NCBI GenBank assembly: GCA_024220505.1
Contig: JAKZZE010000016.1
Coordinates: 186,001 to 250,000 of the forward strand
Direction of reading: 5' to 3'
Origin: Rhizopus arrhizus
Taxonomy: Eukaryota > Mucoromycota > Mucoromycetes > Mucorales > Rhizopodaceae
Length of the DNA: 64,000 bases
The notes beneath the pieces are model-generated. The model ran no database searches. It worked only from the letters and a program-made list of their open reading frames with translations, and was not told the DNA's origin. Both the position numbers and the translations under genes were made by a program. Numbering within the stretch: the first letter of the stretch is position 1; the number at the start of each line of letters is the position of its first letter. Shown in pieces: positions 1 through 64,000 of the stretch.

Positions 1-3000
1 GCTTGAGCTCCACGGTGTCCTTCTAAATGTGTATCCATGAGTAGCTTTTGTCTGTCTTCTGGTGCTGGGGTCATCAAGTCAGCAGGCATCATCATTCTGG
101 ATGTAAGAATTGATCCGTTAGAATTGATAATTTGGGAAGTGACGATTGTTTTGATGGTTTTATTATCCCCCTCCAGCGTTTTTTCAGGTTCAAAAAGACG
201 CGACAAAGCATCTGGTAGAATATTTTGAATACCAGGTCGATGGATGATTTTGAAGTTATAATCCAGTATAGTGTCCAGCCAATTGATCATCATAGCGTTA
301 GCTACAGGCTGAGTGTGGAGATAAGTCAAGGCCTTGTGATCGGTGTATAAGGTGAACGGATTACCCCACAAAAATGGATGAAACTTCTTTAGTGCAAATA
401 TCACTGCTAATAGCTCACGTTTAGTAGTAGAATAATTCTTTTCAGATGTAGAAAGTGAGCGTGCCATGAAACCGATATATCGTGTCTCATTTTTGATAAC
501 TTGGTAAAGAACAGCACCAATTGAATAGTTACTAGCATCAGTAGCAACATAAAAAGGTTGTTCTAGATCTGGATGATGAAGAAGTGGCGCAGAAGACAAT
601 AATGCCTTGATCTTTTCAAAAGCTCTTTCTTGTTCAGATGTCCAAAGTTTATCAAGTTTACCTTCGAAACGTAATTTGTCCAAAGGTGCAGTGACTTCAG
701 AAATATTTGGCAAGTATTTTCTAAAATAATTTACCAGTCCTAAAAAGCGTTGAATCTCTTTTCCAGATGCAGGTCTAGGCCAAGTCAAAGCGTTTGTAAC
801 TTTACGAGGATCGAGTCGAGACCCTTTGGCATCAACACAGAAACCAAGCAAGTAAACAGTAGACTGCGCAAAATGACACTTGTCTGGGTTAAGGATCAAA
901 TTCACTTTAGTTAATCTCTGAATTATGTTTTGCACATGTGTGATGTGTTCCTCATAAGACTTGGAAAATATGATGATATCATCAACAAAAGCCTGTGCAT
1001 AAGGTAAATCACGTAACACTATATTAATCACTCGTTGATAACGGGAAGCAATATGTTTCAAACCAAATGGACAACCTCTAAATTGGTATTGTTGACCTTC
1101 AAAAGTGAATGTGGTCTTAATACGATCAGGCTCATAGATTTGGAATCGATGAAATGCTTGTCGAAGATCAAGAGTGGTAAAAATAGTTGATCCTTGTAAT
1201 CGATCGAAAATCTCTTCAATCTTTGGAATAGGATGTCTATCATTTGACACAAGAATAGAATTTAACAAGCGAGGATCGAGACAGGGTCGATGTCCTGTGA
1301 GATTACCAAGCAAGTCTTTCTTAGGTGCCAATGTTAAAGGAGAATTCCAGTCTGAATTAGGTGATGCACGTTCAATAACTTCATCCTTTAACCAAGTGTC
1401 AATACATTCACGCATGATTGGTAGTAATTTAAAAGGAGTACGATATGGTGCACGGTAAGCAGTTTTTCCTTTAACAGTATCTAAACGTATAACTGACTCT
1501 GGTACAGTACAGAATGAATTCTTTGGTATTAAGGCATTTTGATCAACAAATGGTTTAACAGCATTATGGAAATGAGCTTGTTGCTCAGGTGTACCGAAAG
1601 GAGCTTTGTTAGGTTCAGGTGTATCATCCGTAATCTCTTTGTCAATAACTGGTGCAAGATTAGGATGTCTGATAGCTAAGTTGGTAACAAGAATGTTTAA
1701 CTTGTGCATCAGATCTAATCCTATTACAACTTCAGTATCCAAGGAAAGAGGAAGGACTTCAAAAGAATGGGATGTATGAATAAGATTTTTATCATTATCA
1801 CCGTAAATAACACTTAATGGAAATTTGGTTGTACCGAAACGTTTACTAACATTATCACTTGTAGCAAGTATAACGGAACCAGATACATTTCTATCAACTG
1901 CAATATTATATTTATTAACAAAGTTTGTGTCTATCGAGCTGAAAGAGGAACCACTATCAACCAGGGCCATAGTGTTCACATTTTCTATAGTGATAGGTAC
2001 AATTAAAGAATGGTTAGTACTTTTAAATACTTCATTCTGTTTTGTTAATTTCTTACAATCATAATTAATTGGATAACCATCGTCATCTACGTCCATCAAG
2101 TTGCTATCACCACTAGACACCTTGGAAGATGCCTGTTGTGGTCTAGCTTGAGGAGTGATGGTGAGGTTGGGCTTGTTACCATTGGACCTTGAGATATCCA
2201 AGCGAACAGAACGTATGGCCTTAGTTGGACCTTGATAGGGCTTATCACGAGGACAGCGAGCAGCATGTTCTTTGGACCATGGAACATTACCAGAGCAACG
2301 ATAACAATTTTTGGCGGCAGAGACGAATGATAAAGGTCGACTGGATGTAGCAGGAAGAGAGGTAACCGAGGAAGAGTTTTGCTTCAGCAAGTCCTTGTAT
2401 TTATTGCACCTTTCAGTGGGATGATTGGCAATACCATGGATGGCGCAGCGGAACTTGTTCTTCATGCTACCCATAGAGACTCTTTTAAGGTTGGCAAGTT
2501 GATTATTTGATATTTCCAAATTGTTTGGATTGTACTTCGATGCTTCTGTTCCTTTTGAAAGGAGAGGCGAGGATGAAGTTTTTAATCCGGAGTCTTGACG
2601 ATTAGATGAGCCTGTTTCTGAACAAAGGTTTGATGACAGGACCATTCGTGCTTTGGCAGCAACTTTTGCCACAGAGTCTTGTTGATCTCGACCAAGGTTT
2701 AACAAGGAACGAGAGACCTCCTGACGTAAAAAGCCTGGTAAAGCACGTTTATAAATGGAAGCAGTCCTGATGTCATCATCCCATTTAGCAGCCCTTCGAA
2801 TACGTTGAAATCGATCAGTAAAGGCTTCGATCGATTCGGTTGAAAGCATTTTCAGAGATAAGAGCTGGTCCATGTACTCTAATTCCTGAGCTACGTCTTG
2901 AGCGGCATAAGTCTTGATAATGATTTTTCTCACTTCAGACCAAGTCAAACTACGCCCTTTTAGAACCTCGTTAAACCATGACCGTTGATCTCGGTTCATC

Positions 3001-3575
3001 TTGATTGGGACCAGGCGAGACCAACTAGAATCAACAGATAGACCATTTGATTCAATGATTAAAGAGAAGGTGTCAAGTAAGTCTTCTACCGAGTCGTGTA
3101 CATCGGCATCTTTTCTCCAGATATTACCACTCCATTGCCAGACAGGAAGATCGGGTGGGATAATGTGAGCTGACCGAGGGTTAAAAGCAGTACTTGAGAG
3201 TCCAGAACTGAAAGCAGCATTACCTACCGGTGTAGGAGGAGTAATACAAAAAGCTTGAGCATCATCTAAAAACTGGATACAGTTCTTTATATTAACTGCT
3301 TGCTCTTGTAGCTTGGTTAGCTCTTCTTGAGGAGCTCCAGTCACCACAGCACGAGCGATCTGTTGTCGAAGGTCTGTCAACGTAACTCTTAGACCCATAA
3401 CAGCATCAATAGAGGGATCTTCTTTTAATTCAAAACGGTTTGAAGTAGTAAAAGCAGCCTCTTCAACAATAGCCATTTCTATGTCTTCACTGATTCTTGA
3501 TGTCTCTTCTTGTTTATCAATGTTACCTTTTTCATTAAGGGAATGAACTTGAGTGGATTGATCGTTGTCAGCCAT
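1..3575 (-). CDS. Ty3/gypsy element A gag-pro-RT-RNase H polyprotein, runs off left edge
   Basis: One open frame of at least 1191 codons starts at the ATG at 3575 and leaves the window. Reading order: gag capsid-like region; Cys/His knuckles (about 2240-2460, including C-x2-C-x9-H-x4-C); protease with ALVDSGS (about 1970-1945); reverse transcriptase with FVDD (989-978); RNase H with YVATDAS (551 downward); and the start of an HHCC integrase zinc finger at 38-1. The ATG, protease, RT, RNase H and integrase landmarks are all in one frame, so gag and pol are a single polyprotein with no frameshift. The protein would make the particle and copy the element's RNA. The element sits in LINE-1 ORF2 in the same orientation. 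The integrase core and 3' LTR lie outside the window. Confidence 0.9.
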   Translation of the reverse strand, partial: MADNDQSTQVHSLNEKGNIDKQEETSRISEDIEMAIVEEAAFTTSNRFELKEDPSIDAVMGLRVTLTDLRQQIARAVVTGAPQEELTKLQEQAVNIKNCIQFLDDAQAFCITPPTPVGNAAFSSGLSSTAFNPRSAHIIPPDLPVWQWSGNIWRKDADVHDSVEDLLDTFSLIIESNGLSVDSSWSRLVPIKMNRDQRSWFNEVLKGRSLTWSEVRKIIIKTYAAQDVAQELEYMDQLLSLKMLSTESIEAFTDRFQRIRRAAKWDDDIRTASIYKRALPGFLRQEVSRSLLNLGRDQQDSVAKVAAKARMVLSSNLCSETGSSNRQDSGLKTSSSPLLSKGTEASKYNPNNLEISNNQLANLKRVSMGSMKNKFRCAIHGIANHPTERCNKYKDLLKQNSSSVTSLPATSSRPLSFVSAAKNCYRCSGNVPWSKEHAARCPRDKPYQGPTKAIRSVRLDISRSNGNKPNLTITPQARPQQASSKVSSGDSNLMDVDDDGYPINYDCKKLTKQNEVFKSTNHSLIVPITIENVNTMALVDSGSSFSSIDTNFVNKYNIAVDRNVSGSVILATSDNVSKRFGTTKFPLSVIYGDNDKNLIHTSHSFEVLPLSLDTEVVIGLDLMHKLNILVTNLAIRHPNLAPVIDKEITDDTPEPNKAPFGTPEQQAHFHNAVKPFVDQNALIPKNSFCTVPESVIRLDTVKGKTAYRAPYRTPFKLLPIMRECIDTWLKDEVIERASPNSDWNSPLTLAPKKDLLGNLTGHRPCLDPRLLNSILVSNDRHPIPKIEEIFDRLQGSTIFTTLDLRQAFHRFQIYEPDRIKTTFTFEGQQYQFRGCPFGLKHIASRYQRVINIVLRDLPYAQAFVDDIIIFSKSYEEHITHVQNIIQRLTKVNLILNPDKCHFAQSTVYLLGFCVDAKGSRLDPRKVTNALTWPRPASGKEIQRFLGLVNYFRKYLPNISEVTAPLDKLRFEGKLDKLWTSEQERAFEKIKALLSSAPLLHHPDLEQPFYVATDASNYSIGAVLYQVIKNETRYIGFMARSLSTSEKNYSTTKRELLAVIFALKKFHPFLWGNPFTLYTDHKALTYLHTQPVANAMMINWLDTILDYNFKIIHRPGIQNILPDALSRLFEPEKTLEGDNKTIKTIVTSQIINSNGSILTSRMMMPADLMTPAPEDRQKLLMDTHLEGHRGAQ

Positions 3576-3618
3576 ATTTTGCAATTTTAAACAAGAGTTC
3601 AGAATTCGTTAAAAAAAA

Positions 3619-3959
3619 TGAAGTGTTTTAAGTATTCAAAAATAAGATAAAGAAGAATTAACGAGACCGAACAATAGTTCTAAAGTCGAATACTTTTATT
3701 AAAGAAAGATTTCAAGGCTATTTATATTAGTTGAGCAAGACCTGAGATTAGATGACAAAAATAGTTATGACCGATATGATTTGACATGTATAAGAAAAAT
3801 TTTATAGACTGATGTTAATAATCAACTGTTGAGATGAAAGTGAAACTTGGCTGTTTAGGGCAGTGATAATTATCAGGTTCTATTCTTATTCAAACTCATT
3901 TGTAAAGATTTAGTCCAGAATGATAAGACTGTATCTTATTGACATGTCAAAACATGACA
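3619..3959 (-). repeat. 5' LTR of gypsy element A (341 bp)
   Basis: It begins TG and ends CA, and lies 43 bp upstream of the element's ATG. Two solo copies of the same LTR occur at 45525-45865 and 50436-50777, which fixes its ends. The outer flank from 3960 is LINE-1 ORF2 sequence; comparison with LINE-2 and LINE-3 shows the insertion point just before GTCAG. The other flank is outside the window, so the duplication cannot be confirmed. Confidence 0.88.
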
Positions 3960-4763
3960 GTCAGAGCCAAGAGAGAGATCACTGTAGACTTGCATCCGAG
4001 GGGACCGAAGGACAGAGGTCATGTTGGTCAAGAAGTAGTCGATCATACTTTGCTTGACTTGACCACCACGAAAGGACAAGAAGGTAGGCACCCCAGGAGC
4101 GAGAGTCGAGTTCAGAACAGAGAGACCATGTTCTTCACACCAGCGAAGCAGCACCGAACCTCGAGCATTGGCAACGGAATCACCCGTTAGTGCACCAAGA
4201 CGCGCGTTCAGATCACCACAGATGATCGTGTCGTCTGTCAAGGGCAACGAAACCAACACAGAAGAGACCTCGTCGTTGGACAAGGAAGGGGGCAAATACA
4301 GACAGATGAGACGCAAGGAGCGACCCAACCGCAGACCCAGAGCATACTTGGTATGAACCGGGAACTGTACCACAGCCATCGGACACCGAGGAGACACCAG
4401 AGCAGAGACACCTTGAGAGCCACGATAGCTGTTGATCACAGGAGAGCCGTACAGGTTGAACTGGGTCCAAGAGGTACGGATCCTGTGAGGCGGAAGCAAC
4501 CAGGTTTCAGTGATGAACACCAAGGAAAACGACTGGCAGTGACGGAGGAGATCCTCGGCTGTGGATTCTTGAAGCCCATTGGCATTCCACAAGCCGATAG
4601 TGAGCGGTATAGATGAACTTGATGAGGATGAAGGAGTGAATGAACCATGGGAGCCATGAGAACCAAGAGAAACCAAAGGAGAGGAAGGAGTTGACTGATC
4701 TGGGACCATACCAGATGAAGAGACCAAGGATGCACTATAATGACAAGTATTACTACTCATCAT
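3960..4763 (-). pseudogene. LINE-1 ORF2 N-terminus (endonuclease), truncated by gypsy A
   Basis: The first 268 codons of ORF2 remain. They hold the apurinic-type endonuclease signatures LWNANGLQES, ITETWL, CGDLNARLG and MIDYFLTN. The frame meets the gypsy LTR just where LINE-2 and LINE-3 continue into GSDHKLLSLSF, the end of the endonuclease domain. No reverse transcriptase remains in the window. The start ATG overlaps the ORF1 stop codon (TAATG at 4761-4765). Confidence 0.88.
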
Positions 4764-5749
4764 TATAATGATCCAAAGCTGGAACGAGAGGCAGGACGGT
4801 GATGCTCATAGTCATCAAGAACCATGTCGTCGTCGGGTTGATCAGGATGACGAGGGAAGGAGGGACGATCTTGCTTGGCAGACAAGACATCAGAGACAGC
4901 CTCGTCAGACACCATGGCATTAGCCAAAAAGAAGCGCGAGACAGCAACAGCAACAGGATAGCGCAAGCGCTCAAGGGTACGAAGGCAACGCTCATTAGAA
5001 ATGTGCGCCATCTTTTCTTGACGTACCTCCAGAGACGCGGAAGAGAAAGCAGGGTCAGCAACGTTGTCAGGATCCAAAGGGTCGAACTGATCGAGGATCT
5101 TGATCTTTGCTTTTTCAAGCAATGAGACGAGAGCAGGCTTGTACTGGAGGTGTACAAGTAGACCAACAACGGAGTGCGCGGGGAACGAAACATCTAGCAC
5201 CCGCCAGGTGTCAACACCCAGACGACCAAGACGACGACGAGCTTCGGTATATGTCATTTTGCGAGATCTAGGTATGTAGACATAGTCAAAACCTTGCTCA
5301 CCAGACACAGGCTGGAAACCACGAGCAGCAGCGGCACGGCGACGGAGTTTGTTCTTTGTAGAACGAGAAACAACAGTAGCCCAAGACGAGGCAGCAGTAC
5401 CCAAGGAGGGCGAAGAAACGGACTGTTTAGCACCAGCAGGAGCAGCAGCAGAAGAAAGAGCGGTATTTGAACTTGGGGTGCTTGTAGGGACCCCGGCGGT
5501 TTGTGCGGCTAACTGAGCACGCAGAGAAGCAATCTCATTGGCTTGAGATTCATTGGTTTGTACGAGGCGAGCATTCTCACCTCTCAAAGTCTCCAATTCC
5601 AGCTTAAGCTGTTCTAAGGCTGAGAGTCTAGTCGTTACCTCTTGAAGTGCGTGACTGAGATTTTGCACTGTGACTTCGAGCTCGGACGAATTGGGTCCGG
5701 CGGCGGCATTCAGGATTTTGGATCCTCTAGTATTTCTTGTTGTTGACAT
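4763..5749 (-). CDS. LINE-1 ORF1, coiled-coil nucleic-acid-binding-type protein
   Basis: Predicted 328 aa, starting at MSTTRNTRGSK (ATG at 5749); upstream in-frame codons are ignored because no earlier ATG is shared by the three copies. Residues about 25-85 form a leucine-rich heptad segment (coiled coil). An Ala/Ser linker follows, then a basic stretch (KNKLRRRAAAARGF) and a conserved globular part with YVYIPRSR and YTEARRRLGRLGV. I see no CCHC knuckle, unlike the second LINE group in this window. The role as RNA chaperone and particle protein is inferred from its position before an EN-RT ORF2. The stop TAA shares its last base with the ORF2 ATG. It differs from the other two ORF1 copies mostly in the last third. 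Confidence 0.85.
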   Translation of the reverse strand: MSTTRNTRGSKILNAAAGPNSSELEVTVQNLSHALQEVTTRLSALEQLKLELETLRGENARLVQTNESQANEIASLRAQLAAQTAGVPTSTPSSNTALSSAAAPAGAKQSVSSPSLGTAASSWATVVSRSTKNKLRRRAAAARGFQPVSGEQGFDYVYIPRSRKMTYTEARRRLGRLGVDTWRVLDVSFPAHSVVGLLVHLQYKPALVSLLEKAKIKILDQFDPLDPDNVADPAFSSASLEVRQEKMAHISNERCLRTLERLRYPVAVAVSRFFLANAMVSDEAVSDVLSAKQDRPSFPRHPDQPDDDMVLDDYEHHRPASRSSFGSL

Positions 5750-5938
5750 TTGGATGCAAACTTTCAGCAACGATTAAGCAACAAGTATTGAAGGTAGCAG
5801 AATAAGAGTTGAACCAAATAAAAATATAGATCAAAAGGAGTCGATTGATGTAAAAATTGTTGATGGATGGATAGATTTGACAGAGATATCGGCTTGCAAA
5901 AAAAGAGTCAAGTTTACCTTTTAACCAAAAGCGAAAGA

Positions 5939-5953
5939 GGCTTCTTGGTTTAG
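5939..5953 (+). repeat. 15-bp tRNA-Pro target copy (LINE-1/SINE-1 junction)
   Basis: Exact copy of GGCTTCTTGGTTTAG, nucleotides 1-15 of the tRNA-Pro gene at 35565. It separates the LINE-1 5' end from the SINE-1 3' end. Confidence 0.92.
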
Positions 5954-6493
5954 ACGAAACTTTTTTATTTTTATTGGTCAAATATGCAGGCGACATATGT
6001 GTCATTTATTGCTTGACCACAGAACGAACTGGGAAAGCATACAAACTGTTAAGGGGGAAGGGAAGGGAGGGTAAGCAGGGCAATTATTTTAGCTGAAGCG
6101 ACAGACGAAGACTTGGGACAGAGAGAGAGAGACATGCTTCATTAAGCCCGAGGTGGGCATCCTTGCAACGCTGATAATGCTGCTCACCAAACAGCACACA
6201 ACGCAGACCGACCAGAACAGCAGCGGCGTCAAAACCCAGGGAGGAAAGAGAGAACAGAAAGGAATACCGACGGGGACACCGAAAGGGAGGGAAGGTGGAC
6301 CAGATACCCAGCTGGCACGCAACGCAACACACAGGCGGGACACACCGAAAGCCAGAGACGACGCACGTTAAGGAAGTCATGTGACCGTGCGTGGAAGAGA
6401 CGGTGCGAGGAAGGCAGGATTCGAACCTGCATGTCCAGAGGACACTCAACCCATACGGTAGCGCCTTAACCACTACGACAAACACCCACACCT
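5954..6493 (-). mobile_element. SINE-1, tRNA-headed SINE inserted in the tRNA-Pro target
   Basis: A 540-bp element flanked on both sides by the 15-bp target. On the minus strand its 5' end is a tRNA-like head with an A box (TGTCGTAGTGG, 6480-6470) and a B box (GGTTCGAATCC, 6427-6417), typical of a class II pol III promoter. The head resembles a long-variable-arm tRNA but cannot close an acceptor stem, so it is not a functional tRNA. The body has no coding frame I trust. The 3' end reads AATAAAAATAAAAAAGTTTCGT-like sequence, as in the LINE, with a hairpin (GACA/TGTC) at 5992-6003. It is nearly identical to SINE-2. Transcription by pol III and use of the LINE machinery are inferred. Confidence 0.82.
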
Positions 6494-6508
6494 GGCTTCT
6501 TGGTTTAG
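6494..6508 (+). repeat. 15-bp tRNA-Pro target copy (SINE-1/LINE-2 junction)
   Basis: Exact copy of GGCTTCTTGGTTTAG between the SINE-1 5' end and the LINE-2 3' end. Confidence 0.92.
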
Positions 6509-6554
6509 ACGAAAATTTTTTTTATTAATATATATTAGGAGTATATTGACAAGC

Positions 6555-7037
6555 CACTGCAAATAATTGGTGATTTTCAGCGTTATCAGTCATTGGCAGT
6601 CATTTCTAACATCAAAATTTCAACGATTTAAATAACTTTGATTAAACGAAAAAAATTAAAATGCTCTGTATTGCACCTTTTTGAATTTTGAAAAAAGATT
6701 TAGGTGCGAAAAAAATAAAGAAATTTAATAATTTTATTATTTTTTTTGTGGTGTAAGTATTCATAGAGTTATTCATGTTTTAAAAAAGTGTCTTTTTTTT
6801 TTCAAATAGTCTCTTTTTGGAAAGCCTGTTCTCCTCTATCGTTGAAAGACCGATATTTTCTTTTTTTTATTTTTGAGGGCAAAATGCGGAAAACAAAAAC
6901 ACATTGTGATTATTTTGATCAAAAGAATACATATTAGGAAGGCAGTCTGTGATCTTTAGCTTAGTTCATTTGAAGCGTGTAACAGAACGTAACAAAATAG
7001 TTGCGTTTGGGAAAAAAAAAAAAAGAAGCTGAAGAAT

Positions 7038-7081
<44 letters not shown>

Positions 7082-7857
7082 ATAGCAATAAAATGTTACT
7101 TATTCAAATGAAAACAATAACCTAACAGTAAACATGTTTTATAAAAATACAAATGCTTGTACATTATAACAAGAATACGTGTATATTCTAAAAAGAATAA
7201 AAAAAAAAAGAAGCTTTGTTAACATCTTGTTACAAGGCAATTATAATCAATAGATACAAGCACAATTTTTTTGTTTTTCAAGTAAATAGATTGCTTTATT
7301 ATTTTTCATGACATACAATAAAAAGAATATATGTTTTTAAGCTTATATTAGTTCATTACTTACTTTATGTTTACACATGGGTGTAATTTGCCATTAGCCA
7401 TTAGAGATGTTAACATTGCCAACTTTCTTTATCAAAAAACACTTTGCAGCAACAAGCAGTAATATAAGTTTGATATTCTTATAGTTTTATCTGTTGGAAA
7501 GAATAACTTTACTCATGAGGTTCATGTTCGTCATCCATTTGTGTCCCATTAGAAATCCTTAATATAAAAAGAAAAAAAAAAAGAAAAACGACGTTAGACC
7601 TGGTATTATTTTTGTTGTTACAAACTTACATTTTAACCATTGTTGAGTTTTCTTTTATATCTTTTGTATCCTCAATGTTAAATATGTTCTCTGAAACAAA
7701 ACAAGGAAAAAAAAACATTTCTTTAGTACACGTAAAACTGTTACTGTTTAGGAAACGACATCCAAATTTAGTATATTTGCTTTAGTTTTTTTTGATCACG
7801 CATTTTTTTCTATCTTATTCCTCTACTAAATCCTGAATATTATTTTTTTTTTTTGAA
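6555..7857. other. CACTA-1 left subterminal non-coding region
   Basis: AT-rich, with many A or T runs (for example about 7047-7077). No frame I can support. The same sequence, inverted, forms the right end of CACTA-2 (about 28630-29936), so it belongs to the element and probably holds transposase-binding sites and the transposase promoter. Confidence 0.7.
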
Positions 7858-10688
7858 ATGAACGCCACTAACAACAAAGTTAAATGCCAATGCACCAAAT
7901 GCAGCAAATGTCCTGAAGGATTCAGAATGATTGCCAAGAAAACCGCTAATACTCATAAGCGTATTGACAAAGTTGGAGAAGGTACTTTTTTTTAAAGAAA
8001 TGCAGAAAGACTAAAGTGCAATTAAAATAGTTTTGAGACAAAGAAGATTAGAAAATATCTTCGAGCAACCCTCCAGTTCTACCGAAAGAAGCACGTTTGA
8101 AGGTATATTCATAAACACACCCTTTTTTTTTATTAAACAAATTTAGAATTCGACCTTGATGCTGACATGGATGTCGACATGGAAGAAGAAATGACCAACG
8201 ACCAACAATTGGAGTATCTCCTGGTCCTTTACCTTGTGCTTTTTCAAGCAAAGCACCTTTCTGTTGAAGCCGGTGAAGAACTGTTGGCCTTTCTTTCTTT
8301 CTTTGTTCGTGCCCTTGGCCATGGCATGGAGATTCCTACAAAGATCTCCACTGCTCGTGCCATGGTCAATTATTCCTCTGCCAGTAGTGGTGTCTCCCGT
8401 TTCCTTGTCTGTTCTCTTTGTAGAAGTGTTTATGACACGGGAAGTTTGCATACCCGACTATGCCCTTTTGTCAGGTTTGCAAACAACCCCCACAGACAAG
8501 AGCGCCCATGTGGTAATTCACTTTTTGTTGGCAGCAGCCTGAAGCCCGTCCTTGAGTTCCCGTACAACTCAATTGTCGAAACGTTGAAGAAGTTCTTTGT
8601 CCGTCCGAACTTTGAAACAGAAATTGAACAGTGGAGAGGTCGATATGTGGAGGAAGGTGTGTTGTATGACATTTATGATGGTAGAGTCTGGAATGAGATG
8701 GTCGACTCAGCTGGGGAGCCATTTGTGAATAAAAGACGATCATTAATGGTGTCATTGAACGTTGATTGGTTTCAACCTAGTGATGGTATGCATTACTCTT
8801 GCGGTGGTGTATATCTCACTATCAACAACCTTCCAAGGGGTTCCAGGATGAAGGTTTCCAACATCATCCTGGTTGGTATGATTCCTGGGCCTGGCGAGCC
8901 CACGGATGACCAGCTCCAAAATTTCTTGCGACCAATGATTGCAGAGCTGAATACCTTGTACGGAGGTATGATGATGCCAACGTACCAGAACAGAAACGGT
9001 GAGATGGTACGTGTTGCTTTGATGTCCGTTAACTGTGATATACCAGCAGCTCGTAAGGTAGCTGGATTCATGGGTCAATCCGCGCACAAAGCCTGCAACA
9101 AGTGTTCCACTGTGTTTTCGCGAATCAGTACTGGTGCAAATTCAACGAAGCCAGATTTTTCAGACTTTGACGATGAGCATTGGATTCTGCGAAACAATAC
9201 CCAGCAGCGCCAAGAAGCATATGCTTGGCTCAATGCCACTCACATTACACAACAAAGAACCCTGCAGACGGACACAGGAAGTAAATGGAGTGAACTTCAC
9301 CGACTAGAATACTTTGATGTTGTAAGGTTAACAACAGTTGATCCTATGCACAATTTATTTCTAGGTACGCCAAAACGAATGGTTGAAGTTTGGGTAGATC
9401 ACGGGCTTCTTTCTACGGCTGATTTCAAAGCCATGGCTGATGAATCAGCTTCAATTGCTATTCCATCACAGTACTGCAGAATCTCCAAAGGTATGCAACA
9501 AATATAAAAGAATTAATTCTGTGATAAGTCTGAACACTAATTTTTTGTATAAAAAAAAAAAAACAAAAACGAAAAAAAGGCAAGATTGAAAGTACTTTTA
9601 GCAATATGAAATCCGATGAATGGAGAACGTGGTGTGTTGTGCTTTCGCCTTTTCTGTTAAAACAAAGACTAATCGGTGAACATTTCATCAATTGGATACG
9701 ATATGTAGAAGCAGTAAGATTGGTGACTGGTCCTTTGATCACAATTGAAGAAATACACACAGCACATTCATTATTTAAGACCTTTGGCAAGACTTGTGCT
9801 CAACTTTATGGAAAAACAAGTATAACACCAAATATGCATATGCACATGCATTTGAAAGAATGCTTTTTGGACTTTGGTCCCTCTTATGCCTTTTGGCTCT
9901 ATGGTTTTGAACGCTTGAATGGTGATGTCAAAAAGATAAATATCAATTACAAGACAGGCTTCGAAACTACTTATGTCACTATGCTTACACAAACAATACA
10001 TACACAAGATCTTATACATTCATTATCAACACTTATTAATACCAACAACGAAGACATGCTCCTACTACTCAACTTTATAAGGGAAATAGGCGAAGTTACG
10101 AATGACGAGAGTGGTCTAACGCCATTTGATTACGCTCAGTTCATAGACGGACCAAGTCTATTTAACCTGACAATTACTGGTAGTGAGCCTCTGCCACCAA
10201 AATCCCTTCCTTCAAAAACCAACAACAAACAACAAATCTTATGCCCTGAACACTATGAAGTCTTACAAAATTATTATATGGATACCTATGAAACACCTAT
10301 TATGAATACAATTAGTACAATGATACAATCATTTAAGAAAATTAACTTGCTTGGACAACGTTACCAACAATCAGACAGTCATTCATCATCATCATACATT
10401 CAAGCCGTTGTAAATAACCAACTACGAATTGGTCAAATATTATATTTTTTTTCACATTCCTTCAACAATACCACTCATTATTTTGCATTCGTCAATTGGT
10501 ACAGCCATGCGACCCAACATTTTCCCACCTTTGATGGTACTGGCATCCAAGTGTGGAAGAATCAATTTGATCCAGTTACAAGCAGCAATATACTTCCAAT
10601 TTACAGGATTTTCAACCCTGTTGCTATATGTCCATATGTTGATAACCATCTTCTTACTCTCGCTCTGCCAAGAAGAATTTATATGTAA
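7858..10688 (+). CDS. CACTA-1 transposase, tnp2 (Transposase_21) type, four exons
   Basis: Proposed exons 7858-7981, 8031-8102, 8147-9490 and 9580-10688 join in frame to about 882 aa; the three introns (49, 44 and 89 nt) start with GT and end with AG. Visible features: an N-terminal Cys cluster (CQCTKCSKC) followed by His; the tnp2 core with SLNVDWFQP, the NLPRGSRMK block, GMIPGPGEP and DIPAARKVAGF; the family signature VDPMHNLFLG near residue 463; and, across intron 3, a conserved SDEWRTW-type segment. It should cut and rejoin the CACTG termini in the nucleus. Exons 1 and 2 are less certain than 3 and 4. The frame is otherwise uninterrupted, so the element may be autonomous. CACTA-2 lacks nearly all of this gene. 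Confidence 0.86.
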
Positions 10689-10821
10689 CAACTATGCTAA
10701 ATTATTCAAACATTCTTTTATTATTATTATTATTATTTATTTTACTAAAGAATCATTCAATAGACTATTATTGTTATTTTTTTTTGAAATTTTTATTCAA
10801 TTTGCAGAGACAACAAAAAGG

Positions 10822-10856
<35 letters not shown>

Positions 10857-10886
10857 AGGGAGAGAGAGAAAAGAGAAAGTAAACGC

Positions 10887-12161
10887 TTACTGCATAGGAT
10901 TAGCAGCAGCAGAAGAGGAAAAGCCAAGGCCAGGAGAAGAAAAGGCCCAAGAGGGATAATCCTCATGGTCAAGGTTTGTGGGGAACTCCTTGTCGAAGTA
11001 GTCCACCACCCTTCTTGTTCTATTGATGGTGCCTTTTTTCGACAAGGAGTCTCTCCATGCTTTTTGAAGAGAAGCATGGAATTCGTCCACCTGTAGATTA
11101 ATTAAAGGTATATTAGAAAATAAATACTATAACAAAAATACTACTTACTGCTTTACTTCGAAAGAGTGGTCTTTTTACCACAAACACAGGACCATGTTCA
11201 TCCTCAGGGCCATCTTCTTCCTCTGAGGTCCAATCGGCTATCAGAAGCTTTTTTCCAAAAGGAAAACGAGCTTCAAATTCCTCTGGGGCTACATTGTAAG
11301 CATTTCGCCTCATGGCGAGCTTCTAATGTAAAGAAGTAATGTAAGTACTTCAAACACTATATATTTCAATTTTCCAATATTAATTACTTACTGCATGCAC
11401 ACGACTACGACGCGTTGATTCTTCTGACGTAGCCGTCAGCCCCTTACTTTCTCTCACCATGTAGTTGAATTTGTTTCTGACCATGCTGCGCAAGTCAGAA
11501 ACAGTAATGCCAGCAGAAAATGGCTCCTTCTTGGCAGCTGCTACAAGCAAATCTCTGACCTTTGCGTTTTGCTTGTAGCGCAAGACCTCCTTCAGGTCAA
11601 AGGTGATACCCCGAGGGACCAGATGCTCTCTGTAGTACTTCAATATGAAAGCCTATATTTCAAAAAGGGTAAAACAAAAATTTAGTTATTATTTTGCACA
11701 TGCTAATTTAGCTTTTAAATTCAAATTACACTGGTCAAGGCCCTATTCTCTTTGACCTCAGAAGGTTGCTGCTGTGGAGGCTGCTGTGGAGGCTGCTGTG
11801 GAGGCTGCTGTGGAGGCTGCTGCTGCTGCTGTTGCTGCCCTTGTTGTTGTTGTTGCAGCAATTGAGTTAGCTGCTCAATCTTCAGCTCCTGCCGACGTTG
11901 ATTCTCCTCCTGTCGGCGTTGAATCTGCTCCTGCTGCTGCATCTGAGCAAAGATGGCCTCAAGGGTTGGGCCATTTGCAGAAGAGCCAACTGGGCCTTGA
12001 AGGCGAGAAGGCTCAAAGCTGTCAAAAGACGCAACAGCAGTGGGGGCAGGAGAAGAGGACGGGAGAACGGTGGATGATGATCCAGTAATGCTTGAAGATA
12101 TTCTTGCCCTTTTAGGGGCATTACTGGGAACATTGATTGGGGTAGCGAGACGACGAGACAT
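10887..12161 (-). CDS. CACTA-1 accessory gene, four exons, unknown function
   Basis: Exons 12161-11730, 11652-11392, 11322-11149 and 11090-10887 join at codon boundaries (all introns phase 0, GT...AG) to give 356 aa. Exon 1 starts MSRRLATPINV, is Ser/Pro-rich and carries a Gln-rich heptad segment (IQRRQEENQRRQE) followed by a polyGln/PQQ tract. Exons 2-4 are charged and probably globular. I do not recognise the fold. Many CACTA elements carry a second gene for a terminus-binding protein (TnpA-like); by position this is a candidate, but that is inference. It is convergent with the transposase (stops 199 bp apart). The same four-exon structure is intact in CACTA-2. Confidence 0.8.
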
Positions 12162-12802
12162 TTTTTCAAGATAAATTATATAAAAAGGAAGAAAAAAAAA
12201 AACAAGAGTACAAAATAAACTAAAGATGAGCACAAAACAACCTGATACTTTTGTTTGTTCTACAAAAAAAGCGAAGAAAAAAAAGCCTTTGGAGTTAAAG
12301 ATATTACATTTAAATAAAAAAAAAAAAAAAGAAGAAGAAGAAGAGAAAGTTTAAACTGTTTATGAATAGCCTCTCTGAATGTTTCAATAGTTAAACAGTA
12401 TTAAAGAAGACTTATTTTTAATCGATAGTGGGTAACTGTAACACTGGTAAAATGAGGCTATAAAAAAAGTACTTTTTTTTTCCTTTTTTTTTTTTTCTTT
12501 TTTTTTTAAACAAAACATTCTTTCTAAAAGGTAAGTTCTTAATATTATATGTACTCTATTATTGTTCTGATGGTACTTGAACTTTAGTAAAATCGTATTA
12601 GTTGCTTTCTTGATGTTTCAAATGGTCTTTATAAAGTCTTTTTCCCAGGATTATAGTTGCTTCTTCTTTTGCTTGTTAGTATAAGCTTGGCTGCTGTCTT
12701 TTTTTCTTTTTCTTTTTTTTTCTCATGGTCCACCTAAAGCAAGGTGCTATTACTTTTACTATATACTTGATAACTAATAATTATTATAGAGGAGTACTGC
12801 TT

Positions 12803-12850
<48 letters not shown>

Positions 12851-13903
12851 GTTGGTAAAGCTTAGCAAGGTTTTTCTCTTAGCCCATCTAAAGAAAGGTA
12901 CTATCACTTTTATTATATATACTCAATAGCTAATAATTATTATAGATGTCTGCTGCTTTTTTTACTTGTGAGTATACGCTTAGCTAGTTTTCTTCCCATG
13001 GTCTATCTAAAGAAAGGTACTATTACTTTTACTACATATACACGATAGCTAATAATTGTTATAGATGAATGCTGCTCTGCTTTGGCCTCTTTCTGTTTCT
13101 TTCCTAATTTTCGCTTTGGTTCTTAAGTACTGATGTCTTTTCTTTTGCTTTGAGTGCCCAAGTCCTTGAATTCTTGAATCCTTGTGTCTCTGAATCCTTG
13201 AGCTTGGCTTTTTTTTTTTTTTTTTTTTTTTTCTTTTGAGAACTTTTTGAGTTCCACGAGACTAGTTGATGTATTTTTAGATTAGATGCTGCTATTCTGG
13301 TGACATTAGGTAAGTCAAGTACACTTTTAAAACGCTACAAGCAAAGAAATACTATGTATTGTTATTATTATTTTATTTAAATAAAAAAAAAAGCTATTTT
13401 TTATAAACAAAATCCCTATTTTTTTGTATATATAAAGCAATATTTATTGCAATATGAATGGTCAATAAAGAAGTATATAAAGCAATATAAGTGGTTCATA
13501 AAGAAGTATATAAGGCAATATGAGTGGTTCATAAAGAAGTATATAAGGCAATATGAGTGGTCAATAAAGAAGTATATAAGGCAATAGGAGTGTTCGATGA
13601 AGAAGTATATAAGGCAATATGAGCGGTCGATAAAAGAACAAAAAGACATATAAAGTAATGTTTTAAAACGTATCATTCGTTGCCCAAACGTTGACTAGTA
13701 TTAATTGAAACGTAAAAAATGGTTTGGTAAAAGAACACTAAACGACCTCCTCTTGCTTGCGTAAAAGTTATTTAACGATTACTGCTCTGCCTCGAAAATC
13801 GTTTAAAAGAGCAATAAAATTCCGTGGAGTTGCGTTAAACTTCGCGTTGTTGCGCTCATTTATGCTAAAAAACTACGTTTAATATCTCCAATTATTTGCA
13901 GTG
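12162..13903. repeat. CACTA-1 right subterminal repeats
   Basis: Two repeat sets lie here. Three related blocks of about 115-160 bp share GGTACTATYACTTTTAYTA-like and GCTAATAATTRTTATAGA-like segments (about 12724-13080). Nearer the end, about six copies of a 39-bp unit containing GAAGTATATAAGGCAATATG lie at about 13440-13655. An apparent minus-strand reading frame there is only the translated repeat. The inverted counterpart is the left end of CACTA-2 (about 25700-25930). Subterminal repeats in CACTA elements normally bind transposition proteins. Confidence 0.75.
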
Positions 13904-13906
13904 AGC

Positions 13907-14127
13907 GATAAATATCATGATAGTCATACTCAAGAACCAAAAAAGAAGAGACAAGAATCAAAAAACACTCGCAGAGCACACAAGAGCGAAAAAAAGGAAA
14001 GAGAAAAGGCCAATGGAGACGCTAACTACTGAGCAACTCGTCAACACCATGGTCTCCTCCGCATCGTGCACTAAAATGGTTTGGCAGTGGGAGGTAGAAG
14101 CCAGAGGGTGGATCGGAGCGCTTGTCA
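13907..14127 (-). other. LINE-2 3' untranslated region (main part)
   Basis: Follows the ORF2 stop on the minus strand. It contains the hairpin GATAAATATC at 13907-13916, shared with LINE-3 and related to hairpins in the SINEs. The last about 43 nt of the LINE lie beyond CACTA-1 at 6509-6551. Confidence 0.75.
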
Positions 14128-16421
14128 TTAGGGAGTGGTAGCAGCAGAGGACTTGTCAATCCAGACTTGACCTGGAACAGAAGACGAGTTGTACTCGATG
14201 TCAGGATGACAGATCTTGTCAAAGTGACAGAGGATCTGACAAAGAGCGGACCAGAATGGCGGACACCGAGCAGAAGCAGAGACAGGAAGCAAGTTCAAGA
14301 CATAGTCTATGTGGTGACCCACATAGTCAGGCGGCGGAACAGGCAAGCAGCACCAAAGAGCAGAAGGAACCAAGGTACAGACCATAAGGTGCGAGCGAGA
14401 AGTATCGCCAAGACCACAGGAACAGGGAGCAGGCTTGCCTGGGATCCAACCCATGCGCCATCTGATGAGACGAGACCGGTCAGCACGGGAGGCAGGCAAG
14501 TACAGGATGGGATCCACCCGAAGAACAGGACGACAAGCGCGGATCAGAACCTGGGGGGTGGACTGTAAGAAGCTATGGAACTGGTCTTGACGATACCTTC
14601 GCAACCAAGAGGCAAGACGAGAGGACGAAAGAGGAGCATCCGAAGGGTAGTCGAGCACGATTTTCCGCTTACGGAGCTGTGTCAGCAATGACGGCGATAC
14701 AGACGAAGACAGCAGAGACAGGAGACAGTCGTCAGGAAGACCTTGGAAACGCAGACAAAACTTCAGAACCAAGGTATCAGCTCTAAAAGTCATTGATGGC
14801 AGATTTGTTATGTGACGGAGGACTACAGTCGAGGCAGTTCGGTGACCACCGACAAGCATTCGTAGACACCGGTCTTGAGCGCGGTTAAGCTCTTCACCGT
14901 CCTTTCTTGTAAGTCGAGCAATAGCAAGGCCATACTCGAGCTTAGGACGGATGAAGGCAGCAAAGAGACGAGAAGAGAGAAGCAGAGTAAAGCCTTGACG
15001 GTTAAGACCCATAGAGTGAAGTTGAGCCATAGCCGCCAAGGTACTTGAAGAGCGATGCTTTATCATGGCAGACACCGAGATACCTTTGCCATCGAAAGGG
15101 ACACCAAGATATGTAAACTCTTCAGTAGTAGGAAGGTCTTGACCGTACAACGACATCTGAACAAAGCGACTAGAACCTGGAGAAGGTGCATTCAGAACAG
15201 CACACTTTGGTGGACTCCACTTGTAACCAAGAGTCAAGGAGTGGATCTGCGCTAGGTCCAGCATATGCCGAACTTCGCTAGCAGACCCAACCAGCGCCAC
15301 ATCATCCGCATACAACAGACTGTTGATGGGTGTGGGCGTAGGAGACGAGGAAGACAAAGCAGCAGTACCAACCAAAGGACCAAAGGGGAGGCCATCGGGA
15401 ACCAGAGCACCAGGACCAGGAGGACCAGAAGGAGACACCGATAGCACCGAGGTGGTTGTTGCAGAAGCAGCAGAACGAAGCAGAGCTGGCAATGTGTTGA
15501 CATAGATCGAGTACAGGTGAGGACTCAAGACAGAGCCCTGAAGGACACCTGTACTCGGCACAAACGGATCAGAGACATTGTTCTGCAACAACACAGACAC
15601 CGAGACATCATCAAACATGTTGGCCAACAAGGACACCAAGGACAGAGGAGCAGAAGAGGCGAGCATCGATTGCCATATGATACGACGATCGACTGTATCA
15701 TAGGCTGACTTGATGTCCAGGAAAGCGACCACAGGATAATGATTGTGTCGGCGTCGGTAAGAGTGCATCAGATCATGAAGACAGAGAGCTTGATCCAATG
15801 CACTACGCTGGTGACGGAAACCACCTTGAACTACATCGAGCGGAGGAGAGACATCTTCAACAAAGGGAAAGAGACACATCTCAAAGAGCTTGCGGACGAT
15901 GGAGGTCAAGGAGATTGGACGATAGTTCCCTGGCGAGGTAGGATCACCCTTTTTGTGAATGGGGACCACCTGTGCTTGACGCCAGAGAGAAGGGGTATAT
16001 GACCACTGGTAGCAGATACTGAAAAGCAAAGAGAGCAGTGGGGCCAGAACAGACTTGATGGGGAGGAGCATCTCCGTACGCAAGTGGTCAGGACCAGGAG
16101 CCTTACGCAGAGGGAGACGTCGCATCAGTGAACCCACACTGTCAGTAGAGAACGAGGGCATACCAGGGTCTTGACTATCGAGGTCAAAAGGCACCATACC
16201 AGAGACAGAGGGCAGAGGGTCAGGACGCCTTGACGGAAGACCGTCACCAGAGTAGACCGAGGCAAGGTGTTGACGCATCGCGTTCGCACCTGCAGCAGGG
16301 CCGTCAGGATGAGTAAACCCAACCTGTTGACGTCGTCGGTTCCGAATCACCTTCACCTTCGACATCGCACGAGCAAGTTCGCCACGGGCCAGAGAGTCAC
16401 AGAAAGCACGCCAAGAGAGAC
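14128..16421 (-). pseudogene. LINE-2 ORF2 C-terminal part: reverse transcriptase and Cys/His motif
   Basis: It continues the ORF2 frame from 22496 after removing gypsy B and one copy of GAGAC (423 + 763 codons, in frame). It carries RT motifs (NYRPISLTS, FLDIKSAYDTVD, GVLQGSVLSP, LLYADDVALVG) and the C-terminal CSCG-x7-H-x4-C pattern. No stop or frameshift other than the insertion is evident, so this copy was probably intact when gypsy B landed. Confidence 0.9.
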
Positions 16422-16881
16422 TGTTGTAAACATAGTTATTTTCTATATGATATCAGTTGTATTAAAATAAATAACGATACACAAAAGATTAAACTATGAT
16501 TGAACAATTCCACACTTTTCCAAATTTAGAACAATAAGATCAATATCTGTCATCCTAGAGAGTCTAATCAATTGTCAACCCCAAAAGTAATTAGATCAAA
16601 GTTAATTGACTGGTTATTATTTCTATTGTTCAATTTCAGATGCATATATTAGAACATCGACAAGCTTTAGCTTAATCATTGGTTCTTCAGCACGACATCG
16701 TGACCGAGTCCATATCTTTTATATCTACGCTCACAAAGAATATAAATAGATGCCAACTTTTTATCCATAAAGCGAGGCCTTTTCGCAATATAAAGAAATC
16801 TGCAATAAAGAAGGATTTTAATTTTATATTGCTGCTATTGTTTTTTTGTTTAATTTTTTATTTAATCTTGCGATTAAAACA
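16422..16881 (+). repeat. Gypsy B 5' LTR (460 bp)
   Basis: Starts TGTTGTAAACATAG and ends TTAAAACA. A possible primer site starting TGGTTCCTACCCTGG lies about 20 bp inside the LTR end; its assignment is weak. Confidence 0.92.
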
Positions 16882-16928
16882 TTTTTTAAAATTAATCATC
16901 CTTCTGGTTCCTACCCTGGTAAACTGCT

Positions 16929-18311
16929 ATGGAAAGCCCTAAACAAGAAGATCGACCCATGGAGCATGATCCATCCGATATGGAGATCGAACAAGCAAGT
17001 CAAGACCCCTCTCTTACTGAAGATGGCTCTGAAGTAACCCCAAAAATAAATGCCAATGCGCATGAAATTACCTCTGATCATGATGACATTGATGCTGAAG
17101 TTTCAAAACTCATAAGGTATAAAAAGGAAGAATCTGCTCGGTTATATCAAAAACATATAATGGCTGGTGAAGAAGAACAAGCAGACTTGGCGTTTAAAAA
17201 GATGAGAAAATATGGTGCACAGTTGCTTGCTCTCTCTGGTAAATTTGTTTCTCCTGTAATCACTCCTGTCAAGAAGGAAATTGGTTTGCGTTTGACCCAA
17301 AATGATATACCCAAGTTTCAACTCTCCTCTTGGCCTGATGTCCCATTTCCTGGTGAGAAATGTTATGAATCTGTCGAACACTTTTTGCGGTCCTTTGAAA
17401 AGGTTATCTATTCTGCTGCCTTGGACATTCAAGAGGTTTGGCGCCGGTATCTCCCTGTTTCTTTGGCCTTCGACCATGATGATTGGATCGAGAAAGAGCT
17501 CAAAAGATGTGATACATGGAATACAGCTAGAATTGTATTTACAAACAAATTCTTGACTGATAATGCTAGAACAGATGCTATGCATCGTTTATTCACAATG
17601 ACCATGAATAAAAATGAATCTGTCTCCTCGTATATGACCCGATTTTTAAGCACTTGTATTGAGGCTGGGGCAAATAAAAATGATCCTATGGTAGCTGCTA
17701 GATTTAAAGCATCATTCTCTGAACCTGTTCTTGAGAAGTGTAAGACAGCTTTTGTTTTAAAAGAAAATAAGAACATACCATGGACTGTAGAGAGAGCTGC
17801 TGAAATAGCAAGAAATTTGCTAGGAGATGACCCGAGAACATATTCAGGAGCATCCTATGCCAATGTCGCCAGTGGTAGTAAAAGAATCCACACAAATGCT
17901 GGTCCTTTCAGTGTTCAAAAAAGAAACAAAGGTCATGGTTCGTCTGGTGCTTTCTTTTGTTCAAGACATGGTGGTACAGCTGCAAATCACAATGAAGATG
18001 ATTGCTATAGTAAAACAAAAAAGAAAAATGATGCTGCGTCGACCATAAACAACAAATATTATGGCAATAAAAATTTTCCTCATAAGGCAAGCACAAGTAA
18101 ACCCTGTCGCTATTGCGGTAGAAGTTGGTCTCATGGCCATCATTGTCAAGAATATGCAGACTATAAAAGAAAACTTCATGTCGATCCAAAAAATCCAAGA
18201 GATTCGGACAAGTCAATTTATGCCATTGTTCGTACTGCAAATGAAGAAAATGATCATGATCATGATATGACAGAAGCTGAAAATCACTCATATGACTGTA
18301 AGGCATTATGA
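16929..18311 (+). CDS. Gypsy B gag
   Basis: Predicted 460 aa: an acidic N-terminus, a central capsid-like helical region (about residues 120-300) and a Cys/His-rich C-terminus with CRYCGRSWSHGHHC. It would form the particle shell and package the RNA. It ends with a single TGA (18309-18311). The frame continues open in the same phase into the protease, so gag and pol are separated only by this stop codon. Confidence 0.88.
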   Translation: MESPKQEDRPMEHDPSDMEIEQASQDPSLTEDGSEVTPKINANAHEITSDHDDIDAEVSKLIRYKKEESARLYQKHIMAGEEEQADLAFKKMRKYGAQLLALSGKFVSPVITPVKKEIGLRLTQNDIPKFQLSSWPDVPFPGEKCYESVEHFLRSFEKVIYSAALDIQEVWRRYLPVSLAFDHDDWIEKELKRCDTWNTARIVFTNKFLTDNARTDAMHRLFTMTMNKNESVSSYMTRFLSTCIEAGANKNDPMVAARFKASFSEPVLEKCKTAFVLKENKNIPWTVERAAEIARNLLGDDPRTYSGASYANVASGSKRIHTNAGPFSVQKRNKGHGSSGAFFCSRHGGTAANHNEDDCYSKTKKKNDAASTINNKYYGNKNFPHKASTSKPCRYCGRSWSHGHHCQEYADYKRKLHVDPKNPRDSDKSIYAIVRTANEENDHDHDMTEAENHSYDCKAL

Positions 18312-20330
18312 AATAAAAAAACTGAAGATGAAGATACTAATCCATTTAAACTTTTGACTCCTATATTAATAGAGGGCAAGAAATTAATTGGAAAGATTGA
18401 CACTGGCAGTGATATCACTTGTATATCAAAAATTTGTTTAAATAATAAATTGAATATTGACAAAGTGAATTCTGTAAATGGTTCTTTAAATTTTTTGTCT
18501 TCAGATAATAATTGTAAACGAATTGGACAAACTGATCCTCTCACTTTAACATATATGAATAACATCTCTTTTAAACATTCTTTTGAAGTTGTAAATTTTA
18601 ATGAGACAATGACACAAGAATTTGATGTCTTGCTTGGAACTGATGTTCTCGGAAAAATGAATATCGGTCTCACTGGAGTAGCATACAAGTACCCAGGTAA
18701 TGAAGATGATTATTCGAATAGATTAAAAGAAGACGCACAATTTCTTAATATGAATTTTGACGCTAATAATGAGATTGAACCTAACAACTCGCCCTATGGT
18801 ACCGAAGATCAACAAAAGCAATTCATGGCTTATATCCAGAGTGCAATTGATGACAATCAAAATATTCCTGCTGGATCTTTCTGCACAGTACCAGAATCTG
18901 TAGTAGAATTACCAATGGAAAAGGGAGCAAAGTCCTTTAAGAGACAATATCCAATTGCTCACCGACAAATGCCTGAATTAGAAGAGCAAATAAATGAATG
19001 GATAAAAGCAGGTATCATCAAAGAGAACCGCGCTAACACATCATTTAATAGTCCTTTATTAATGGTACCAAAGAAAGATGAGAACAATGAGATAACGAGC
19101 CACAGAGTATGTTTAGATGTTCGTGGTATCAACAAACTAATCCCTGATGTCGTATATCCTGTTCCAAAAATAAGAAGCATATTTGATAACTTAGCTGGTG
19201 GTGAAGTATTCACTAAGATTGACTTGAAGAATGCATACAATAGTTTCCTTGTAGCCCCTAAAGATCAACACAAACTCTCCTTCCAATTTAAGAATCGAAC
19301 ATATACCTTCCAAGGATGTTGTTTCGGTCTAAAAACAGTTACTGCAATATTCTGTAAAGTGATGAAAATACTCTTTGCAGATATGGATTTTATCGAGACC
19401 TATGTTGATGACTGTGTAATTAAAGGAACAGCTGAAAACCATGCTTCGAATGTAAAAAAGGTGATTGAACGATTAACTTCCGTCAACCTAAAAATCAATG
19501 TAAAGAAATGCAGTTGGTATCAACGATCAATCTATCTTTTAGGATTTGTAGTTGAGAGTGGTGGTATCATCAAAGTAGATCCACGCCGCTTAACAAACAT
19601 CGATAGTTGGCCTATACCACGCAATAAAAAAGAAGTAATGCGATTAATGGGCATTGTATCATATATGAGAGACTTTATACCTTTAATCTCTCGTGTAGCT
19701 GCACCTATCGACAGACTTCGTAATGATCCTGATGTAGAGAACAACTGGACACAAGAACATACTGATGCATTCATTGCTTTAAAAGAGATTCTGAAATCAA
19801 AGACACTGTTGCACACTCCAGACTTATCCAAAAAATTCTATGTGGCTACTGATGCCTCACAATATGGTGTTGGTACAGTATTGACCCAAAGAGATGAGCT
19901 GAATAGAACTTTACATATTGCATTTGCATCTAAATCTTTGTCACCCTCTCAACGTAAGTGGAATACAACTAAACGTGAACTGTACGCGGTAGTGTTTGCA
20001 CTAGAAAAATATCGTGAGTTTTTATGGGGAAATAAATTTGAATTACGTACTGACCACAAGGCTTTAATGTATTTACATACCCAAGAACAAGCAAACCCTA
20101 TGATGATAGGCTGGTTAGAAACTTTATTAGATTTCAACTTTGATGTGATTCACATACAAGGAATTCTCAATCAATTACCAGATTTACTTTCTAGACTGTA
20201 TGAACCTTGCTTGAATAATGAGTTCATGCTGGGTGGGGGTGATGCTGCGCAAAAAGAAAATAAAAAGAAAAAAAGGAAAATAAAAATAAAAATAAAAATG
20301 AAAATAAAAATAAAAATAGAAATAAAATAA
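18312..20330 (+). CDS. Gypsy B pol part 1: protease, reverse transcriptase, RNase H
   Basis: Same frame as gag, directly after its TGA; there is no nearby ATG at its start, so expression would need readthrough of the stop. Motifs in order: protease KIDTGSD; RT with CLDVRGINKL, KIDLKNAYN and YVDD; RNase H with YVATDASQYG, KRELYAVVFALEK and TDHKAL. The RT motif usually containing PFGL reads CCFGL here, an unusual substitution. The frame ends in an A/T-rich microsatellite (about 20256-20330), with the integrase in another frame beyond it. Confidence 0.88.
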   Translation, partial: NKKTEDEDTNPFKLLTPILIEGKKLIGKIDTGSDITCISKICLNNKLNIDKVNSVNGSLNFLSSDNNCKRIGQTDPLTLTYMNNISFKHSFEVVNFNETMTQEFDVLLGTDVLGKMNIGLTGVAYKYPGNEDDYSNRLKEDAQFLNMNFDANNEIEPNNSPYGTEDQQKQFMAYIQSAIDDNQNIPAGSFCTVPESVVELPMEKGAKSFKRQYPIAHRQMPELEEQINEWIKAGIIKENRANTSFNSPLLMVPKKDENNEITSHRVCLDVRGINKLIPDVVYPVPKIRSIFDNLAGGEVFTKIDLKNAYNSFLVAPKDQHKLSFQFKNRTYTFQGCCFGLKTVTAIFCKVMKILFADMDFIETYVDDCVIKGTAENHASNVKKVIERLTSVNLKINVKKCSWYQRSIYLLGFVVESGGIIKVDPRRLTNIDSWPIPRNKKEVMRLMGIVSYMRDFIPLISRVAAPIDRLRNDPDVENNWTQEHTDAFIALKEILKSKTLLHTPDLSKKFYVATDASQYGVGTVLTQRDELNRTLHIAFASKSLSPSQRKWNTTKRELYAVVFALEKYREFLWGNKFELRTDHKALMYLHTQEQANPMMIGWLETLLDFNFDVIHIQGILNQLPDLLSRLYEPCLNNEFMLGGGDAAQKENKKKKRKIKIKIKMKIKIKIEIK

Positions 20331-20371
20331 AAGTTAAAAGACAGACAAACTCTACAGCAAAGAGACACAAC

Positions 20372-21709
20372 TTGATCTATAGTCAGGACAAGAAACTAAA
20401 TGTGCTAGCTGTAAAAATAAAAAATAAAAAGTTTGCTAATAATCCCACAACTGACTATATGACTCCTCCACCTGAGAAGAGAGCACGTCTACTTGAAGAT
20501 GCTCATACCTTCGGACACTTCGGTAGTACGAGTATTGTGGAGCAGTTACATTCCCAAGGACTTCATTGGAATAATATTTATAAAGATGCTACTGAGACAA
20601 TCAAATCATGTATTGAATGCCAGAGACACAATGTAAGCAAGAAAGGTTATCATCCTTTAAAAAACATTCTTGCATATCTACCATTTGACCATATTGGAAT
20701 TGATCTTTTAGGACCTTTACCTGTCACGGCAAATGAAAATGTCTATGTCCTTGTGATGATAGATGTATGTACCAGGTACATCATACTGCGTCCATTAAAA
20801 AATAAACAAAGTGACACTGTAGCAAAAGAATTAATAAAAATCTTTGGTGACTATGGCATACCTAAAATTATTCAAAGTGATAACGGCAGAGAGTTTAAAA
20901 ATAGCCTCATGCACTCATTATCCAAGCACCTAGGAATAGATCGCAGATACAGTACAGCCTTTCACAGTCGAGGTAATGGCGTGAGCGAGAGCGCTGTAAA
21001 GACGACATTAAACACTATAAGAAAAATGGTTAATTCTAACAGCAATGATTGGGACGATGTATTGCCAATTGTCCAACTAGCGTCGAATTATAAAATAAGA
21101 CACCGTTCAAAGAGTGTTCCATTTTCCTTGATGTTTGCTCGAAGACTTAATAGCTTTGAGGATTACAGTGATCAGAGTATAGCTGATAAGATTCCTAATA
21201 GACCTGTTACAGAACAAGAGCTAATTGAGAGAACTGATCGCATGTACCAGATAGTGTTTCCTGCCATTCGTGAAAGAACACAGAAGATCATAGAGGAAGC
21301 AAACAAGAGGTTCAATGACAAAAATATGATCATAGATCTTCCGAAGGATACTGCAGTTATGGTTAGATTACCAGGACGGACTAGTAAGTTGTCACCTCTT
21401 TATGAAGGGCCTTACATTGTCGTTCGAAAAACTCAAGGTGGTTCCTATGTCTTAAAAGATGAGCAAAATGAACTGTTACATCGTGAATATGTCCCATCAG
21501 AACTTAAAATAGTCTCTATTGACGAAACAGCTATAGAAGATGAATACTATGATGTTGAGGATATTAGAGATCACAGAGGCGGTCCAGGACAAAGAGAGTA
21601 CCTTGTAAAATGGGCTGGTTATGGTGAAGAGAGAATACGTGGGAAAAAGCATCATCCTTCTCCAGCACAGTACCCATTGATAAATATTGGCTTAAGAGAA
21701 AAAAGTTGA
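20372..21709 (+). CDS. Gypsy B pol part 2: integrase with broken chromodomain
   Basis: Open in a different frame from part 1; the frame is already open across the A-rich repeat upstream, so the listed start is arbitrary. It has the H-x-C zinc finger (HTFGHFG ... CIECQ), then the DDE core with GIDLLGPL, IIQSDNGREF and the Glu in VSESAVKTT. The end reads YLVKWAGYGEE, a chromodomain core, after which the frame is lost. A 2-nt AG excess in the GAAGAGAG stretch (about 21627-21633) would explain it. The chromodomain continues in another frame to the stop at 21883-21885 (NTWEKASSF onwards). Chromodomain integrases usually steer insertion to marked chromatin. Confidence 0.85.
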   Translation: MIYSQDKKLNVLAVKIKNKKFANNPTTDYMTPPPEKRARLLEDAHTFGHFGSTSIVEQLHSQGLHWNNIYKDATETIKSCIECQRHNVSKKGYHPLKNILAYLPFDHIGIDLLGPLPVTANENVYVLVMIDVCTRYIILRPLKNKQSDTVAKELIKIFGDYGIPKIIQSDNGREFKNSLMHSLSKHLGIDRRYSTAFHSRGNGVSESAVKTTLNTIRKMVNSNSNDWDDVLPIVQLASNYKIRHRSKSVPFSLMFARRLNSFEDYSDQSIADKIPNRPVTEQELIERTDRMYQIVFPAIRERTQKIIEEANKRFNDKNMIIDLPKDTAVMVRLPGRTSKLSPLYEGPYIVVRKTQGGSYVLKDEQNELLHREYVPSELKIVSIDETAIEDEYYDVEDIRDHRGGPGQREYLVKWAGYGEERIRGKKHHPSPAQYPLINIGLREKS

Positions 21710-22023
21710 AGGAATTAGAGCAAGCAAGAAAGCAAAAGATGATAGCTAACGAAATAGACTACACTAAAAAGACTTCTGCTAGACCTAATGTGACTGAAGA
21801 AAACAAGAATTATAAAAGAAAGGACATGGTACAAGATAGCACAGTCCTTAGAAAAAGTAAAAGAATAAGAAACAATAGAAACTAAAAAAAAAAAAAAAAA
21901 AGTTCATGTAGCAGAGCGGCCGCTGACTTCATAAACTTGCTGAGCATCAAGATACATAAATTAACCAATAAGAAAATAAAATTTAGTATCTGCATGAATG
22001 CCGACCTGACTATTGTCAAGTCT

Positions 22024-22035
22024 GGGGGAGGATAA
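22024..22035 (+). promoter_or_regulatory. Gypsy B polypurine tract
   Basis: GGGGGAGGATAA lies directly before the 3' LTR, the expected site for plus-strand priming. Confidence 0.75.
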
Positions 22036-22495
22036 TGTTGTAAACATAGTTATTTTCTATATGATATCAGTTGTATTAAAATAAATAACGATACACAAAA
22101 GATTAAACTATGATTGAACAATTCCACACTTTTCCAAATTTAGAACAATAAGATCAATATCTGTCATCCTAGAGAGTCTAATCAATTGTCAACCCCAAAA
22201 GTAATTAGATCAAAGTTAATTGACTGGTTATTATTTCTATTGTTCAATTTCAGATGCATATATTAGAACATCGACAAGCTTTAGCTTAATCATTGGTTCT
22301 TCAGCACGACATCGTGACCGAGTCCATATCTTTTATATCTACGCTCACAAAGAATATAAATAGATGCCAACTTTTTATCCATAAAGCGAGGCCTTTTCGC
22401 AATATAAAGAAATCTGCAATAAAGAAGGATTTTAATTTTATATTGCTGCTATTGTTTTTTTGTTTAATTTTTTATTTAATCTTGCGATTAAAACA
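22036..22495 (+). repeat. Gypsy B 3' LTR (460 bp)
   Basis: Same length as, and by eye identical to, the 5' LTR. Followed by GAGAC, the target duplication. Confidence 0.92.
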
Positions 22496-23764
22496 GAGAC
22501 GTTTAGCAGACTTGCGAGCAGAGCGAAACCGGGCTTGAGCAACCTGATGTCGATCCCACCACAAGGCCTTGTCGATGCCAGTGGCACGACGCCACTTGCG
22601 ATAGTGGTGTTCACGAACATCGGCGAGTTCTTGCAAGTGCGCATTCCAGAATGGCTTCCATTGGGAAGGTCGAGAAGAGCGAGAGCCAACCGACTTGTCG
22701 AGTGCACTATAGATCGCCTCGTTCAGAGTGTCGTTGAGAGCGTCTATAGGCGGAGCAGCAGAAGGAGGACTTGACTTCAGAGACTTGAGCTGATCAACCA
22801 ATGGAGAGACCAAGGACTGGAATGTGGCCACGTACAGACTACAGACATCAGGTTCCTTCAACCGAGAGAGGTTCCATAGCCGACGGGCAGAAGACAAAGA
22901 AGAAGAGAGAACGGGCTGCGATGGATAACCATCAGGGACTGCATAGTCAAAGGACAAGGACAACAGTTTGTGGTCAGAGCCAAGAGAGAGATCACTGTAG
23001 ACTTGCATCCGAGGGGACCGAAGAGCAGAGGTCGTGTTGGTCAAGAAGTAGTCGATCATACTTTGCTTGACTTGACCACCACGAAAGGACAAGAAGGTAG
23101 GCACCCCAGGAGCGAGAGTCGAGTTCAGAACAGAGAGAGCATGTTCTTCACACCAGCGAAGCAGCACCGAACCTCGAGCATTGGCAACGGAATCACCCGT
23201 TAGTGCACCAAGACGCGCGTTCAGATCACCACAGATGATCGTGTCGTCTGTCAAGGGCAACGAAACCAACACAGAAGAGACCTCGTCGTTGGACAAGGAA
23301 GGGGGCAAATACAGACAGATGAGACGCAAGGAGCGACCCAACCGCAGACCCAGAGCATACTTGGTATGAACCGGAAACTGTACCACAGCCATCGGACACC
23401 GAGGAGACACCAGAGCAGAGACACCTTGAGAGCCACGATAGCTGTTGATCACAGGAGAGCCATACAGATTGAACTGGGTCCAAGAGGTACGGATCCTGTG
23501 AGGCGGAAGCAACCAGGTTTCGGTGATGAACACCAGAGAGAACGACTGGCAGTGACGAAGTAGATCCTCGGCTGTGGATTCTTGAAGCCCATTGGCATTC
23601 CACAAGCCGATTGTGAGCGGGATAGAAGATGATGAGAATGAAGGAGAGGATGGACCATGGGAGCCATGAGAACCAGAGGAAACCAAAGGAGAGGAAGGGA
23701 CTGGGACCATACCAGTAGTAGAGACCGAGGATGCATTATAACGACAAGTATTACTACTCATCAT
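22496..23764 (-). pseudogene. LINE-2 ORF2 N-terminal part: endonuclease
   Basis: 423 codons from the ATG at 23764 (overlapping the ORF1 stop as TAATG). It has the complete endonuclease domain (LWNANGLQES, ITETWL, CGDLNARLG, GSDHKLLSLSF) and the linker, interrupted by gypsy B. It continues in frame at 16416 and below. Confidence 0.9.
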
Positions 23765-24750
23765 TATAATGATCCAAAGCTTGAACGAGAGGCAGGACGG
23801 TGATGCTCATAGTCATCAAGAGCCATGTCTTCATCCATATCATCGTAATGGCGGACAGTCTTGGGTCGATCTTGTTTGGTAGACAGAACTTCGGATACTG
23901 TCTCATCTGAGACCAAGGCTTGTGCTAATAGGTAGCGAGAGACGGAGACAGCAACAGGATAGCGCAAGCGCTCTAAAGCCTTGCGAGAGCGGTCATCGTT
24001 GATCAGCGAGATAGCATGACTACGCTCTTCAGCAGAAACAGAGTCAAACTTGGGATCAGCAAGGTTTGCAGGGTCAAGAGGATCAAAGGTATCCAAGGTG
24101 GGAATCTTGGCCTTTTCCAACAAGGACAGAAGAGCGGGCTTGTACTGAAGGTGTACAAGAAGACCGACAACAGAGTGAGCAGGATAGCACACATCTAAGA
24201 TGCGCCAGCTATCCACACCAAGGCGAGAGAGACGACGACGAGCTTCAGTGTAGGTCATCCTACGAGAGCGAGGTATGTAAACATACTCAAAGCCTTGTTC
24301 ACCAGACACAGGCTGGAATCCACGAGCAGCGGCAGCACGGCGACGGAGTTTGTTCTTGGCAGAACGAGAGACAACGGTAGCCCAAGACGAGGCAGCAGTA
24401 CCCAAGGAGGGCGAAGGAACGGACTCTTTAGCACCATTAAAAGGAGCAGCAGAAGAAAGAGCGGCATTTGAACTTGGGGTGCTTGTAGGGACCCCGGCAG
24501 ATTGTGCGGCTAATTGAGCACGCAGAGAAGCAACCTCATTGGATAGAGATTCATTGGTTTCGGCAAGGCGAGCATTCTCACCTCGTAAGGTTTCAAGCTC
24601 TAGCTTAAGCTGTTCTAGAGCAGAGAGACGAGCAGTAACGGCTTCTAGTGCGTGACTTAGATTCTGAACAGTGACTTCGAGGTCGGACGAATTGGGTCCG
24701 GCGGCGGCATTCAGGATTTTAGATCCTCTAGTATTTCTTGTTGTTGACAT
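23764..24750 (-). CDS. LINE-2 ORF1
   Basis: Predicted 328 aa from MSTTRNTRGSK, uninterrupted. It has the same layout as the LINE-1 copy: coiled coil at about 25-85, basic KNKLRRRAAAARGF, then YVYIPRSRRMTYTEARRRL. It is closer to LINE-3 ORF1 than to LINE-1 ORF1 (for example SLINDDRSRKALERLRYP in both). Its stop overlaps the ORF2 start. Confidence 0.87.
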   Translation of the reverse strand: MSTTRNTRGSKILNAAAGPNSSDLEVTVQNLSHALEAVTARLSALEQLKLELETLRGENARLAETNESLSNEVASLRAQLAAQSAGVPTSTPSSNAALSSAAPFNGAKESVPSPSLGTAASSWATVVSRSAKNKLRRRAAAARGFQPVSGEQGFEYVYIPRSRRMTYTEARRRLSRLGVDSWRILDVCYPAHSVVGLLVHLQYKPALLSLLEKAKIPTLDTFDPLDPANLADPKFDSVSAEERSHAISLINDDRSRKALERLRYPVAVSVSRYLLAQALVSDETVSEVLSTKQDRPKTVRHYDDMDEDMALDDYEHHRPASRSSFGSL

Positions 24751-24945
24751 TTGGATGCAAACTTTCAGCAACGATTAAACAACAAGTAGCAAAGATATCA
24801 GAATAAGAGTTGAACCAAATAAAAGTATAGATCAAAAGGAGTCGGTTGATGTAAAAATTGTTGACGGATGGATAGATTTGACAGAGATATCGGCTTTCCA
24901 AAAAAGAGTCGAATTTACCTTTTTAACCAAAAGCGAAAGAAAAGT

Positions 24946-24960
24946 GGCTTCTTGGTTTAG
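24946..24960 (+). repeat. 15-bp tRNA-Pro target copy (LINE-2/SINE-2 junction)
   Basis: Exact GGCTTCTTGGTTTAG between the LINE-2 5' end and the SINE-2 3' end. Confidence 0.92.
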
Positions 24961-25450
24961 ACGAAACTTTTTATTTATTTTTTATTGGTCATATATGCAG
25001 GCGACATATGTGTCATTAATTGCTTGACCACAGAACGAACTGGGAAAGCATACAAACTGTAATGGGGGAAGGGAAGGGAGGGTAAGCAGGGCAATTATTT
25101 GGCTGAAGCGACAGACGAAGACTTGGGACAGAGAGAGAGAGACATGCTTCATTAAGCCCGAGGTGGGCATCCTTGCAACGCTGATAATGCTGCTCACCAA
25201 ACAGCACACAACGCAGACCGACCAGAACAGCAGCGGCGTCAAAACCCAGGGAGGAAAGAGAGAACAGAAAGGAATGCCAACGGGGACACCGAAAGGGAGG
25301 GAAGGTGGACCAGATACCCAGCTGGCACGCAACGCAACACACAGGCGGGACACACCGAAAGCCAGAGACGACGCACGTTAAGGAAGTCATGTGACCGTGC
25401 GTGGAAGAGACGGTGCGAGGAAGGCAGGATTCGAACCTGCATGTCCAGAG

Positions 25451-27024
25451 CACTGCAAATAATTGGAGATATTAAACGTTGTTTTTTAGCATAAATGAGC
25501 GCAAATACGCGAAAGTTAACGCAAATCAACGGAATTTTATTGCTGTTTTAAACGTTTTTCGCGGCAGTTCATTAAGCATTTAATATCTTTTAAGCAAGCA
25601 AGAGGAGGTCGTTTAGCATTCTCTTACCAAAACATTTTTTACGCTTTAATCAACACTAGTCAACGGTTGAGCAACGAATGATACGTTTTAAAACATTACT
25701 TTATATGTCTTTTTGTTCTTTTATCGACCGCTCATATTGCCTTATATACTTCTTCATCGAACACTCATATTGCCTTATATACTTCTTTGTTGACCACTTA
25801 TATTGCCTTATATATTTCTTTATTGACCACTCATATAGCTTATATACTTCTTTATGAACCACTTATATAGCTTTATATACTTCTTTATTGACCATTCATA
25901 TTGCAATAAATATTGCTTTATATACACAAAAAATAGGGATTTTGTTTATAAAAAACAGCTTTTTTTTATTTAAATAAAATAACAATAACAATACATGGTA
26001 TTTCTTTGCTAGTAGCGTTTTAAAAGTGTAATTGACTTACCTAATGTCATCAGGATAGCAGCATCTAATCTAAAAATACATCAATTAATCTCGTGGAACT
26101 CAAAAAAAAATTTTAAAAAAAAAGCCAAGCTCAAGGATTCAGAGACACAAGGATTCAAGGACTTGGGCACTCAAAGCAAAAGAAAAGACATCAGTACTTA
26201 AGAACCAAAGCAAAGACAGAAAAGAGATAGACGAGGCCAAAGCAAAGCAGCATTCATCTATAATAGTTATTAGCTATCGTGTATATATAATGAAAGTAAT
26301 AGTACCTTTATTTAGATGGGCTAAGAGAAAAACCTTGCTAAGCTTTACCAACAAGTATAAAAAAAAAGGAAGCAGAACGCATCTATAGTAAATATTAGCT
26401 ATCGAGTATATAGTAAAAGTAATAGTACCTTGCTTTAGATAGACCATGAGATAAAAAAAAAGAAAAAAAAGACACCAGCCAAGCTTATAGCAACAAGTAA
26501 AAAAAGAAGCAATGATAATCCTGGAAGAGACTTTATAAAGACCATTTAAACTATAAAGAAAGCAACCAACACAAATTTACTAAAGAACAAATACCATAAG
26601 AATAGAAATAGAATATATATAATGTTAAGAACTTACCTTTTAGAAAGAATTGTTTTTTAAAAAAAAAAAAAAAAAAGAAGAAAATAAAAAAGGAAAAAAA
26701 AAAAAAGGAAAAAAAGTACATTTTTATAACTCATTTTACATGGGTTACAATTACCCATTAACGGTTAACAATAAGTTTTCTTTAACACTGTTTAACTATT
26801 GAAACATTCAGAGAGGCTATTCATAAACAGTTTAAATTCTTTTTTTTTTATTTAAATGTAATATCTTTAACACCAAAGACTTTTTTTCTTTGCTTCTTTT
26901 GTAAAATAAATGAAAGTATCACCTTGTTTTGTACTCATCTTCAATTTATTTTGTACCCCTGTTTTTTCTTTTTTTTTTCTTTTTTTTTTTCTTTTTTTTT
27001 TCCTTATATAATTTGTTTTAAAAA
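25451..27024. repeat. CACTA-2 left subterminal region
   Basis: AT-rich counterpart of the CACTA-1 right end: 39-bp-type repeats at about 25700-25930 and the larger related blocks at about 26240-26450. No reading frame I support. Confidence 0.7.
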
Positions 27025-28272
27025 ATGTCTCGTCGTGCTGCCACCCCCATCAACGTTCCCAGTAATGCCCCTAAAAGGGCAAGAATATCTTCAAGCATTA
27101 CTGGATCATCATCCACTGTTGTCTCGTCCTCTTCTCCTGCTCCCACTGCTGTTGGGTCTTTTGACAGCTTTGAGCCTTCTCGCCTGCAAGGCGCAGTTGG
27201 CTCTTCTGCAAATGGCCAAACCCTTGAGGCCATCTTTGCTCAGATGCAGCAGCAGGAGCAGATTCAACGCCGACAGGAGGAGAATCAACGTCGGCAGGAG
27301 CTGAAGATTGAGCAGTTAACGCAATTGCTGCAACAACAGCAACAAGGGCAGCAACAGCAGCAGCAGCCTCCACAGCAGCCTCCACAGCAGCAACCTTCTG
27401 AGGTCAAAGAGAATAAGGCCTCGACAAGTGTAATTTGAATTTAAAAGCTAAATTAGCATGTGCAAAATAATAACTAAATTTTTGTTTTACCCTTTTTGAA
27501 ATATAGGCTTTCATATTGAAGTACTACAAAGAGCATCTGGTCCCTCGTGGTATTACCTTTGACCTGAAGGAGGTCTTGCGCTACAAGCAAAACGCAAAGG
27601 TCAGAGATTTGCTTGTAGCAGCTGCCAAGAAGGAGCCATTTTCTGCTGGCATTACTGTTTCTGACATGCGCAGCATGGTCAGAAACAAATTCAACTACAT
27701 GGTGAGAGAAAGTAAGGGGCTGACGGCTACGTCAGAAGAATCAACGCGTCGTAGTCGTGTGCATGCAGTAAGTAATTAATATTGAAAAATTGAAATATAT
27801 AGTGTTCGAAGTACTTACATTACTTCTTTACATTAGAAGCTCGCCATGAGGCGAAATGCTTACAATGCAGCCCCAGAGGAATTTGAAGCTCGTTTTCCTT
27901 TTGGAAAAAAGCTTCTGATAGCCGATTGGACCTCAGAGGAAGAAGATGGCCCTGAGGATGAACATGGTCCTGTGTTTGTGGTAAAAAGACCACTCTCTCG
28001 AAGTAAAGCAGTAAGTAGTATTTTTGTTATAGTATTTATTTTCTAATATACCTTTAATTAATCTACAGGTGGACGAATTCCATGCTTCTCTTCAAAAAGC
28101 ATGGAGAGATTCCTTGTCGAAAAAAGGCACCATCAATAGAACAAGAAGGGTGGTGGACTACTTCGACAAGGAGTTCCCCACAAACCTTGACCATGAGGAT
28201 TATCCCTCTTGGGCCTTTTCTTCTCCTGGCCTTGGCTTTTCCTCTTCTGCTGCTGCTAATCCTATGCAGTAA
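27025..28272 (+). CDS. CACTA-2 accessory gene, four exons, intact
   Basis: Exons 27025-27429, 27507-27767, 27837-28010 and 28069-28272 give 347 aa in the same phase-0 arrangement as in CACTA-1. It is shorter only in the Gln/Pro tract of exon 1, and otherwise very close. No stop or frameshift is seen although the neighbouring transposase is deleted. Function unknown; a terminus-binding partner for a transposase supplied in trans is one possibility. Confidence 0.8.
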
Positions 28273-28304
28273 GCGTTTACTTTCTCTTTTCTCTTTCCCC
28301 CTCC

Positions 28305-28335
<31 letters not shown>

Positions 28336-29936
28336 CCTCTTTTGTTGTCTGTACAAATTGAATAAAAATTTCAAAAAAAAATAACAATAATAGTCTATTG
28401 AATGATTCTTTAGTAAAATAAATAATAATAATAATAAAAGAATGTTTGAATAATTTAGCATAGTTGTTACATATAAATGCTTCTTGGCAGAGCGAGAGTA
28501 AGAAGGTGATTATCAACATATGGACATATAGCAACAGGGTTGAAAATCCTGTAAATTGGAAGTATATTGTTGCTTGTAACTGGATCAAATTGATTCTTCC
28601 ACACTTGGATGCCAGTAGTGGCGTTCATTTCAAAAAAAAAAATATTCAGGATTTAGTAGAGGAATAAGATAGAAAAAAATGCATGATCAAAAAAAACTAA
28701 AGCAAATATACTAAATTTGGATGTCGGTTCTTAAACAGTAACAGTTTTACGTGTTCTAAAGAATTTTTTTTTTCCCTTGTTTTGTTTCAGAGAACATATT
28801 TAACATTGAAGATACAAAAGATAAAAAAGAAAGCTCAAGTATTGGTCATATGTAAGTTTATAAAAAAAAGGTAATAACCAAGTCTAATGTCAGTTTCTTT
28901 TTTTTTTTTACATTAGGAATTCCTAATGGGACACATTCGGATGACGAAAATGAACCTCATGAGCAAAGTTGTTCTTTTTAACACGATAAAGCTATAAGAA
29001 TATCAAACTTTTATTGTTGCTTGTTGTTAAAAAGCTGTTTTTGATAAAGTTGGTAATGTTGACATCTCTAATGGCTAATGGCTAATGGCTAATGGCAAAT
29101 TACACCAATGTGCAAACATAAAGTAAGTAATGAACCAGTATAAGCTTAAAAACATATATTCTTTTATATTATTTGTCATAAAAAATAATAAAGCACTTTA
29201 TTTACTTGAAAAACAAAAACGCTGTGCTTGTATCTGTCAATTATAACTGCCTTGTAATAAGATGTTATCAAAGCTTCTTTATTTTTTATTCTTTTTAGAA
29301 TATACACGTATTCTTTTGTTATAACATAAAAGCATTTGCATTTTTATAAAACATGTTTACTGTTAGATTATTATTTTCATTTGAATAAGGAACTTTTTAT
29401 TGCTATGCTCTCTTTTTTTTTTTTTTTTTCACTAGGTCTTTTTTTTAACTTTGTCTTTTTTTTTATTTTCTTTTTTTTTTACTAAACGCAACTATTTTGT
29501 TACGTTCTGTTACACGTTTCTAATGAACTAAGCTAAAAATCACAGACTGCCTTCCTATTATGTATTTTTCTGATCAAAATAATCGCAGAGTGCTTTTGAT
29601 ATCCGCATTTTGCCCTCAAAAAGAAAAAAAAGAAAATATCGGTCTTTCAACGATAGAGGAGAACAGGCTTTCCAAAAAAAGACTATTTGAAAAAAAAAGA
29701 CACTTTTTTAAAACATGAATAACTCTATGAATATTTACCCTACAAAAAAATTAATAACATTATTAAATTTCTTTATTTTTTTCGCATCTAAATCTTTTTT
29801 CAAAATTCAAAAAGGTGCAATACAGAGTATTTTAATTTTTTTCGTTTACTCAAAGGTATTCAAATCGTTGATTTTTTGATGTTAGCAATGATTGTCAATG
29901 ACTGAGAACGCTGAAAATCACCAATTATTTGCAGTG
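28273..29936. other. CACTA-2 right region with transposase remnant and subterminal sequence
   Basis: From the left: T-rich spacer, about 170 bp matching the transposase C-terminus (antisense, about 28446-28613), the deletion junction, a few transposase start codons, then the AT-rich subterminal region matching CACTA-1 6555-7870 inverted. A three-fold GGCTAAT repeat is near 29071-29095. Confidence 0.7.
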
Positions 29937-29992
29937 GAGGACACTCAACCCATACGGTAGCGCCTTAACCACTACGACAAACACCCACACCT

Positions 29993-30007
29993 GGCTTCTT
30001 GGTTTAG
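29993..30007 (+). repeat. 15-bp tRNA-Pro target copy (SINE-2/LINE-3 junction)
   Basis: Exact GGCTTCTTGGTTTAG between the SINE-2 5' end and the LINE-3 3' end. Confidence 0.92.
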
Positions 30008-30270
30008 ACGAAGATTTTTATTAATATATATTAGGAGTATATTGACAAGCGATAAATATCATGATAGTCATACTCAAGTACAAAAAGAAAAGACAAGAAA
30101 CAAAAAACACTCGCAGAGCACACAAGAGCGAAAAAAAAGGAAAGAGAAAAGGCCAATGGAGACGCTAACTACTGAGCAACTCGTCAACACCATGGTCTCC
30201 TCCGCATCGTGCACTAAAATGGTTTGGCAGTGGGAGGTAGAAGCCAGAGGGTGGATCAGAGCGCTTGTCA

Positions 30271-33200
30271 TTAGGGAGTAGTAGCAGCAGAGGACTTGTC
30301 AATCCAGACTTGACCTGGCAGAGAAGACGAGTTGTACTCGATGTCAGGATGACAGATCTTGTCAAAGTGACAGAGGATCTGACAAAGAGCGGACCAAAAT
30401 GGCGGACAACGAGCAGAAGCAGAGACAGGAAGCAAGTTCAAGACATAGTCTATGTGGTGACCCACATAACCAGTCGGCGGTACAGGTAGACAGCACCAAA
30501 GAGCAAAAGGAACCAAGGTACAGACCATGAGGTGAGAACGAGAAGTATCGCCAAGACCACAGGAACAGGGAGCAGGCTTGCCTGGGATCCAACCCATGCG
30601 CCATCTAACAAGACGAGACCGGTCAGCACGGGAGGCAGGCAAGTACAGGATGGGATCCACCCGGAGAACAGGACGACAAGCGCGAATCAGAACCTGAGGG
30701 GTGGACTGTAAGAAGCTTTGAAATTGATCTTGACGATACCTTCGCAACCAAGAAGCAAGACGAGAAGACGAAAGAGGAGCATCCGAAGGGTAGTCGAGTA
30801 CGATTTGCCGCTTACGGAGCTGTGTCAGCAATGACGACGGAACAGAAGAGGATAGCAGAGACAAGAGACAGTCATCAGGAAGGCCATTGAATCGAAGGCA
30901 GAACTTCAGAACCAAGGTATCTGCTCGAAATGTCATTGACGGCAGATTGGTGATATGGCGGAGGACGACAGTCGAGGCAGTTCGGTGACCACCGACAAGC
31001 ATTCGAAGACACCGGTCTTGAGCGCGGTTAAGCTCTTCACCGTCCTTTCTTGTAAGTCGAGCAATAGCAAGGCCATACTCGAGCTTAGGACGGATGAAGG
31101 CAGCAAAGAGACGAGAAGAGAGAAGCAGAGTAAAGCCTTGACGGTTAAGGCCCATAGAGTGAAGTTGAGCCATAGCCGCCAAGGTACTTGAAGAGCGATT
31201 CTTTATCATGGCAGAGACAGAGATACCTTTACCATCGAAAGGGACACCAAGATAAGTGAACTCCTCAACAGAGGGAAGATCTTCATCATACAACGACATC
31301 TGAACAAAGCGACTTGAACCTGGAGAAGGTGCATTGAGGACGGCACACTTTGGTGGACTCCACTTGTAACCAAGAGTCAGAGAATGGATCTGTGCTAGGT
31401 CCAGCATATGCCGAACTTCGCTAGCAGACCCAACCAGTGCCACATCATCCGCATACAACAGACTGTTGATGGGTGTGGGCGACAGAGACGAGGAAGACAA
31501 AGCAGCAGTACCAACCAAAGGACCAAAGGGAAGACCATCGGAGACCAGAGCACCAGGACCAGGAGGACCAGAAGGAGACACCGATAACACCGAGGTGGTT
31601 GTTGCAGAAGCAGCAGAACGAAGCAGAGCTGGCAATGTGTTGACATAGATCGAGTACAGGTGAGGACTCAAGACAGAGCCCTGAAGGACACCTGTACTCG
31701 GCACAAACGGATCAGAGACATTGTTCTGCAACAACACAGACACCGAGACATCATCAAACATGTTGGCCAACAAGGACACCAAGGACAGAGGAGCAGAAGA
31801 GGCGAGCATCGATTGCCATATGATACGACGATCGACTGTATCATAGGCTGACTTGATGTCCAGGAAAGCGACCACAGGATAATGATTGTGTCGGCGTCGG
31901 TAAGAGTGCATCAGATCATGGAGACAGAGAGCTTGATCCAATGCACTACGCTGGTGACGGAAACCACCTTGAACTACATCGAGCGGAGGAGAGACATCTT
32001 CAACAAAGGGAAAGAGACACATCTCAAAGAGCTTGCGGACGATGGAGGTCAAGGAGATTGGACGATAGTTCCCTGGCGAGGTAGGATCACCCTTTTTGTG
32101 AATGGGGACCACCTGTGCTTGACGCCAGAGAGAAGGGGTATATGACCACTGGTAGCAGATACTGAGAAGCAAAGAGAGCAGTGGGGCCAGAACAGACTTG
32201 ATGGGGAGGAGCATCTCCGTACGCAAGTGGTCAGGACCAGGAGCTTTACGCAGAGGGAGACGTCGCATCAGTGAACCCACACTGTCAGCAGAGAACGAAG
32301 GCATACCAGGGTCTTGACTATCGAGGTCAAAAGGCACCATACCAGAGACAGAGGGCAGAGGGTCAGGACGCCTTGACGGAAGACCGTCACCAGAGTAGAC
32401 CGAGGCAAGGTGTTGACGCATCGCGTTCGCACCTGCAGCAGGGCCGTCAGGATGAGTAAACCCAACCTGTTGACGTCGTCGGTTCCGAATCACCTTCACC
32501 TTCGACATCGCACGAGCAAGTTCGCCACGGGCCAGAGAGTCACAGAAAGCACGCCAAGAGAGACGCTTAGCAGACTTGAGAGCAGAGCGGAACCGGGCTT
32601 GAGCAGCCTGATGTCGATCCCACCACAAGGCCTTGTCGATGCCAATAGCACGACGCCACTTGCGGTAGTGGTGTTCACGAACATCGGCGAGTTCTTGCAA
32701 GTGCGCATTCCAGAATGGCTTCCATTGGGAAGGTCGAGAAGAGCGAGAGCCAACCGACTTGTCGAGTGCACTATAGATCGCCTCGTTCAGAGTGTCGTTG
32801 AGAGCGTCTATAGGCGGAGCAGCAGAAGGAGGACTTGACTTCAGAGACTTGAGCTGATCAACCAATGGAGAGACCAAGGACTGGAATGAGGCCACGTACA
32901 GACTACAGACATCGGGTTCCTTCAACCGAGAGAGGTTCCATAGCCGACGGGCAGAAGAAGAAGAAGAGAGAACGGGCTGCGATGGATAACCATCAGGGAC
33001 TGCATAGTCAAAGGACAAGGACAACAGTTTATGGTCAGAGCCAAGAGAGAGATCACTGTAGACTTGCATCCGAGGGGACCGAAGGACAGAGGTCGTGTTG
33101 GTCAAGAAGTAGTCGATCATACTTTGCTTGACTTGACCACCACGAAAGGACAAGAAAGTAGGTACCCCAGGAGCGAGAGTCGAGTTCAGAACAGAAAGAC

Positions 33201-33840
33201 CATGTTCTTCACACCAGCGAAGCAGCACCGAACCTCGAGCATTGGCAACGGAATCACCCGTTAGTGCACCAAGACGCGCGTTCAGATCACCACAGATGAT
33301 CGTGTCGTCTGTCAAGGGCAACGAAACCAACACAGAAGAGACCTCGTCGTTGGACAAGGAAGGAGGCAAATACAGGCAGATGAGACGCAAGGAGCGACCC
33401 AACCGCAGACCCAGAGCATACTTGGTATGAACCGGGAACTGTACCACAGCCATCGGACACCGAGGAGACACCAGAGCAGAGACACCTTGAGAGCCACGAT
33501 AGCTGTTGATCACAGGAGAGCCATACAGGTTGAACTGGGTCCAAGAGGTACGGATCCTGTGAGGCGGAAGCAACCAGGTTTCAGTGATGAAGACCAAAGA
33601 GAACGACTGGCAGTGACGGAGGAGATCCTCGGCTGTGGATTCTTGAAGCCCATTGGCATTCCACAAGCCGATTGTGAGCGGAATAGAAGAAGTTGATGAC
33701 GATGACGAAGGAGAGGATGGACCATGGGAGCCATGAGAACCAGAGGAAACCAAAGGAGAGGAAGGAGTTGACTGATCTGGGACCATACCAGATGTAGAGA
33801 CCAAGGATGCATTATAATGACAAGTATTACTACTCATCAT
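30271..33840 (-). CDS. LINE-3 ORF2: endonuclease-reverse transcriptase, 1189 aa
   Basis: Full-length and uninterrupted. Residues about 50-290 are an APE-type endonuclease (LWNANGLQES, ITETWL, CGDLNARLG, SMIDYFLTN, GSDHKLLSLSF); its specificity would explain the choice of the tRNA-Pro site. The RT domain lies at about 540-830 with NYRPISLTS, FLDIKSAYDTVD, GVLQGSVLSP and LLYADD (about 795). Near residue 1095 is a CSCG-x7-H-x4-C motif of the kind seen at the C-terminus of many LINE ORF2 proteins. There is no RNase H that I recognise. The ATG overlaps the ORF1 stop (TAATG), suggesting translation by termination-reinitiation. Clade assignment needs a tree. Confidence 0.93.
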   Translation of the reverse strand: MMSSNTCHYNASLVSTSGMVPDQSTPSSPLVSSGSHGSHGPSSPSSSSSTSSIPLTIGLWNANGLQESTAEDLLRHCQSFSLVFITETWLLPPHRIRTSWTQFNLYGSPVINSYRGSQGVSALVSPRCPMAVVQFPVHTKYALGLRLGRSLRLICLYLPPSLSNDEVSSVLVSLPLTDDTIICGDLNARLGALTGDSVANARGSVLLRWCEEHGLSVLNSTLAPGVPTFLSFRGGQVKQSMIDYFLTNTTSVLRSPRMQVYSDLSLGSDHKLLSLSFDYAVPDGYPSQPVLSSSSSARRLWNLSRLKEPDVCSLYVASFQSLVSPLVDQLKSLKSSPPSAAPPIDALNDTLNEAIYSALDKSVGSRSSRPSQWKPFWNAHLQELADVREHHYRKWRRAIGIDKALWWDRHQAAQARFRSALKSAKRLSWRAFCDSLARGELARAMSKVKVIRNRRRQQVGFTHPDGPAAGANAMRQHLASVYSGDGLPSRRPDPLPSVSGMVPFDLDSQDPGMPSFSADSVGSLMRRLPLRKAPGPDHLRTEMLLPIKSVLAPLLSLLLSICYQWSYTPSLWRQAQVVPIHKKGDPTSPGNYRPISLTSIVRKLFEMCLFPFVEDVSPPLDVVQGGFRHQRSALDQALCLHDLMHSYRRRHNHYPVVAFLDIKSAYDTVDRRIIWQSMLASSAPLSLVSLLANMFDDVSVSVLLQNNVSDPFVPSTGVLQGSVLSPHLYSIYVNTLPALLRSAASATTTSVLSVSPSGPPGPGALVSDGLPFGPLVGTAALSSSSLSPTPINSLLYADDVALVGSASEVRHMLDLAQIHSLTLGYKWSPPKCAVLNAPSPGSSRFVQMSLYDEDLPSVEEFTYLGVPFDGKGISVSAMIKNRSSSTLAAMAQLHSMGLNRQGFTLLLSSRLFAAFIRPKLEYGLAIARLTRKDGEELNRAQDRCLRMLVGGHRTASTVVLRHITNLPSMTFRADTLVLKFCLRFNGLPDDCLLSLLSSSVPSSLLTQLRKRQIVLDYPSDAPLSSSRLASWLRRYRQDQFQSFLQSTPQVLIRACRPVLRVDPILYLPASRADRSRLVRWRMGWIPGKPAPCSCGLGDTSRSHLMVCTLVPFALWCCLPVPPTGYVGHHIDYVLNLLPVSASARCPPFWSALCQILCHFDKICHPDIEYNSSSLPGQVWIDKSSAATTP

Positions 33841-34826
33841 TATAATGATTCAAAGCTAGAGCGAGAGGCAGGACGGTGATGCTCATAGTCATCAAGAGCC
33901 ATGTCTTCAGCCATATCATCGTAATGGCGGGCAGTCTTGGGTCGATCTTCCTTAGCAGACAGAACTTCAGATACTGTCTCATCAGAGACAAGGGCTTGCG
34001 CCAACAAGTAACGAGAGACAGAGACAGCAACAGGATAGCGCAAGCGCTCTAAAGCCTTGCGAGAACGATCATCATTAATCAGTGAGATAGCATGGCTACG
34101 CTCCTCGACAGAAACAGAGTCAAACTTGGGATCGGCCAGGTTGGCAGGGTCAAGTGGATCGAAAGTATCCAAGGTGGGGATCTTGGCCTTTTCGAGCAAG
34201 GACAGAAGAGCAGGCTTGTACTGCAGATGTACGAGCAGACCGACAACAGAGTGAGCAGGATAGCACACATCCAAGATGCGCCAGCTATCCACACCAAGAC
34301 GAGAGAGACGACGACGAGCTTCGGTGTAGGTCATCCTACGAGAGCGAGGTATATAAACATACTCGAAGCCTTGTTCACCAGACACAGGCTGGAAACCACG
34401 AGCAGCAGCGGCACGACGACGGAGTTTGTTCTTTGCAGAACGAGAGACAACAGTAGCCCAAGACGAGGCAGCAGTACCCAAGGAGGGCGAAGGAACGGAC
34501 TCTTTAGCACCGTTAGGAGCGGCAGCAGAAGAAGCAGCGGTACTTGAATTGGGGGTGCTTGTAGGGACCCCGGTAGTTTGTGCGGCCAATTGGGCACGCA
34601 GGGAAGCAATCTCATTGGCTTGAGATTGGGTTGTTTCGGCAAGGCGAGCATTCTCACCTCGCAAAGTTTCAAGCTCTAGCTTGAGCTGTTCAAGAGCAGA
34701 GAGACGAGCAGTGACAGCTTGAAGTGCGTGACTTAGACTCTGAACAGTGACTTCGTGGTCGGACGAATTGTGTCCGGCGGCGGCATTCAGGATTTTGGAT
34801 CCTCTAGTATTTCTTGTTGTTGACAT
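33840..34826 (-). CDS. LINE-3 ORF1
   Basis: Predicted 328 aa from MSTTRNTRGSK. Heptad-rich coiled coil at about 25-85, an Ala/Ser/Thr linker, basic KNKLRRRAAAARGF, then the conserved YVYIPRSRRMTYTEARRRLSRLGV region and an acidic tail (DDMAEDMALDDYEHH). No zinc knuckle. Stop and ORF2 start share one base. Confidence 0.88.
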   Translation of the reverse strand: MSTTRNTRGSKILNAAAGHNSSDHEVTVQSLSHALQAVTARLSALEQLKLELETLRGENARLAETTQSQANEIASLRAQLAAQTTGVPTSTPNSSTAASSAAAPNGAKESVPSPSLGTAASSWATVVSRSAKNKLRRRAAAARGFQPVSGEQGFEYVYIPRSRRMTYTEARRRLSRLGVDSWRILDVCYPAHSVVGLLVHLQYKPALLSLLEKAKIPTLDTFDPLDPANLADPKFDSVSVEERSHAISLINDDRSRKALERLRYPVAVSVSRYLLAQALVSDETVSEVLSAKEDRPKTARHYDDMAEDMALDDYEHHRPASRSSFESL

Positions 34827-35021
34827 TTGGATGCAAACTTTCAGGAATGATTAAGCAACAAGTAGTGAAGATATCAGAATAAGAGTTGAACCAAATAAAA
34901 GTATAGATCAAAAGGCGTCGATTGATGTAAAAATTGTTGATGGATGGATAGATTTGACAGAGATATCGGCTTTCCAAAAAAGAGTCAAGTTTACCTTTTT
35001 AACCAAAAGCGAAAGAAAAGT

Positions 35022-35036
35022 GGCTTCTTGGTTTAG
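35022..35036 (+). repeat. 15-bp tRNA-Pro target copy (LINE-3/SINE-3 junction)
   Basis: Exact GGCTTCTTGGTTTAG between the LINE-3 5' end and the SINE-3 3' end. Confidence 0.92.
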
Positions 35037-35564
35037 GTTAAAGATTTTATATTTTTATTGGATAATTGCAGGCGACAAATATGTCATTATTGCTATCCAC
35101 AGTGATAAACTGGAAAGCATACAAACTATTATGGGGGAGGAGGGAAAGGAAGAAAGAAGGAACGGATTATTATTGGGGGGAGCTGGAACCAGAGACGAAG
35201 ACTTGAGGCAGGAACAGAACGCGCTTCATTAAGCCCGGGCTGGGCATCCCGGCACCGCGGACCAACAACGCTCGACAAGCAACCGACGCAGACCAACCGA
35301 CCAGAACAGCAGTGGCGTTAAAACCAGTATTATCGTCAAGAGCGCACACCAAAGTCCCCCGAAAGGGAAGGAAAGTAGACAGATGCTCAGCTGCTACGCA
35401 ACGCAACACACAGGCGGAGAAACAAAAGTGCTTGATGCACTCGGCAAACAGAACATGTAGAGGGGCAGGGAAGGGATAGATCCGAAGATCCTATCAGGGG
35501 TCGAACTTGCGACCACACCAATAATAGTCAGACGCTCTACCGACTGAGCTACATCCACATCCCC
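35037..35564 (-). mobile_element. SINE-3, second SINE family with a different tRNA head
   Basis: 528 bp directly upstream of the intact tRNA-Pro, bounded by the 15-bp target on both sides. Its minus-strand 5' head has a near-perfect A box (TAGCTCAGTCGG, 35551-35540) and a B box with one mismatch (AGTTCGACCCC, 35507-35497). The head clearly derives from another tRNA than the one in SINE-1 and SINE-2. The body shares patches with SINE-1/2 (CACACAGGCGG, the GGGCATCC region, GACCAGAACAGCAG). The 3' hairpin GACA/TGTC is at 35074-35085, 37 nt from the 3' end. Confidence 0.82.
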
Positions 35565-35636
35565 GGCTTCTTGGTTTAGTGGTATAATTCTCGCTTAGGG
35601 TGCGAGAGGTCCCGGGTTCGATTCCCGGAGAAGCCC
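35565..35636 (+). tRNA. tRNA-Pro (anticodon AGG)
   Basis: 72 nt and intronless. The acceptor stem GGCTTCT pairs with AGAAGCC, the discriminator is C (usual for eukaryotic tRNA-Pro), the anticodon stem CTCGC/GCGAG closes the loop TTAGGGT (anticodon AGG), and the T arm CCGGG-TTCGATT-CCCGG is perfect. The A box TGGTTTAGTGG spans the insertion point (between nt 15 and 16) and is whole. This is the only recognisable host gene and the apparent landing site of the whole LINE/SINE array. Confidence 0.95.
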
Positions 35637-35675
35637 ATTCTAACGAAAGGTTCTATGAGTTCTCGTTGGTGCCTG

Positions 35676-35684
35676 TTTTTTTTT
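35676..35684 (+). terminator. Pol III terminator for tRNA-Pro
   Basis: A run of nine T about 40 nt after the mature 3' end; no earlier run of four T is present. Confidence 0.7.
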
Positions 35685-36300
35685 GTTGAACTTTCGTGTA
35701 ATTCATGTGTCATATCTTTTTATTCTATATATGGATATTTGTGTTGCTTTCCTTTTAATGAAGTTTGTATTCAACAAGTTACATGCTATGACTCACAAGA
35801 GAGTTGTTTATATTCAATATCAACATGACTCATGAATTATGACAATACTTGTATATATCTTAGTTTTGTAAAGTAATATAAATAGACCCAATAATTATTA
35901 GAAATAAAAGGACAATTATCTACTACCTAATCTTTAAGACTATATACTTATATTTCCTTTTATATACAATACTATAAAGAGCACGACACATGTGTTGTAA
36001 CAAAGAAGCCAAAAAAAAAAAAAAAAAAAATTTACAGTGTTGTGACGAAAATAGAAATTTTTTCAATCAAATTGTACCACAAGAATTGAATGAATACAGT
36101 GTAACGAAAATGGTAATAAGGATACACAGAGATTAGCCGAGTCAAGTCAGAAAGATAAAAAAAAAAAAAAAAAAAAAATTAAAAATATAAAAAATGTTAA
36201 AAAGATAAAAAAGTTGAAAATATAAAAAAAAAAAAAAAAAAAAAAAAAGTCAAAAAAAAAAAAAAAATAATAAGAAAAGCTAAAAAGAAAACAAAAAAAA
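35685..36300. other. AT-rich spacer with poly(A) microsatellites
   Basis: No gene seen. Several long A runs lie at about 36011-36300. A TGTTGTAACAAAG start at about 35995 and TGTGACGAA at about 36043 resemble LTR starts but cannot be closed with certainty. Confidence 0.5.
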
Positions 36301-36399
36301 ATATTATTCATATATATATCATCTTTTTGTGAAGAAATTGTCAGTCAGTTTAAATAAATCATATATTTTTACTCAATAATTAACAAACTTTAACAAGAA

Positions 36400-39377
36400 A
36401 GTCCCTGTTCACTTAAACTTTTTACTCTATTTTAACTTTTATCAAGAAACATCGTATTGATCTTACAAATAAGATCTGGTGGTCACTACTTAACAAGCAT
36501 CTGCTTAAATTCTATATAAAACAACAACTTACAAGGCTATCTTAACCTTACAATCAAGCTTCACAAGCAAACTTTACTCTATTATAACACAAACCTACAA
36601 GCCAACAATATAAAATAACAACAGACAGTGTTTGAATTCAGATGGCTATGTAGATTCATACAAAAATTTTCCACACTAAAAACCAAAAACAACAGATAAT
36701 CAGAAAACTCAAAAAACATATAAATACCTCGACATTTTAACAGCAATCAAGACTTACTTACTTACTTACTTACTTACTTTTGAACTTACTTTTATTTTAC
36801 TTTACTTTTGATTATTTTAATAAATATCATACAAAGTAAATCTCTTTTGTTTTTCTTTTATTTTACTTAACATCAAGAACAAGAAGTCCCTTGAAGTATA
36901 TACACTTCATTGTAAATCCTTTTTATTTTATTTTATCTTTATTTTACCTTTTTATTTTTACTTTATCAAAACAGTTTGATCTACTTATAAGATCTGGTGG
37001 TCACTTTACTCAAGCAACTCATATTCAAATCATTACTCTTTTTGGAATCAAATCCTACCTAAACCTTTGATCTTACATCAAGACTCTCTTAAATCAAACC
37101 TATTTAACACTATATAAACCATACATACTCCAATCTCACACCACTGTGACGAAGCAAGTTATGATGATTGCGCCTTGTGAGTACCCCATATTGAACCTTG
37201 TTCAATATTTGAACTTTATTTCAAAAATCAGAGCTTATTTCAAAAATCAAACCTTATTTCAAAAAGTAAAGCTTATTTCAAAAAGAAAAGCTTACTTCAA
37301 AAATCAAACTTTATTTCCTTTGTCTATAAAATAGACAAGCTTTTATACTTCTCTTGACTTACTTCTCTTGACTTATATATTTTAACTTTACTTATTTTAA
37401 ATATATTTTATCCAATAAATCAAGTATCTTTATCCCTGAATCTTTTGGTATAACACTCTTAAAACGCAAGCAAGACAAGTCCCTTGAAGCCAATTATCTT
37501 CATTGTAAAACCTTTTAATACTCTTATCAAGTTACTTTATTACAAACAAGTTTGATCTACTTAACAAGATCTGGTGGTCACTTCCAAGCGAACCTAATAT
37601 TAATACTCGACCCAACTCTTATTTTTTTATCCATTTTCATCAACTTTACTTTATTTCAAAACCGTTAACTCTTACAAGCCATTGAAGCAACAAAAAATTA
37701 CATCACTTGACGAAGAAAGTTCAGACCTGAACTAAGTTCAGACATGAACTAAGTTCATGTCCTCAATAATTTTTGATAACTCAATGGAATTGAATAACTC
37801 AACCAAATTCACAATTCAAAGGAAAACATAAAAATCTAAAAACATCACAAAATCAAGAAAACCAAAAACATATAAATATCAACAATTTATCAAGAATTAT
37901 TATTATTATTATTATCTTACCTTATCCAAATAAATCTCCTTTGAATCAAAATACTTCTTTTATTTTATAAATAGGAAGAACTAATAATCCCTTGAATCAT
38001 ATACTTCATTGTAATCTCTTTTTTATTTTATCTTTTATCTTTCATCTTTTTATTTTACTTTTATTCAATTCAGACTGATCTACTTAACAAGATCTGGTGG
38101 TCACTCTACTCAAGCGAACTTACTGTTGTAGAACAGTAACTGATTGTAGTAGACATTGATAAATATAAGTCTTAATACAAGATCATAATTAAATAAAAAT
38201 AAAATATAAGTTTATTTAAATAAGATTATACAATCAATTCCAATTAAACATATTCTTTTAGAATATGTTTTGTATTAATGAGAGTTCTTTTATAAGAAGA
38301 AGTATCAACTAAAATAACAAGATCCAATCCAATATCAGGAATATTGCTAATCTTTCATATAATTGAAATAACGCGTAAAATAACGTTATTCAAATCAGTG
38401 AGGAATTCCCAGAATAAAAGATAATCTATGACAGACATACAAAAGAACAAATGAAAAGTTTTCATAATCATAATTATAGATGACACTTGCTAAAGTACCT
38501 GAATATTAGAAGAACGCTTACAATAGAAGATATCAAGCCACTCACTCAATAAGATATAAATACCTACCTTCAATTAGAATAATTTTTACTTTAACTTAAA
38601 ACTGAAATAAAGATCAGTCTCAAAAAGTACTTACACTGTTTCTTGATCTTTGTTTCTACCTTTTCCTCAACTACTTTTACCATTATACAACACTTACAAC
38701 TCAAATTATCTACTCTTTTTGGATATTACTTTATCCAATACCTTATTCAATTACCAAAACTTTGTCACAGAAACTTATATCAAACCTACTTAAACCCGAA
38801 AGCCGAACAATCTCACAGTGTAACACTGAAAGAAGACAATGTAACACACAAGAATAAAACGGCGGAATTTAAATCGCTGCAGTTTATAACGAACGCCTTG
38901 CAGTTTACAACAACCGCCTCTTATGTTATAACAACCATTCAAAATACCAAAAACAGAACAAAATCATAAAATCCAAAAACATATAAATAACCCCAAATAA
39001 TAATCTCAAAAAATACTTCACTTCTTAACTTCTTATTTTACTTTTACTTTTTCTTTTTATCAAATAAATATTCTTTTAAAGAGGCAAACTATCTCTTATT
39101 TTATTTAACATCAAGAACAAGAAGTCCCTTGAAGCTATTATACTTCATTGTAAATCCCCTTTTTTATTTTACTTTATCTTTTTATTTTTATTCTACCTAA
39201 ACTAAAACAGTTTGATCTACTTTATAAGATCTGGTGGTCACTATAACAAGCGAATCAAGCCAATTCAACTCATATAAAAGCAATTATTATACCAATTACA
39301 ACTTAAATCTGTTTATTTAAACCTCAACTCAACACACTCAAGCGAACTAGTAAAAATTTATTACATTTGGTGGTCAC
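36400..39377 (+). repeat. Tandem LTR/primer-site-like modules, about 545-bp period
   Basis: The motif GATCTGGTGGTCAC recurs at 36473, 36991, 37568, 38091 and 39228, with a variant ending at 39377. After subtracting the 574 bp added by a solo LTR insertion, the spacings are about 518, 577, 523 and 563 bp. A second shared motif, AAGTCCCTTGAAG followed by CTTCATTGTAAA, precedes it in most units, and AACATATAAATA (TATA-like) occurs at about 36717, 37868 and 38977. TGGTGGTCACTACGAGG in the last unit looks like a tRNA-primed binding site, so the units are probably 5' LTR-leader ends of a gypsy element in tandem. Confidence 0.6.
38124..38692 (+). repeat. Solo LTR, family B (569 bp)
   Basis: TGTTGTAGAACAG...TATACAACA flanked by the exact duplication CTTAC (38119-38123 and 38693-38697). 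It inserted into the tandem module array. Related copies are at 55606-55898 and 55947-56514. Confidence 0.9.
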
Positions 39378-39534
39378 TACGAGGGACAAAATTGAAAAAC
39401 TACAACAAAATCACATCAATAAATCAAATTAAATCAAGAAACAATCCAAGAATATATTCACACCAAATCAAATCAAAAACAATCAGAAGACACTCAAAAT
39501 AGAATCAACAATTTCAAAACACTTATTATCGACA

Positions 39535-39768
39535 ATGACAACAATAGGACCTAACGTGTTGGCTCCAGTCAGCAACCAAAGCGTAACCCAAGGATATCGT
39601 CCCAGGTTAATTGAATTTTATGGCTATGAAGGAGAAGATTTCCGACATTTTTTAGAAATACTTGAATCATTTCTTGCAATTAGCAACATATACAGTGATT
39701 CACGAAAACTCGTCATCCTCAAGTCACAATTACGGCGCGCAGCAAAAATATATTACGAAAATGTTATA
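39535..39768 (+). pseudogene. Truncated gypsy gag (element K)
   Basis: The first about 78 codons of a gag protein, with the capsid-start pattern FYGYEGEDFRHFLEILESFLAI and RKLVILKSQLRRAA. Cut at a TA by Tc1-J (39769). The upstream tandem modules are probably its LTR and leader. Nothing of its pol remains in the window. Confidence 0.7.
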
Positions 39769-40404
39769 CAGTGACCCGCAAAACTGTCCCAATGTTTCGT
39801 AATTTTCTCTTCTAGGGCTTGTGGCTCCATAGTTGTTACGCTAATGTACACCTTATTGTATATCATTCGATAGCCAAAATCTTGTAGTACCAAAAAATGT
39901 AAAGTAAAAGCAAATTAAAACAGCGCAAACGGAGACAGAGGGGATAGAAAACAAGCGGTGCATTGGGACAGTTTTGCGGCACTTTTGAAAAAAAACAAAA
40001 AACGATGAAATAGCGACCCACAAGTTGTATAGATGTACCAAACTGCTTTCAAATGTGCATTGTATGTCTCTAAGTCGAACTTTACTCACTGCTGAAGTTT
40101 TAAGCTCCTACTGATTTATTACTCGCTCATTATATCTCAACATGAAACAAGTCTCTCAAGATACAGTTGTTCAAGCAATTTCTTTACTTCAACAAGGTAA
40201 GTCGGTTCGGGAAGTAGAAAGGATTACTGGCTTGAGTAAGAGTGCTGTTGGGAGACTCCAAAAATCCCATTGCTTTGGACTTGGAAAGCTAAAAGACGGT
40301 CGACCCAAGTTACTATCTGCGGCTGATGAACGCTATTGTGTGCGCCAAGTGACCAAAAACCGCATATCCAGTGCAACAAAGGCGGCTAAGGAGCTAGAAA
40401 AAGA
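39769..40404 (+). mobile_element. Tc1-J, left part, truncated by an LTR
   Basis: It starts CAGTGACCCGCAAAACTG after TA. It carries the first 88 codons of a transposase (40142 onward: helix-turn-helix SVREVERITGLSKSAVGRLQ) and is then cut by a family C LTR at 40405. A complete copy of the same family is at 57688-59341. Confidence 0.88.
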
Positions 40405-40984
40405 TGTTGTAGAACAGCGTCTGATCATAACGGACATTGAATAATCACAACTAAAAGAAGTATATTAAAATTGATAAAAGATAATAATTTAAATCTTTAA
40501 TAAATAAAATATAATCTTCTTCTTTTTATATAAAAACATCACAATTAGATTCATTCTATAAAGTAAACATGAACAATAAATAAGTCATGATCTTTACTAC
40601 TCATCATTTCTGTAAATGAATAATAATGGATCAGGTACCTAGTCAACTTTGATCTGACTGGAGGCATTTCATATAAATATATTTTTTCTCTCAATGAAGA
40701 CGAGACAATTCTCCCAGATCAGTTAAAGAACAATAAGGTCTATAAAAACAACGAATTAAAAATTTTCATAATCGATTCAGTGATCATTCTTCAATCAAAC
40801 ATGTCAATTATTGGATCTACGCTCATAACTACTCATTTACCCGCCAACTGATAGAAGAATATAAATAGTAGACTTTGTAATGATTTCTTTTTAACAATTA
40901 AGATTGTCTTAAATAAAGTTCAGTTTCAAAAAGTATTCTTTTGGTTTTATTTTTATTCCTTAATTACTTTACCAGAACATAACA
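40405..40984 (+). repeat. LTR, family C (580 bp), joining Tc1-J to LINE-a
   Basis: TGTTGTAGAACAG...CCAGAACATAACA. Its flanks (AAAGA and GACAC) do not match and belong to different elements, so it likely marks a recombination between two insertions rather than a simple solo LTR. Family C copies with clean ends are at 60284-60861 and 48365-49008. Confidence 0.85.
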
Positions 40985-42042
40985 GACACTCCTTTGGAAA
41001 CCACATGATCTTCTTGAGCATTCGTTAATGCAGCAGTAGCACCACATGGATCTTCTTGAGATAAAAGATCACTATCAGAACTCTGGTGGTCAGGTTGGCT
41101 GGATGTTTCAATGATTGAAACATTTGATAGGACTGCAGCTGTAGCAATTCTTGCTCTTTTGTTTCCTACTGACGGCGAGACCGTCTTGGGGCAATCACGA
41201 ACAAAATGTTCAAAGCTTCCGCAAGCATAACAACTTTTTGCTTTCTGTTTTTGCAGACGTTGGCAAGTATTTTTGGTATGTCCAGGTTTATGACAATAAA
41301 CGCAATGCTGTGCCATGCCTCTCCATGTTGCAAGGATAATTCGATGTTTAACAAGCGGGATGTCATGAGTCAACGTTTGATAAACTTGTCCTTGATCATT
41401 GGTTGTATCCAGCATGACGTAACCTTTACTAAAGAACAACTTGGTGTTAGGATCAAGGTAAAGCCCAACATGTAGTACTTTACCATACTTTTTAAAAGCT
41501 TCTTGCAATGAAGGACTAAATTCAGATGGTCTCAAAATAGGCAGTTTATCCAAAGCAACACGGTAAACACTGCTTTCAGTAGATAATGTTGGTGTGCCAT
41601 GAATTGTATGGGAGTTGATTTGAGTTCCCACAGAGCATGCTTTATCTCTAGCTTCTTCAGAATCGAAGGCTACAATTGCCCCTCTGACTGATCCTTGTTG
41701 GGTGTCAACTCCTCCTAGAACTTCCGGATATTGGAAAGATAAGGATTCAAGAAATACCTCAATTGACATGTTTGACTATTGAATGTCGAATACTGCACTA
41801 TTCTTTTCGGATGATTGTATCCATAGCTTCTCGTTCCGTCTTTGTCGACTTGCTGCTTTAGCATCTTTATCTTCAAACGCTGTAACAGCTTGATTTCTGG
41901 TGTTCTTCGAGTAAGCTTTGAAAGTTTGCCACATTGTTGCAGGCGAAGGAGCCGTTGACCATTTGGAAGAGTCTCCCTTTTGCTGGTTATTCCCATTATG
42001 GGGAGATTCTTTACATTGACTGGTAGGATCTTTGTGTAACAT
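40985..42042 (-). pseudogene. LINE-a ORF1 with CCHC knuckles, broken
   Basis: About 350 codons of a gag-like LINE ORF1. Start ATG at 42042 (MLHKDPTSQ); a stop TAG at 41776-41778 splits it, after which the frame continues (ALDKLPILRPSE, RRM-like fold region) to two knuckles, CVYCHKPGHTKNTC and CYACGSFEHFVRDC. It aligns throughout with LINE-b ORF1. The C-terminus is lost at the LTR (40984), and Tc1-a sits just upstream of the start. Confidence 0.82.
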
Positions 42043-42045
42043 ATA

Positions 42046-43707
42046 CAGTGGGTGGAAAAATGGTTCCAATGTTTTCGTCTCGCAACTTTAACGCTTTATA
42101 ACTTTTGAACTACAAATGGTAACGACTCACAGAAACATGCATTTTGTAGCGCTTTTACAGCTTATATCAGTGAAAATTTTTTTTGTTTGCACTGTTACAC
42201 AATCGGGAATAAACTAACATTAAGTACAAAAACCAACATTGGAACCATTTTTCCACTACATGCTTTATTTTATTAATATCTTGTATGACCGCCCTTCGCA
42301 TCCATTGCAGCTCTACAATGATCAGGCATACTATCTATGTATCTCCTGCAGTCTTCTGCTGTAAAAGTAGACCATTATTTTTCAACACGATCCCATAATT
42401 CATGCACACCTTTTGCCCTAGTATCATATGCACTTAACTTGAGCTTAAGGTGGTGCCAGATGTGCTCTATTGGGTTTAGATCTAGACTTTGCGAAGGCCA
42501 GTTGAAGGTATGGCCACACTTGAAGTTATTATCCTTGAACCATCGCCTAGATAATCTTAGACGTGTGTTTAGGATCGTTATCTTGCTGAAAATAGATGTC
42601 CTGATGATTGTAACCATAGTAATTAAGGCTATCCATAAGAGTTGTACTGAGGATTCCGACATAATCAGAAGCCTTCATTGCGCCTTCACTAATCCAACAT
42701 GCATAGCCAGGCCCGTCATAGGTAATACAACCCCATACCATAATGCTACCGCCCCATCCTTTAACTGTCAAGTCGAGATGATGGGGTTGAAGTTTATCAT
42801 CTGGTCGACTCCAAAAGTATTTGCAACCATCTGACCCATAAACGTTGACTTTTGTTTCGTCACTTAATACCATACGTCTCCAGTCATCGCTTGTCCAGTT
42901 TTTATGCTCTTCCGCCCATGCTAGTCGTCTTGCTTTCTGAACCTTAGTCAATAAAGGCTTTTTTACCTTTACCTTAACATGGAAGTTCATGCTTTTCATA
43001 ACCTTAATGGTACCTGAGTAACTAATATTGTGACCAGTGCATACTAGGTACTTATGGACAGCCTTCGCAGTCTTGAGGGTACCATTAACAATCTGCTTAC
43101 GTATATAAGGCTTGGTGGTAACGCTTAGAGCAGCCTTTCTACCAGGGTTTGCTGTTACTCTGCCAGGAGAAAACTTCTCGGCATATCTACTTAAAGTAGA
43201 TTTTTTTAAATTAGGGATACGTTCCATTATCACTGAATATGGCTTGTTTTGTAAAACCAATGATTTGATGCTTTCTTGCTTGTTTCTAGAGAGAGCGCGA
43301 ACCATATGTGTAGTGATGCCCCAAATCTTTGATATGTGGAGAAAGAAAAGGAAAAAAAAGCTTTGACCGGGGATAAATTAATTTTATAAGTCACGTAGAC
43401 TTTTTCGGCGATAGCCGGAATGGTATGACTCATAATCAGCTAAAAAGCTCTAGTGAAAACTCCATTAAATAACAAATAAACTTATCTACAATTGTAGTGG
43501 AAAAATGGTTCCAATGTTGGTTTTTGTACTTAATGTTAGTTTATTCCCGATTGTGTAACAGTGCAAACAAAAAAAATTTTCACTGATATAAGCTGTAAAA
43601 GCGCTACAAAATGCATGTTTCTGTGAGTCGTTACCATTTGTAGTTCAAAAGTTATAAAGCGTTAAAGTTGCGAGACGAAAACATTGGAACCATTTTTCCA
43701 CCCACTG
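42046..43707 (-). mobile_element. Tc1-a, complete ends, dead transposase
   Basis: 1662 bp between TA dinucleotides, with terminal inverted arms of 214 bp (42046-42259 and 43494-43707). Each arm starts with CAGTGGGTGGAAAAATGG and ends with an inverted copy of GTGGAAAAATGGTTCCAATG. Confidence 0.92.
42265..43305 (-). pseudogene. Tc1-a transposase, frameshift plus stop
   Basis: From the ATG at 43305 (MVRALSRNKQES): N-terminal DNA-binding part, catalytic LSDETKVN, then QQDNDPKHTS, after which the frame is lost near 42550. The third acidic residue (DLNPIEH) is in another frame, where a TAA also interrupts (about 42375). The spacing fits a DD34E Tc1 transposase. Inactive as read. Confidence 0.88.
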
Positions 43708-43713
43708 TAAATA

Positions 43714-45383
43714 CAGTGGCCAGCAAAACCGTTCGCACAAAACGCATTTTTTTCTTTCTGCGCCTTTTACGACATATTACTCTTACTAAATGCTACCTAT
43801 AATACATATTGCCTAAAAGTACAACCACTTGGCGTTCTGATGACGTATGATATGTCGCCCTACGCGCACCCTAACCAGTACTACGGACAATTAAAACTCA
43901 AAGGTACATTCGAACGGTTTTGCAGCCACGTTTTAGGAGTTGGTCGATTGCGATAAACGCAGTCACTGCGCTCTCCAATCCTTCCAGAACTTTCGCTGCT
44001 TACTAATTCATCACTGCGCATTATTTTTCTACTTTTTTTCTTTTGTCATTCATACATTCTCATTTCGACATCTCGACATCTACCAAGTAATTACTTAACA
44101 TGCAACCATTGACACAAGATCGCAAGAACACAATTGAGCTTTACCTTCGTCAAGGCTTTTCTTATCACAAAATTGCAAAGATAGTCAAAGTATCGTCATC
44201 TACTGTTCATAAGGTTCGCTTAGAATTAGGTTTGCCTGCTAGAAATGACAAGGGTGGCAGACCAAAAGCGCTCACTAAGCGGGAACAGCAGCATCTCGTT
44301 CGCGCTATAACAGCAGATGGACTCGAAAACGCTGTACAAGCACAGCAGTCGTTGGAGCAGAACCTGGGCAAGTCAGTTTCTGTAGATACTGTACGTAGGG
44401 CATTAAAAGATGCTGGTTTGGTCTCATTCGTCAAGCCAAAGAAACCTTTAATTAATGAAAGAAATAGAATGAGGAGGCTCCAATGGGCACGTCAGCACAT
44501 TGACTGGACAGTAAACGATTGGATGAACGTCATATGGTCTGACGAAACCAAAATCAACCGTTTTGGATCCGACGGAAAGTCTTATGCATGGAAAGTGCCA
44601 GGCAAACCGTTAAAAAAGCATCAGGTTCGTGAGACAGTGAAGCATGGAGGAGGTTGTATAATGGTATGGAGCTGTATTAGCTGGTATGGCCCAGGCTATA
44701 TTGTGGATGTGGGCAAGTGCATGACAAAGGACGTCTATTTGGAGGCTTTACAAGATGATTTGATGAAGTCTTTGGCTTGGTATATGGAAGAAAGTGGAAA
44801 ATCTACCAACCAATTCATCTTTATGCAGGACAACGACCCCAAACATACAGCAAAAGTCGTATCAAAATGGCTAAATGAGCAAGAGTTTCATGTAATGGAA
44901 TGGCCACCACAATCACCGGACTTAAACCCAATCGAAAACATGTGGCAATTACTTAAGAGTCGGCTGTTTAGAAACTATGACTCTCCTCCATGTGGTATGC
45001 ATGAGCTATGGGACCGTATAGGACACACTTGGTACCAAATCACTGCTGAAGAATGCCAAAAGTTTATTAAAAGTATGCCAGAGCGATGCCGTGCAGTTAT
45101 TGAGGCTGATGGGCTTTATATTGGATATTAAATAAACTTATTTTAACACATTTTGATTTCGAAACATACGGCCGCAAAACCGTTCGAATGTACCTTTGAG
45201 TTTTAATTGTCCGTAGTACTGGTTAGGGTGCGCGTAGGGCGACATATCATACGTCATCAGAACGCCAAGTGGTTGTACTTTTAGGCAATATGTATTATAG
45301 GTAGCATTTAGTAAGAGTAATATGTCGTAAAAGGCGCAGAATGAAAAAAATGCGTTTTGTGCGAACGGTTTTGCTGGCCACTG
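43714..45383 (+). mobile_element. Tc1-b, complete element
   Basis: 1670 bp from CAGTGGCCAGCAAAACCG to its inverse, flanked by TA. Arms of about 210 bp, each ending in an inverted copy of the outer sequence. It lies 4 bp from Tc1-a's TA, so two Tc1 elements sit side by side. A second copy begins at 62621. Confidence 0.93.
44100..45131 (+). CDS. Tc1-b transposase, intact, 343 aa
   Basis: Cut-and-paste transposase acting in the nucleus on its own inverted repeats. It has two N-terminal helix-turn-helix units (GFSYHKIAKIVKVSSSTVHKV; a linker with GGRPKAL; then SVSVDTVRRALKDAG), then the DD34E catalytic set: WSDETKINRF, MQDNDPKHTA and SPDLNPIENMW. The length is normal for the family and there is no break. 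The copy at 62873-63903 differs mainly by one missing A. Confidence 0.95.
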   Translation: MQPLTQDRKNTIELYLRQGFSYHKIAKIVKVSSSTVHKVRLELGLPARNDKGGRPKALTKREQQHLVRAITADGLENAVQAQQSLEQNLGKSVSVDTVRRALKDAGLVSFVKPKKPLINERNRMRRLQWARQHIDWTVNDWMNVIWSDETKINRFGSDGKSYAWKVPGKPLKKHQVRETVKHGGGCIMVWSCISWYGPGYIVDVGKCMTKDVYLEALQDDLMKSLAWYMEESGKSTNQFIFMQDNDPKHTAKVVSKWLNEQEFHVMEWPPQSPDLNPIENMWQLLKSRLFRNYDSPPCGMHELWDRIGHTWYQITAEECQKFIKSMPERCRAVIEADGLYIGY

Positions 45384-45385
45384 TA

Positions 45386-45524
45386 TATGCGAAAGAGCCT
45401 TTTTGTTTTTTATTCGGATGCCGCATTTTTAGCTGGTCAACATAAGAAATATTTTTTAATAACAGGGCTTAAACCCACGAACAAACAAACAGAAAACGAT
45501 CATGCAGATTGGAACTAGTGCCAC
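45386..45524. other. Residual spacer between Tc1-b and solo LTR A
   Basis: 139 bp with no frame I support; it may be the 5' flank of LINE-a. Confidence 0.4.
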
Positions 45525-45865
45525 TGTCATGTTTTGACATGTCAATAAGATACAGTCTTATCATTCTGGACTAAATCTTTACAAATGAGTTTGAATAAAA
45601 ATAGATCCTGATAATTATCACTGCCCTAAACAGCCAAGTTTCACTTTCATCTCAACAGTTGATTATTAACATCAGTCTATAAAATTTTTCTTATACATGT
45701 CAAATCATATCGGTCGTAACTATTTTTTGTCATCTAATCTCAGGTCTTGCTCAACTAACATAAATAGCCTTGAAATCTTTCTTTAATAAAAGTATTCGAC
45801 TTTAGAACTATTGTTCGGTCTCGTTAATTCTTCTTTATCCTATTCTGAATACTCAAAACACTTCA
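45525..45865 (+). repeat. LTR of gypsy family A, alone (341 bp)
   Basis: Inverse orientation copy of the LTR at 3619-3959. Flanks GCCAC and ATTAT do not match, so it either lost its duplication or joined two sites by recombination. The right flank is the 3' end of the Harbinger-like gene. Confidence 0.87.
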
Positions 45866-46010
45866 ATTATCATTAATACTTTTTGTTTCATCTTCTTCAT
45901 CAACTAACATATCGGTATTTAATTCATTATTATTGATATCTAAGTCTAATAATTCCATTTGAACTTTATTTAAATCTTTTATTTTTTCCATTTGCTCCAT
46001 TTGATTTATA

Positions 46011-47604
46011 CAGTCCTACTGTCAACTACCTAACAAAACCATAAAATGGCCTGCACAGTGCTATAATTACGTCAGAACTACGAAATAAAAACCATTAGAT
46101 AGCCCATACGTCATAGTATAAGAAGAAAAGAATGATGTAATTCTAGCTTGTTACACAAAGATCTAAATCAAGAAAAGTTGATTTTGGGTTAAATGGAAAA
46201 TGATGTAAGTATGATTAAATGTACTTTAACCCCTATTTTGGCGTATATGATGCAATGATAGCGTACATAACGTATCGTCATGACGTAGAGAAGCTAAAAA
46301 TGTATAAAAAAGCGACACTTTTCTCTTCATTTCCCCCATCACATCTCTACTTCTACACTTGACAACTACTTCTTTGTAATGCCTTATAAACTCAGCAACG
46401 ACACACGCAATAACGTCATTTCATTAATTAAGGCCGGAAAGGGTACTAAAAATATTGTACAAGCCACTGGAGTGTCTAGAGCCCTAGTTATTCTCATGAA
46501 AAAGCAAGTTGATCCTGATCGCGTCAAACCCCGTGGTGGTAGAGTCAGCACCGTTCCCGATTTTACAAAGCAAGTCATAACTTTTAAAGTCCGAAAAGGC
46601 TTCTTATTATCAGCAAAGGATGTTCAAAGATATCTGTGGTCTCTAGGTTACAAATTGCAGTACTCATCTGCGACACAACTAATGAGATCCCCCGGCCTTA
46701 AAACTCTGTATAAGAAAAAGAAGCCTTTAATCAAGAGAACTAACCAGAAAAAGCGATTGGAATGGGTCAAAAAACACCGTGACTGGACTGTAGAGGACTG
46801 GAACAAGGTCATATTCTCCGACGAAACCAAAATCAACAGATGGGGATCAGATGGAGCTCAAATTACATGGAAACATAAGGATGACCCACTTCGACCACAT
46901 AATTATCAGACTCAATTAAAAGGTGGCGGAGGCTCAATGATGGTTTGGGGATGCATGACATCATCAGGAGTAGGTTACGCATGCCGTATTATTGAGTATC
47001 CTATGAAATCAGAGCTGTACACCCATATCTTGGATACTTCCTATAAGGATACACTCGAGCACTTCAGTCTCAGCAATGAGGAAGTCATCTTTCAACAGGA
47101 CGGAGATACAAAACACACATCGAAACTCACTAAAAAATGGCTTGCAGATAACGGAATTAACTATATTCAAGACTGGCCAGCAAATAGTCCCGACCTAAAC
47201 CCAATTGAACACCTCTGGCATCATGTTAAGTTGAAATTAGATGCATATGACACCAAGCCCAAAAATATGGATGAATTGTGGGATAGATTTGATGCAGAGT
47301 GGAACAAATTCACTAAAGAGGACATGAAGAAGTATTACGAGAGTATGCCAAAAAGAATTGAAGAGGTTATCAAGGCTAAAGGTGGATATACAAAGCGTTA
47401 AATATTTGCTGTCAGATTGATTTTATAGTCATTTTTCATTTTTTTCAAATTCCGCCACATTTTACTAATTAGTGTGCTATAAAAATTTGTTCAATAAAAA
47501 TATGTTGTTTTAGCACTGTTCCGTTAAAATTTAAAAAGTTCAGCTTTATTTTTGCGGGAATTATCTTAAATTTTATTTTTGTTAGGCAGTTAACAGCAGG
47601 ACTG
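46011..47604 (+). mobile_element. Tc1-c, complete element
   Basis: 1594 bp with imperfect inverted ends (CAGTCCTACTGTCAACTACC at left; CAGTCCTGCTGTTAACTGCC inverted at right) and TA on both sides (46009-46010, 47605-47606). It lies in the Harbinger-like gene, whose frame resumes after removal. Confidence 0.93.
46379..47401 (+). CDS. Tc1-c transposase, intact, 340 aa
   Basis: Starts MPYKLSNDTRNN. It has an N-terminal DNA-binding region, PRGGRVS linker, catalytic FSDETKINRW, QQDGDTKHTS and SPDLNPIEHLW (DD34E spacing). The middle motif reads DGDTKHTS where the other groups here have DNDPKHT; the catalytic Asp is kept. Uninterrupted, possibly functional. Only distantly similar to the Tc1-a and Tc1-b proteins. 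Confidence 0.94.
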   Translation: MPYKLSNDTRNNVISLIKAGKGTKNIVQATGVSRALVILMKKQVDPDRVKPRGGRVSTVPDFTKQVITFKVRKGFLLSAKDVQRYLWSLGYKLQYSSATQLMRSPGLKTLYKKKKPLIKRTNQKKRLEWVKKHRDWTVEDWNKVIFSDETKINRWGSDGAQITWKHKDDPLRPHNYQTQLKGGGGSMMVWGCMTSSGVGYACRIIEYPMKSELYTHILDTSYKDTLEHFSLSNEEVIFQQDGDTKHTSKLTKKWLADNGINYIQDWPANSPDLNPIEHLWHHVKLKLDAYDTKPKNMDELWDRFDAEWNKFTKEDMKKYYESMPKRIEEVIKAKGGYTKR

Positions 47605-48285
47605 TATAAACAATATCAATTAATCTCATTTCATCAGGAAAATCAAGATTGTCATTTATCCATATTCTATGCTGTTCTTGTTCTATAATAAATTTATTAA
47701 CGAAATTTTGAATATTTACTAGTAAAATACAACTTTTATTTATAAGTTTATGTACTTTATACCGTCTGTTTTTAATATGGAATTATTATGTGAGAATCTT
47801 TTAAATTTATTATATAAATCTTTGAATTGATTTTCTACTATACTTCTAAAACTACCAAATACTCTGTTATAATATTCTTCTTGTGTATTTAATGCTATAC
47901 CTGGTTCTTTACGGATAGGATAAAAACTTTTTTTATCATTTAAATCAATATTTTTATCTTTACAAAAATATTCGAATTGTTTTACAAAAAGAGTGTAGCC
48001 ACCATCTAGTGCAACACAATCTTGTTTTTTTATAGTTTTATATAATTTCATATTAAGAAACATACCACCATCTGATGATATACCACATAATTGACTATCT
48101 GAAACTTTTATTATATTTTCATTTATATCCACTAATACCTGAGTTCTTATGCTGCTAGTTTTTAATTTATAGGACTATTTTTTTTTTGATATGCAATATT
48201 GTGTTTATCATATTCTATAGCTGTGTCATGCCCGTCTAAGGCTAATGCCATATGTTTAAAGTTTTTAGGGTTTTTAATCTGAGCT

Positions 48286-48364
48286 TGATCTATCCATCAT
48301 TCATAACTCGATATGAAAACAGTATTAATAAGCTACATGTAAAATATATCCAATAGATAGGCTA
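48286..48364 (+). repeat. LTR family E fragment (79 bp)
   Basis: Matches the start of the LTR at 52987-53401 (TGATnTATCCATCATTC...). Cut by an inverted family C LTR at 48365. Confidence 0.78.
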
Positions 48365-49008
48365 TGTTATGTTCTGGTAAAGTAGTTAAGGAATAAAAAT
48401 AAAACCAAAAGAATACTTTTTGAAACTGAACTTTATTTAAGACAATCTTAATTGTTAAAAAGAAATCATTACAAAGTCTACTATTTATATTCTTCTATCA
48501 GTTGGCGGGTAAATGAGTAGTTATGAGCGTAGATCCAATAATTGACATTGTCGTATTTACCTCATTAAATACTATTATTCGTATGAGATTACTCAGATCT
48601 TATATAAGAAATAACAAGTACTGAATACATAATATTACTTATTACATATTCCTTAAAAGCTCATATACAATGTTTATATTGTTCAAGCTCAATACTAAAA
48701 TTGACCTTGAACTCACTTCGGTCCCTGAATAATTTCATTTCCTATATAAAGGCGTAGTTTGATTAAATGGGTTCTCTCTCTCGTCTTGAAATCTAATAAA
48801 GAGGTTACATAGAGACTCATTCACTAGTTTTCAAGTACTATTTCCTTTCTTTTTTCTCACTTTATTATCTGCAAATATCTCAGACATGTTTGATTGAAGA
48901 ATGATCACTGAATCGATTATGAAAATTTTTAATTCGTTGTTTTTATAGACCTTATTGTTCTTTAACTGATCTGGGAGAATTGTCTCGTCTTCATTGAGAG
49001 GAAAGATA
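48365..49008 (-). repeat. LTR family C, inverted, split by LTR family F
   Basis: Inverse of the family C LTR: 48365-48548 and 48883-49008, interrupted by the solo LTR at 48549-48882. It ends at a TA where a Tc1-G end begins, so its last part is missing. Confidence 0.83.
48549..48882 (+). repeat. Solo LTR, family F (334 bp)
   Basis: TGTCGTATTT...AATATCTCA with exact duplication GACAT (48544-48548 and 48883-48887), inside the family C LTR. Contains CCTATATAAAGG, a likely TATA box. Confidence 0.85.
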
Positions 49009-49101
49009 CAGTAGCGGACAAAACTGGTGCACAAAAATTAAAATCAACATTGTATCACCGCCATATGTCTGCGACTTTTGTGGCATATACCATCTGAAAG
49101 A
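49009..49101 (+). mobile_element. Tc1-G end remnant (93 bp)
   Basis: Starts CAGTAGCGGACAAAACTGG after TA and matches the first 93 bp of the element at 53598. No transposase. Confidence 0.82.
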
Positions 49102-49113
49102 GTTCTTTCCAAC

Positions 49114-50876
49114 ATGACAACGATACACGGAGGACTAACCAATCACAATCCGCCACCAACCCCACAGGAGGAACATCATAGTTCACCTAATGCTAATCAA
49201 CCGACATCAGCATTTGAATCTGCCACTATATGGCAATCATTCAGGCAATTTTCTAAGACTGTTAGAGGTACTAGTGTTACTGCTTTTGAGGACACTTCAG
49301 CCAAGCTCGCCGCTCGCGAAAGACGACAAGCTCGAATTTGGATTCAATCAGCTGAAAAGAATAGTGCAGTGTTTGACTTGAAGGCAATGAACATTTCGGC
49401 GCCTGCATTTTATCAGGCTTTGTCCTTTCAATTCCCGGAAGCGATTGGAGCAACACCAGTCCAACAAAATTCTATGAATGGCACGATCATTGCTTTTGAC
49501 TCGGCCGAAGCCCAGACCAAGGCTTGCACCATCGGGGTAAAGGTCAACTCGTTCACGGTTTACAGAACCCCCACTTTGAAAGCTGATAGCATTGTTTATC
49601 GTGTGGCTTTAGATAAATTGCCACTTCTGCGAGCAGATGATCTCATGCCTATGTTGGAACAGGCGATGGAGAAATTTGGAGTTGTTTTGCACGTTGGCTT
49701 GTATGTAGATCCAGTCACACGTTTGTTTTTCGGCAAGGGATACGCCCTTTTGGACACATCCGACGCGTCTGAGACAGGTTTTCAATCTTTGACTCATGAA
49801 ATTCCACTTGACAGTTAGAGGATCATTTTGGCGTCCTGGAGAGGTATGGAGCAGCACTGCTTTTACTGTCATAAACCTGGACACACGAGAGCCCAATGCC
49901 CAAAGTTAGCCCACCAACGTCAGAAGACTTGTTATCTCTGTGGTAGTTCCCAGCACCTTATCCGCGATTGTCCTAAGAGTGAGTCGGTGACCCTTGGACA
50001 AAAGCGTCAACGAACGGCTCCTGCTCACTCACCAAGAGAGACTCCCGGTACAACGACGACGACTGAGAGTAGCCAGCTCGTTCAGCCCAACCAACCTCGT
50101 GCGATTCAAAAACTAGACAACAGTTCATCGTTGAACAGTGATAGCGATTTGACTACCGAGTGCGAAACACGCCCAACTGATGCGCCTAACAAGTCACGAA
50201 TCATTAGCAATGCTCCGGGTGCCATCGTCTCTACAACAGAAGTGAATTCCGAAGAACAAACCAAAGATGAGGAACAATTAGCTGAGACAGCTGAAGACGA
50301 CGACGACGACGACGACAGCTCGTACCACCCTCCCAGCGATGATGATAACGATAGTGTTAGCACCGATGGTGAAGGTAGTCATATGAGTATTGATGAAGAC
50401 GAGAAGAAAGAGTTACTTGCTGATGCCAATCAACCTGAAGTGTTTTAAGTATTCAAAAATAAGATAAAGAAGAATTAACGAGACCGAACAATAGTTCTAA
50501 AGTCGAATACTTTTATTAAAGAAAGATTTCAAGGCTATTTATGTTAGTTGAGCAAGACCTGAGATTAGATGACAAAAAATAGTTACGACCGATATGATTT
50601 GACATGTATAAGAAAAATTTTATAGACTGATGTTAATAATCAACTGTTGAGATGAAAGTGAAACTTGGCTGTTTAGGGCAGTGATAATTATCAGGATCTA
50701 TTTTTATTCAAACTCATTTGTAAAGATTTAGTCCAGAATGATAAGACTGTATCTTATTGACATGTCAAAACATGACACAACCCTCCGAATCAGATTCTAC
50801 TACGACTACTACCACCGACACTGCTTCTGCAATTGCTTCGGCAGCGGGTAGTTCCACATCATCACAATCCTTATGA
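49114..50876 (+). pseudogene. LINE-b ORF1 with CCHC knuckles, one stop and one LTR insertion
   Basis: Starts MTTIHGGLTNHN. The same layout as LINE-a: SATIWQSFRQFSKT, IWIQSAEKNSAVFDL, a fold region with ALDKLPLLRADD, then CFYCHKPGHTRAQC and CYLCGSSQHLIRDC and a long acidic/Ser-rich tail. An in-frame TAG (49816-49818) interrupts it. The solo LTR at 50436-50777 splits the tail; without it the frame continues to the TGA at 50874-50876, which overlaps the ORF2 start as ATGA. Confidence 0.85.
50436..50777 (-). repeat. Solo LTR of gypsy family A (342 bp)
   Basis: Exact duplication CAACC at 50431-50435 and 50778-50782. It inserted in the LINE-b ORF1 tail. Confidence 0.93.
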
Positions 50877-53597
50877 GTATGAGAGTCACCTCTCGTATCT
50901 CTGTGGCCTCGCTCAACTGCCGAGGTCTCAAAAAAATCATCACCCCTGCCGGTCATTCATTTTCACGTTATTTACGCTCCTTACCATATGATTTGTTGGC
51001 TTTACAAGAAACTCATGCCTCGTCGTCACTCCTTCAAACACGCTTTGACCAGTGCCTCCAAACATCTTCCAGTGTCTGGACACAACATTGTGGCCTATTA
51101 TCATTAAACCCTATGCTCAAAATCGAGGCCAGATGGAGCTCTTTGGATGGTCGGTTACTTGTAGCCGATGTCTCTCACCAGTCTGGTTTCTATGATCCAC
51201 TTTTAGTCTATGTTTTGTATGCCCCTGCCACTCGTGGTGAACGCGCTCTCTTCTTACATTCCTTGTCATTCCTCTTAAACTTTCCACAACCACCGCCATA
51301 TCGCAGTGTGCTCCTGGGAGATTTCAACCACAATGTACACAGACCTAGCCCTACTGCATCCGTCCAACCTTGGCTGACCTGGATTCGTTCTTTCTGGCAT
51401 GACCCGCTTCATGACGATTCCAACTGCCGTGATGTTCCTACATTTCGTGATATTTCCACCATCGATCATCTCCTCGTCACTCATGACCTTCAGGATGATG
51501 TCGATAGTCCCAATATTACATATGTCGCCCGTTGTAATCATTCTGCGATCTCTGTCTCGATCTCGCTGGGTCAACCCAGGATAGGTCCGGGCCTTTGGCG
51601 TTGCAATCCTTTTCTGGCTACTGATCCCAAATTTCGCAAAGAACTTCAGGTTTTCTGTTCTGGAGCTGCTCAATATATGCTTGATATGGAGGTACAGATC
51701 AAATGGGACTATTTCAAGGCTCAGCTTAAACGTTTTGTGCAAGACTATTCCAACAAAGCTCAGGCCCGGATGCGTCAATCACAATCTCGTTTACAGCGTC
51801 AACGTCGAAAATTGCTTAAACACGGGGATGAGGGTCATGCTTTGGCGCAGGTGGAATCTCAATTAGATCAGCTCTATGAAACGTCAGCCTCTGTCCTAGC
51901 TCTTCGATCTGGTCACAAGTGGCGAGAACAGGGAGAGAGATCCAATGCCTATTTCTACAGATGCCTGAAACAACGTCAACATCAAGCTGTCAGTGGCTTA
52001 CAAGATGTTGATGGTAACTTGGTGTCTGAGCCAGCCGAATTAGTTGATTGCGCTCAGGCTTTCTATCAAGACCTCTATTCTCCAACTCCTGTCGACTCTA
52101 CAGCTTTAGATGACTTGCTTTCTTCTATTCCCGAGTCCGTTCGCCTTAGTTCCTCGGATCAAACTAGTTTGATGGCTCCTTTGACTGAAGATGAAGTACT
52201 TGCATGTGTCTCCCGTACTCCTAACCGCAGTAGCCCTGGTGTGGATGGTTTGCCATACGAAATTTTTCGTCTTTTGTTGCAACATCCTTTTTGTCGTCAG
52301 CTCTACCTCGATGTCCTCCAGTCAGCATTATTAGATCGTAAGTATCCCGATACATGGCAACGTTCGGTTGTCATATTGCTGCCCAAAAAAGGTGATCGTA
52401 CTAGTCTGAAGAACTGGCGGCCGATCTCCTTGATCTGTGCTGATGCTAAAATTTTCACTCGCCTGCTAGTCAGACGGATTAATGGATTCTTGCCAAAATT
52501 GATTGAGTCTCACCAAACTGGCTTTTTGCCTAATCGTTTTATCGCTGACAATGGTCTTAGTGCTCGCCTTGTGATGGACATTGCCCAACGCTACAAGATA
52601 CCTGGCATCGGTCTTCTACTAGATCAGGAAAAGGCGTACGATCGAGTACACCCGACCTACCTTCAAGCCTGTCTCTCACATTTTGGTTTCCCAGGTAAGT
52701 TTGTAGACTGCATATCTTCCTTGTTCTTTAGTACCACTCTCTGCGTCAATGTCAACGGTTTCCTGTCTTCACCTTTTCTGCAGGGCCGCGGTCTTCGACA
52801 AGGAGATCCTCTTTCTCCTCTGCTTTTTAACTTAGCATTGGAACCGCTACTACGCTCTTTTTTGGCCTTGTCTCAACTACCTGGTTTCTCCTTTGCTTTG
52901 TCAACCAGTCCTCGATCACCTAGTGTAAGTATCTCTTCTCCTGTGATCAAATCCATGGCTTATGCGGATGATGTTTTGGTACTGCTTGATGTATCCATCA
53001 TTCATAACTCGATATGAAAACAGTATTAATAAGCTACATGTAAAATATATCCAATAGATAGGCTACAGGTTAATTCGGATAATCTTCATTAAGGATAAGA
53101 TGCTGCGTAATTGCACGGTTAAATTATATTACATCCAGGAACTAAATCACAGTCAATCGCAGCCAATCATATACGAGTATTCTATAGATAAATGCTTATG
53201 ATGACAAGGATAACAATGGAAGAACACGTAACCATTATCTATTTGTCATCAGTTATATCATACTCATTAATTATTAATCCATGACATGAAATATTATCCG
53301 TGTATGAAAAGTATAAATAGAGTATCATTTTCTTATTAAATAAAACAATCTCTTTATCGAGTCTCGTCCTCTCTTGTTCCTTTCTATTCTTGGATAAATC
53401 ACTGCTCTCGACTCCCGACGAATTGCCGGTGTTGTTGGACATCCTAGGTAGGTATGAGCGTGCATCTAATGCCAAACTCAACCGTGATAAAACTCTCGCC
53501 GTTTCACTGTCCGGACAACCTCAAGCTCCCTGGGTTCAGGCTCTCCGTTCTAATGGTATTACTCAATGGCATGACAAAAGCAATCCATCGGCAGCTA
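50873..53597 (+). pseudogene. LINE-b ORF2, L1-like endonuclease-RT, interrupted and truncated
   Basis: From MSMRVTSRISVASLNCRGL: endonuclease motifs ALQETHAS, GDFNHNV and STIDHLLVT; RT motifs LLPKKGDRTSLKNWRPISL, QTGFLPNRFIADN, LLDQEKAYDRV, GLRQGDPLSPLLFNLALEPL and AYADDVLVLL. The LTR at 52987-53401 follows the YADD motif. Removing it (duplication CTGCT) joins VLVL to LSTPDELPVLLDILGRYERAS in frame. The gene is then cut at 53597 by Tc1-G and its C-terminus is not found. The RT pattern is of the L1/Tx1 kind, distinct from the tRNA-Pro LINE. Confidence 0.9.
52987..53401 (+). repeat. Solo LTR, family E (415 bp)
   Basis: TGATGTATCC...GGATAAATCA (near-perfect inverted ends) with exact duplication CTGCT (52982-52986 and 53402-53406). 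Confidence 0.88.
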
Positions 53598-55227
53598 CAG
53601 TAGCGGACAAAACTGGTGCACAAAAATTAAAATCAACATTGTATCTCCGCCATATGTCTGCGACTTTTGTGGCATATACCATCTGAAAGACAGTCCAAAA
53701 TATACATTATGTTACGTAAACCGGAACTGTACCGGACATCCCCCAGGCATAAGGTCATTTTTAGTGATTTTTTGCATATTTCAATTTTCGCCAAAAATGT
53801 GGTGCTTGTCTAGCCTTCTTTCAATTTTCCCCATATCTCTCCCGTTTGCTTTCAGATTTCACCGCATATTAGTGAATTATAGTAGCTCTTAAAAAATATA
53901 TAAAACTGTACTTATTTTGTATTTCCCATTGAGTCCCCCCTTTTGTTTTTACCCTATTCACTATAACAAAGTACTAGCCTTATATGTTTAAGAAAATAAG
54001 CAACTGTAAAAACGAAACTCTGAGATCTCGAACACGCCTAGTTGGTACGACAGCAGATATTTCTAGAGTAACAAGAATCTCTAAATGGACAATCAACAGG
54101 AGAAAGAGGGAAGAAAGAAACTTAATGTCTTGTGATCATGAAGGTATTCCGCTATTAGCCTGAAAAGTTATTAGTTCAGTCATCAACCTAGAGCTTGGAC
54201 AAGGTCCGCTACACACAGTTCCTGATGCTCAGCACATTTTGAGGACCTTAAGATACAGTGTTAGCAGACTGTCAGTCTAAAGGCACAGTAGGAAGCTAGA
54301 TTTTGAATCTGGAAGTAAGGAATTGAAGAATTTCATCAGCTGTATTAGCCGGAAAAAGCGATGAATGTGGTATCACGACAAGCCATTGTATACAATAGAG
54401 GACTGGAAGTCTGCTATCTTTAGCAATGAAACAAATATGAACATTATGGATGCAGATAGTATACACTAATATTGAAAGCAAGTCGAGCAACCTGAGCGAT
54501 TTTTTCACGGTGATCAAACAATGAAGCATGCTGGCTGCTCTGTTATGTTTTAAGGCTGTATTAGATATTGAGGACCGGAATATGTGTGTCAAGTATATGA
54601 TGGTATAATGAACTCATAAATATACACATATATTTCGCTTACTTCATACCACAAAAGCCTAGCGTATAGTGGTCTAAAACGTCGTAATCTCTCGTTTCAG
54701 TATGACAATGACACAAGGCACAAGTCGACGCATGTCACAAACTCAATATTTGATAACAGCGCTTATGTGCTACAAGTTTAGCCGCCACTAATCCCGGCCT
54801 AAGTCCGCTTAAGCATGCCAGGTGGCAATTGATGGCAAAGGTATGATGATACGACACTAGATCAAAAAGGGTCGATGATCTTTGGAAAAGAGTAGTTAAA
54901 GAGCCGGGTTCTTTTATTGAAAATGATATACACGGATATTATTAGCATATGCAAAGAAGAACATCCGATGATATCAAGAGATGAGATGATTATATAAAGA
55001 CTAAGGTCTTAGCCACTTTTGCGGTTTTTAGAAAATATAAAATTTTATAAATTTAAAGCACGCTTATCGCTCAGTTTTAACAATGTCATGCTTAGAACAT
55101 ACATAAATTACAATGACTAGTATATCCTCCTTCTAGTACAGTTTCATGACTATTGCAATTACCGTGAGCAGGTAATGGTAGTTAAAAGCTGAAAAAAAGT
55201 TTTGTGCACCAGTTTTGTCCGCTACTG
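53598..55227 (+). mobile_element. Tc1-G, complete ends, decayed interior
   Basis: 1630 bp from CAGTAGCGGACAAAACTGG to its inverse, flanked by TA. The interior keeps traces of a transposase (a QYDNDTRHKSTHV-like block near 54700, an SNETNMN-like block near 54430) but has many stops. Confidence 0.85.
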
Positions 55228-55229
55228 TA

Positions 55230-55603
55230 TGCACTCGTACGTTCGAGACTTTGTACGAAATTACCGAAAAAGAATGTCAAATTTATATTGAAACTATGCC
55301 TCAACGATGTATTGACATTATAGAAAATAAGGGTCTTTGGATTAACTATTAGCGCACACTTTTAAATAAAAACCTTATTGTAAAACATCGGTCCCAAAAT
55401 TGTACAAGTGTAGTCGGCATTTGTAAACGGTCATAACTCCATCAAAACTGATTTTATCGCCGACTAAATAATATTATCAAAACGCCAAGAAGCTATACTT
55501 TCGAATGATGTATAACATGCTGTAGCTTATTTATCGTTTTAGTGTCGATAAATCCTACTGAAGCAAAAAATGCAAAACACTTGTACAATTTTGAGAGCCA
55601 CTG
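55230..55603 (+). mobile_element. Tc1-H 3' remnant
   Basis: The last about 40 codons of a Tc1 transposase (ITEKECQIYIETMPQRC...IENKGLWINY, stop at about 55351), followed by a right arm ending GAGAGCCACTG before TA. Its left part is absent. Confidence 0.8.
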
Positions 55604-55605
55604 TA

Positions 55606-55898
55606 TGTTTTGTATTAATAAGAGTTCTTTGATAAGAAGAAGTATCAACTAAAATAACAAGATCCAATCCAATATCAGGAATATTGCTAATCTTTCACAT
55701 AATTGAAATAACGCGTAAAACAATGTTATTCAAATCAGTGAGGAATTCCCAGAATAAAAGATAATCTATGACAGACATACAAAAGAACAAATGAGAAGTT
55801 TTCATAATCATAATTATAGATGACACTTGCTAAAGTACCTGAATATTAGAAGAACGCTTACAATAGAAGATATCAAGCCACTCACTCAATAAGATATA
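55606..55898 (+). repeat. LTR family B fragment (293 bp)
   Basis: Internal part of the family B LTR (matches about 38276-38568), bounded on both sides by Tc1 termini at TA sites, so two Tc1 insertions cut it. Confidence 0.85.
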
Positions 55899-55946
55899 CA
55901 GTGGGTCAAAAACTGATGCAAGGAATCCATTTTTCTCAGTTTTTGT
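55899..55946 (+). mobile_element. Tc1-I terminus fragment
   Basis: CAGTGGGTCAAAAACTGATG start after TA, only about 48 bp, then an inverted family B LTR. Confidence 0.6.
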
Positions 55947-56514
55947 TGTTGTATAATGGTAATAGTTATTAAGAAAAAGGTAGAAACAAAAATAAAGAAA
56001 CAGTGTAGGTACTTTTTGAGACTGATCTTTATTTCAGTTTAAGTTGAAGTAAAAATTATTCTAATTGAAGGTAGGTATTTATATCTTATTGAGTGAGTGA
56101 CTTGATATCTTCTATTGTAAGCGTTCTTCTAATATTCAGGTACTTTAGCAAGTGTCATCTATAATTATGATTATGAAAACTTTTCATTTGTTCTTTTGTA
56201 TGTCTGTCATAGATTATCTTTTATTCTGGGAATTCCTCACTGATTTGAATAACGTTATTTTACGCGTTATTTCAATTATGTGAAAGATTAGCAATATTCC
56301 TGATATTGGATTGGATCTTGTTATTTTAGTTGATACTTCTTCTTATCAAAGAACTCTTATTAATACAAAACATATTCTAAAAGAATATGTTTAATTGGAA
56401 TTGATTGTATGATCTTATTTAAATAAACTTATATTTTTATTTTATTTAATAATGATCTTGTATTAAGACTTATATTTACGAATGTCTACTACGATCAGTT
56501 ACTGTTCTACAACA
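55947..56514 (-). repeat. LTR family B, inverted (568 bp)
   Basis: Complete inverse copy of the family B LTR. Flanks (TTTGT and CGAAC) differ, and the two sides belong to different elements, suggesting rearrangement. Confidence 0.87.
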
Positions 56515-57687
56515 CGAACAATGGTCCATAACAAGCTTCATGAATAAACCGTTATCAGCGATAAATCGGCCATGCATAAAACCTGTTTGGAAGGGTGTGA
56601 TCAGAGAAGATACTGCTGGCAATAAACGACCATTGAGCAACCGGGTGAAAACTTCGGCATCAGTGTTGATGAGCGAAATAGGGCGCCAATTCCGAAGATC
56701 AGAGAGGTCACCTTTTTTCGGCAGAAGAGAAACACAGGTGTCAAACCACGAAGGAGGTAAAATTCCAAGACTCAGAGCATCATTGAAGACTTCAACAGCA
56801 ATTGATTGACATTCAGGTATTTGCAAGATAACTGACAAGAGAGCGTAGGGCAAACCGTCAGAACCTGGGCTACTCTGGTGGGGACATCGGCGTACAGCTA
56901 CAAGCAGGTCACTTAAAAAGAAAGGTCTCAACAAGGACGACTGAGAAGCTTCAGTTAAACCAAAGGTAGGAGGCAAAGAGGAGAACAGTTGATCTACTGC
57001 GGATTGGTCGATAGGCTCAGGCGAATACAAAGATCCATAGAAAGACGCTGCAGCATCCAACATGTCATCGTTTGTAACGCAAAGTGAGGAGGAGACAGGA
57101 TGGCGAAGGCATTCAATGTTTTTCCGACGAGACTTCTGTTTCACGGTTCGTTTAAGATAACCAGCGGAGAGTTCACCACATTCACGCCAACGGATACCAG
57201 CACGAAGAGCAAGAGTATCGACCCGGTACTGTTGAAGAGAAGCGAGTTGATGTTCAACAATATTCAATTGAGGAAGGAGTTGGGGAGCATCCTGAAGATT
57301 AGCTGCAACTTTGCGAGTAATGCCACCACGTTTCCGTTGCAATAGAGCTTCACCTTGTTTCAAATCAAAGGTTTTGCGTCTGGAATAGTGAAGAGCAGTA
57401 TCTTTGGTAATACGTTTGATTTCTTCCCACTTACTCTGTACCGTCATTCCATGAGGAAAATGATCAATAAGATGTTTCAGGTCAAACAAGAGAATATCGC
57501 AGAAGACTTCATCCTTGGACAGACCAGAATGTGCGCGCCATAAACCAGGACCAGTGACAGGAGAATCAAGGTTCAAAGGGAGCTGGAAGTTTACTTGCGG
57601 ACGACAGTGGTCAGTCCACGAAGGTTGAATATACACAACTGACGAGGATCTCTTATACCGAACTAAATCAGGGGATGCAAAGATATA

Positions 57688-59341
57688 CAGTGACCCGCAA
57701 AACTGTCCCAATGTTTCATAATTTTCTCTTCTAGGGCTTGTGGCTCCATAGTTGTTAAGCTAATGTACACCTTATTGTATATCATTCGATAGCCAAAATC
57801 TTGCAGTACCAAAAAATGTAAAGTAAAAGCAAATTAAAACAGCGCAGACGGAGACAGAGGGGATAGAAAACAAGCGGTGCATTGGGACAGTTTTGCGGCA
57901 CTTTTGAAAAAAAGCAAAATGGTTTATTTATTTGACATTAATAGTCAGTCCAGCGTCCTTTATTCTTGATACATTGTTTTATATGCTTAGGCATTGTTTC
58001 TATGACCTTTTGGCACTCTTCCGGCTTCATTAAGTCGTACCAAAATTTAGTTACTCGTTCGTATAGTTCATTCATGCCTTTTGGTGTTGTTTCATAATCA
58101 TTCAACCTTCTATTTAACAACGACCGTATATTTTCAATTGGATTCAAGTCAGGGAACTGTGCTGGTCACTCCAGGATGTTGTAGGATTGCTGTTCAAGGT
58201 ATTCTTTGACTAATTTGGACGTATGTTTAGGATCATTGTCATGTTGGAAAATCACCTGATGTCTTTCTAGCCCTAGCTTATTAGCTCCATGCTCAGTTGT
58301 AAGCTCTACTTCATCCTCCAAAATCTCTTTGTACAGTGTTTTATCCATATTACCATTGATTTTGCACATCTAACCAACCCCAGCATAGGTAATGGCACTC
58401 CACAGCATGATATTGCCTCTACCGTATTTAACGGTCATCTTGACGTGATGGGATTTCAGGCTTTCTCCGGATCGAATCCAAGTCCAGGTGCGTCCATCAG
58501 AGGTAAATCTACTGATTTTTGTCTCGTCCGACCAAACAACGCGTTTCCAGTCATCTACTGTCCAGTCCTTGTGAGTCATACACCAAGAAAGCCTCTTGCG
58601 AATGTTTTTCGCACTAAGCAAAGGCTTCTTCGGCTTCTCAATCGCACCAAGACCGGCATTACGAAGGGCTCTGCACACGTTATCGACACTTACGTTTCTT
58701 CCAATGTCTTTTTCTAGCTCCTTAGCCACCTTTGTTGCACTGGATATGCGGTTGTTGGTCACTTGGCGCACACGATAGCGTTCATCAGCTGCAGACAGTA
58801 ACTTGGGTCGGCCGCCTTTTGGCTTTCCAAGTCCAAAGCAATGGGATTTTTGGAGTCTCCCAACAGCACTCTTACTCAAGCCAGTAATCCTTTCTACTTC
58901 CCGAACCGACTTACCTTGTTGAAGTAAAGAAATTGCTTGAACAACTGTATCTTGAAAGACTTGTTTCATGTTGAGATATAATGAGCGAGTAATAAATCAG
59001 TAGGAGCTTGAAACTTCAGCAGTGAGTAAAGTTCGACTTAGAGACGTACAATGCACATTTGTAAGCAGTTTGGTACATCTATACAACTTGTGGGTCGCTA
59101 TTTCATCGTTTTTTGTTTTTTTCAAAAGTGCCGCAAAACTGTCCCAATGCACCGCTTGTTTTCTATCCCCTCTGTCTCCGTCTGCGCTGTTTTAATTTGC
59201 TTTTACTTTACATTTTTTGGTACTGCAAGATTTTGGCTATCGAATGATATACAATAAGGTGTACATTAGCTTAACAACTATGGAGCCACAAGCCCTAGAA
59301 GAGAAAATTATGAAACATTGGGACAGTTTTGCGGGTCACTG
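57688..59341 (-). mobile_element. Tc1-J2, complete ends
   Basis: 1654 bp from CAGTGACCCGCAAAACTG to its inverse, between TA dinucleotides (57686-57687, 59342-59343). The long arms each carry an inverted inner copy (CATTGGGACAGTTTTGCGG). Confidence 0.93.
57938..58969 (-). pseudogene. Tc1-J2 transposase with two in-frame stops
   Basis: From MKQVFQDTVVQ: helix-turn-helix SVREVERITGLSKSAVGRL, GGRPKLL linker, catalytic WSDETKISRF, a TAG near 58370, FQHDNDPKHTS, a TGA near 58165 where related proteins have Trp (LE-W-PAQ), then DLNPIEN. Otherwise full length and collinear with Tc1 transposases, so the inactivation looks recent. Confidence 0.9.
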
Positions 59342-60028
59342 TAGTCGAGGCAAGAGCTACTAAGACCACGGTGAAAGGTGTTTTGGTGAGTACCGCCAAT
59401 AGGCGTGAGGCAATCGATAAAATGTTGGGATATAAACTGGAGCCAAGAACTGGGGGCGCTCCTGGACAGGTCACCATACGAATAGTTCCAATCACCCAAG
59501 ACAACATGGTTCGTTGGATTGAGCGAAAAGAATGGAGAAGGGTTGTCAGCTAAATTACGAAGGAAAGCCATGCGGTCTTGACGAGCAGCAGGTGCATAAA
59601 GGACAGTTACAGTGATTGGAAGAAAGCAATCAGGAATGTGAGATACAGTGGCAGTAATAATTCGACCACATGTACTAATAAATGAGTTAGATAGCACATA
59701 ATCTGGAGAAAAGCACACTAGGCCACAATGGACAGACCACAGGCTAGATGAGGCTTGAAATTGAGAGTGAAAGATATCCTGAATATCTAGTGTGGAAGCA
59801 TGAGTTTCTTGTAAAGCGATAAGGTCGAATGAATGTGAGCGAAGATAACGAATAAAACTATTACGAACAGTCGGGTCGGCAGTTTTATGAAGACCACGAC
59901 AGTTGATAGTTGAGATAGTACGCGATTGATGTTGAGATAAAGATTGTGGCATATTTTGTGTCATAATAATATATATAATTAAGTTAATTTAAGGAGTGGA
60001 ATGAGTGATACTTAGAAGGTACAGAACA

Positions 60029-62024
60029 TTAGGCTTCCGTCCCCGTAGCTGGGGGAGGAGATCCTAAAGTCTCACCAGGCGTTCCAGGAGATGACGGATT
60101 CGTACTCAATGAATTGGAGGAGGCAGAATAATCTTCATTCGTATCCATCGCGTCATTGTCTATATTCGAGGTGGCAGATGTGGTGGAGGACTTGGTTGTG
60201 GAGGCAGCGGTGTCAATGGTCTTGGAAGCAGTAGAACCTTCTGTAGCAACAGGAGATACCTGCTTCGTTGCAGTGGTAGAAGTTGCTATGTTCTGGTAAA
60301 GTAATTAAGGTAGCGATATAAACCAAAGAATACTTTTTGAGACTGAACTTTATTTAAGACAATCTTCATTGTGAAAAAGAAATCATTACAAAGACTACTA
60401 TTTATATTCTTCTATCAGTTGGCGGGTAAATGAGTAGTTATAAGCGTAGATCCAATAATTGACATGTTTGATTGAAGAATGATCACTGAATCGATTATGA
60501 AAATTTTTAATTCGTTGTTTTTATAGATCTTATTGTTCTTTAACTGATCTGGGAGAATTGTCCTGTCTTCATTGAGAGGAAAAATATATTTATATGAAAT
60601 GCCTCCAGTCAAATCAAAGTTGACTAGGTACCTGATCCATTATTATTCATTTACAGAAATGATGAGTAGTAAAGATCATGACTTATTTATTGTTCATGTT
60701 TACTTTATAGAATGAATCTAATTGTGATGTTTTTATATAAAAAGAAGAAGATTATATTTTATTTAATAAAGATTTAAATTATTATCTTTTATCAATTTTA
60801 ATATACTTCTTTTAGTTGTGATTATTCAATGTCCGTTATGATCAGACGCTGTTCTACAACAGAAGTATCCTTATGAGCACCAGTAGAATACTTCGATTGT
60901 TCTTGGGATGTCAAACCGGAACCAGTCTTTCCATCGGAAGAAGCAGGAGGTGCAGTAGCAGCTGGAGAGTATGACTCCTCGAAATTAAAGTTCAAAGGAG
61001 CTTCATGTCTTGTACGGCGACTGGGTGTGGCAATGCGACGGCTAGTCACTGACGACGCGGGGGCCTGTTAACGAGCTCGTTTGTGAGAGGGAAGATCACG
61101 GTCACGGTCAAGAGCACAATCACAGTGGTATGAGATATGCCCCTTTTTGTTACAAATAAAACACGTACGGGGATCAACCGGACGCTTATCACAGGATTCT
61201 TTGGTGTGGCCCATGTGCTTACAATAACGACAGTGATCAGGCATACGAGCCCAGGTAGCCAAAAATGACGTGTCGCTGTCGTATAAACTGATACGGTATT
61301 CCAAAGGCTCGAGTTCGGTACTGGGATTACGAGGAATTTCCAGGTACACATGACCATTACCAGTAAACCATTCACGGCTAATATCACCATGATATAAAAC
61401 AATATCTTTAACGATACCAAAACGTTCAAAAGTGGATTGCAATCGAGATTTCAAATACTCATCGGAGGCGCAGGTAATGTCAGTAAGGTTGATCTTATGG
61501 AAGATATTCTCAGAGGAGTAGGCAAGTGTAGCCTTAAAGGTGTGATTCTCAACGACGATAGGTGTGGTAGCAGCTCTCTCGCAATCTGTAGCAGAAGCTA
61601 GCGCAAGTTCAATTTGAATGTTACTGGGCTCAGGTTTAACAGTCAGACCTAAGCCAACATTAACGGGAAAAAGTTCTCTCAACTTAGAGTGGAGCAAAGG
61701 TTGAAGACTTTGCAAACGTTTAGGGACCGAATAAAACACGGAATGAGCAGCCGTGCCAGCTTTAAAGATGAGGGGAGTCTTATCAGAAGTGAACAAAGAA
61801 TACTCCTTGCGAGGTGAAGATTTTCTACGAGATGAGCGACCAGTGATGGAAGCATACGTGGAGGAATTGGCAACTTGGCTTTTTGGTAGTAGGTCTGCAA
61901 ATGAAGGCAAGGTCAAAGTTGGTTGCTCAACGGTCGAGCCTTGAACGTTGGAAGATGAAAGTTGTTTGCTACCCGGTGGGTCAGCGGAGTGGTTACCCAA
62001 AAATTTATTAGGGGAAAGAGCCAT
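60029..62024 (-). pseudogene. LINE-c ORF1 with two CCHC knuckles, one stop and one LTR insertion
   Basis: From MALSPNKFLGNHS: Ser-rich N-terminus (about 60 aa), fold region (DITCASDEYLKSRLQSTFERFG), then CRYCKHMGHTKESC and CFICNKKGHISYHC. A TAA at 61068-61070 follows SHKRAR. Beyond it the same frame stays open across the family C LTR (206 + 250 nt once one GAAGT is removed) to a TAA at 60029, with a Ser/Thr/Pro tail. So 61068 is probably a nonsense change. The ORF2 ATG is 67 bp further on. Confidence 0.8.
60284..60861 (-). repeat. Solo LTR, family C, inverted (578 bp)
   Basis: Exact duplication GAAGT (60279-60283 and 60862-60866), in the tail of LINE-c ORF1. Confidence 0.92.
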
Positions 62025-62077
62025 GGAATATAATAAAAATTACCTTTTTCTCTATTACTTATTGTATTTTTCAGCAA

Positions 62078-62204
62078 TTAAGAGACAGTCTCAGAGAAAA
62101 TAAGAGAAAATTATTGGATAAAATAAGAGAAAATTTTAGATCAATTAAGAGAAAACTGACCAATAAATAAGAGAAAAACTCAGGAAAAATTAAGAGAAAA
62201 AAAA
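62078..62204. repeat. AAGAGAAAA short interspersed repeats
   Basis: Five copies of AAGAGAAAA and one AAGAGACA variant, each after AAT(A/T) and about 20-28 bp apart, between LINE-c ORF1 and the plus-strand reading frame at 62251. Possibly part of a shared upstream region. Confidence 0.6.
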
Positions 62205-62250
62205 AGGGACAATTAGTAGAAAGCACTTTTCTCACTATTATTAACAAAAA

Positions 62251-62620
62251 ATGGATATTGACTATGATATGAACGAGATCTCTCTACACGACGAAGATAT
62301 TGAAGCTGTACCCGAGATTATTGTCAGTGTAATGTCGATGATGAGAAAGAAGTGGGAGTATAACATCACTGCATCAGCCATGGAATTAGATGAAGATGCG
62401 ACGACGGAGCTGAAGGAAGGGCACGAGGGTGATGAGGCCAATAATAGCTCGGACGAGGAGGAAAATGAAGCTGATGTGCAGAGTAGTGAGAGCGATTTGA
62501 AAGAAGAGAAGCCTCTTAGAGACCTGACTGAAAAAAAAGACGACGCTAGCAATGCTAGACGTGTATACACTCAGCAGGATATCAACAAGCTTATTGCTCT
62601 GTTAGTTGAACAGGTACCTA
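62251..62620 (+). pseudogene. N-terminal fragment of an unrecognised acidic protein
   Basis: Starts MDIDYDMNEISLHDED and gives about 123 codons, very acidic (DEEENEADVQSSES), ending with YTQQDINKLIALLVEQV. It is cut by the second Tc1-b copy at a TA (62619-62620). The last segment looks like the start of a helix-turn-helix region of a transposase-like or homeodomain-like protein, but I cannot name it. Confidence 0.5.
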
Positions 62621-64000
62621 CAGTGGCCAGCAAAACCGTTCGCACAAAACGCATTTTTTTCTTTCTGCGCCTTTTACGACATATTACTCTTACTAAATGC
62701 TACCTATAATACATATTGCCTAAAAGTACAACCACTTGGCGTTCTGATGACGTATGATATGTCGCCCTACGCGCACCCTAACCAGTACTACGGACAATTA
62801 AAACTCAAAGGTACATTCGAACGGTTTTGCGGCCGTATGTTTCGAAATCAAAATGTGTTAAAATAAGTTTATTTAATATCCAATATAAAGCCCATCAGCC
62901 TCAATAACTGCACGGCATCGCTCTGGCATACTTTTAATAAACTTTTGGCATTCTTCAGCAGTGATTTGGTACCAAGTGTGTCCTATACGGTCCCATAGCT
63001 CATGCATACCACATGGAGGAGAGTCATAGTTTCTAAACAGCCGACTCTTAAGTAATTGCCACATGTTTTCGATTGGGTTTAAGTCCGGTGATTGTGGTGG
63101 CCATTCCATTACATGAAACTCTTGCTCATTTAGCCATTTTGATACGACTTTTGCTGTATGTTTGGGGTCGTTGTCCTGCATAAAGATGAATTGGTTGGTA
63201 GATTTTCCACTTTCTTCCATATACCAAGCCAAAGACTTCATCAAATCATCTTGTAAAGCCTCCAAATAGACGTCCTTTGTCATGCACTTGCCCACATCCA
63301 CAATATAGCCTGGGCCATACCAGCTAATACAGCTCCATACCATTATACAACCTCCTCCATGCTTCACTGTCTCACGAACCTGATGCTTTTTAACGGTTTG
63401 CCTGGCACTTTCCATGCATAAGACTTTCCGTCGGATCCAAAACGGTTGATTTTGGTTTCGTCAGACCATATGACGTTCATCCAATCGTTTACTGTCCAGT
63501 CAATGTGCTGACGTGCCCATTGGAGCCTCCTCATTCTATTTCTTTCATTAATTAAAGGTTTCTTTGGCTTGACGAATGAGACCAAACCAGCATCTTTTAA
63601 TGCCCTACGTACAGTATCTACAGAAACTGACTTGCCCAGGTTCTGCTCCAACGACTGCTGTGCTTGTACAGCGTTTTCGAGTCCATCTGCTGTTATAGCG
63701 CGAACGAGATGCTGCTGTTCCCGCTTAGTGAGCGCTTTTGGTCTGCCACCCTTGTCATTTCTAGCAGGCAAACCTAATTCTAAGCGAACCTTATGAACAG
63801 TAGATGACGATACTTTGACTATCTTTGCAATTTTGTGATAAGAAAAGCCTTGACGAAGGTAAAGCTCAATTGTGTTCTTGCGATCTTGTGTCAATGGTTG
63901 CATGTTAAGTAATTACTTGGTAGATGTCGAGATGTCGAAATGAGAATGTATGAATGACAAAAGAAAAAAAGTAGAAAAATAATGCGCAGTGATGAATTAG
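62621..64000 (-). mobile_element. Tc1-b second copy, runs off right edge
   Basis: Starts CAGTGGCCAGCAAAACCG after TA and is almost identical to the element at 43714-45383, in inverse orientation. About 290 bp should lie beyond the window. Confidence 0.93.
62873..63903 (-). pseudogene. Tc1-b2 transposase with a 1-nt frameshift
   Basis: Same protein as at 44100-45131, but the A6 run in the GKPLKKHQ region is A5 here (63387-63391), splitting the frame between the first (SDETKIN) and second (MQDNDPKHTA) catalytic Asp. No other break is seen. Confidence 0.93.

Follow-up and report, generated by a model that had tools for sequence, protein, structure and literature searches.

LINEs that are specific for tRNA genes have been described among relatives of the NeSL clade: NeSL-1_TV is reported to be specific for tRNA-Pro, and the planarian families LIN15_SM and LIN25_SM for tRNA-Arg and tRNA-Glu, respectively; the accessible part of that report treats such elements among the LINEs with a restriction-like endonuclease, with one target each (PMC4640811). 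Dictyostelium TRE5 and TRE3 are LINEs with an apurinic-type endonuclease that are tied to tRNA genes, and the available sections of the source place TRE5 about 40-54 bp upstream, opposite to the tRNA orientation, and TRE3 40-150 bp downstream (PMC5911963). Utopia and Keno are LINEs fixed at U2 snRNA genes, occasionally in tandem and with two families at one site (PMC4640811, in its accessible part), and Dada DNA transposons occupy fixed places inside tRNA genes and also snRNA genes, according to the portion of the paper at hand (PMC3706591). For Rhizopus oryzae (Mucorales), the available text reports a LINE content of 3.78% and co-localisation of Ty3 elements with tRNA genes (PMC2699053). A preliminary, sequence-only reading of the DNA analysed here had named the TRE elements as precedents; these are relevant, but the list omitted the tRNA-Pro-specific NeSL-1_TV and the two planarian families.

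Here, we analysed a 64,000-nucleotide stretch of Rhizopus arrhizus DNA (the window). An array at 3960-35564 consists of three LINE and three SINE copies, all on the minus strand and head to tail; the alternation proposed by the sequence-only reading was recovered in full, with all six copies located. We put the probability at roughly 0.9 that the array reflects LINE-1 inserting by target-primed reverse transcription at a fixed site in a tRNA gene, together with SINEs mobilised by such LINEs. The features are as follows.

3960..5938, minus: LINE-1, first copy, nt 6-1988 only, 3' part absent
5939..5953, plus: junction, tRNA-Pro nt 1-14 + G (exact 15-mer match)
5954..6493, minus: SINE-B, 540 bp, tail ...AAAAAGTTTCGT(C) (36 genomic places)
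6494..6508, plus: junction, tRNA-Pro nt 1-14 + G (exact 15-mer match)
6509..24945, minus: LINE-1, second copy, in pieces 6509-6554, 13904-16421 and 22496-24945
6555..13903, plus: CACTG...CAGTG DNA transposon inside the second LINE-1 copy, tnp2-type transposase at 8137-9507, 3-bp duplication AGC
16422..22495, plus: Ty3/gypsy LTR element inside the second LINE-1 copy, 5-bp duplication GAGAC
24946..24960, plus: junction, tRNA-Pro nt 1-14 + G (exact 15-mer match)
24961..29992, minus: SINE-B, broken at 25451-29936 by a CACTG-ended DNA transposon, 3-bp duplication GAG
29993..30007, plus: junction, tRNA-Pro nt 1-14 + G (exact 15-mer match)
30008..35021, minus: LINE-1, complete copy, 5014 bp, both ORFs open
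30271..33849, minus: LINE-1 ORF2, about 1190 aa, apurinic-type endonuclease, reverse transcriptase and C-terminal Cys/His motif (by eye)
33840..34850, minus: LINE-1 ORF1, 336 aa stop to stop
35022..35036, plus: junction, tRNA-Pro nt 1-14 + G (exact 15-mer match)
35037..35564, minus: SINE-A, 528 bp, putative tRNA-like head adjoining the tRNA, tail ...AAAATCTTTAAC(C) (25 genomic places)
35565..35636, plus: tRNA-Pro(AGG), intact, the array target, nt 1-14 = GGCTTCTTGGTTTA (ARAGORN, Rfam)

The 15-mer GGCTTCTTGGTTTAG occurs in six exact copies, one per junction (starting at 5939, 6494, 24946, 29993, 35022, and 35565), against 0.14 expected from shuffles, and the count stays at six when two mismatches are permitted. 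ARAGORN and Rfam agree that the final copy opens an intact tRNA-Pro(AGG), as had been proposed. The earlier description of identical 15-bp junctions holds for the 15-mers themselves but not for the target duplication, which is 14 bp long (tRNA nt 1-14): in tRNA-Gly(TCC), nt 15 is A but the distal junctions show G, so the 15th junction base is supplied by the element. Strict alternation of LINE and SINE is peculiar to the window array; another Pro array (C8:1174214-1189268) has three consecutive LINE-sized steps.

By its ORF2 content, apurinic-type endonuclease plus reverse transcriptase, LINE-1 is an APE-type non-LTR retrotransposon (Pfam matches PF14529, 2.1e-11; PF03372, 1.4e-6; PF00078, 3.3e-24). 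Pfam detected no other endonuclease family in ORF2, including the restriction-like type of NeSL-type elements, and no transposase family, such as the DDE type of Dada, in either ORF; ORF1 had only weak matches, with no Pfam family over its cut-off. Hallmarks of LINEs are present as duplications of nt 1-14 and 5'-truncated copies, among them a truncated LINE adjoining tRNA nt 1 (L059), and truncated SINEs occur at two loci (L049 and L134). R. delemar has a close LINE protein (87% identical, query coverage 89%). The SINEs share a 3' tail with LINE partners as judged by shuffling: the LINE-1 tail score was reached by 2 of 300 shuffles for SINE-B and by none of 300 for SINE-A, and the LINE-B score by 1 of 300 for SINE-A and 235 of 300 for SINE-B. 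SINE-A carries A-box- and B-box-like words by eye, and Rfam gives nothing for its head; for the SINE-B head, ARAGORN calls a tRNA-Leu at one locus (L079) and Rfam gives 19 bits only.

The pairing of element and tRNA extends across the genome. Among 55 LINE 3' ends, picked by motif regardless of flank, 52 are located at a copied tRNA start: 23 at Pro, eight each at Ala, Asp, and Gly, three at His, and two at Val. Of these, 51 show nt 1-14 in full, with three deduced across a nested transposon. The exceptions are an end at C18:416242, where no tRNA was found and the LINE is still preceded by ...TGTA, one at a tRNA-like 15-mer of no assigned isotype, and a third end left unassigned. For SINE-B, 35 of 36 ends lie at tRNA-start copies, and the remaining one abuts tRNA-Asp. 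Both element types are site-specific and return repeatedly to one position within the tRNA coding sequence, as first suggested. Two junction-pattern searches gave 90 genomic matches against 1 for a reversed-pattern control and 116 against 1; when LINE-B is counted too, 25 of 37 element ends fall exactly at tRNA nt 1. The suggestion that tRNA-Pro is the specific target was rejected, since 23 of the 55 LINE ends are at tRNA-Pro and 29 at other tRNA starts. All seven tRNA-Pro genes found, identical in sequence, have an adjoining element, but tRNA-Pro is one target among many: the sequences indicate at least seven isotypes with one common cut position. The complete LINE-1 of the window (30008-35021) matches a copy at tRNA-Gly(TCC) (L001-L002) without a single difference over 5014 bp, and two tRNA-Gly(TCC) genes that carry no element of this kind represent empty sites. 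Tags at LINE 5' ends cross isotypes as well: tRNA-Gly nt 1-8 ahead of tRNA-Pro, tRNA-Pro nt 1-5 ahead of tRNA-Gly, and tRNA-Pro nt 1-6 ahead of an Asp junction.

Targets differ between tRNA genes with T and C at nt 11 (T11 and C11). A LINE-1 or SINE lies within 15 nt of tRNA nt 1 at 32 of 57 T11 genes (49 from isotype searches; five Gly(TCC) and three Gln from an Rfam-scored list) and at 0 of 29 C11 genes, the latter being a sample from the same list, for which 63 of 2878 candidates were scored (Fisher p 3.6e-8). The other 25 of the 57 T11 genes lack an adjoining LINE-1 or SINE, and occupancy is only 3 of 12 for Gly(GCC) and 1 of 3 for Gln. LINE-1 and SINE-B appear to use T11 tRNAs, namely Pro, Gly, Asp, Ala, Val, His, and Gln. 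A second LINE family (LINE-B) and SINE-A occupy the same tRNA position, apparently mainly in C11 tRNAs; all 11 LINE-B-type junctions listed are preceded by GCTCA. In the gene sample, the nt 11 split is weak for LINE-B (4 of 29 C11 against 1 of 57 T11 genes, p 0.042). SINE-A is also found at T11 genes; that it sits mostly in Pro arrays was considered and rejected, the majority of its copies being at C11 tRNAs.

Repeated blocks upstream of other tRNAs were considered as native Pol III promoters and rejected as such, because by eye they recur before unrelated tRNAs. Also by eye, many of these blocks end in ...CA about 10 nt before tRNA nt 1, and others are the ends of further element families.

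Since the duplication spans nt 1-14, a cut after A14 is implied. In the mechanism that we favor, the element's endonuclease would nick the sense strand after A14, the 3'-OH at the nick would prime cDNA synthesis starting at the 3' end of the element, and the cut in the opposite strand would fall 14 bp upstream, where the mature tRNA begins. The duplication visibly rebuilds the tRNA sequence, so the site is present again for the next element, and repeated rounds would build up an array. The tRNA gene looks intact after each insertion and would presumably remain active.

Identical junctions within the window array could also be explained by a single insertion of which one LINE-SINE unit was then multiplied locally, through tandem duplication or unequal crossing-over. 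Comparison among arrays largely refutes this: by local alignment, the nearest relative of 30 of 33 LINE copies lies in another array, for several at another isotype, and that of only 3 of 33 in the same array, so that arrays appear to have been enlarged mainly through serial insertion. Identity within arrays (90.7%, 48 pairs) is no higher than between them (90.6%, 480 pairs), and the order of LINE-sized and SINE-sized steps varies from array to array. Duplication does find support in one neighboring pair that is mutually closest (99.4%) and one further copy nearest to an own-array relative, and recombination evidently acts too, because in L010 a SINE is flanked by an Ala copy and, at its opposite end, by an Asp copy, and because no tRNA-Pro accompanies a Pro array on C26; as the origin of the arrays, however, we regard duplication as highly improbable. 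The age order expected in arrays is seen only partly (rank correlation -0.31, p 0.15 overall; p 0.0084 by permutation within arrays, with the trend in five of six), and this trend is too weak to serve as a main argument for serial insertion. Repeat arrays are prone to assembly error, and several lie at contig ends, but an artefact is barely conceivable given insertions at all seven tRNA-Pro genes found and at many other tRNAs and copies that are 81-100% identical to one another with differing nested transposons.

Targeting that relies on the Pol III machinery, as it does for TRE5-A, with the element itself not reading the tRNA sequence, would account for the 52 of 55 LINE ends at tRNA starts and for a cut within the A box, and LTR-like blocks here also end near tRNA transcription starts. 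Yet the insertion position is constant to one nucleotide, and ...TGTA precedes even the stray LINE at C18:416242. The Pol III factors are common to all tRNA genes, so the sparing of sampled C11 genes by LINE-1 also counts against targeting by these factors alone, which we consider unlikely; Pol III targeting and sequence reading may be combined.

Beyond insertion by LINE-1 at a fixed site, a broader model is tentative and somewhat doubtful. At least two LINE families, and probably three, would form a guild with two SINE families and divide the tRNA genes by D-stem sequence (T11 versus C11). All would cut after A14 with a 14-bp stagger, so that the gene is restored from mature nt 1 onwards; element RNA would start inside the antisense tRNA, and the tRNA gene would serve at once as a target that is renewed and as a portion of the element promoter. 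A further idea is that the 5' end of the LINE might imitate the promoter upstream of a tRNA.

A retrotransposon of this kind can strike essential genes repeatedly with little visible damage, and because the duplication rebuilds the gene, target sites are not exhausted. It offers a natural system for inserting exactly at tRNA genes, and with it a simple way to test how an endonuclease might distinguish tRNA classes through a few D-stem bases.

Like the NeSL-type LINEs, one of which is specific for tRNA-Pro (PMC4640811, accessible part), Rhizopus LINE-1 is tied to tRNA genes, but it differs in its apurinic-type endonuclease, its use of at least seven isotypes at one cut position, its SINE partners, and its arrays. 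It resembles the TRE elements in endonuclease type, and TRE5 also in lying opposite to the tRNA orientation, but its junction falls after nt 14, inside the coding sequence rather than outside the gene. Utopia and Keno differ in their U2 target, and the available part of their description mentions no SINE pair (PMC4640811). Dada elements differ in their DDE transposase and in having their own tRNA for each family, as far as the accessible text goes (PMC3706591). In Rhizopus oryzae, the link to tRNA genes is given, in the available text, for Ty3 and not for LINEs (PMC2699053). A literature search, mostly lacking coverage of subscription journals, returned no recognised report of an apurinic-endonuclease LINE inside tRNA genes. 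What looks new here is that such a LINE inserts within tRNA genes of many isotypes, together with SINE partners and in arrays that can be renewed.

The six 15-bp junctions on which the sequence-only reading had built a LINE/SINE array (positions 3960 to 35636) are all exact, far above chance expectation, and the last of them is indeed the start of an intact tRNA-Pro(AGG) gene. Counted outward from this gene, the array comprises the following elements, where LINE-1 is the LINE family of the array and SINE-A and SINE-B are its two SINE types:

First, minus strand: SINE-A
Second, minus strand: complete LINE
Third, minus strand: SINE-B, split by a CACTG-ended transposon
Fourth, minus strand: LINE, split by another CACTG-ended transposon and a Ty3/gypsy element
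Fifth, minus strand: complete SINE-B
Sixth, minus strand: LINE without its 3' part

Because the nested elements have target duplications of their own (GAG, AGC, and GAGAC), they are younger than the LINE or SINE that each splits. LINEs and SINEs have been hit repeatedly by CACTG-ended transposons whose inverted ends are similar, at 6555-13903, 25451-29936, and many other loci, several of them immediately after GATATC(G) in the 5' region of the LINE. LINE copies are also interrupted by another DNA element, which has inverted ends CAGTAGCGGACAAAACTGG and measures ~1.63 kb in L012, L015, and L048; single ends occur at loci L013, L021, L044, L080, and L175. Further LINE-like open reading frames lie in the window at 50852-53017 (endonuclease and reverse transcriptase domains) and 56476-59988, with no copy of the 15-mer nearby.

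ORF2 of LINE-1 encodes an apurinic-type endonuclease and a reverse transcriptase. The GD, SDH, and ADD words of the two domains, which we take to be catalytic, are invariant in 13 aligned proteins. Named relatives come from Rhizopus, Mucor, Phycomyces, Umbelopsis, Cokeromyces, and Dichotomocladium; R. delemar has the closest one (87%), which makes a Mucorales host most likely.

At least 50 copies of the 15-mer are present in the 50.26-Mb assembly. All seven identical tRNA-Pro genes found there adjoin a LINE or SINE (SINE-B at four, LINE at two, SINE-A at one; 8 extra nucleotides intervene in one case). The proposed tRNA-Pro target is nevertheless one of many and not the specific one: LINE ends without a Pro copy lead to tRNA-Gly(TCC), Val(AAC), Ala(TGC), Asp, His, Gly(GCC), and Gln(TTG). 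A degenerate 3'-junction pattern, built from the junctions known up to then, matched 90 genomic places, whereas its reversed control matched 1. The 90 comprise Pro, 37; Asp, 19; Gly(TCC), 14; Ala, 11; His, 4; Val, 3; and two others seen once each, of which one is a short relic. A motif internal to the LINE 3' end (≤3 mismatches), searched for irrespective of the flanks, was found at 55 places, 47 of which coincide with pattern places. SINE-B occupies 36 places, 33 of them shared with the pattern. The 8 extra LINE ends and the remaining SINE-B ends are as follows:

LINE, L041: full His copy, next to an altered element base
LINE, L042: Gly(GCC)
LINE, L009: Asp copy that ends early, at nt 11
LINE, three ends on contigs C1, C4, and C38: other DNA in between, with the tRNA junction ~1.65 kb farther out
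LINE, C34:1196208: interrupted, no tRNA start assigned
LINE, C18:416242: stray, no tRNA seen there and 5' side not found
SINE-B, L045: Pro copy with one changed base
SINE-B, C20: within a Pro array
SINE-B, L046/L079: damaged 3' end, abutting tRNA-Asp

In total, 52 of 55 LINE 3' ends lie at tRNA starts. Nt 1-14 are complete at 51 of these, for three of which this is inferred across an interruption; the others of the 55 are one at a tRNA-like 15-mer without isotype (C38:1512014), the interrupted end, and the stray.

Upstream flanks were examined at 86 tRNA genes, 57 with T at nt 11 (T11) and a sample of 29 with C (C11), and a gene was counted as occupied if LINE-1, SINE-A, or SINE-B lay ≤15 nt from nt 1, the mature 5' end. 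Occupied were 32 of the 57 T11 genes (Pro, 7/7; Ala, 3/3; Asp, 8/12; Gly(TCC), 3/5; His, 3/5; Val(AAC), 4/10; Gly(GCC), 3/12; Gln, 1/3) and none of the 29 sampled C11 genes (Lys, Met, Phe, Trp, Asn, Arg, and Val(TAC)). An empty site is visible at two Gly(TCC) genes lacking these elements, one with a CACTG-type transposon end ~60 nt upstream. By eye, unrelated tRNA genes also share upstream blocks that end in ...CA ~10 nt before nt 1 (L106, L108, L109, L114, L117, L124, L125, L128, L132, L136, L139, L142, and others) and resemble long terminal repeat ends placed at the Pol III start. In some cases (L114, L092, and L117), the intervening ~9 to 11 nt match a SINE or LINE end, so these blocks probably came later than the SINE or LINE.

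A second family, LINE-B (~5.3 kb; ORF2 41% identical to that of LINE-1), lies behind tRNA-Lys(TTT) with a copy of Lys nt 1-14 at its far end; in the gene sample, it abuts 4/29 C11 versus 1/57 T11 genes (p 0.042). The SINE-A tail resembles those of both LINE-B and LINE-1, and the likeness to LINE-B led us to suspect C11 targets for SINE-A. Among its 25 genomic places, junctions were examined at 20: 8 follow GGTCGCTTAGCTCA and 9 GGGGATGTAGCTCA (17 together), and one each a damaged ...GTAGCTCA, Gly(GCC), and TCCTCAATGGTCCA. The remaining five are Pro (the window and L028), TCCTCAATGGTCCA (one), and, by position, two within the Pro arrays of C32 and C40. A pattern for the SINE-A/LINE-B-type tail gave 116 junctions versus 1 for the control, and among the 100 matches listed, 66 are GGTCGCTTAGCTCA. 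Many of these lie at intervals of ~4.86 kb, suggesting a third LINE family; long arrays with such steps, at a tRNA starting GGTCGCTTAGCTCA, were seen on C3, C12, C18, C24, and C31.

The junction itself had been read as 15 bp of tRNA; the 15-mer is exact, but only nt 1-14 constitute the duplication. The tRNA-Gly(TCC) gene reads ...GTTTAATGG, and the distal Gly junctions examined read ...GTTTAG, followed by the element. The 3'-junction pattern requires that G, and no Gly(TCC) start with A occurred among the 8 LINE ends outside the pattern (one of them without assignment). Likewise, among the matches listed, the Lys, Phe, and Met junctions of LINE-B read ...GCTCA and then T, where the genes examined have G; all 11 listed junctions with the LINE-B base T follow GCTCA. 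These base differences from the gene set the duplication at nt 1-14. A14 is known as an invariant base of tRNAs, and no segment of variable length is known 5' of it, so a single stagger should always extend to the mature 5' end; the element ends exactly at nt 1 in 25 of 37 cases. Judging from element anatomy, the sense strand would be nicked after A14, with priming from the nick.

A few foreign-tRNA bases separate some LINE ends from the tRNA: GCGTTCTT (tRNA-Gly nt 1-8) lies 5' of a tRNA-Pro, GGCTT(GC) (tRNA-Pro nt 1-5) 5' of a tRNA-Gly, and T+GGCTTC (tRNA-Pro nt 1-6) 5' of an Asp junction. The LINE with the GGCTT(GC) tag shares 5014 bp of identity with the window's LINE at tRNA-Pro. The simplest reading of these few cases and short words is that element RNA may start inside the antisense tRNA of its source locus and take that label along. 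Other gaps, such as 13 nt in L129 and 6 nt in L144, matched no recognized tRNA start.

Local alignments of 33 LINE 5' ends, of which six tRNA-Pro arrays supplied 23 and other tRNA loci 10, placed the nearest relative outside the own array for 30, at up to 100% and for several at another isotype; identity was 90.7% within arrays (48 pairs) versus 90.6% between arrays (480 pairs). If new copies land beside the tRNA, older ones are expected farther out. In 5 of 6 arrays, the farthest copy has no closer relative than the nearest copy examined (permutation within arrays, p 0.0084; overall rank correlation, -0.31, p 0.15), so the expected age order appears only partly. At ~6600-7150 of L010, a SINE-B lies between an Ala copy and an Asp copy, a sign of recombination between arrays. 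No tRNA-Pro gene was found beside the Pro junction copies at C26:604258-610337 and C28:13728, and some recombination is visible in the C26 array and L010.

Our literature search returned no report in which an apurinic-endonuclease LINE sits inside tRNA genes, several isotypes are hit at one position, or LINE/SINE arrays occur there. Published systems include tRNA-specific LINEs related to the NeSL clade (PMC4640811), TRE elements close to tRNA genes (PMC5911963), Dada transposons inside tRNA genes (PMC3706591), and, in Rhizopus itself, Ty3 elements that colocalize with tRNA genes (PMC2699053).
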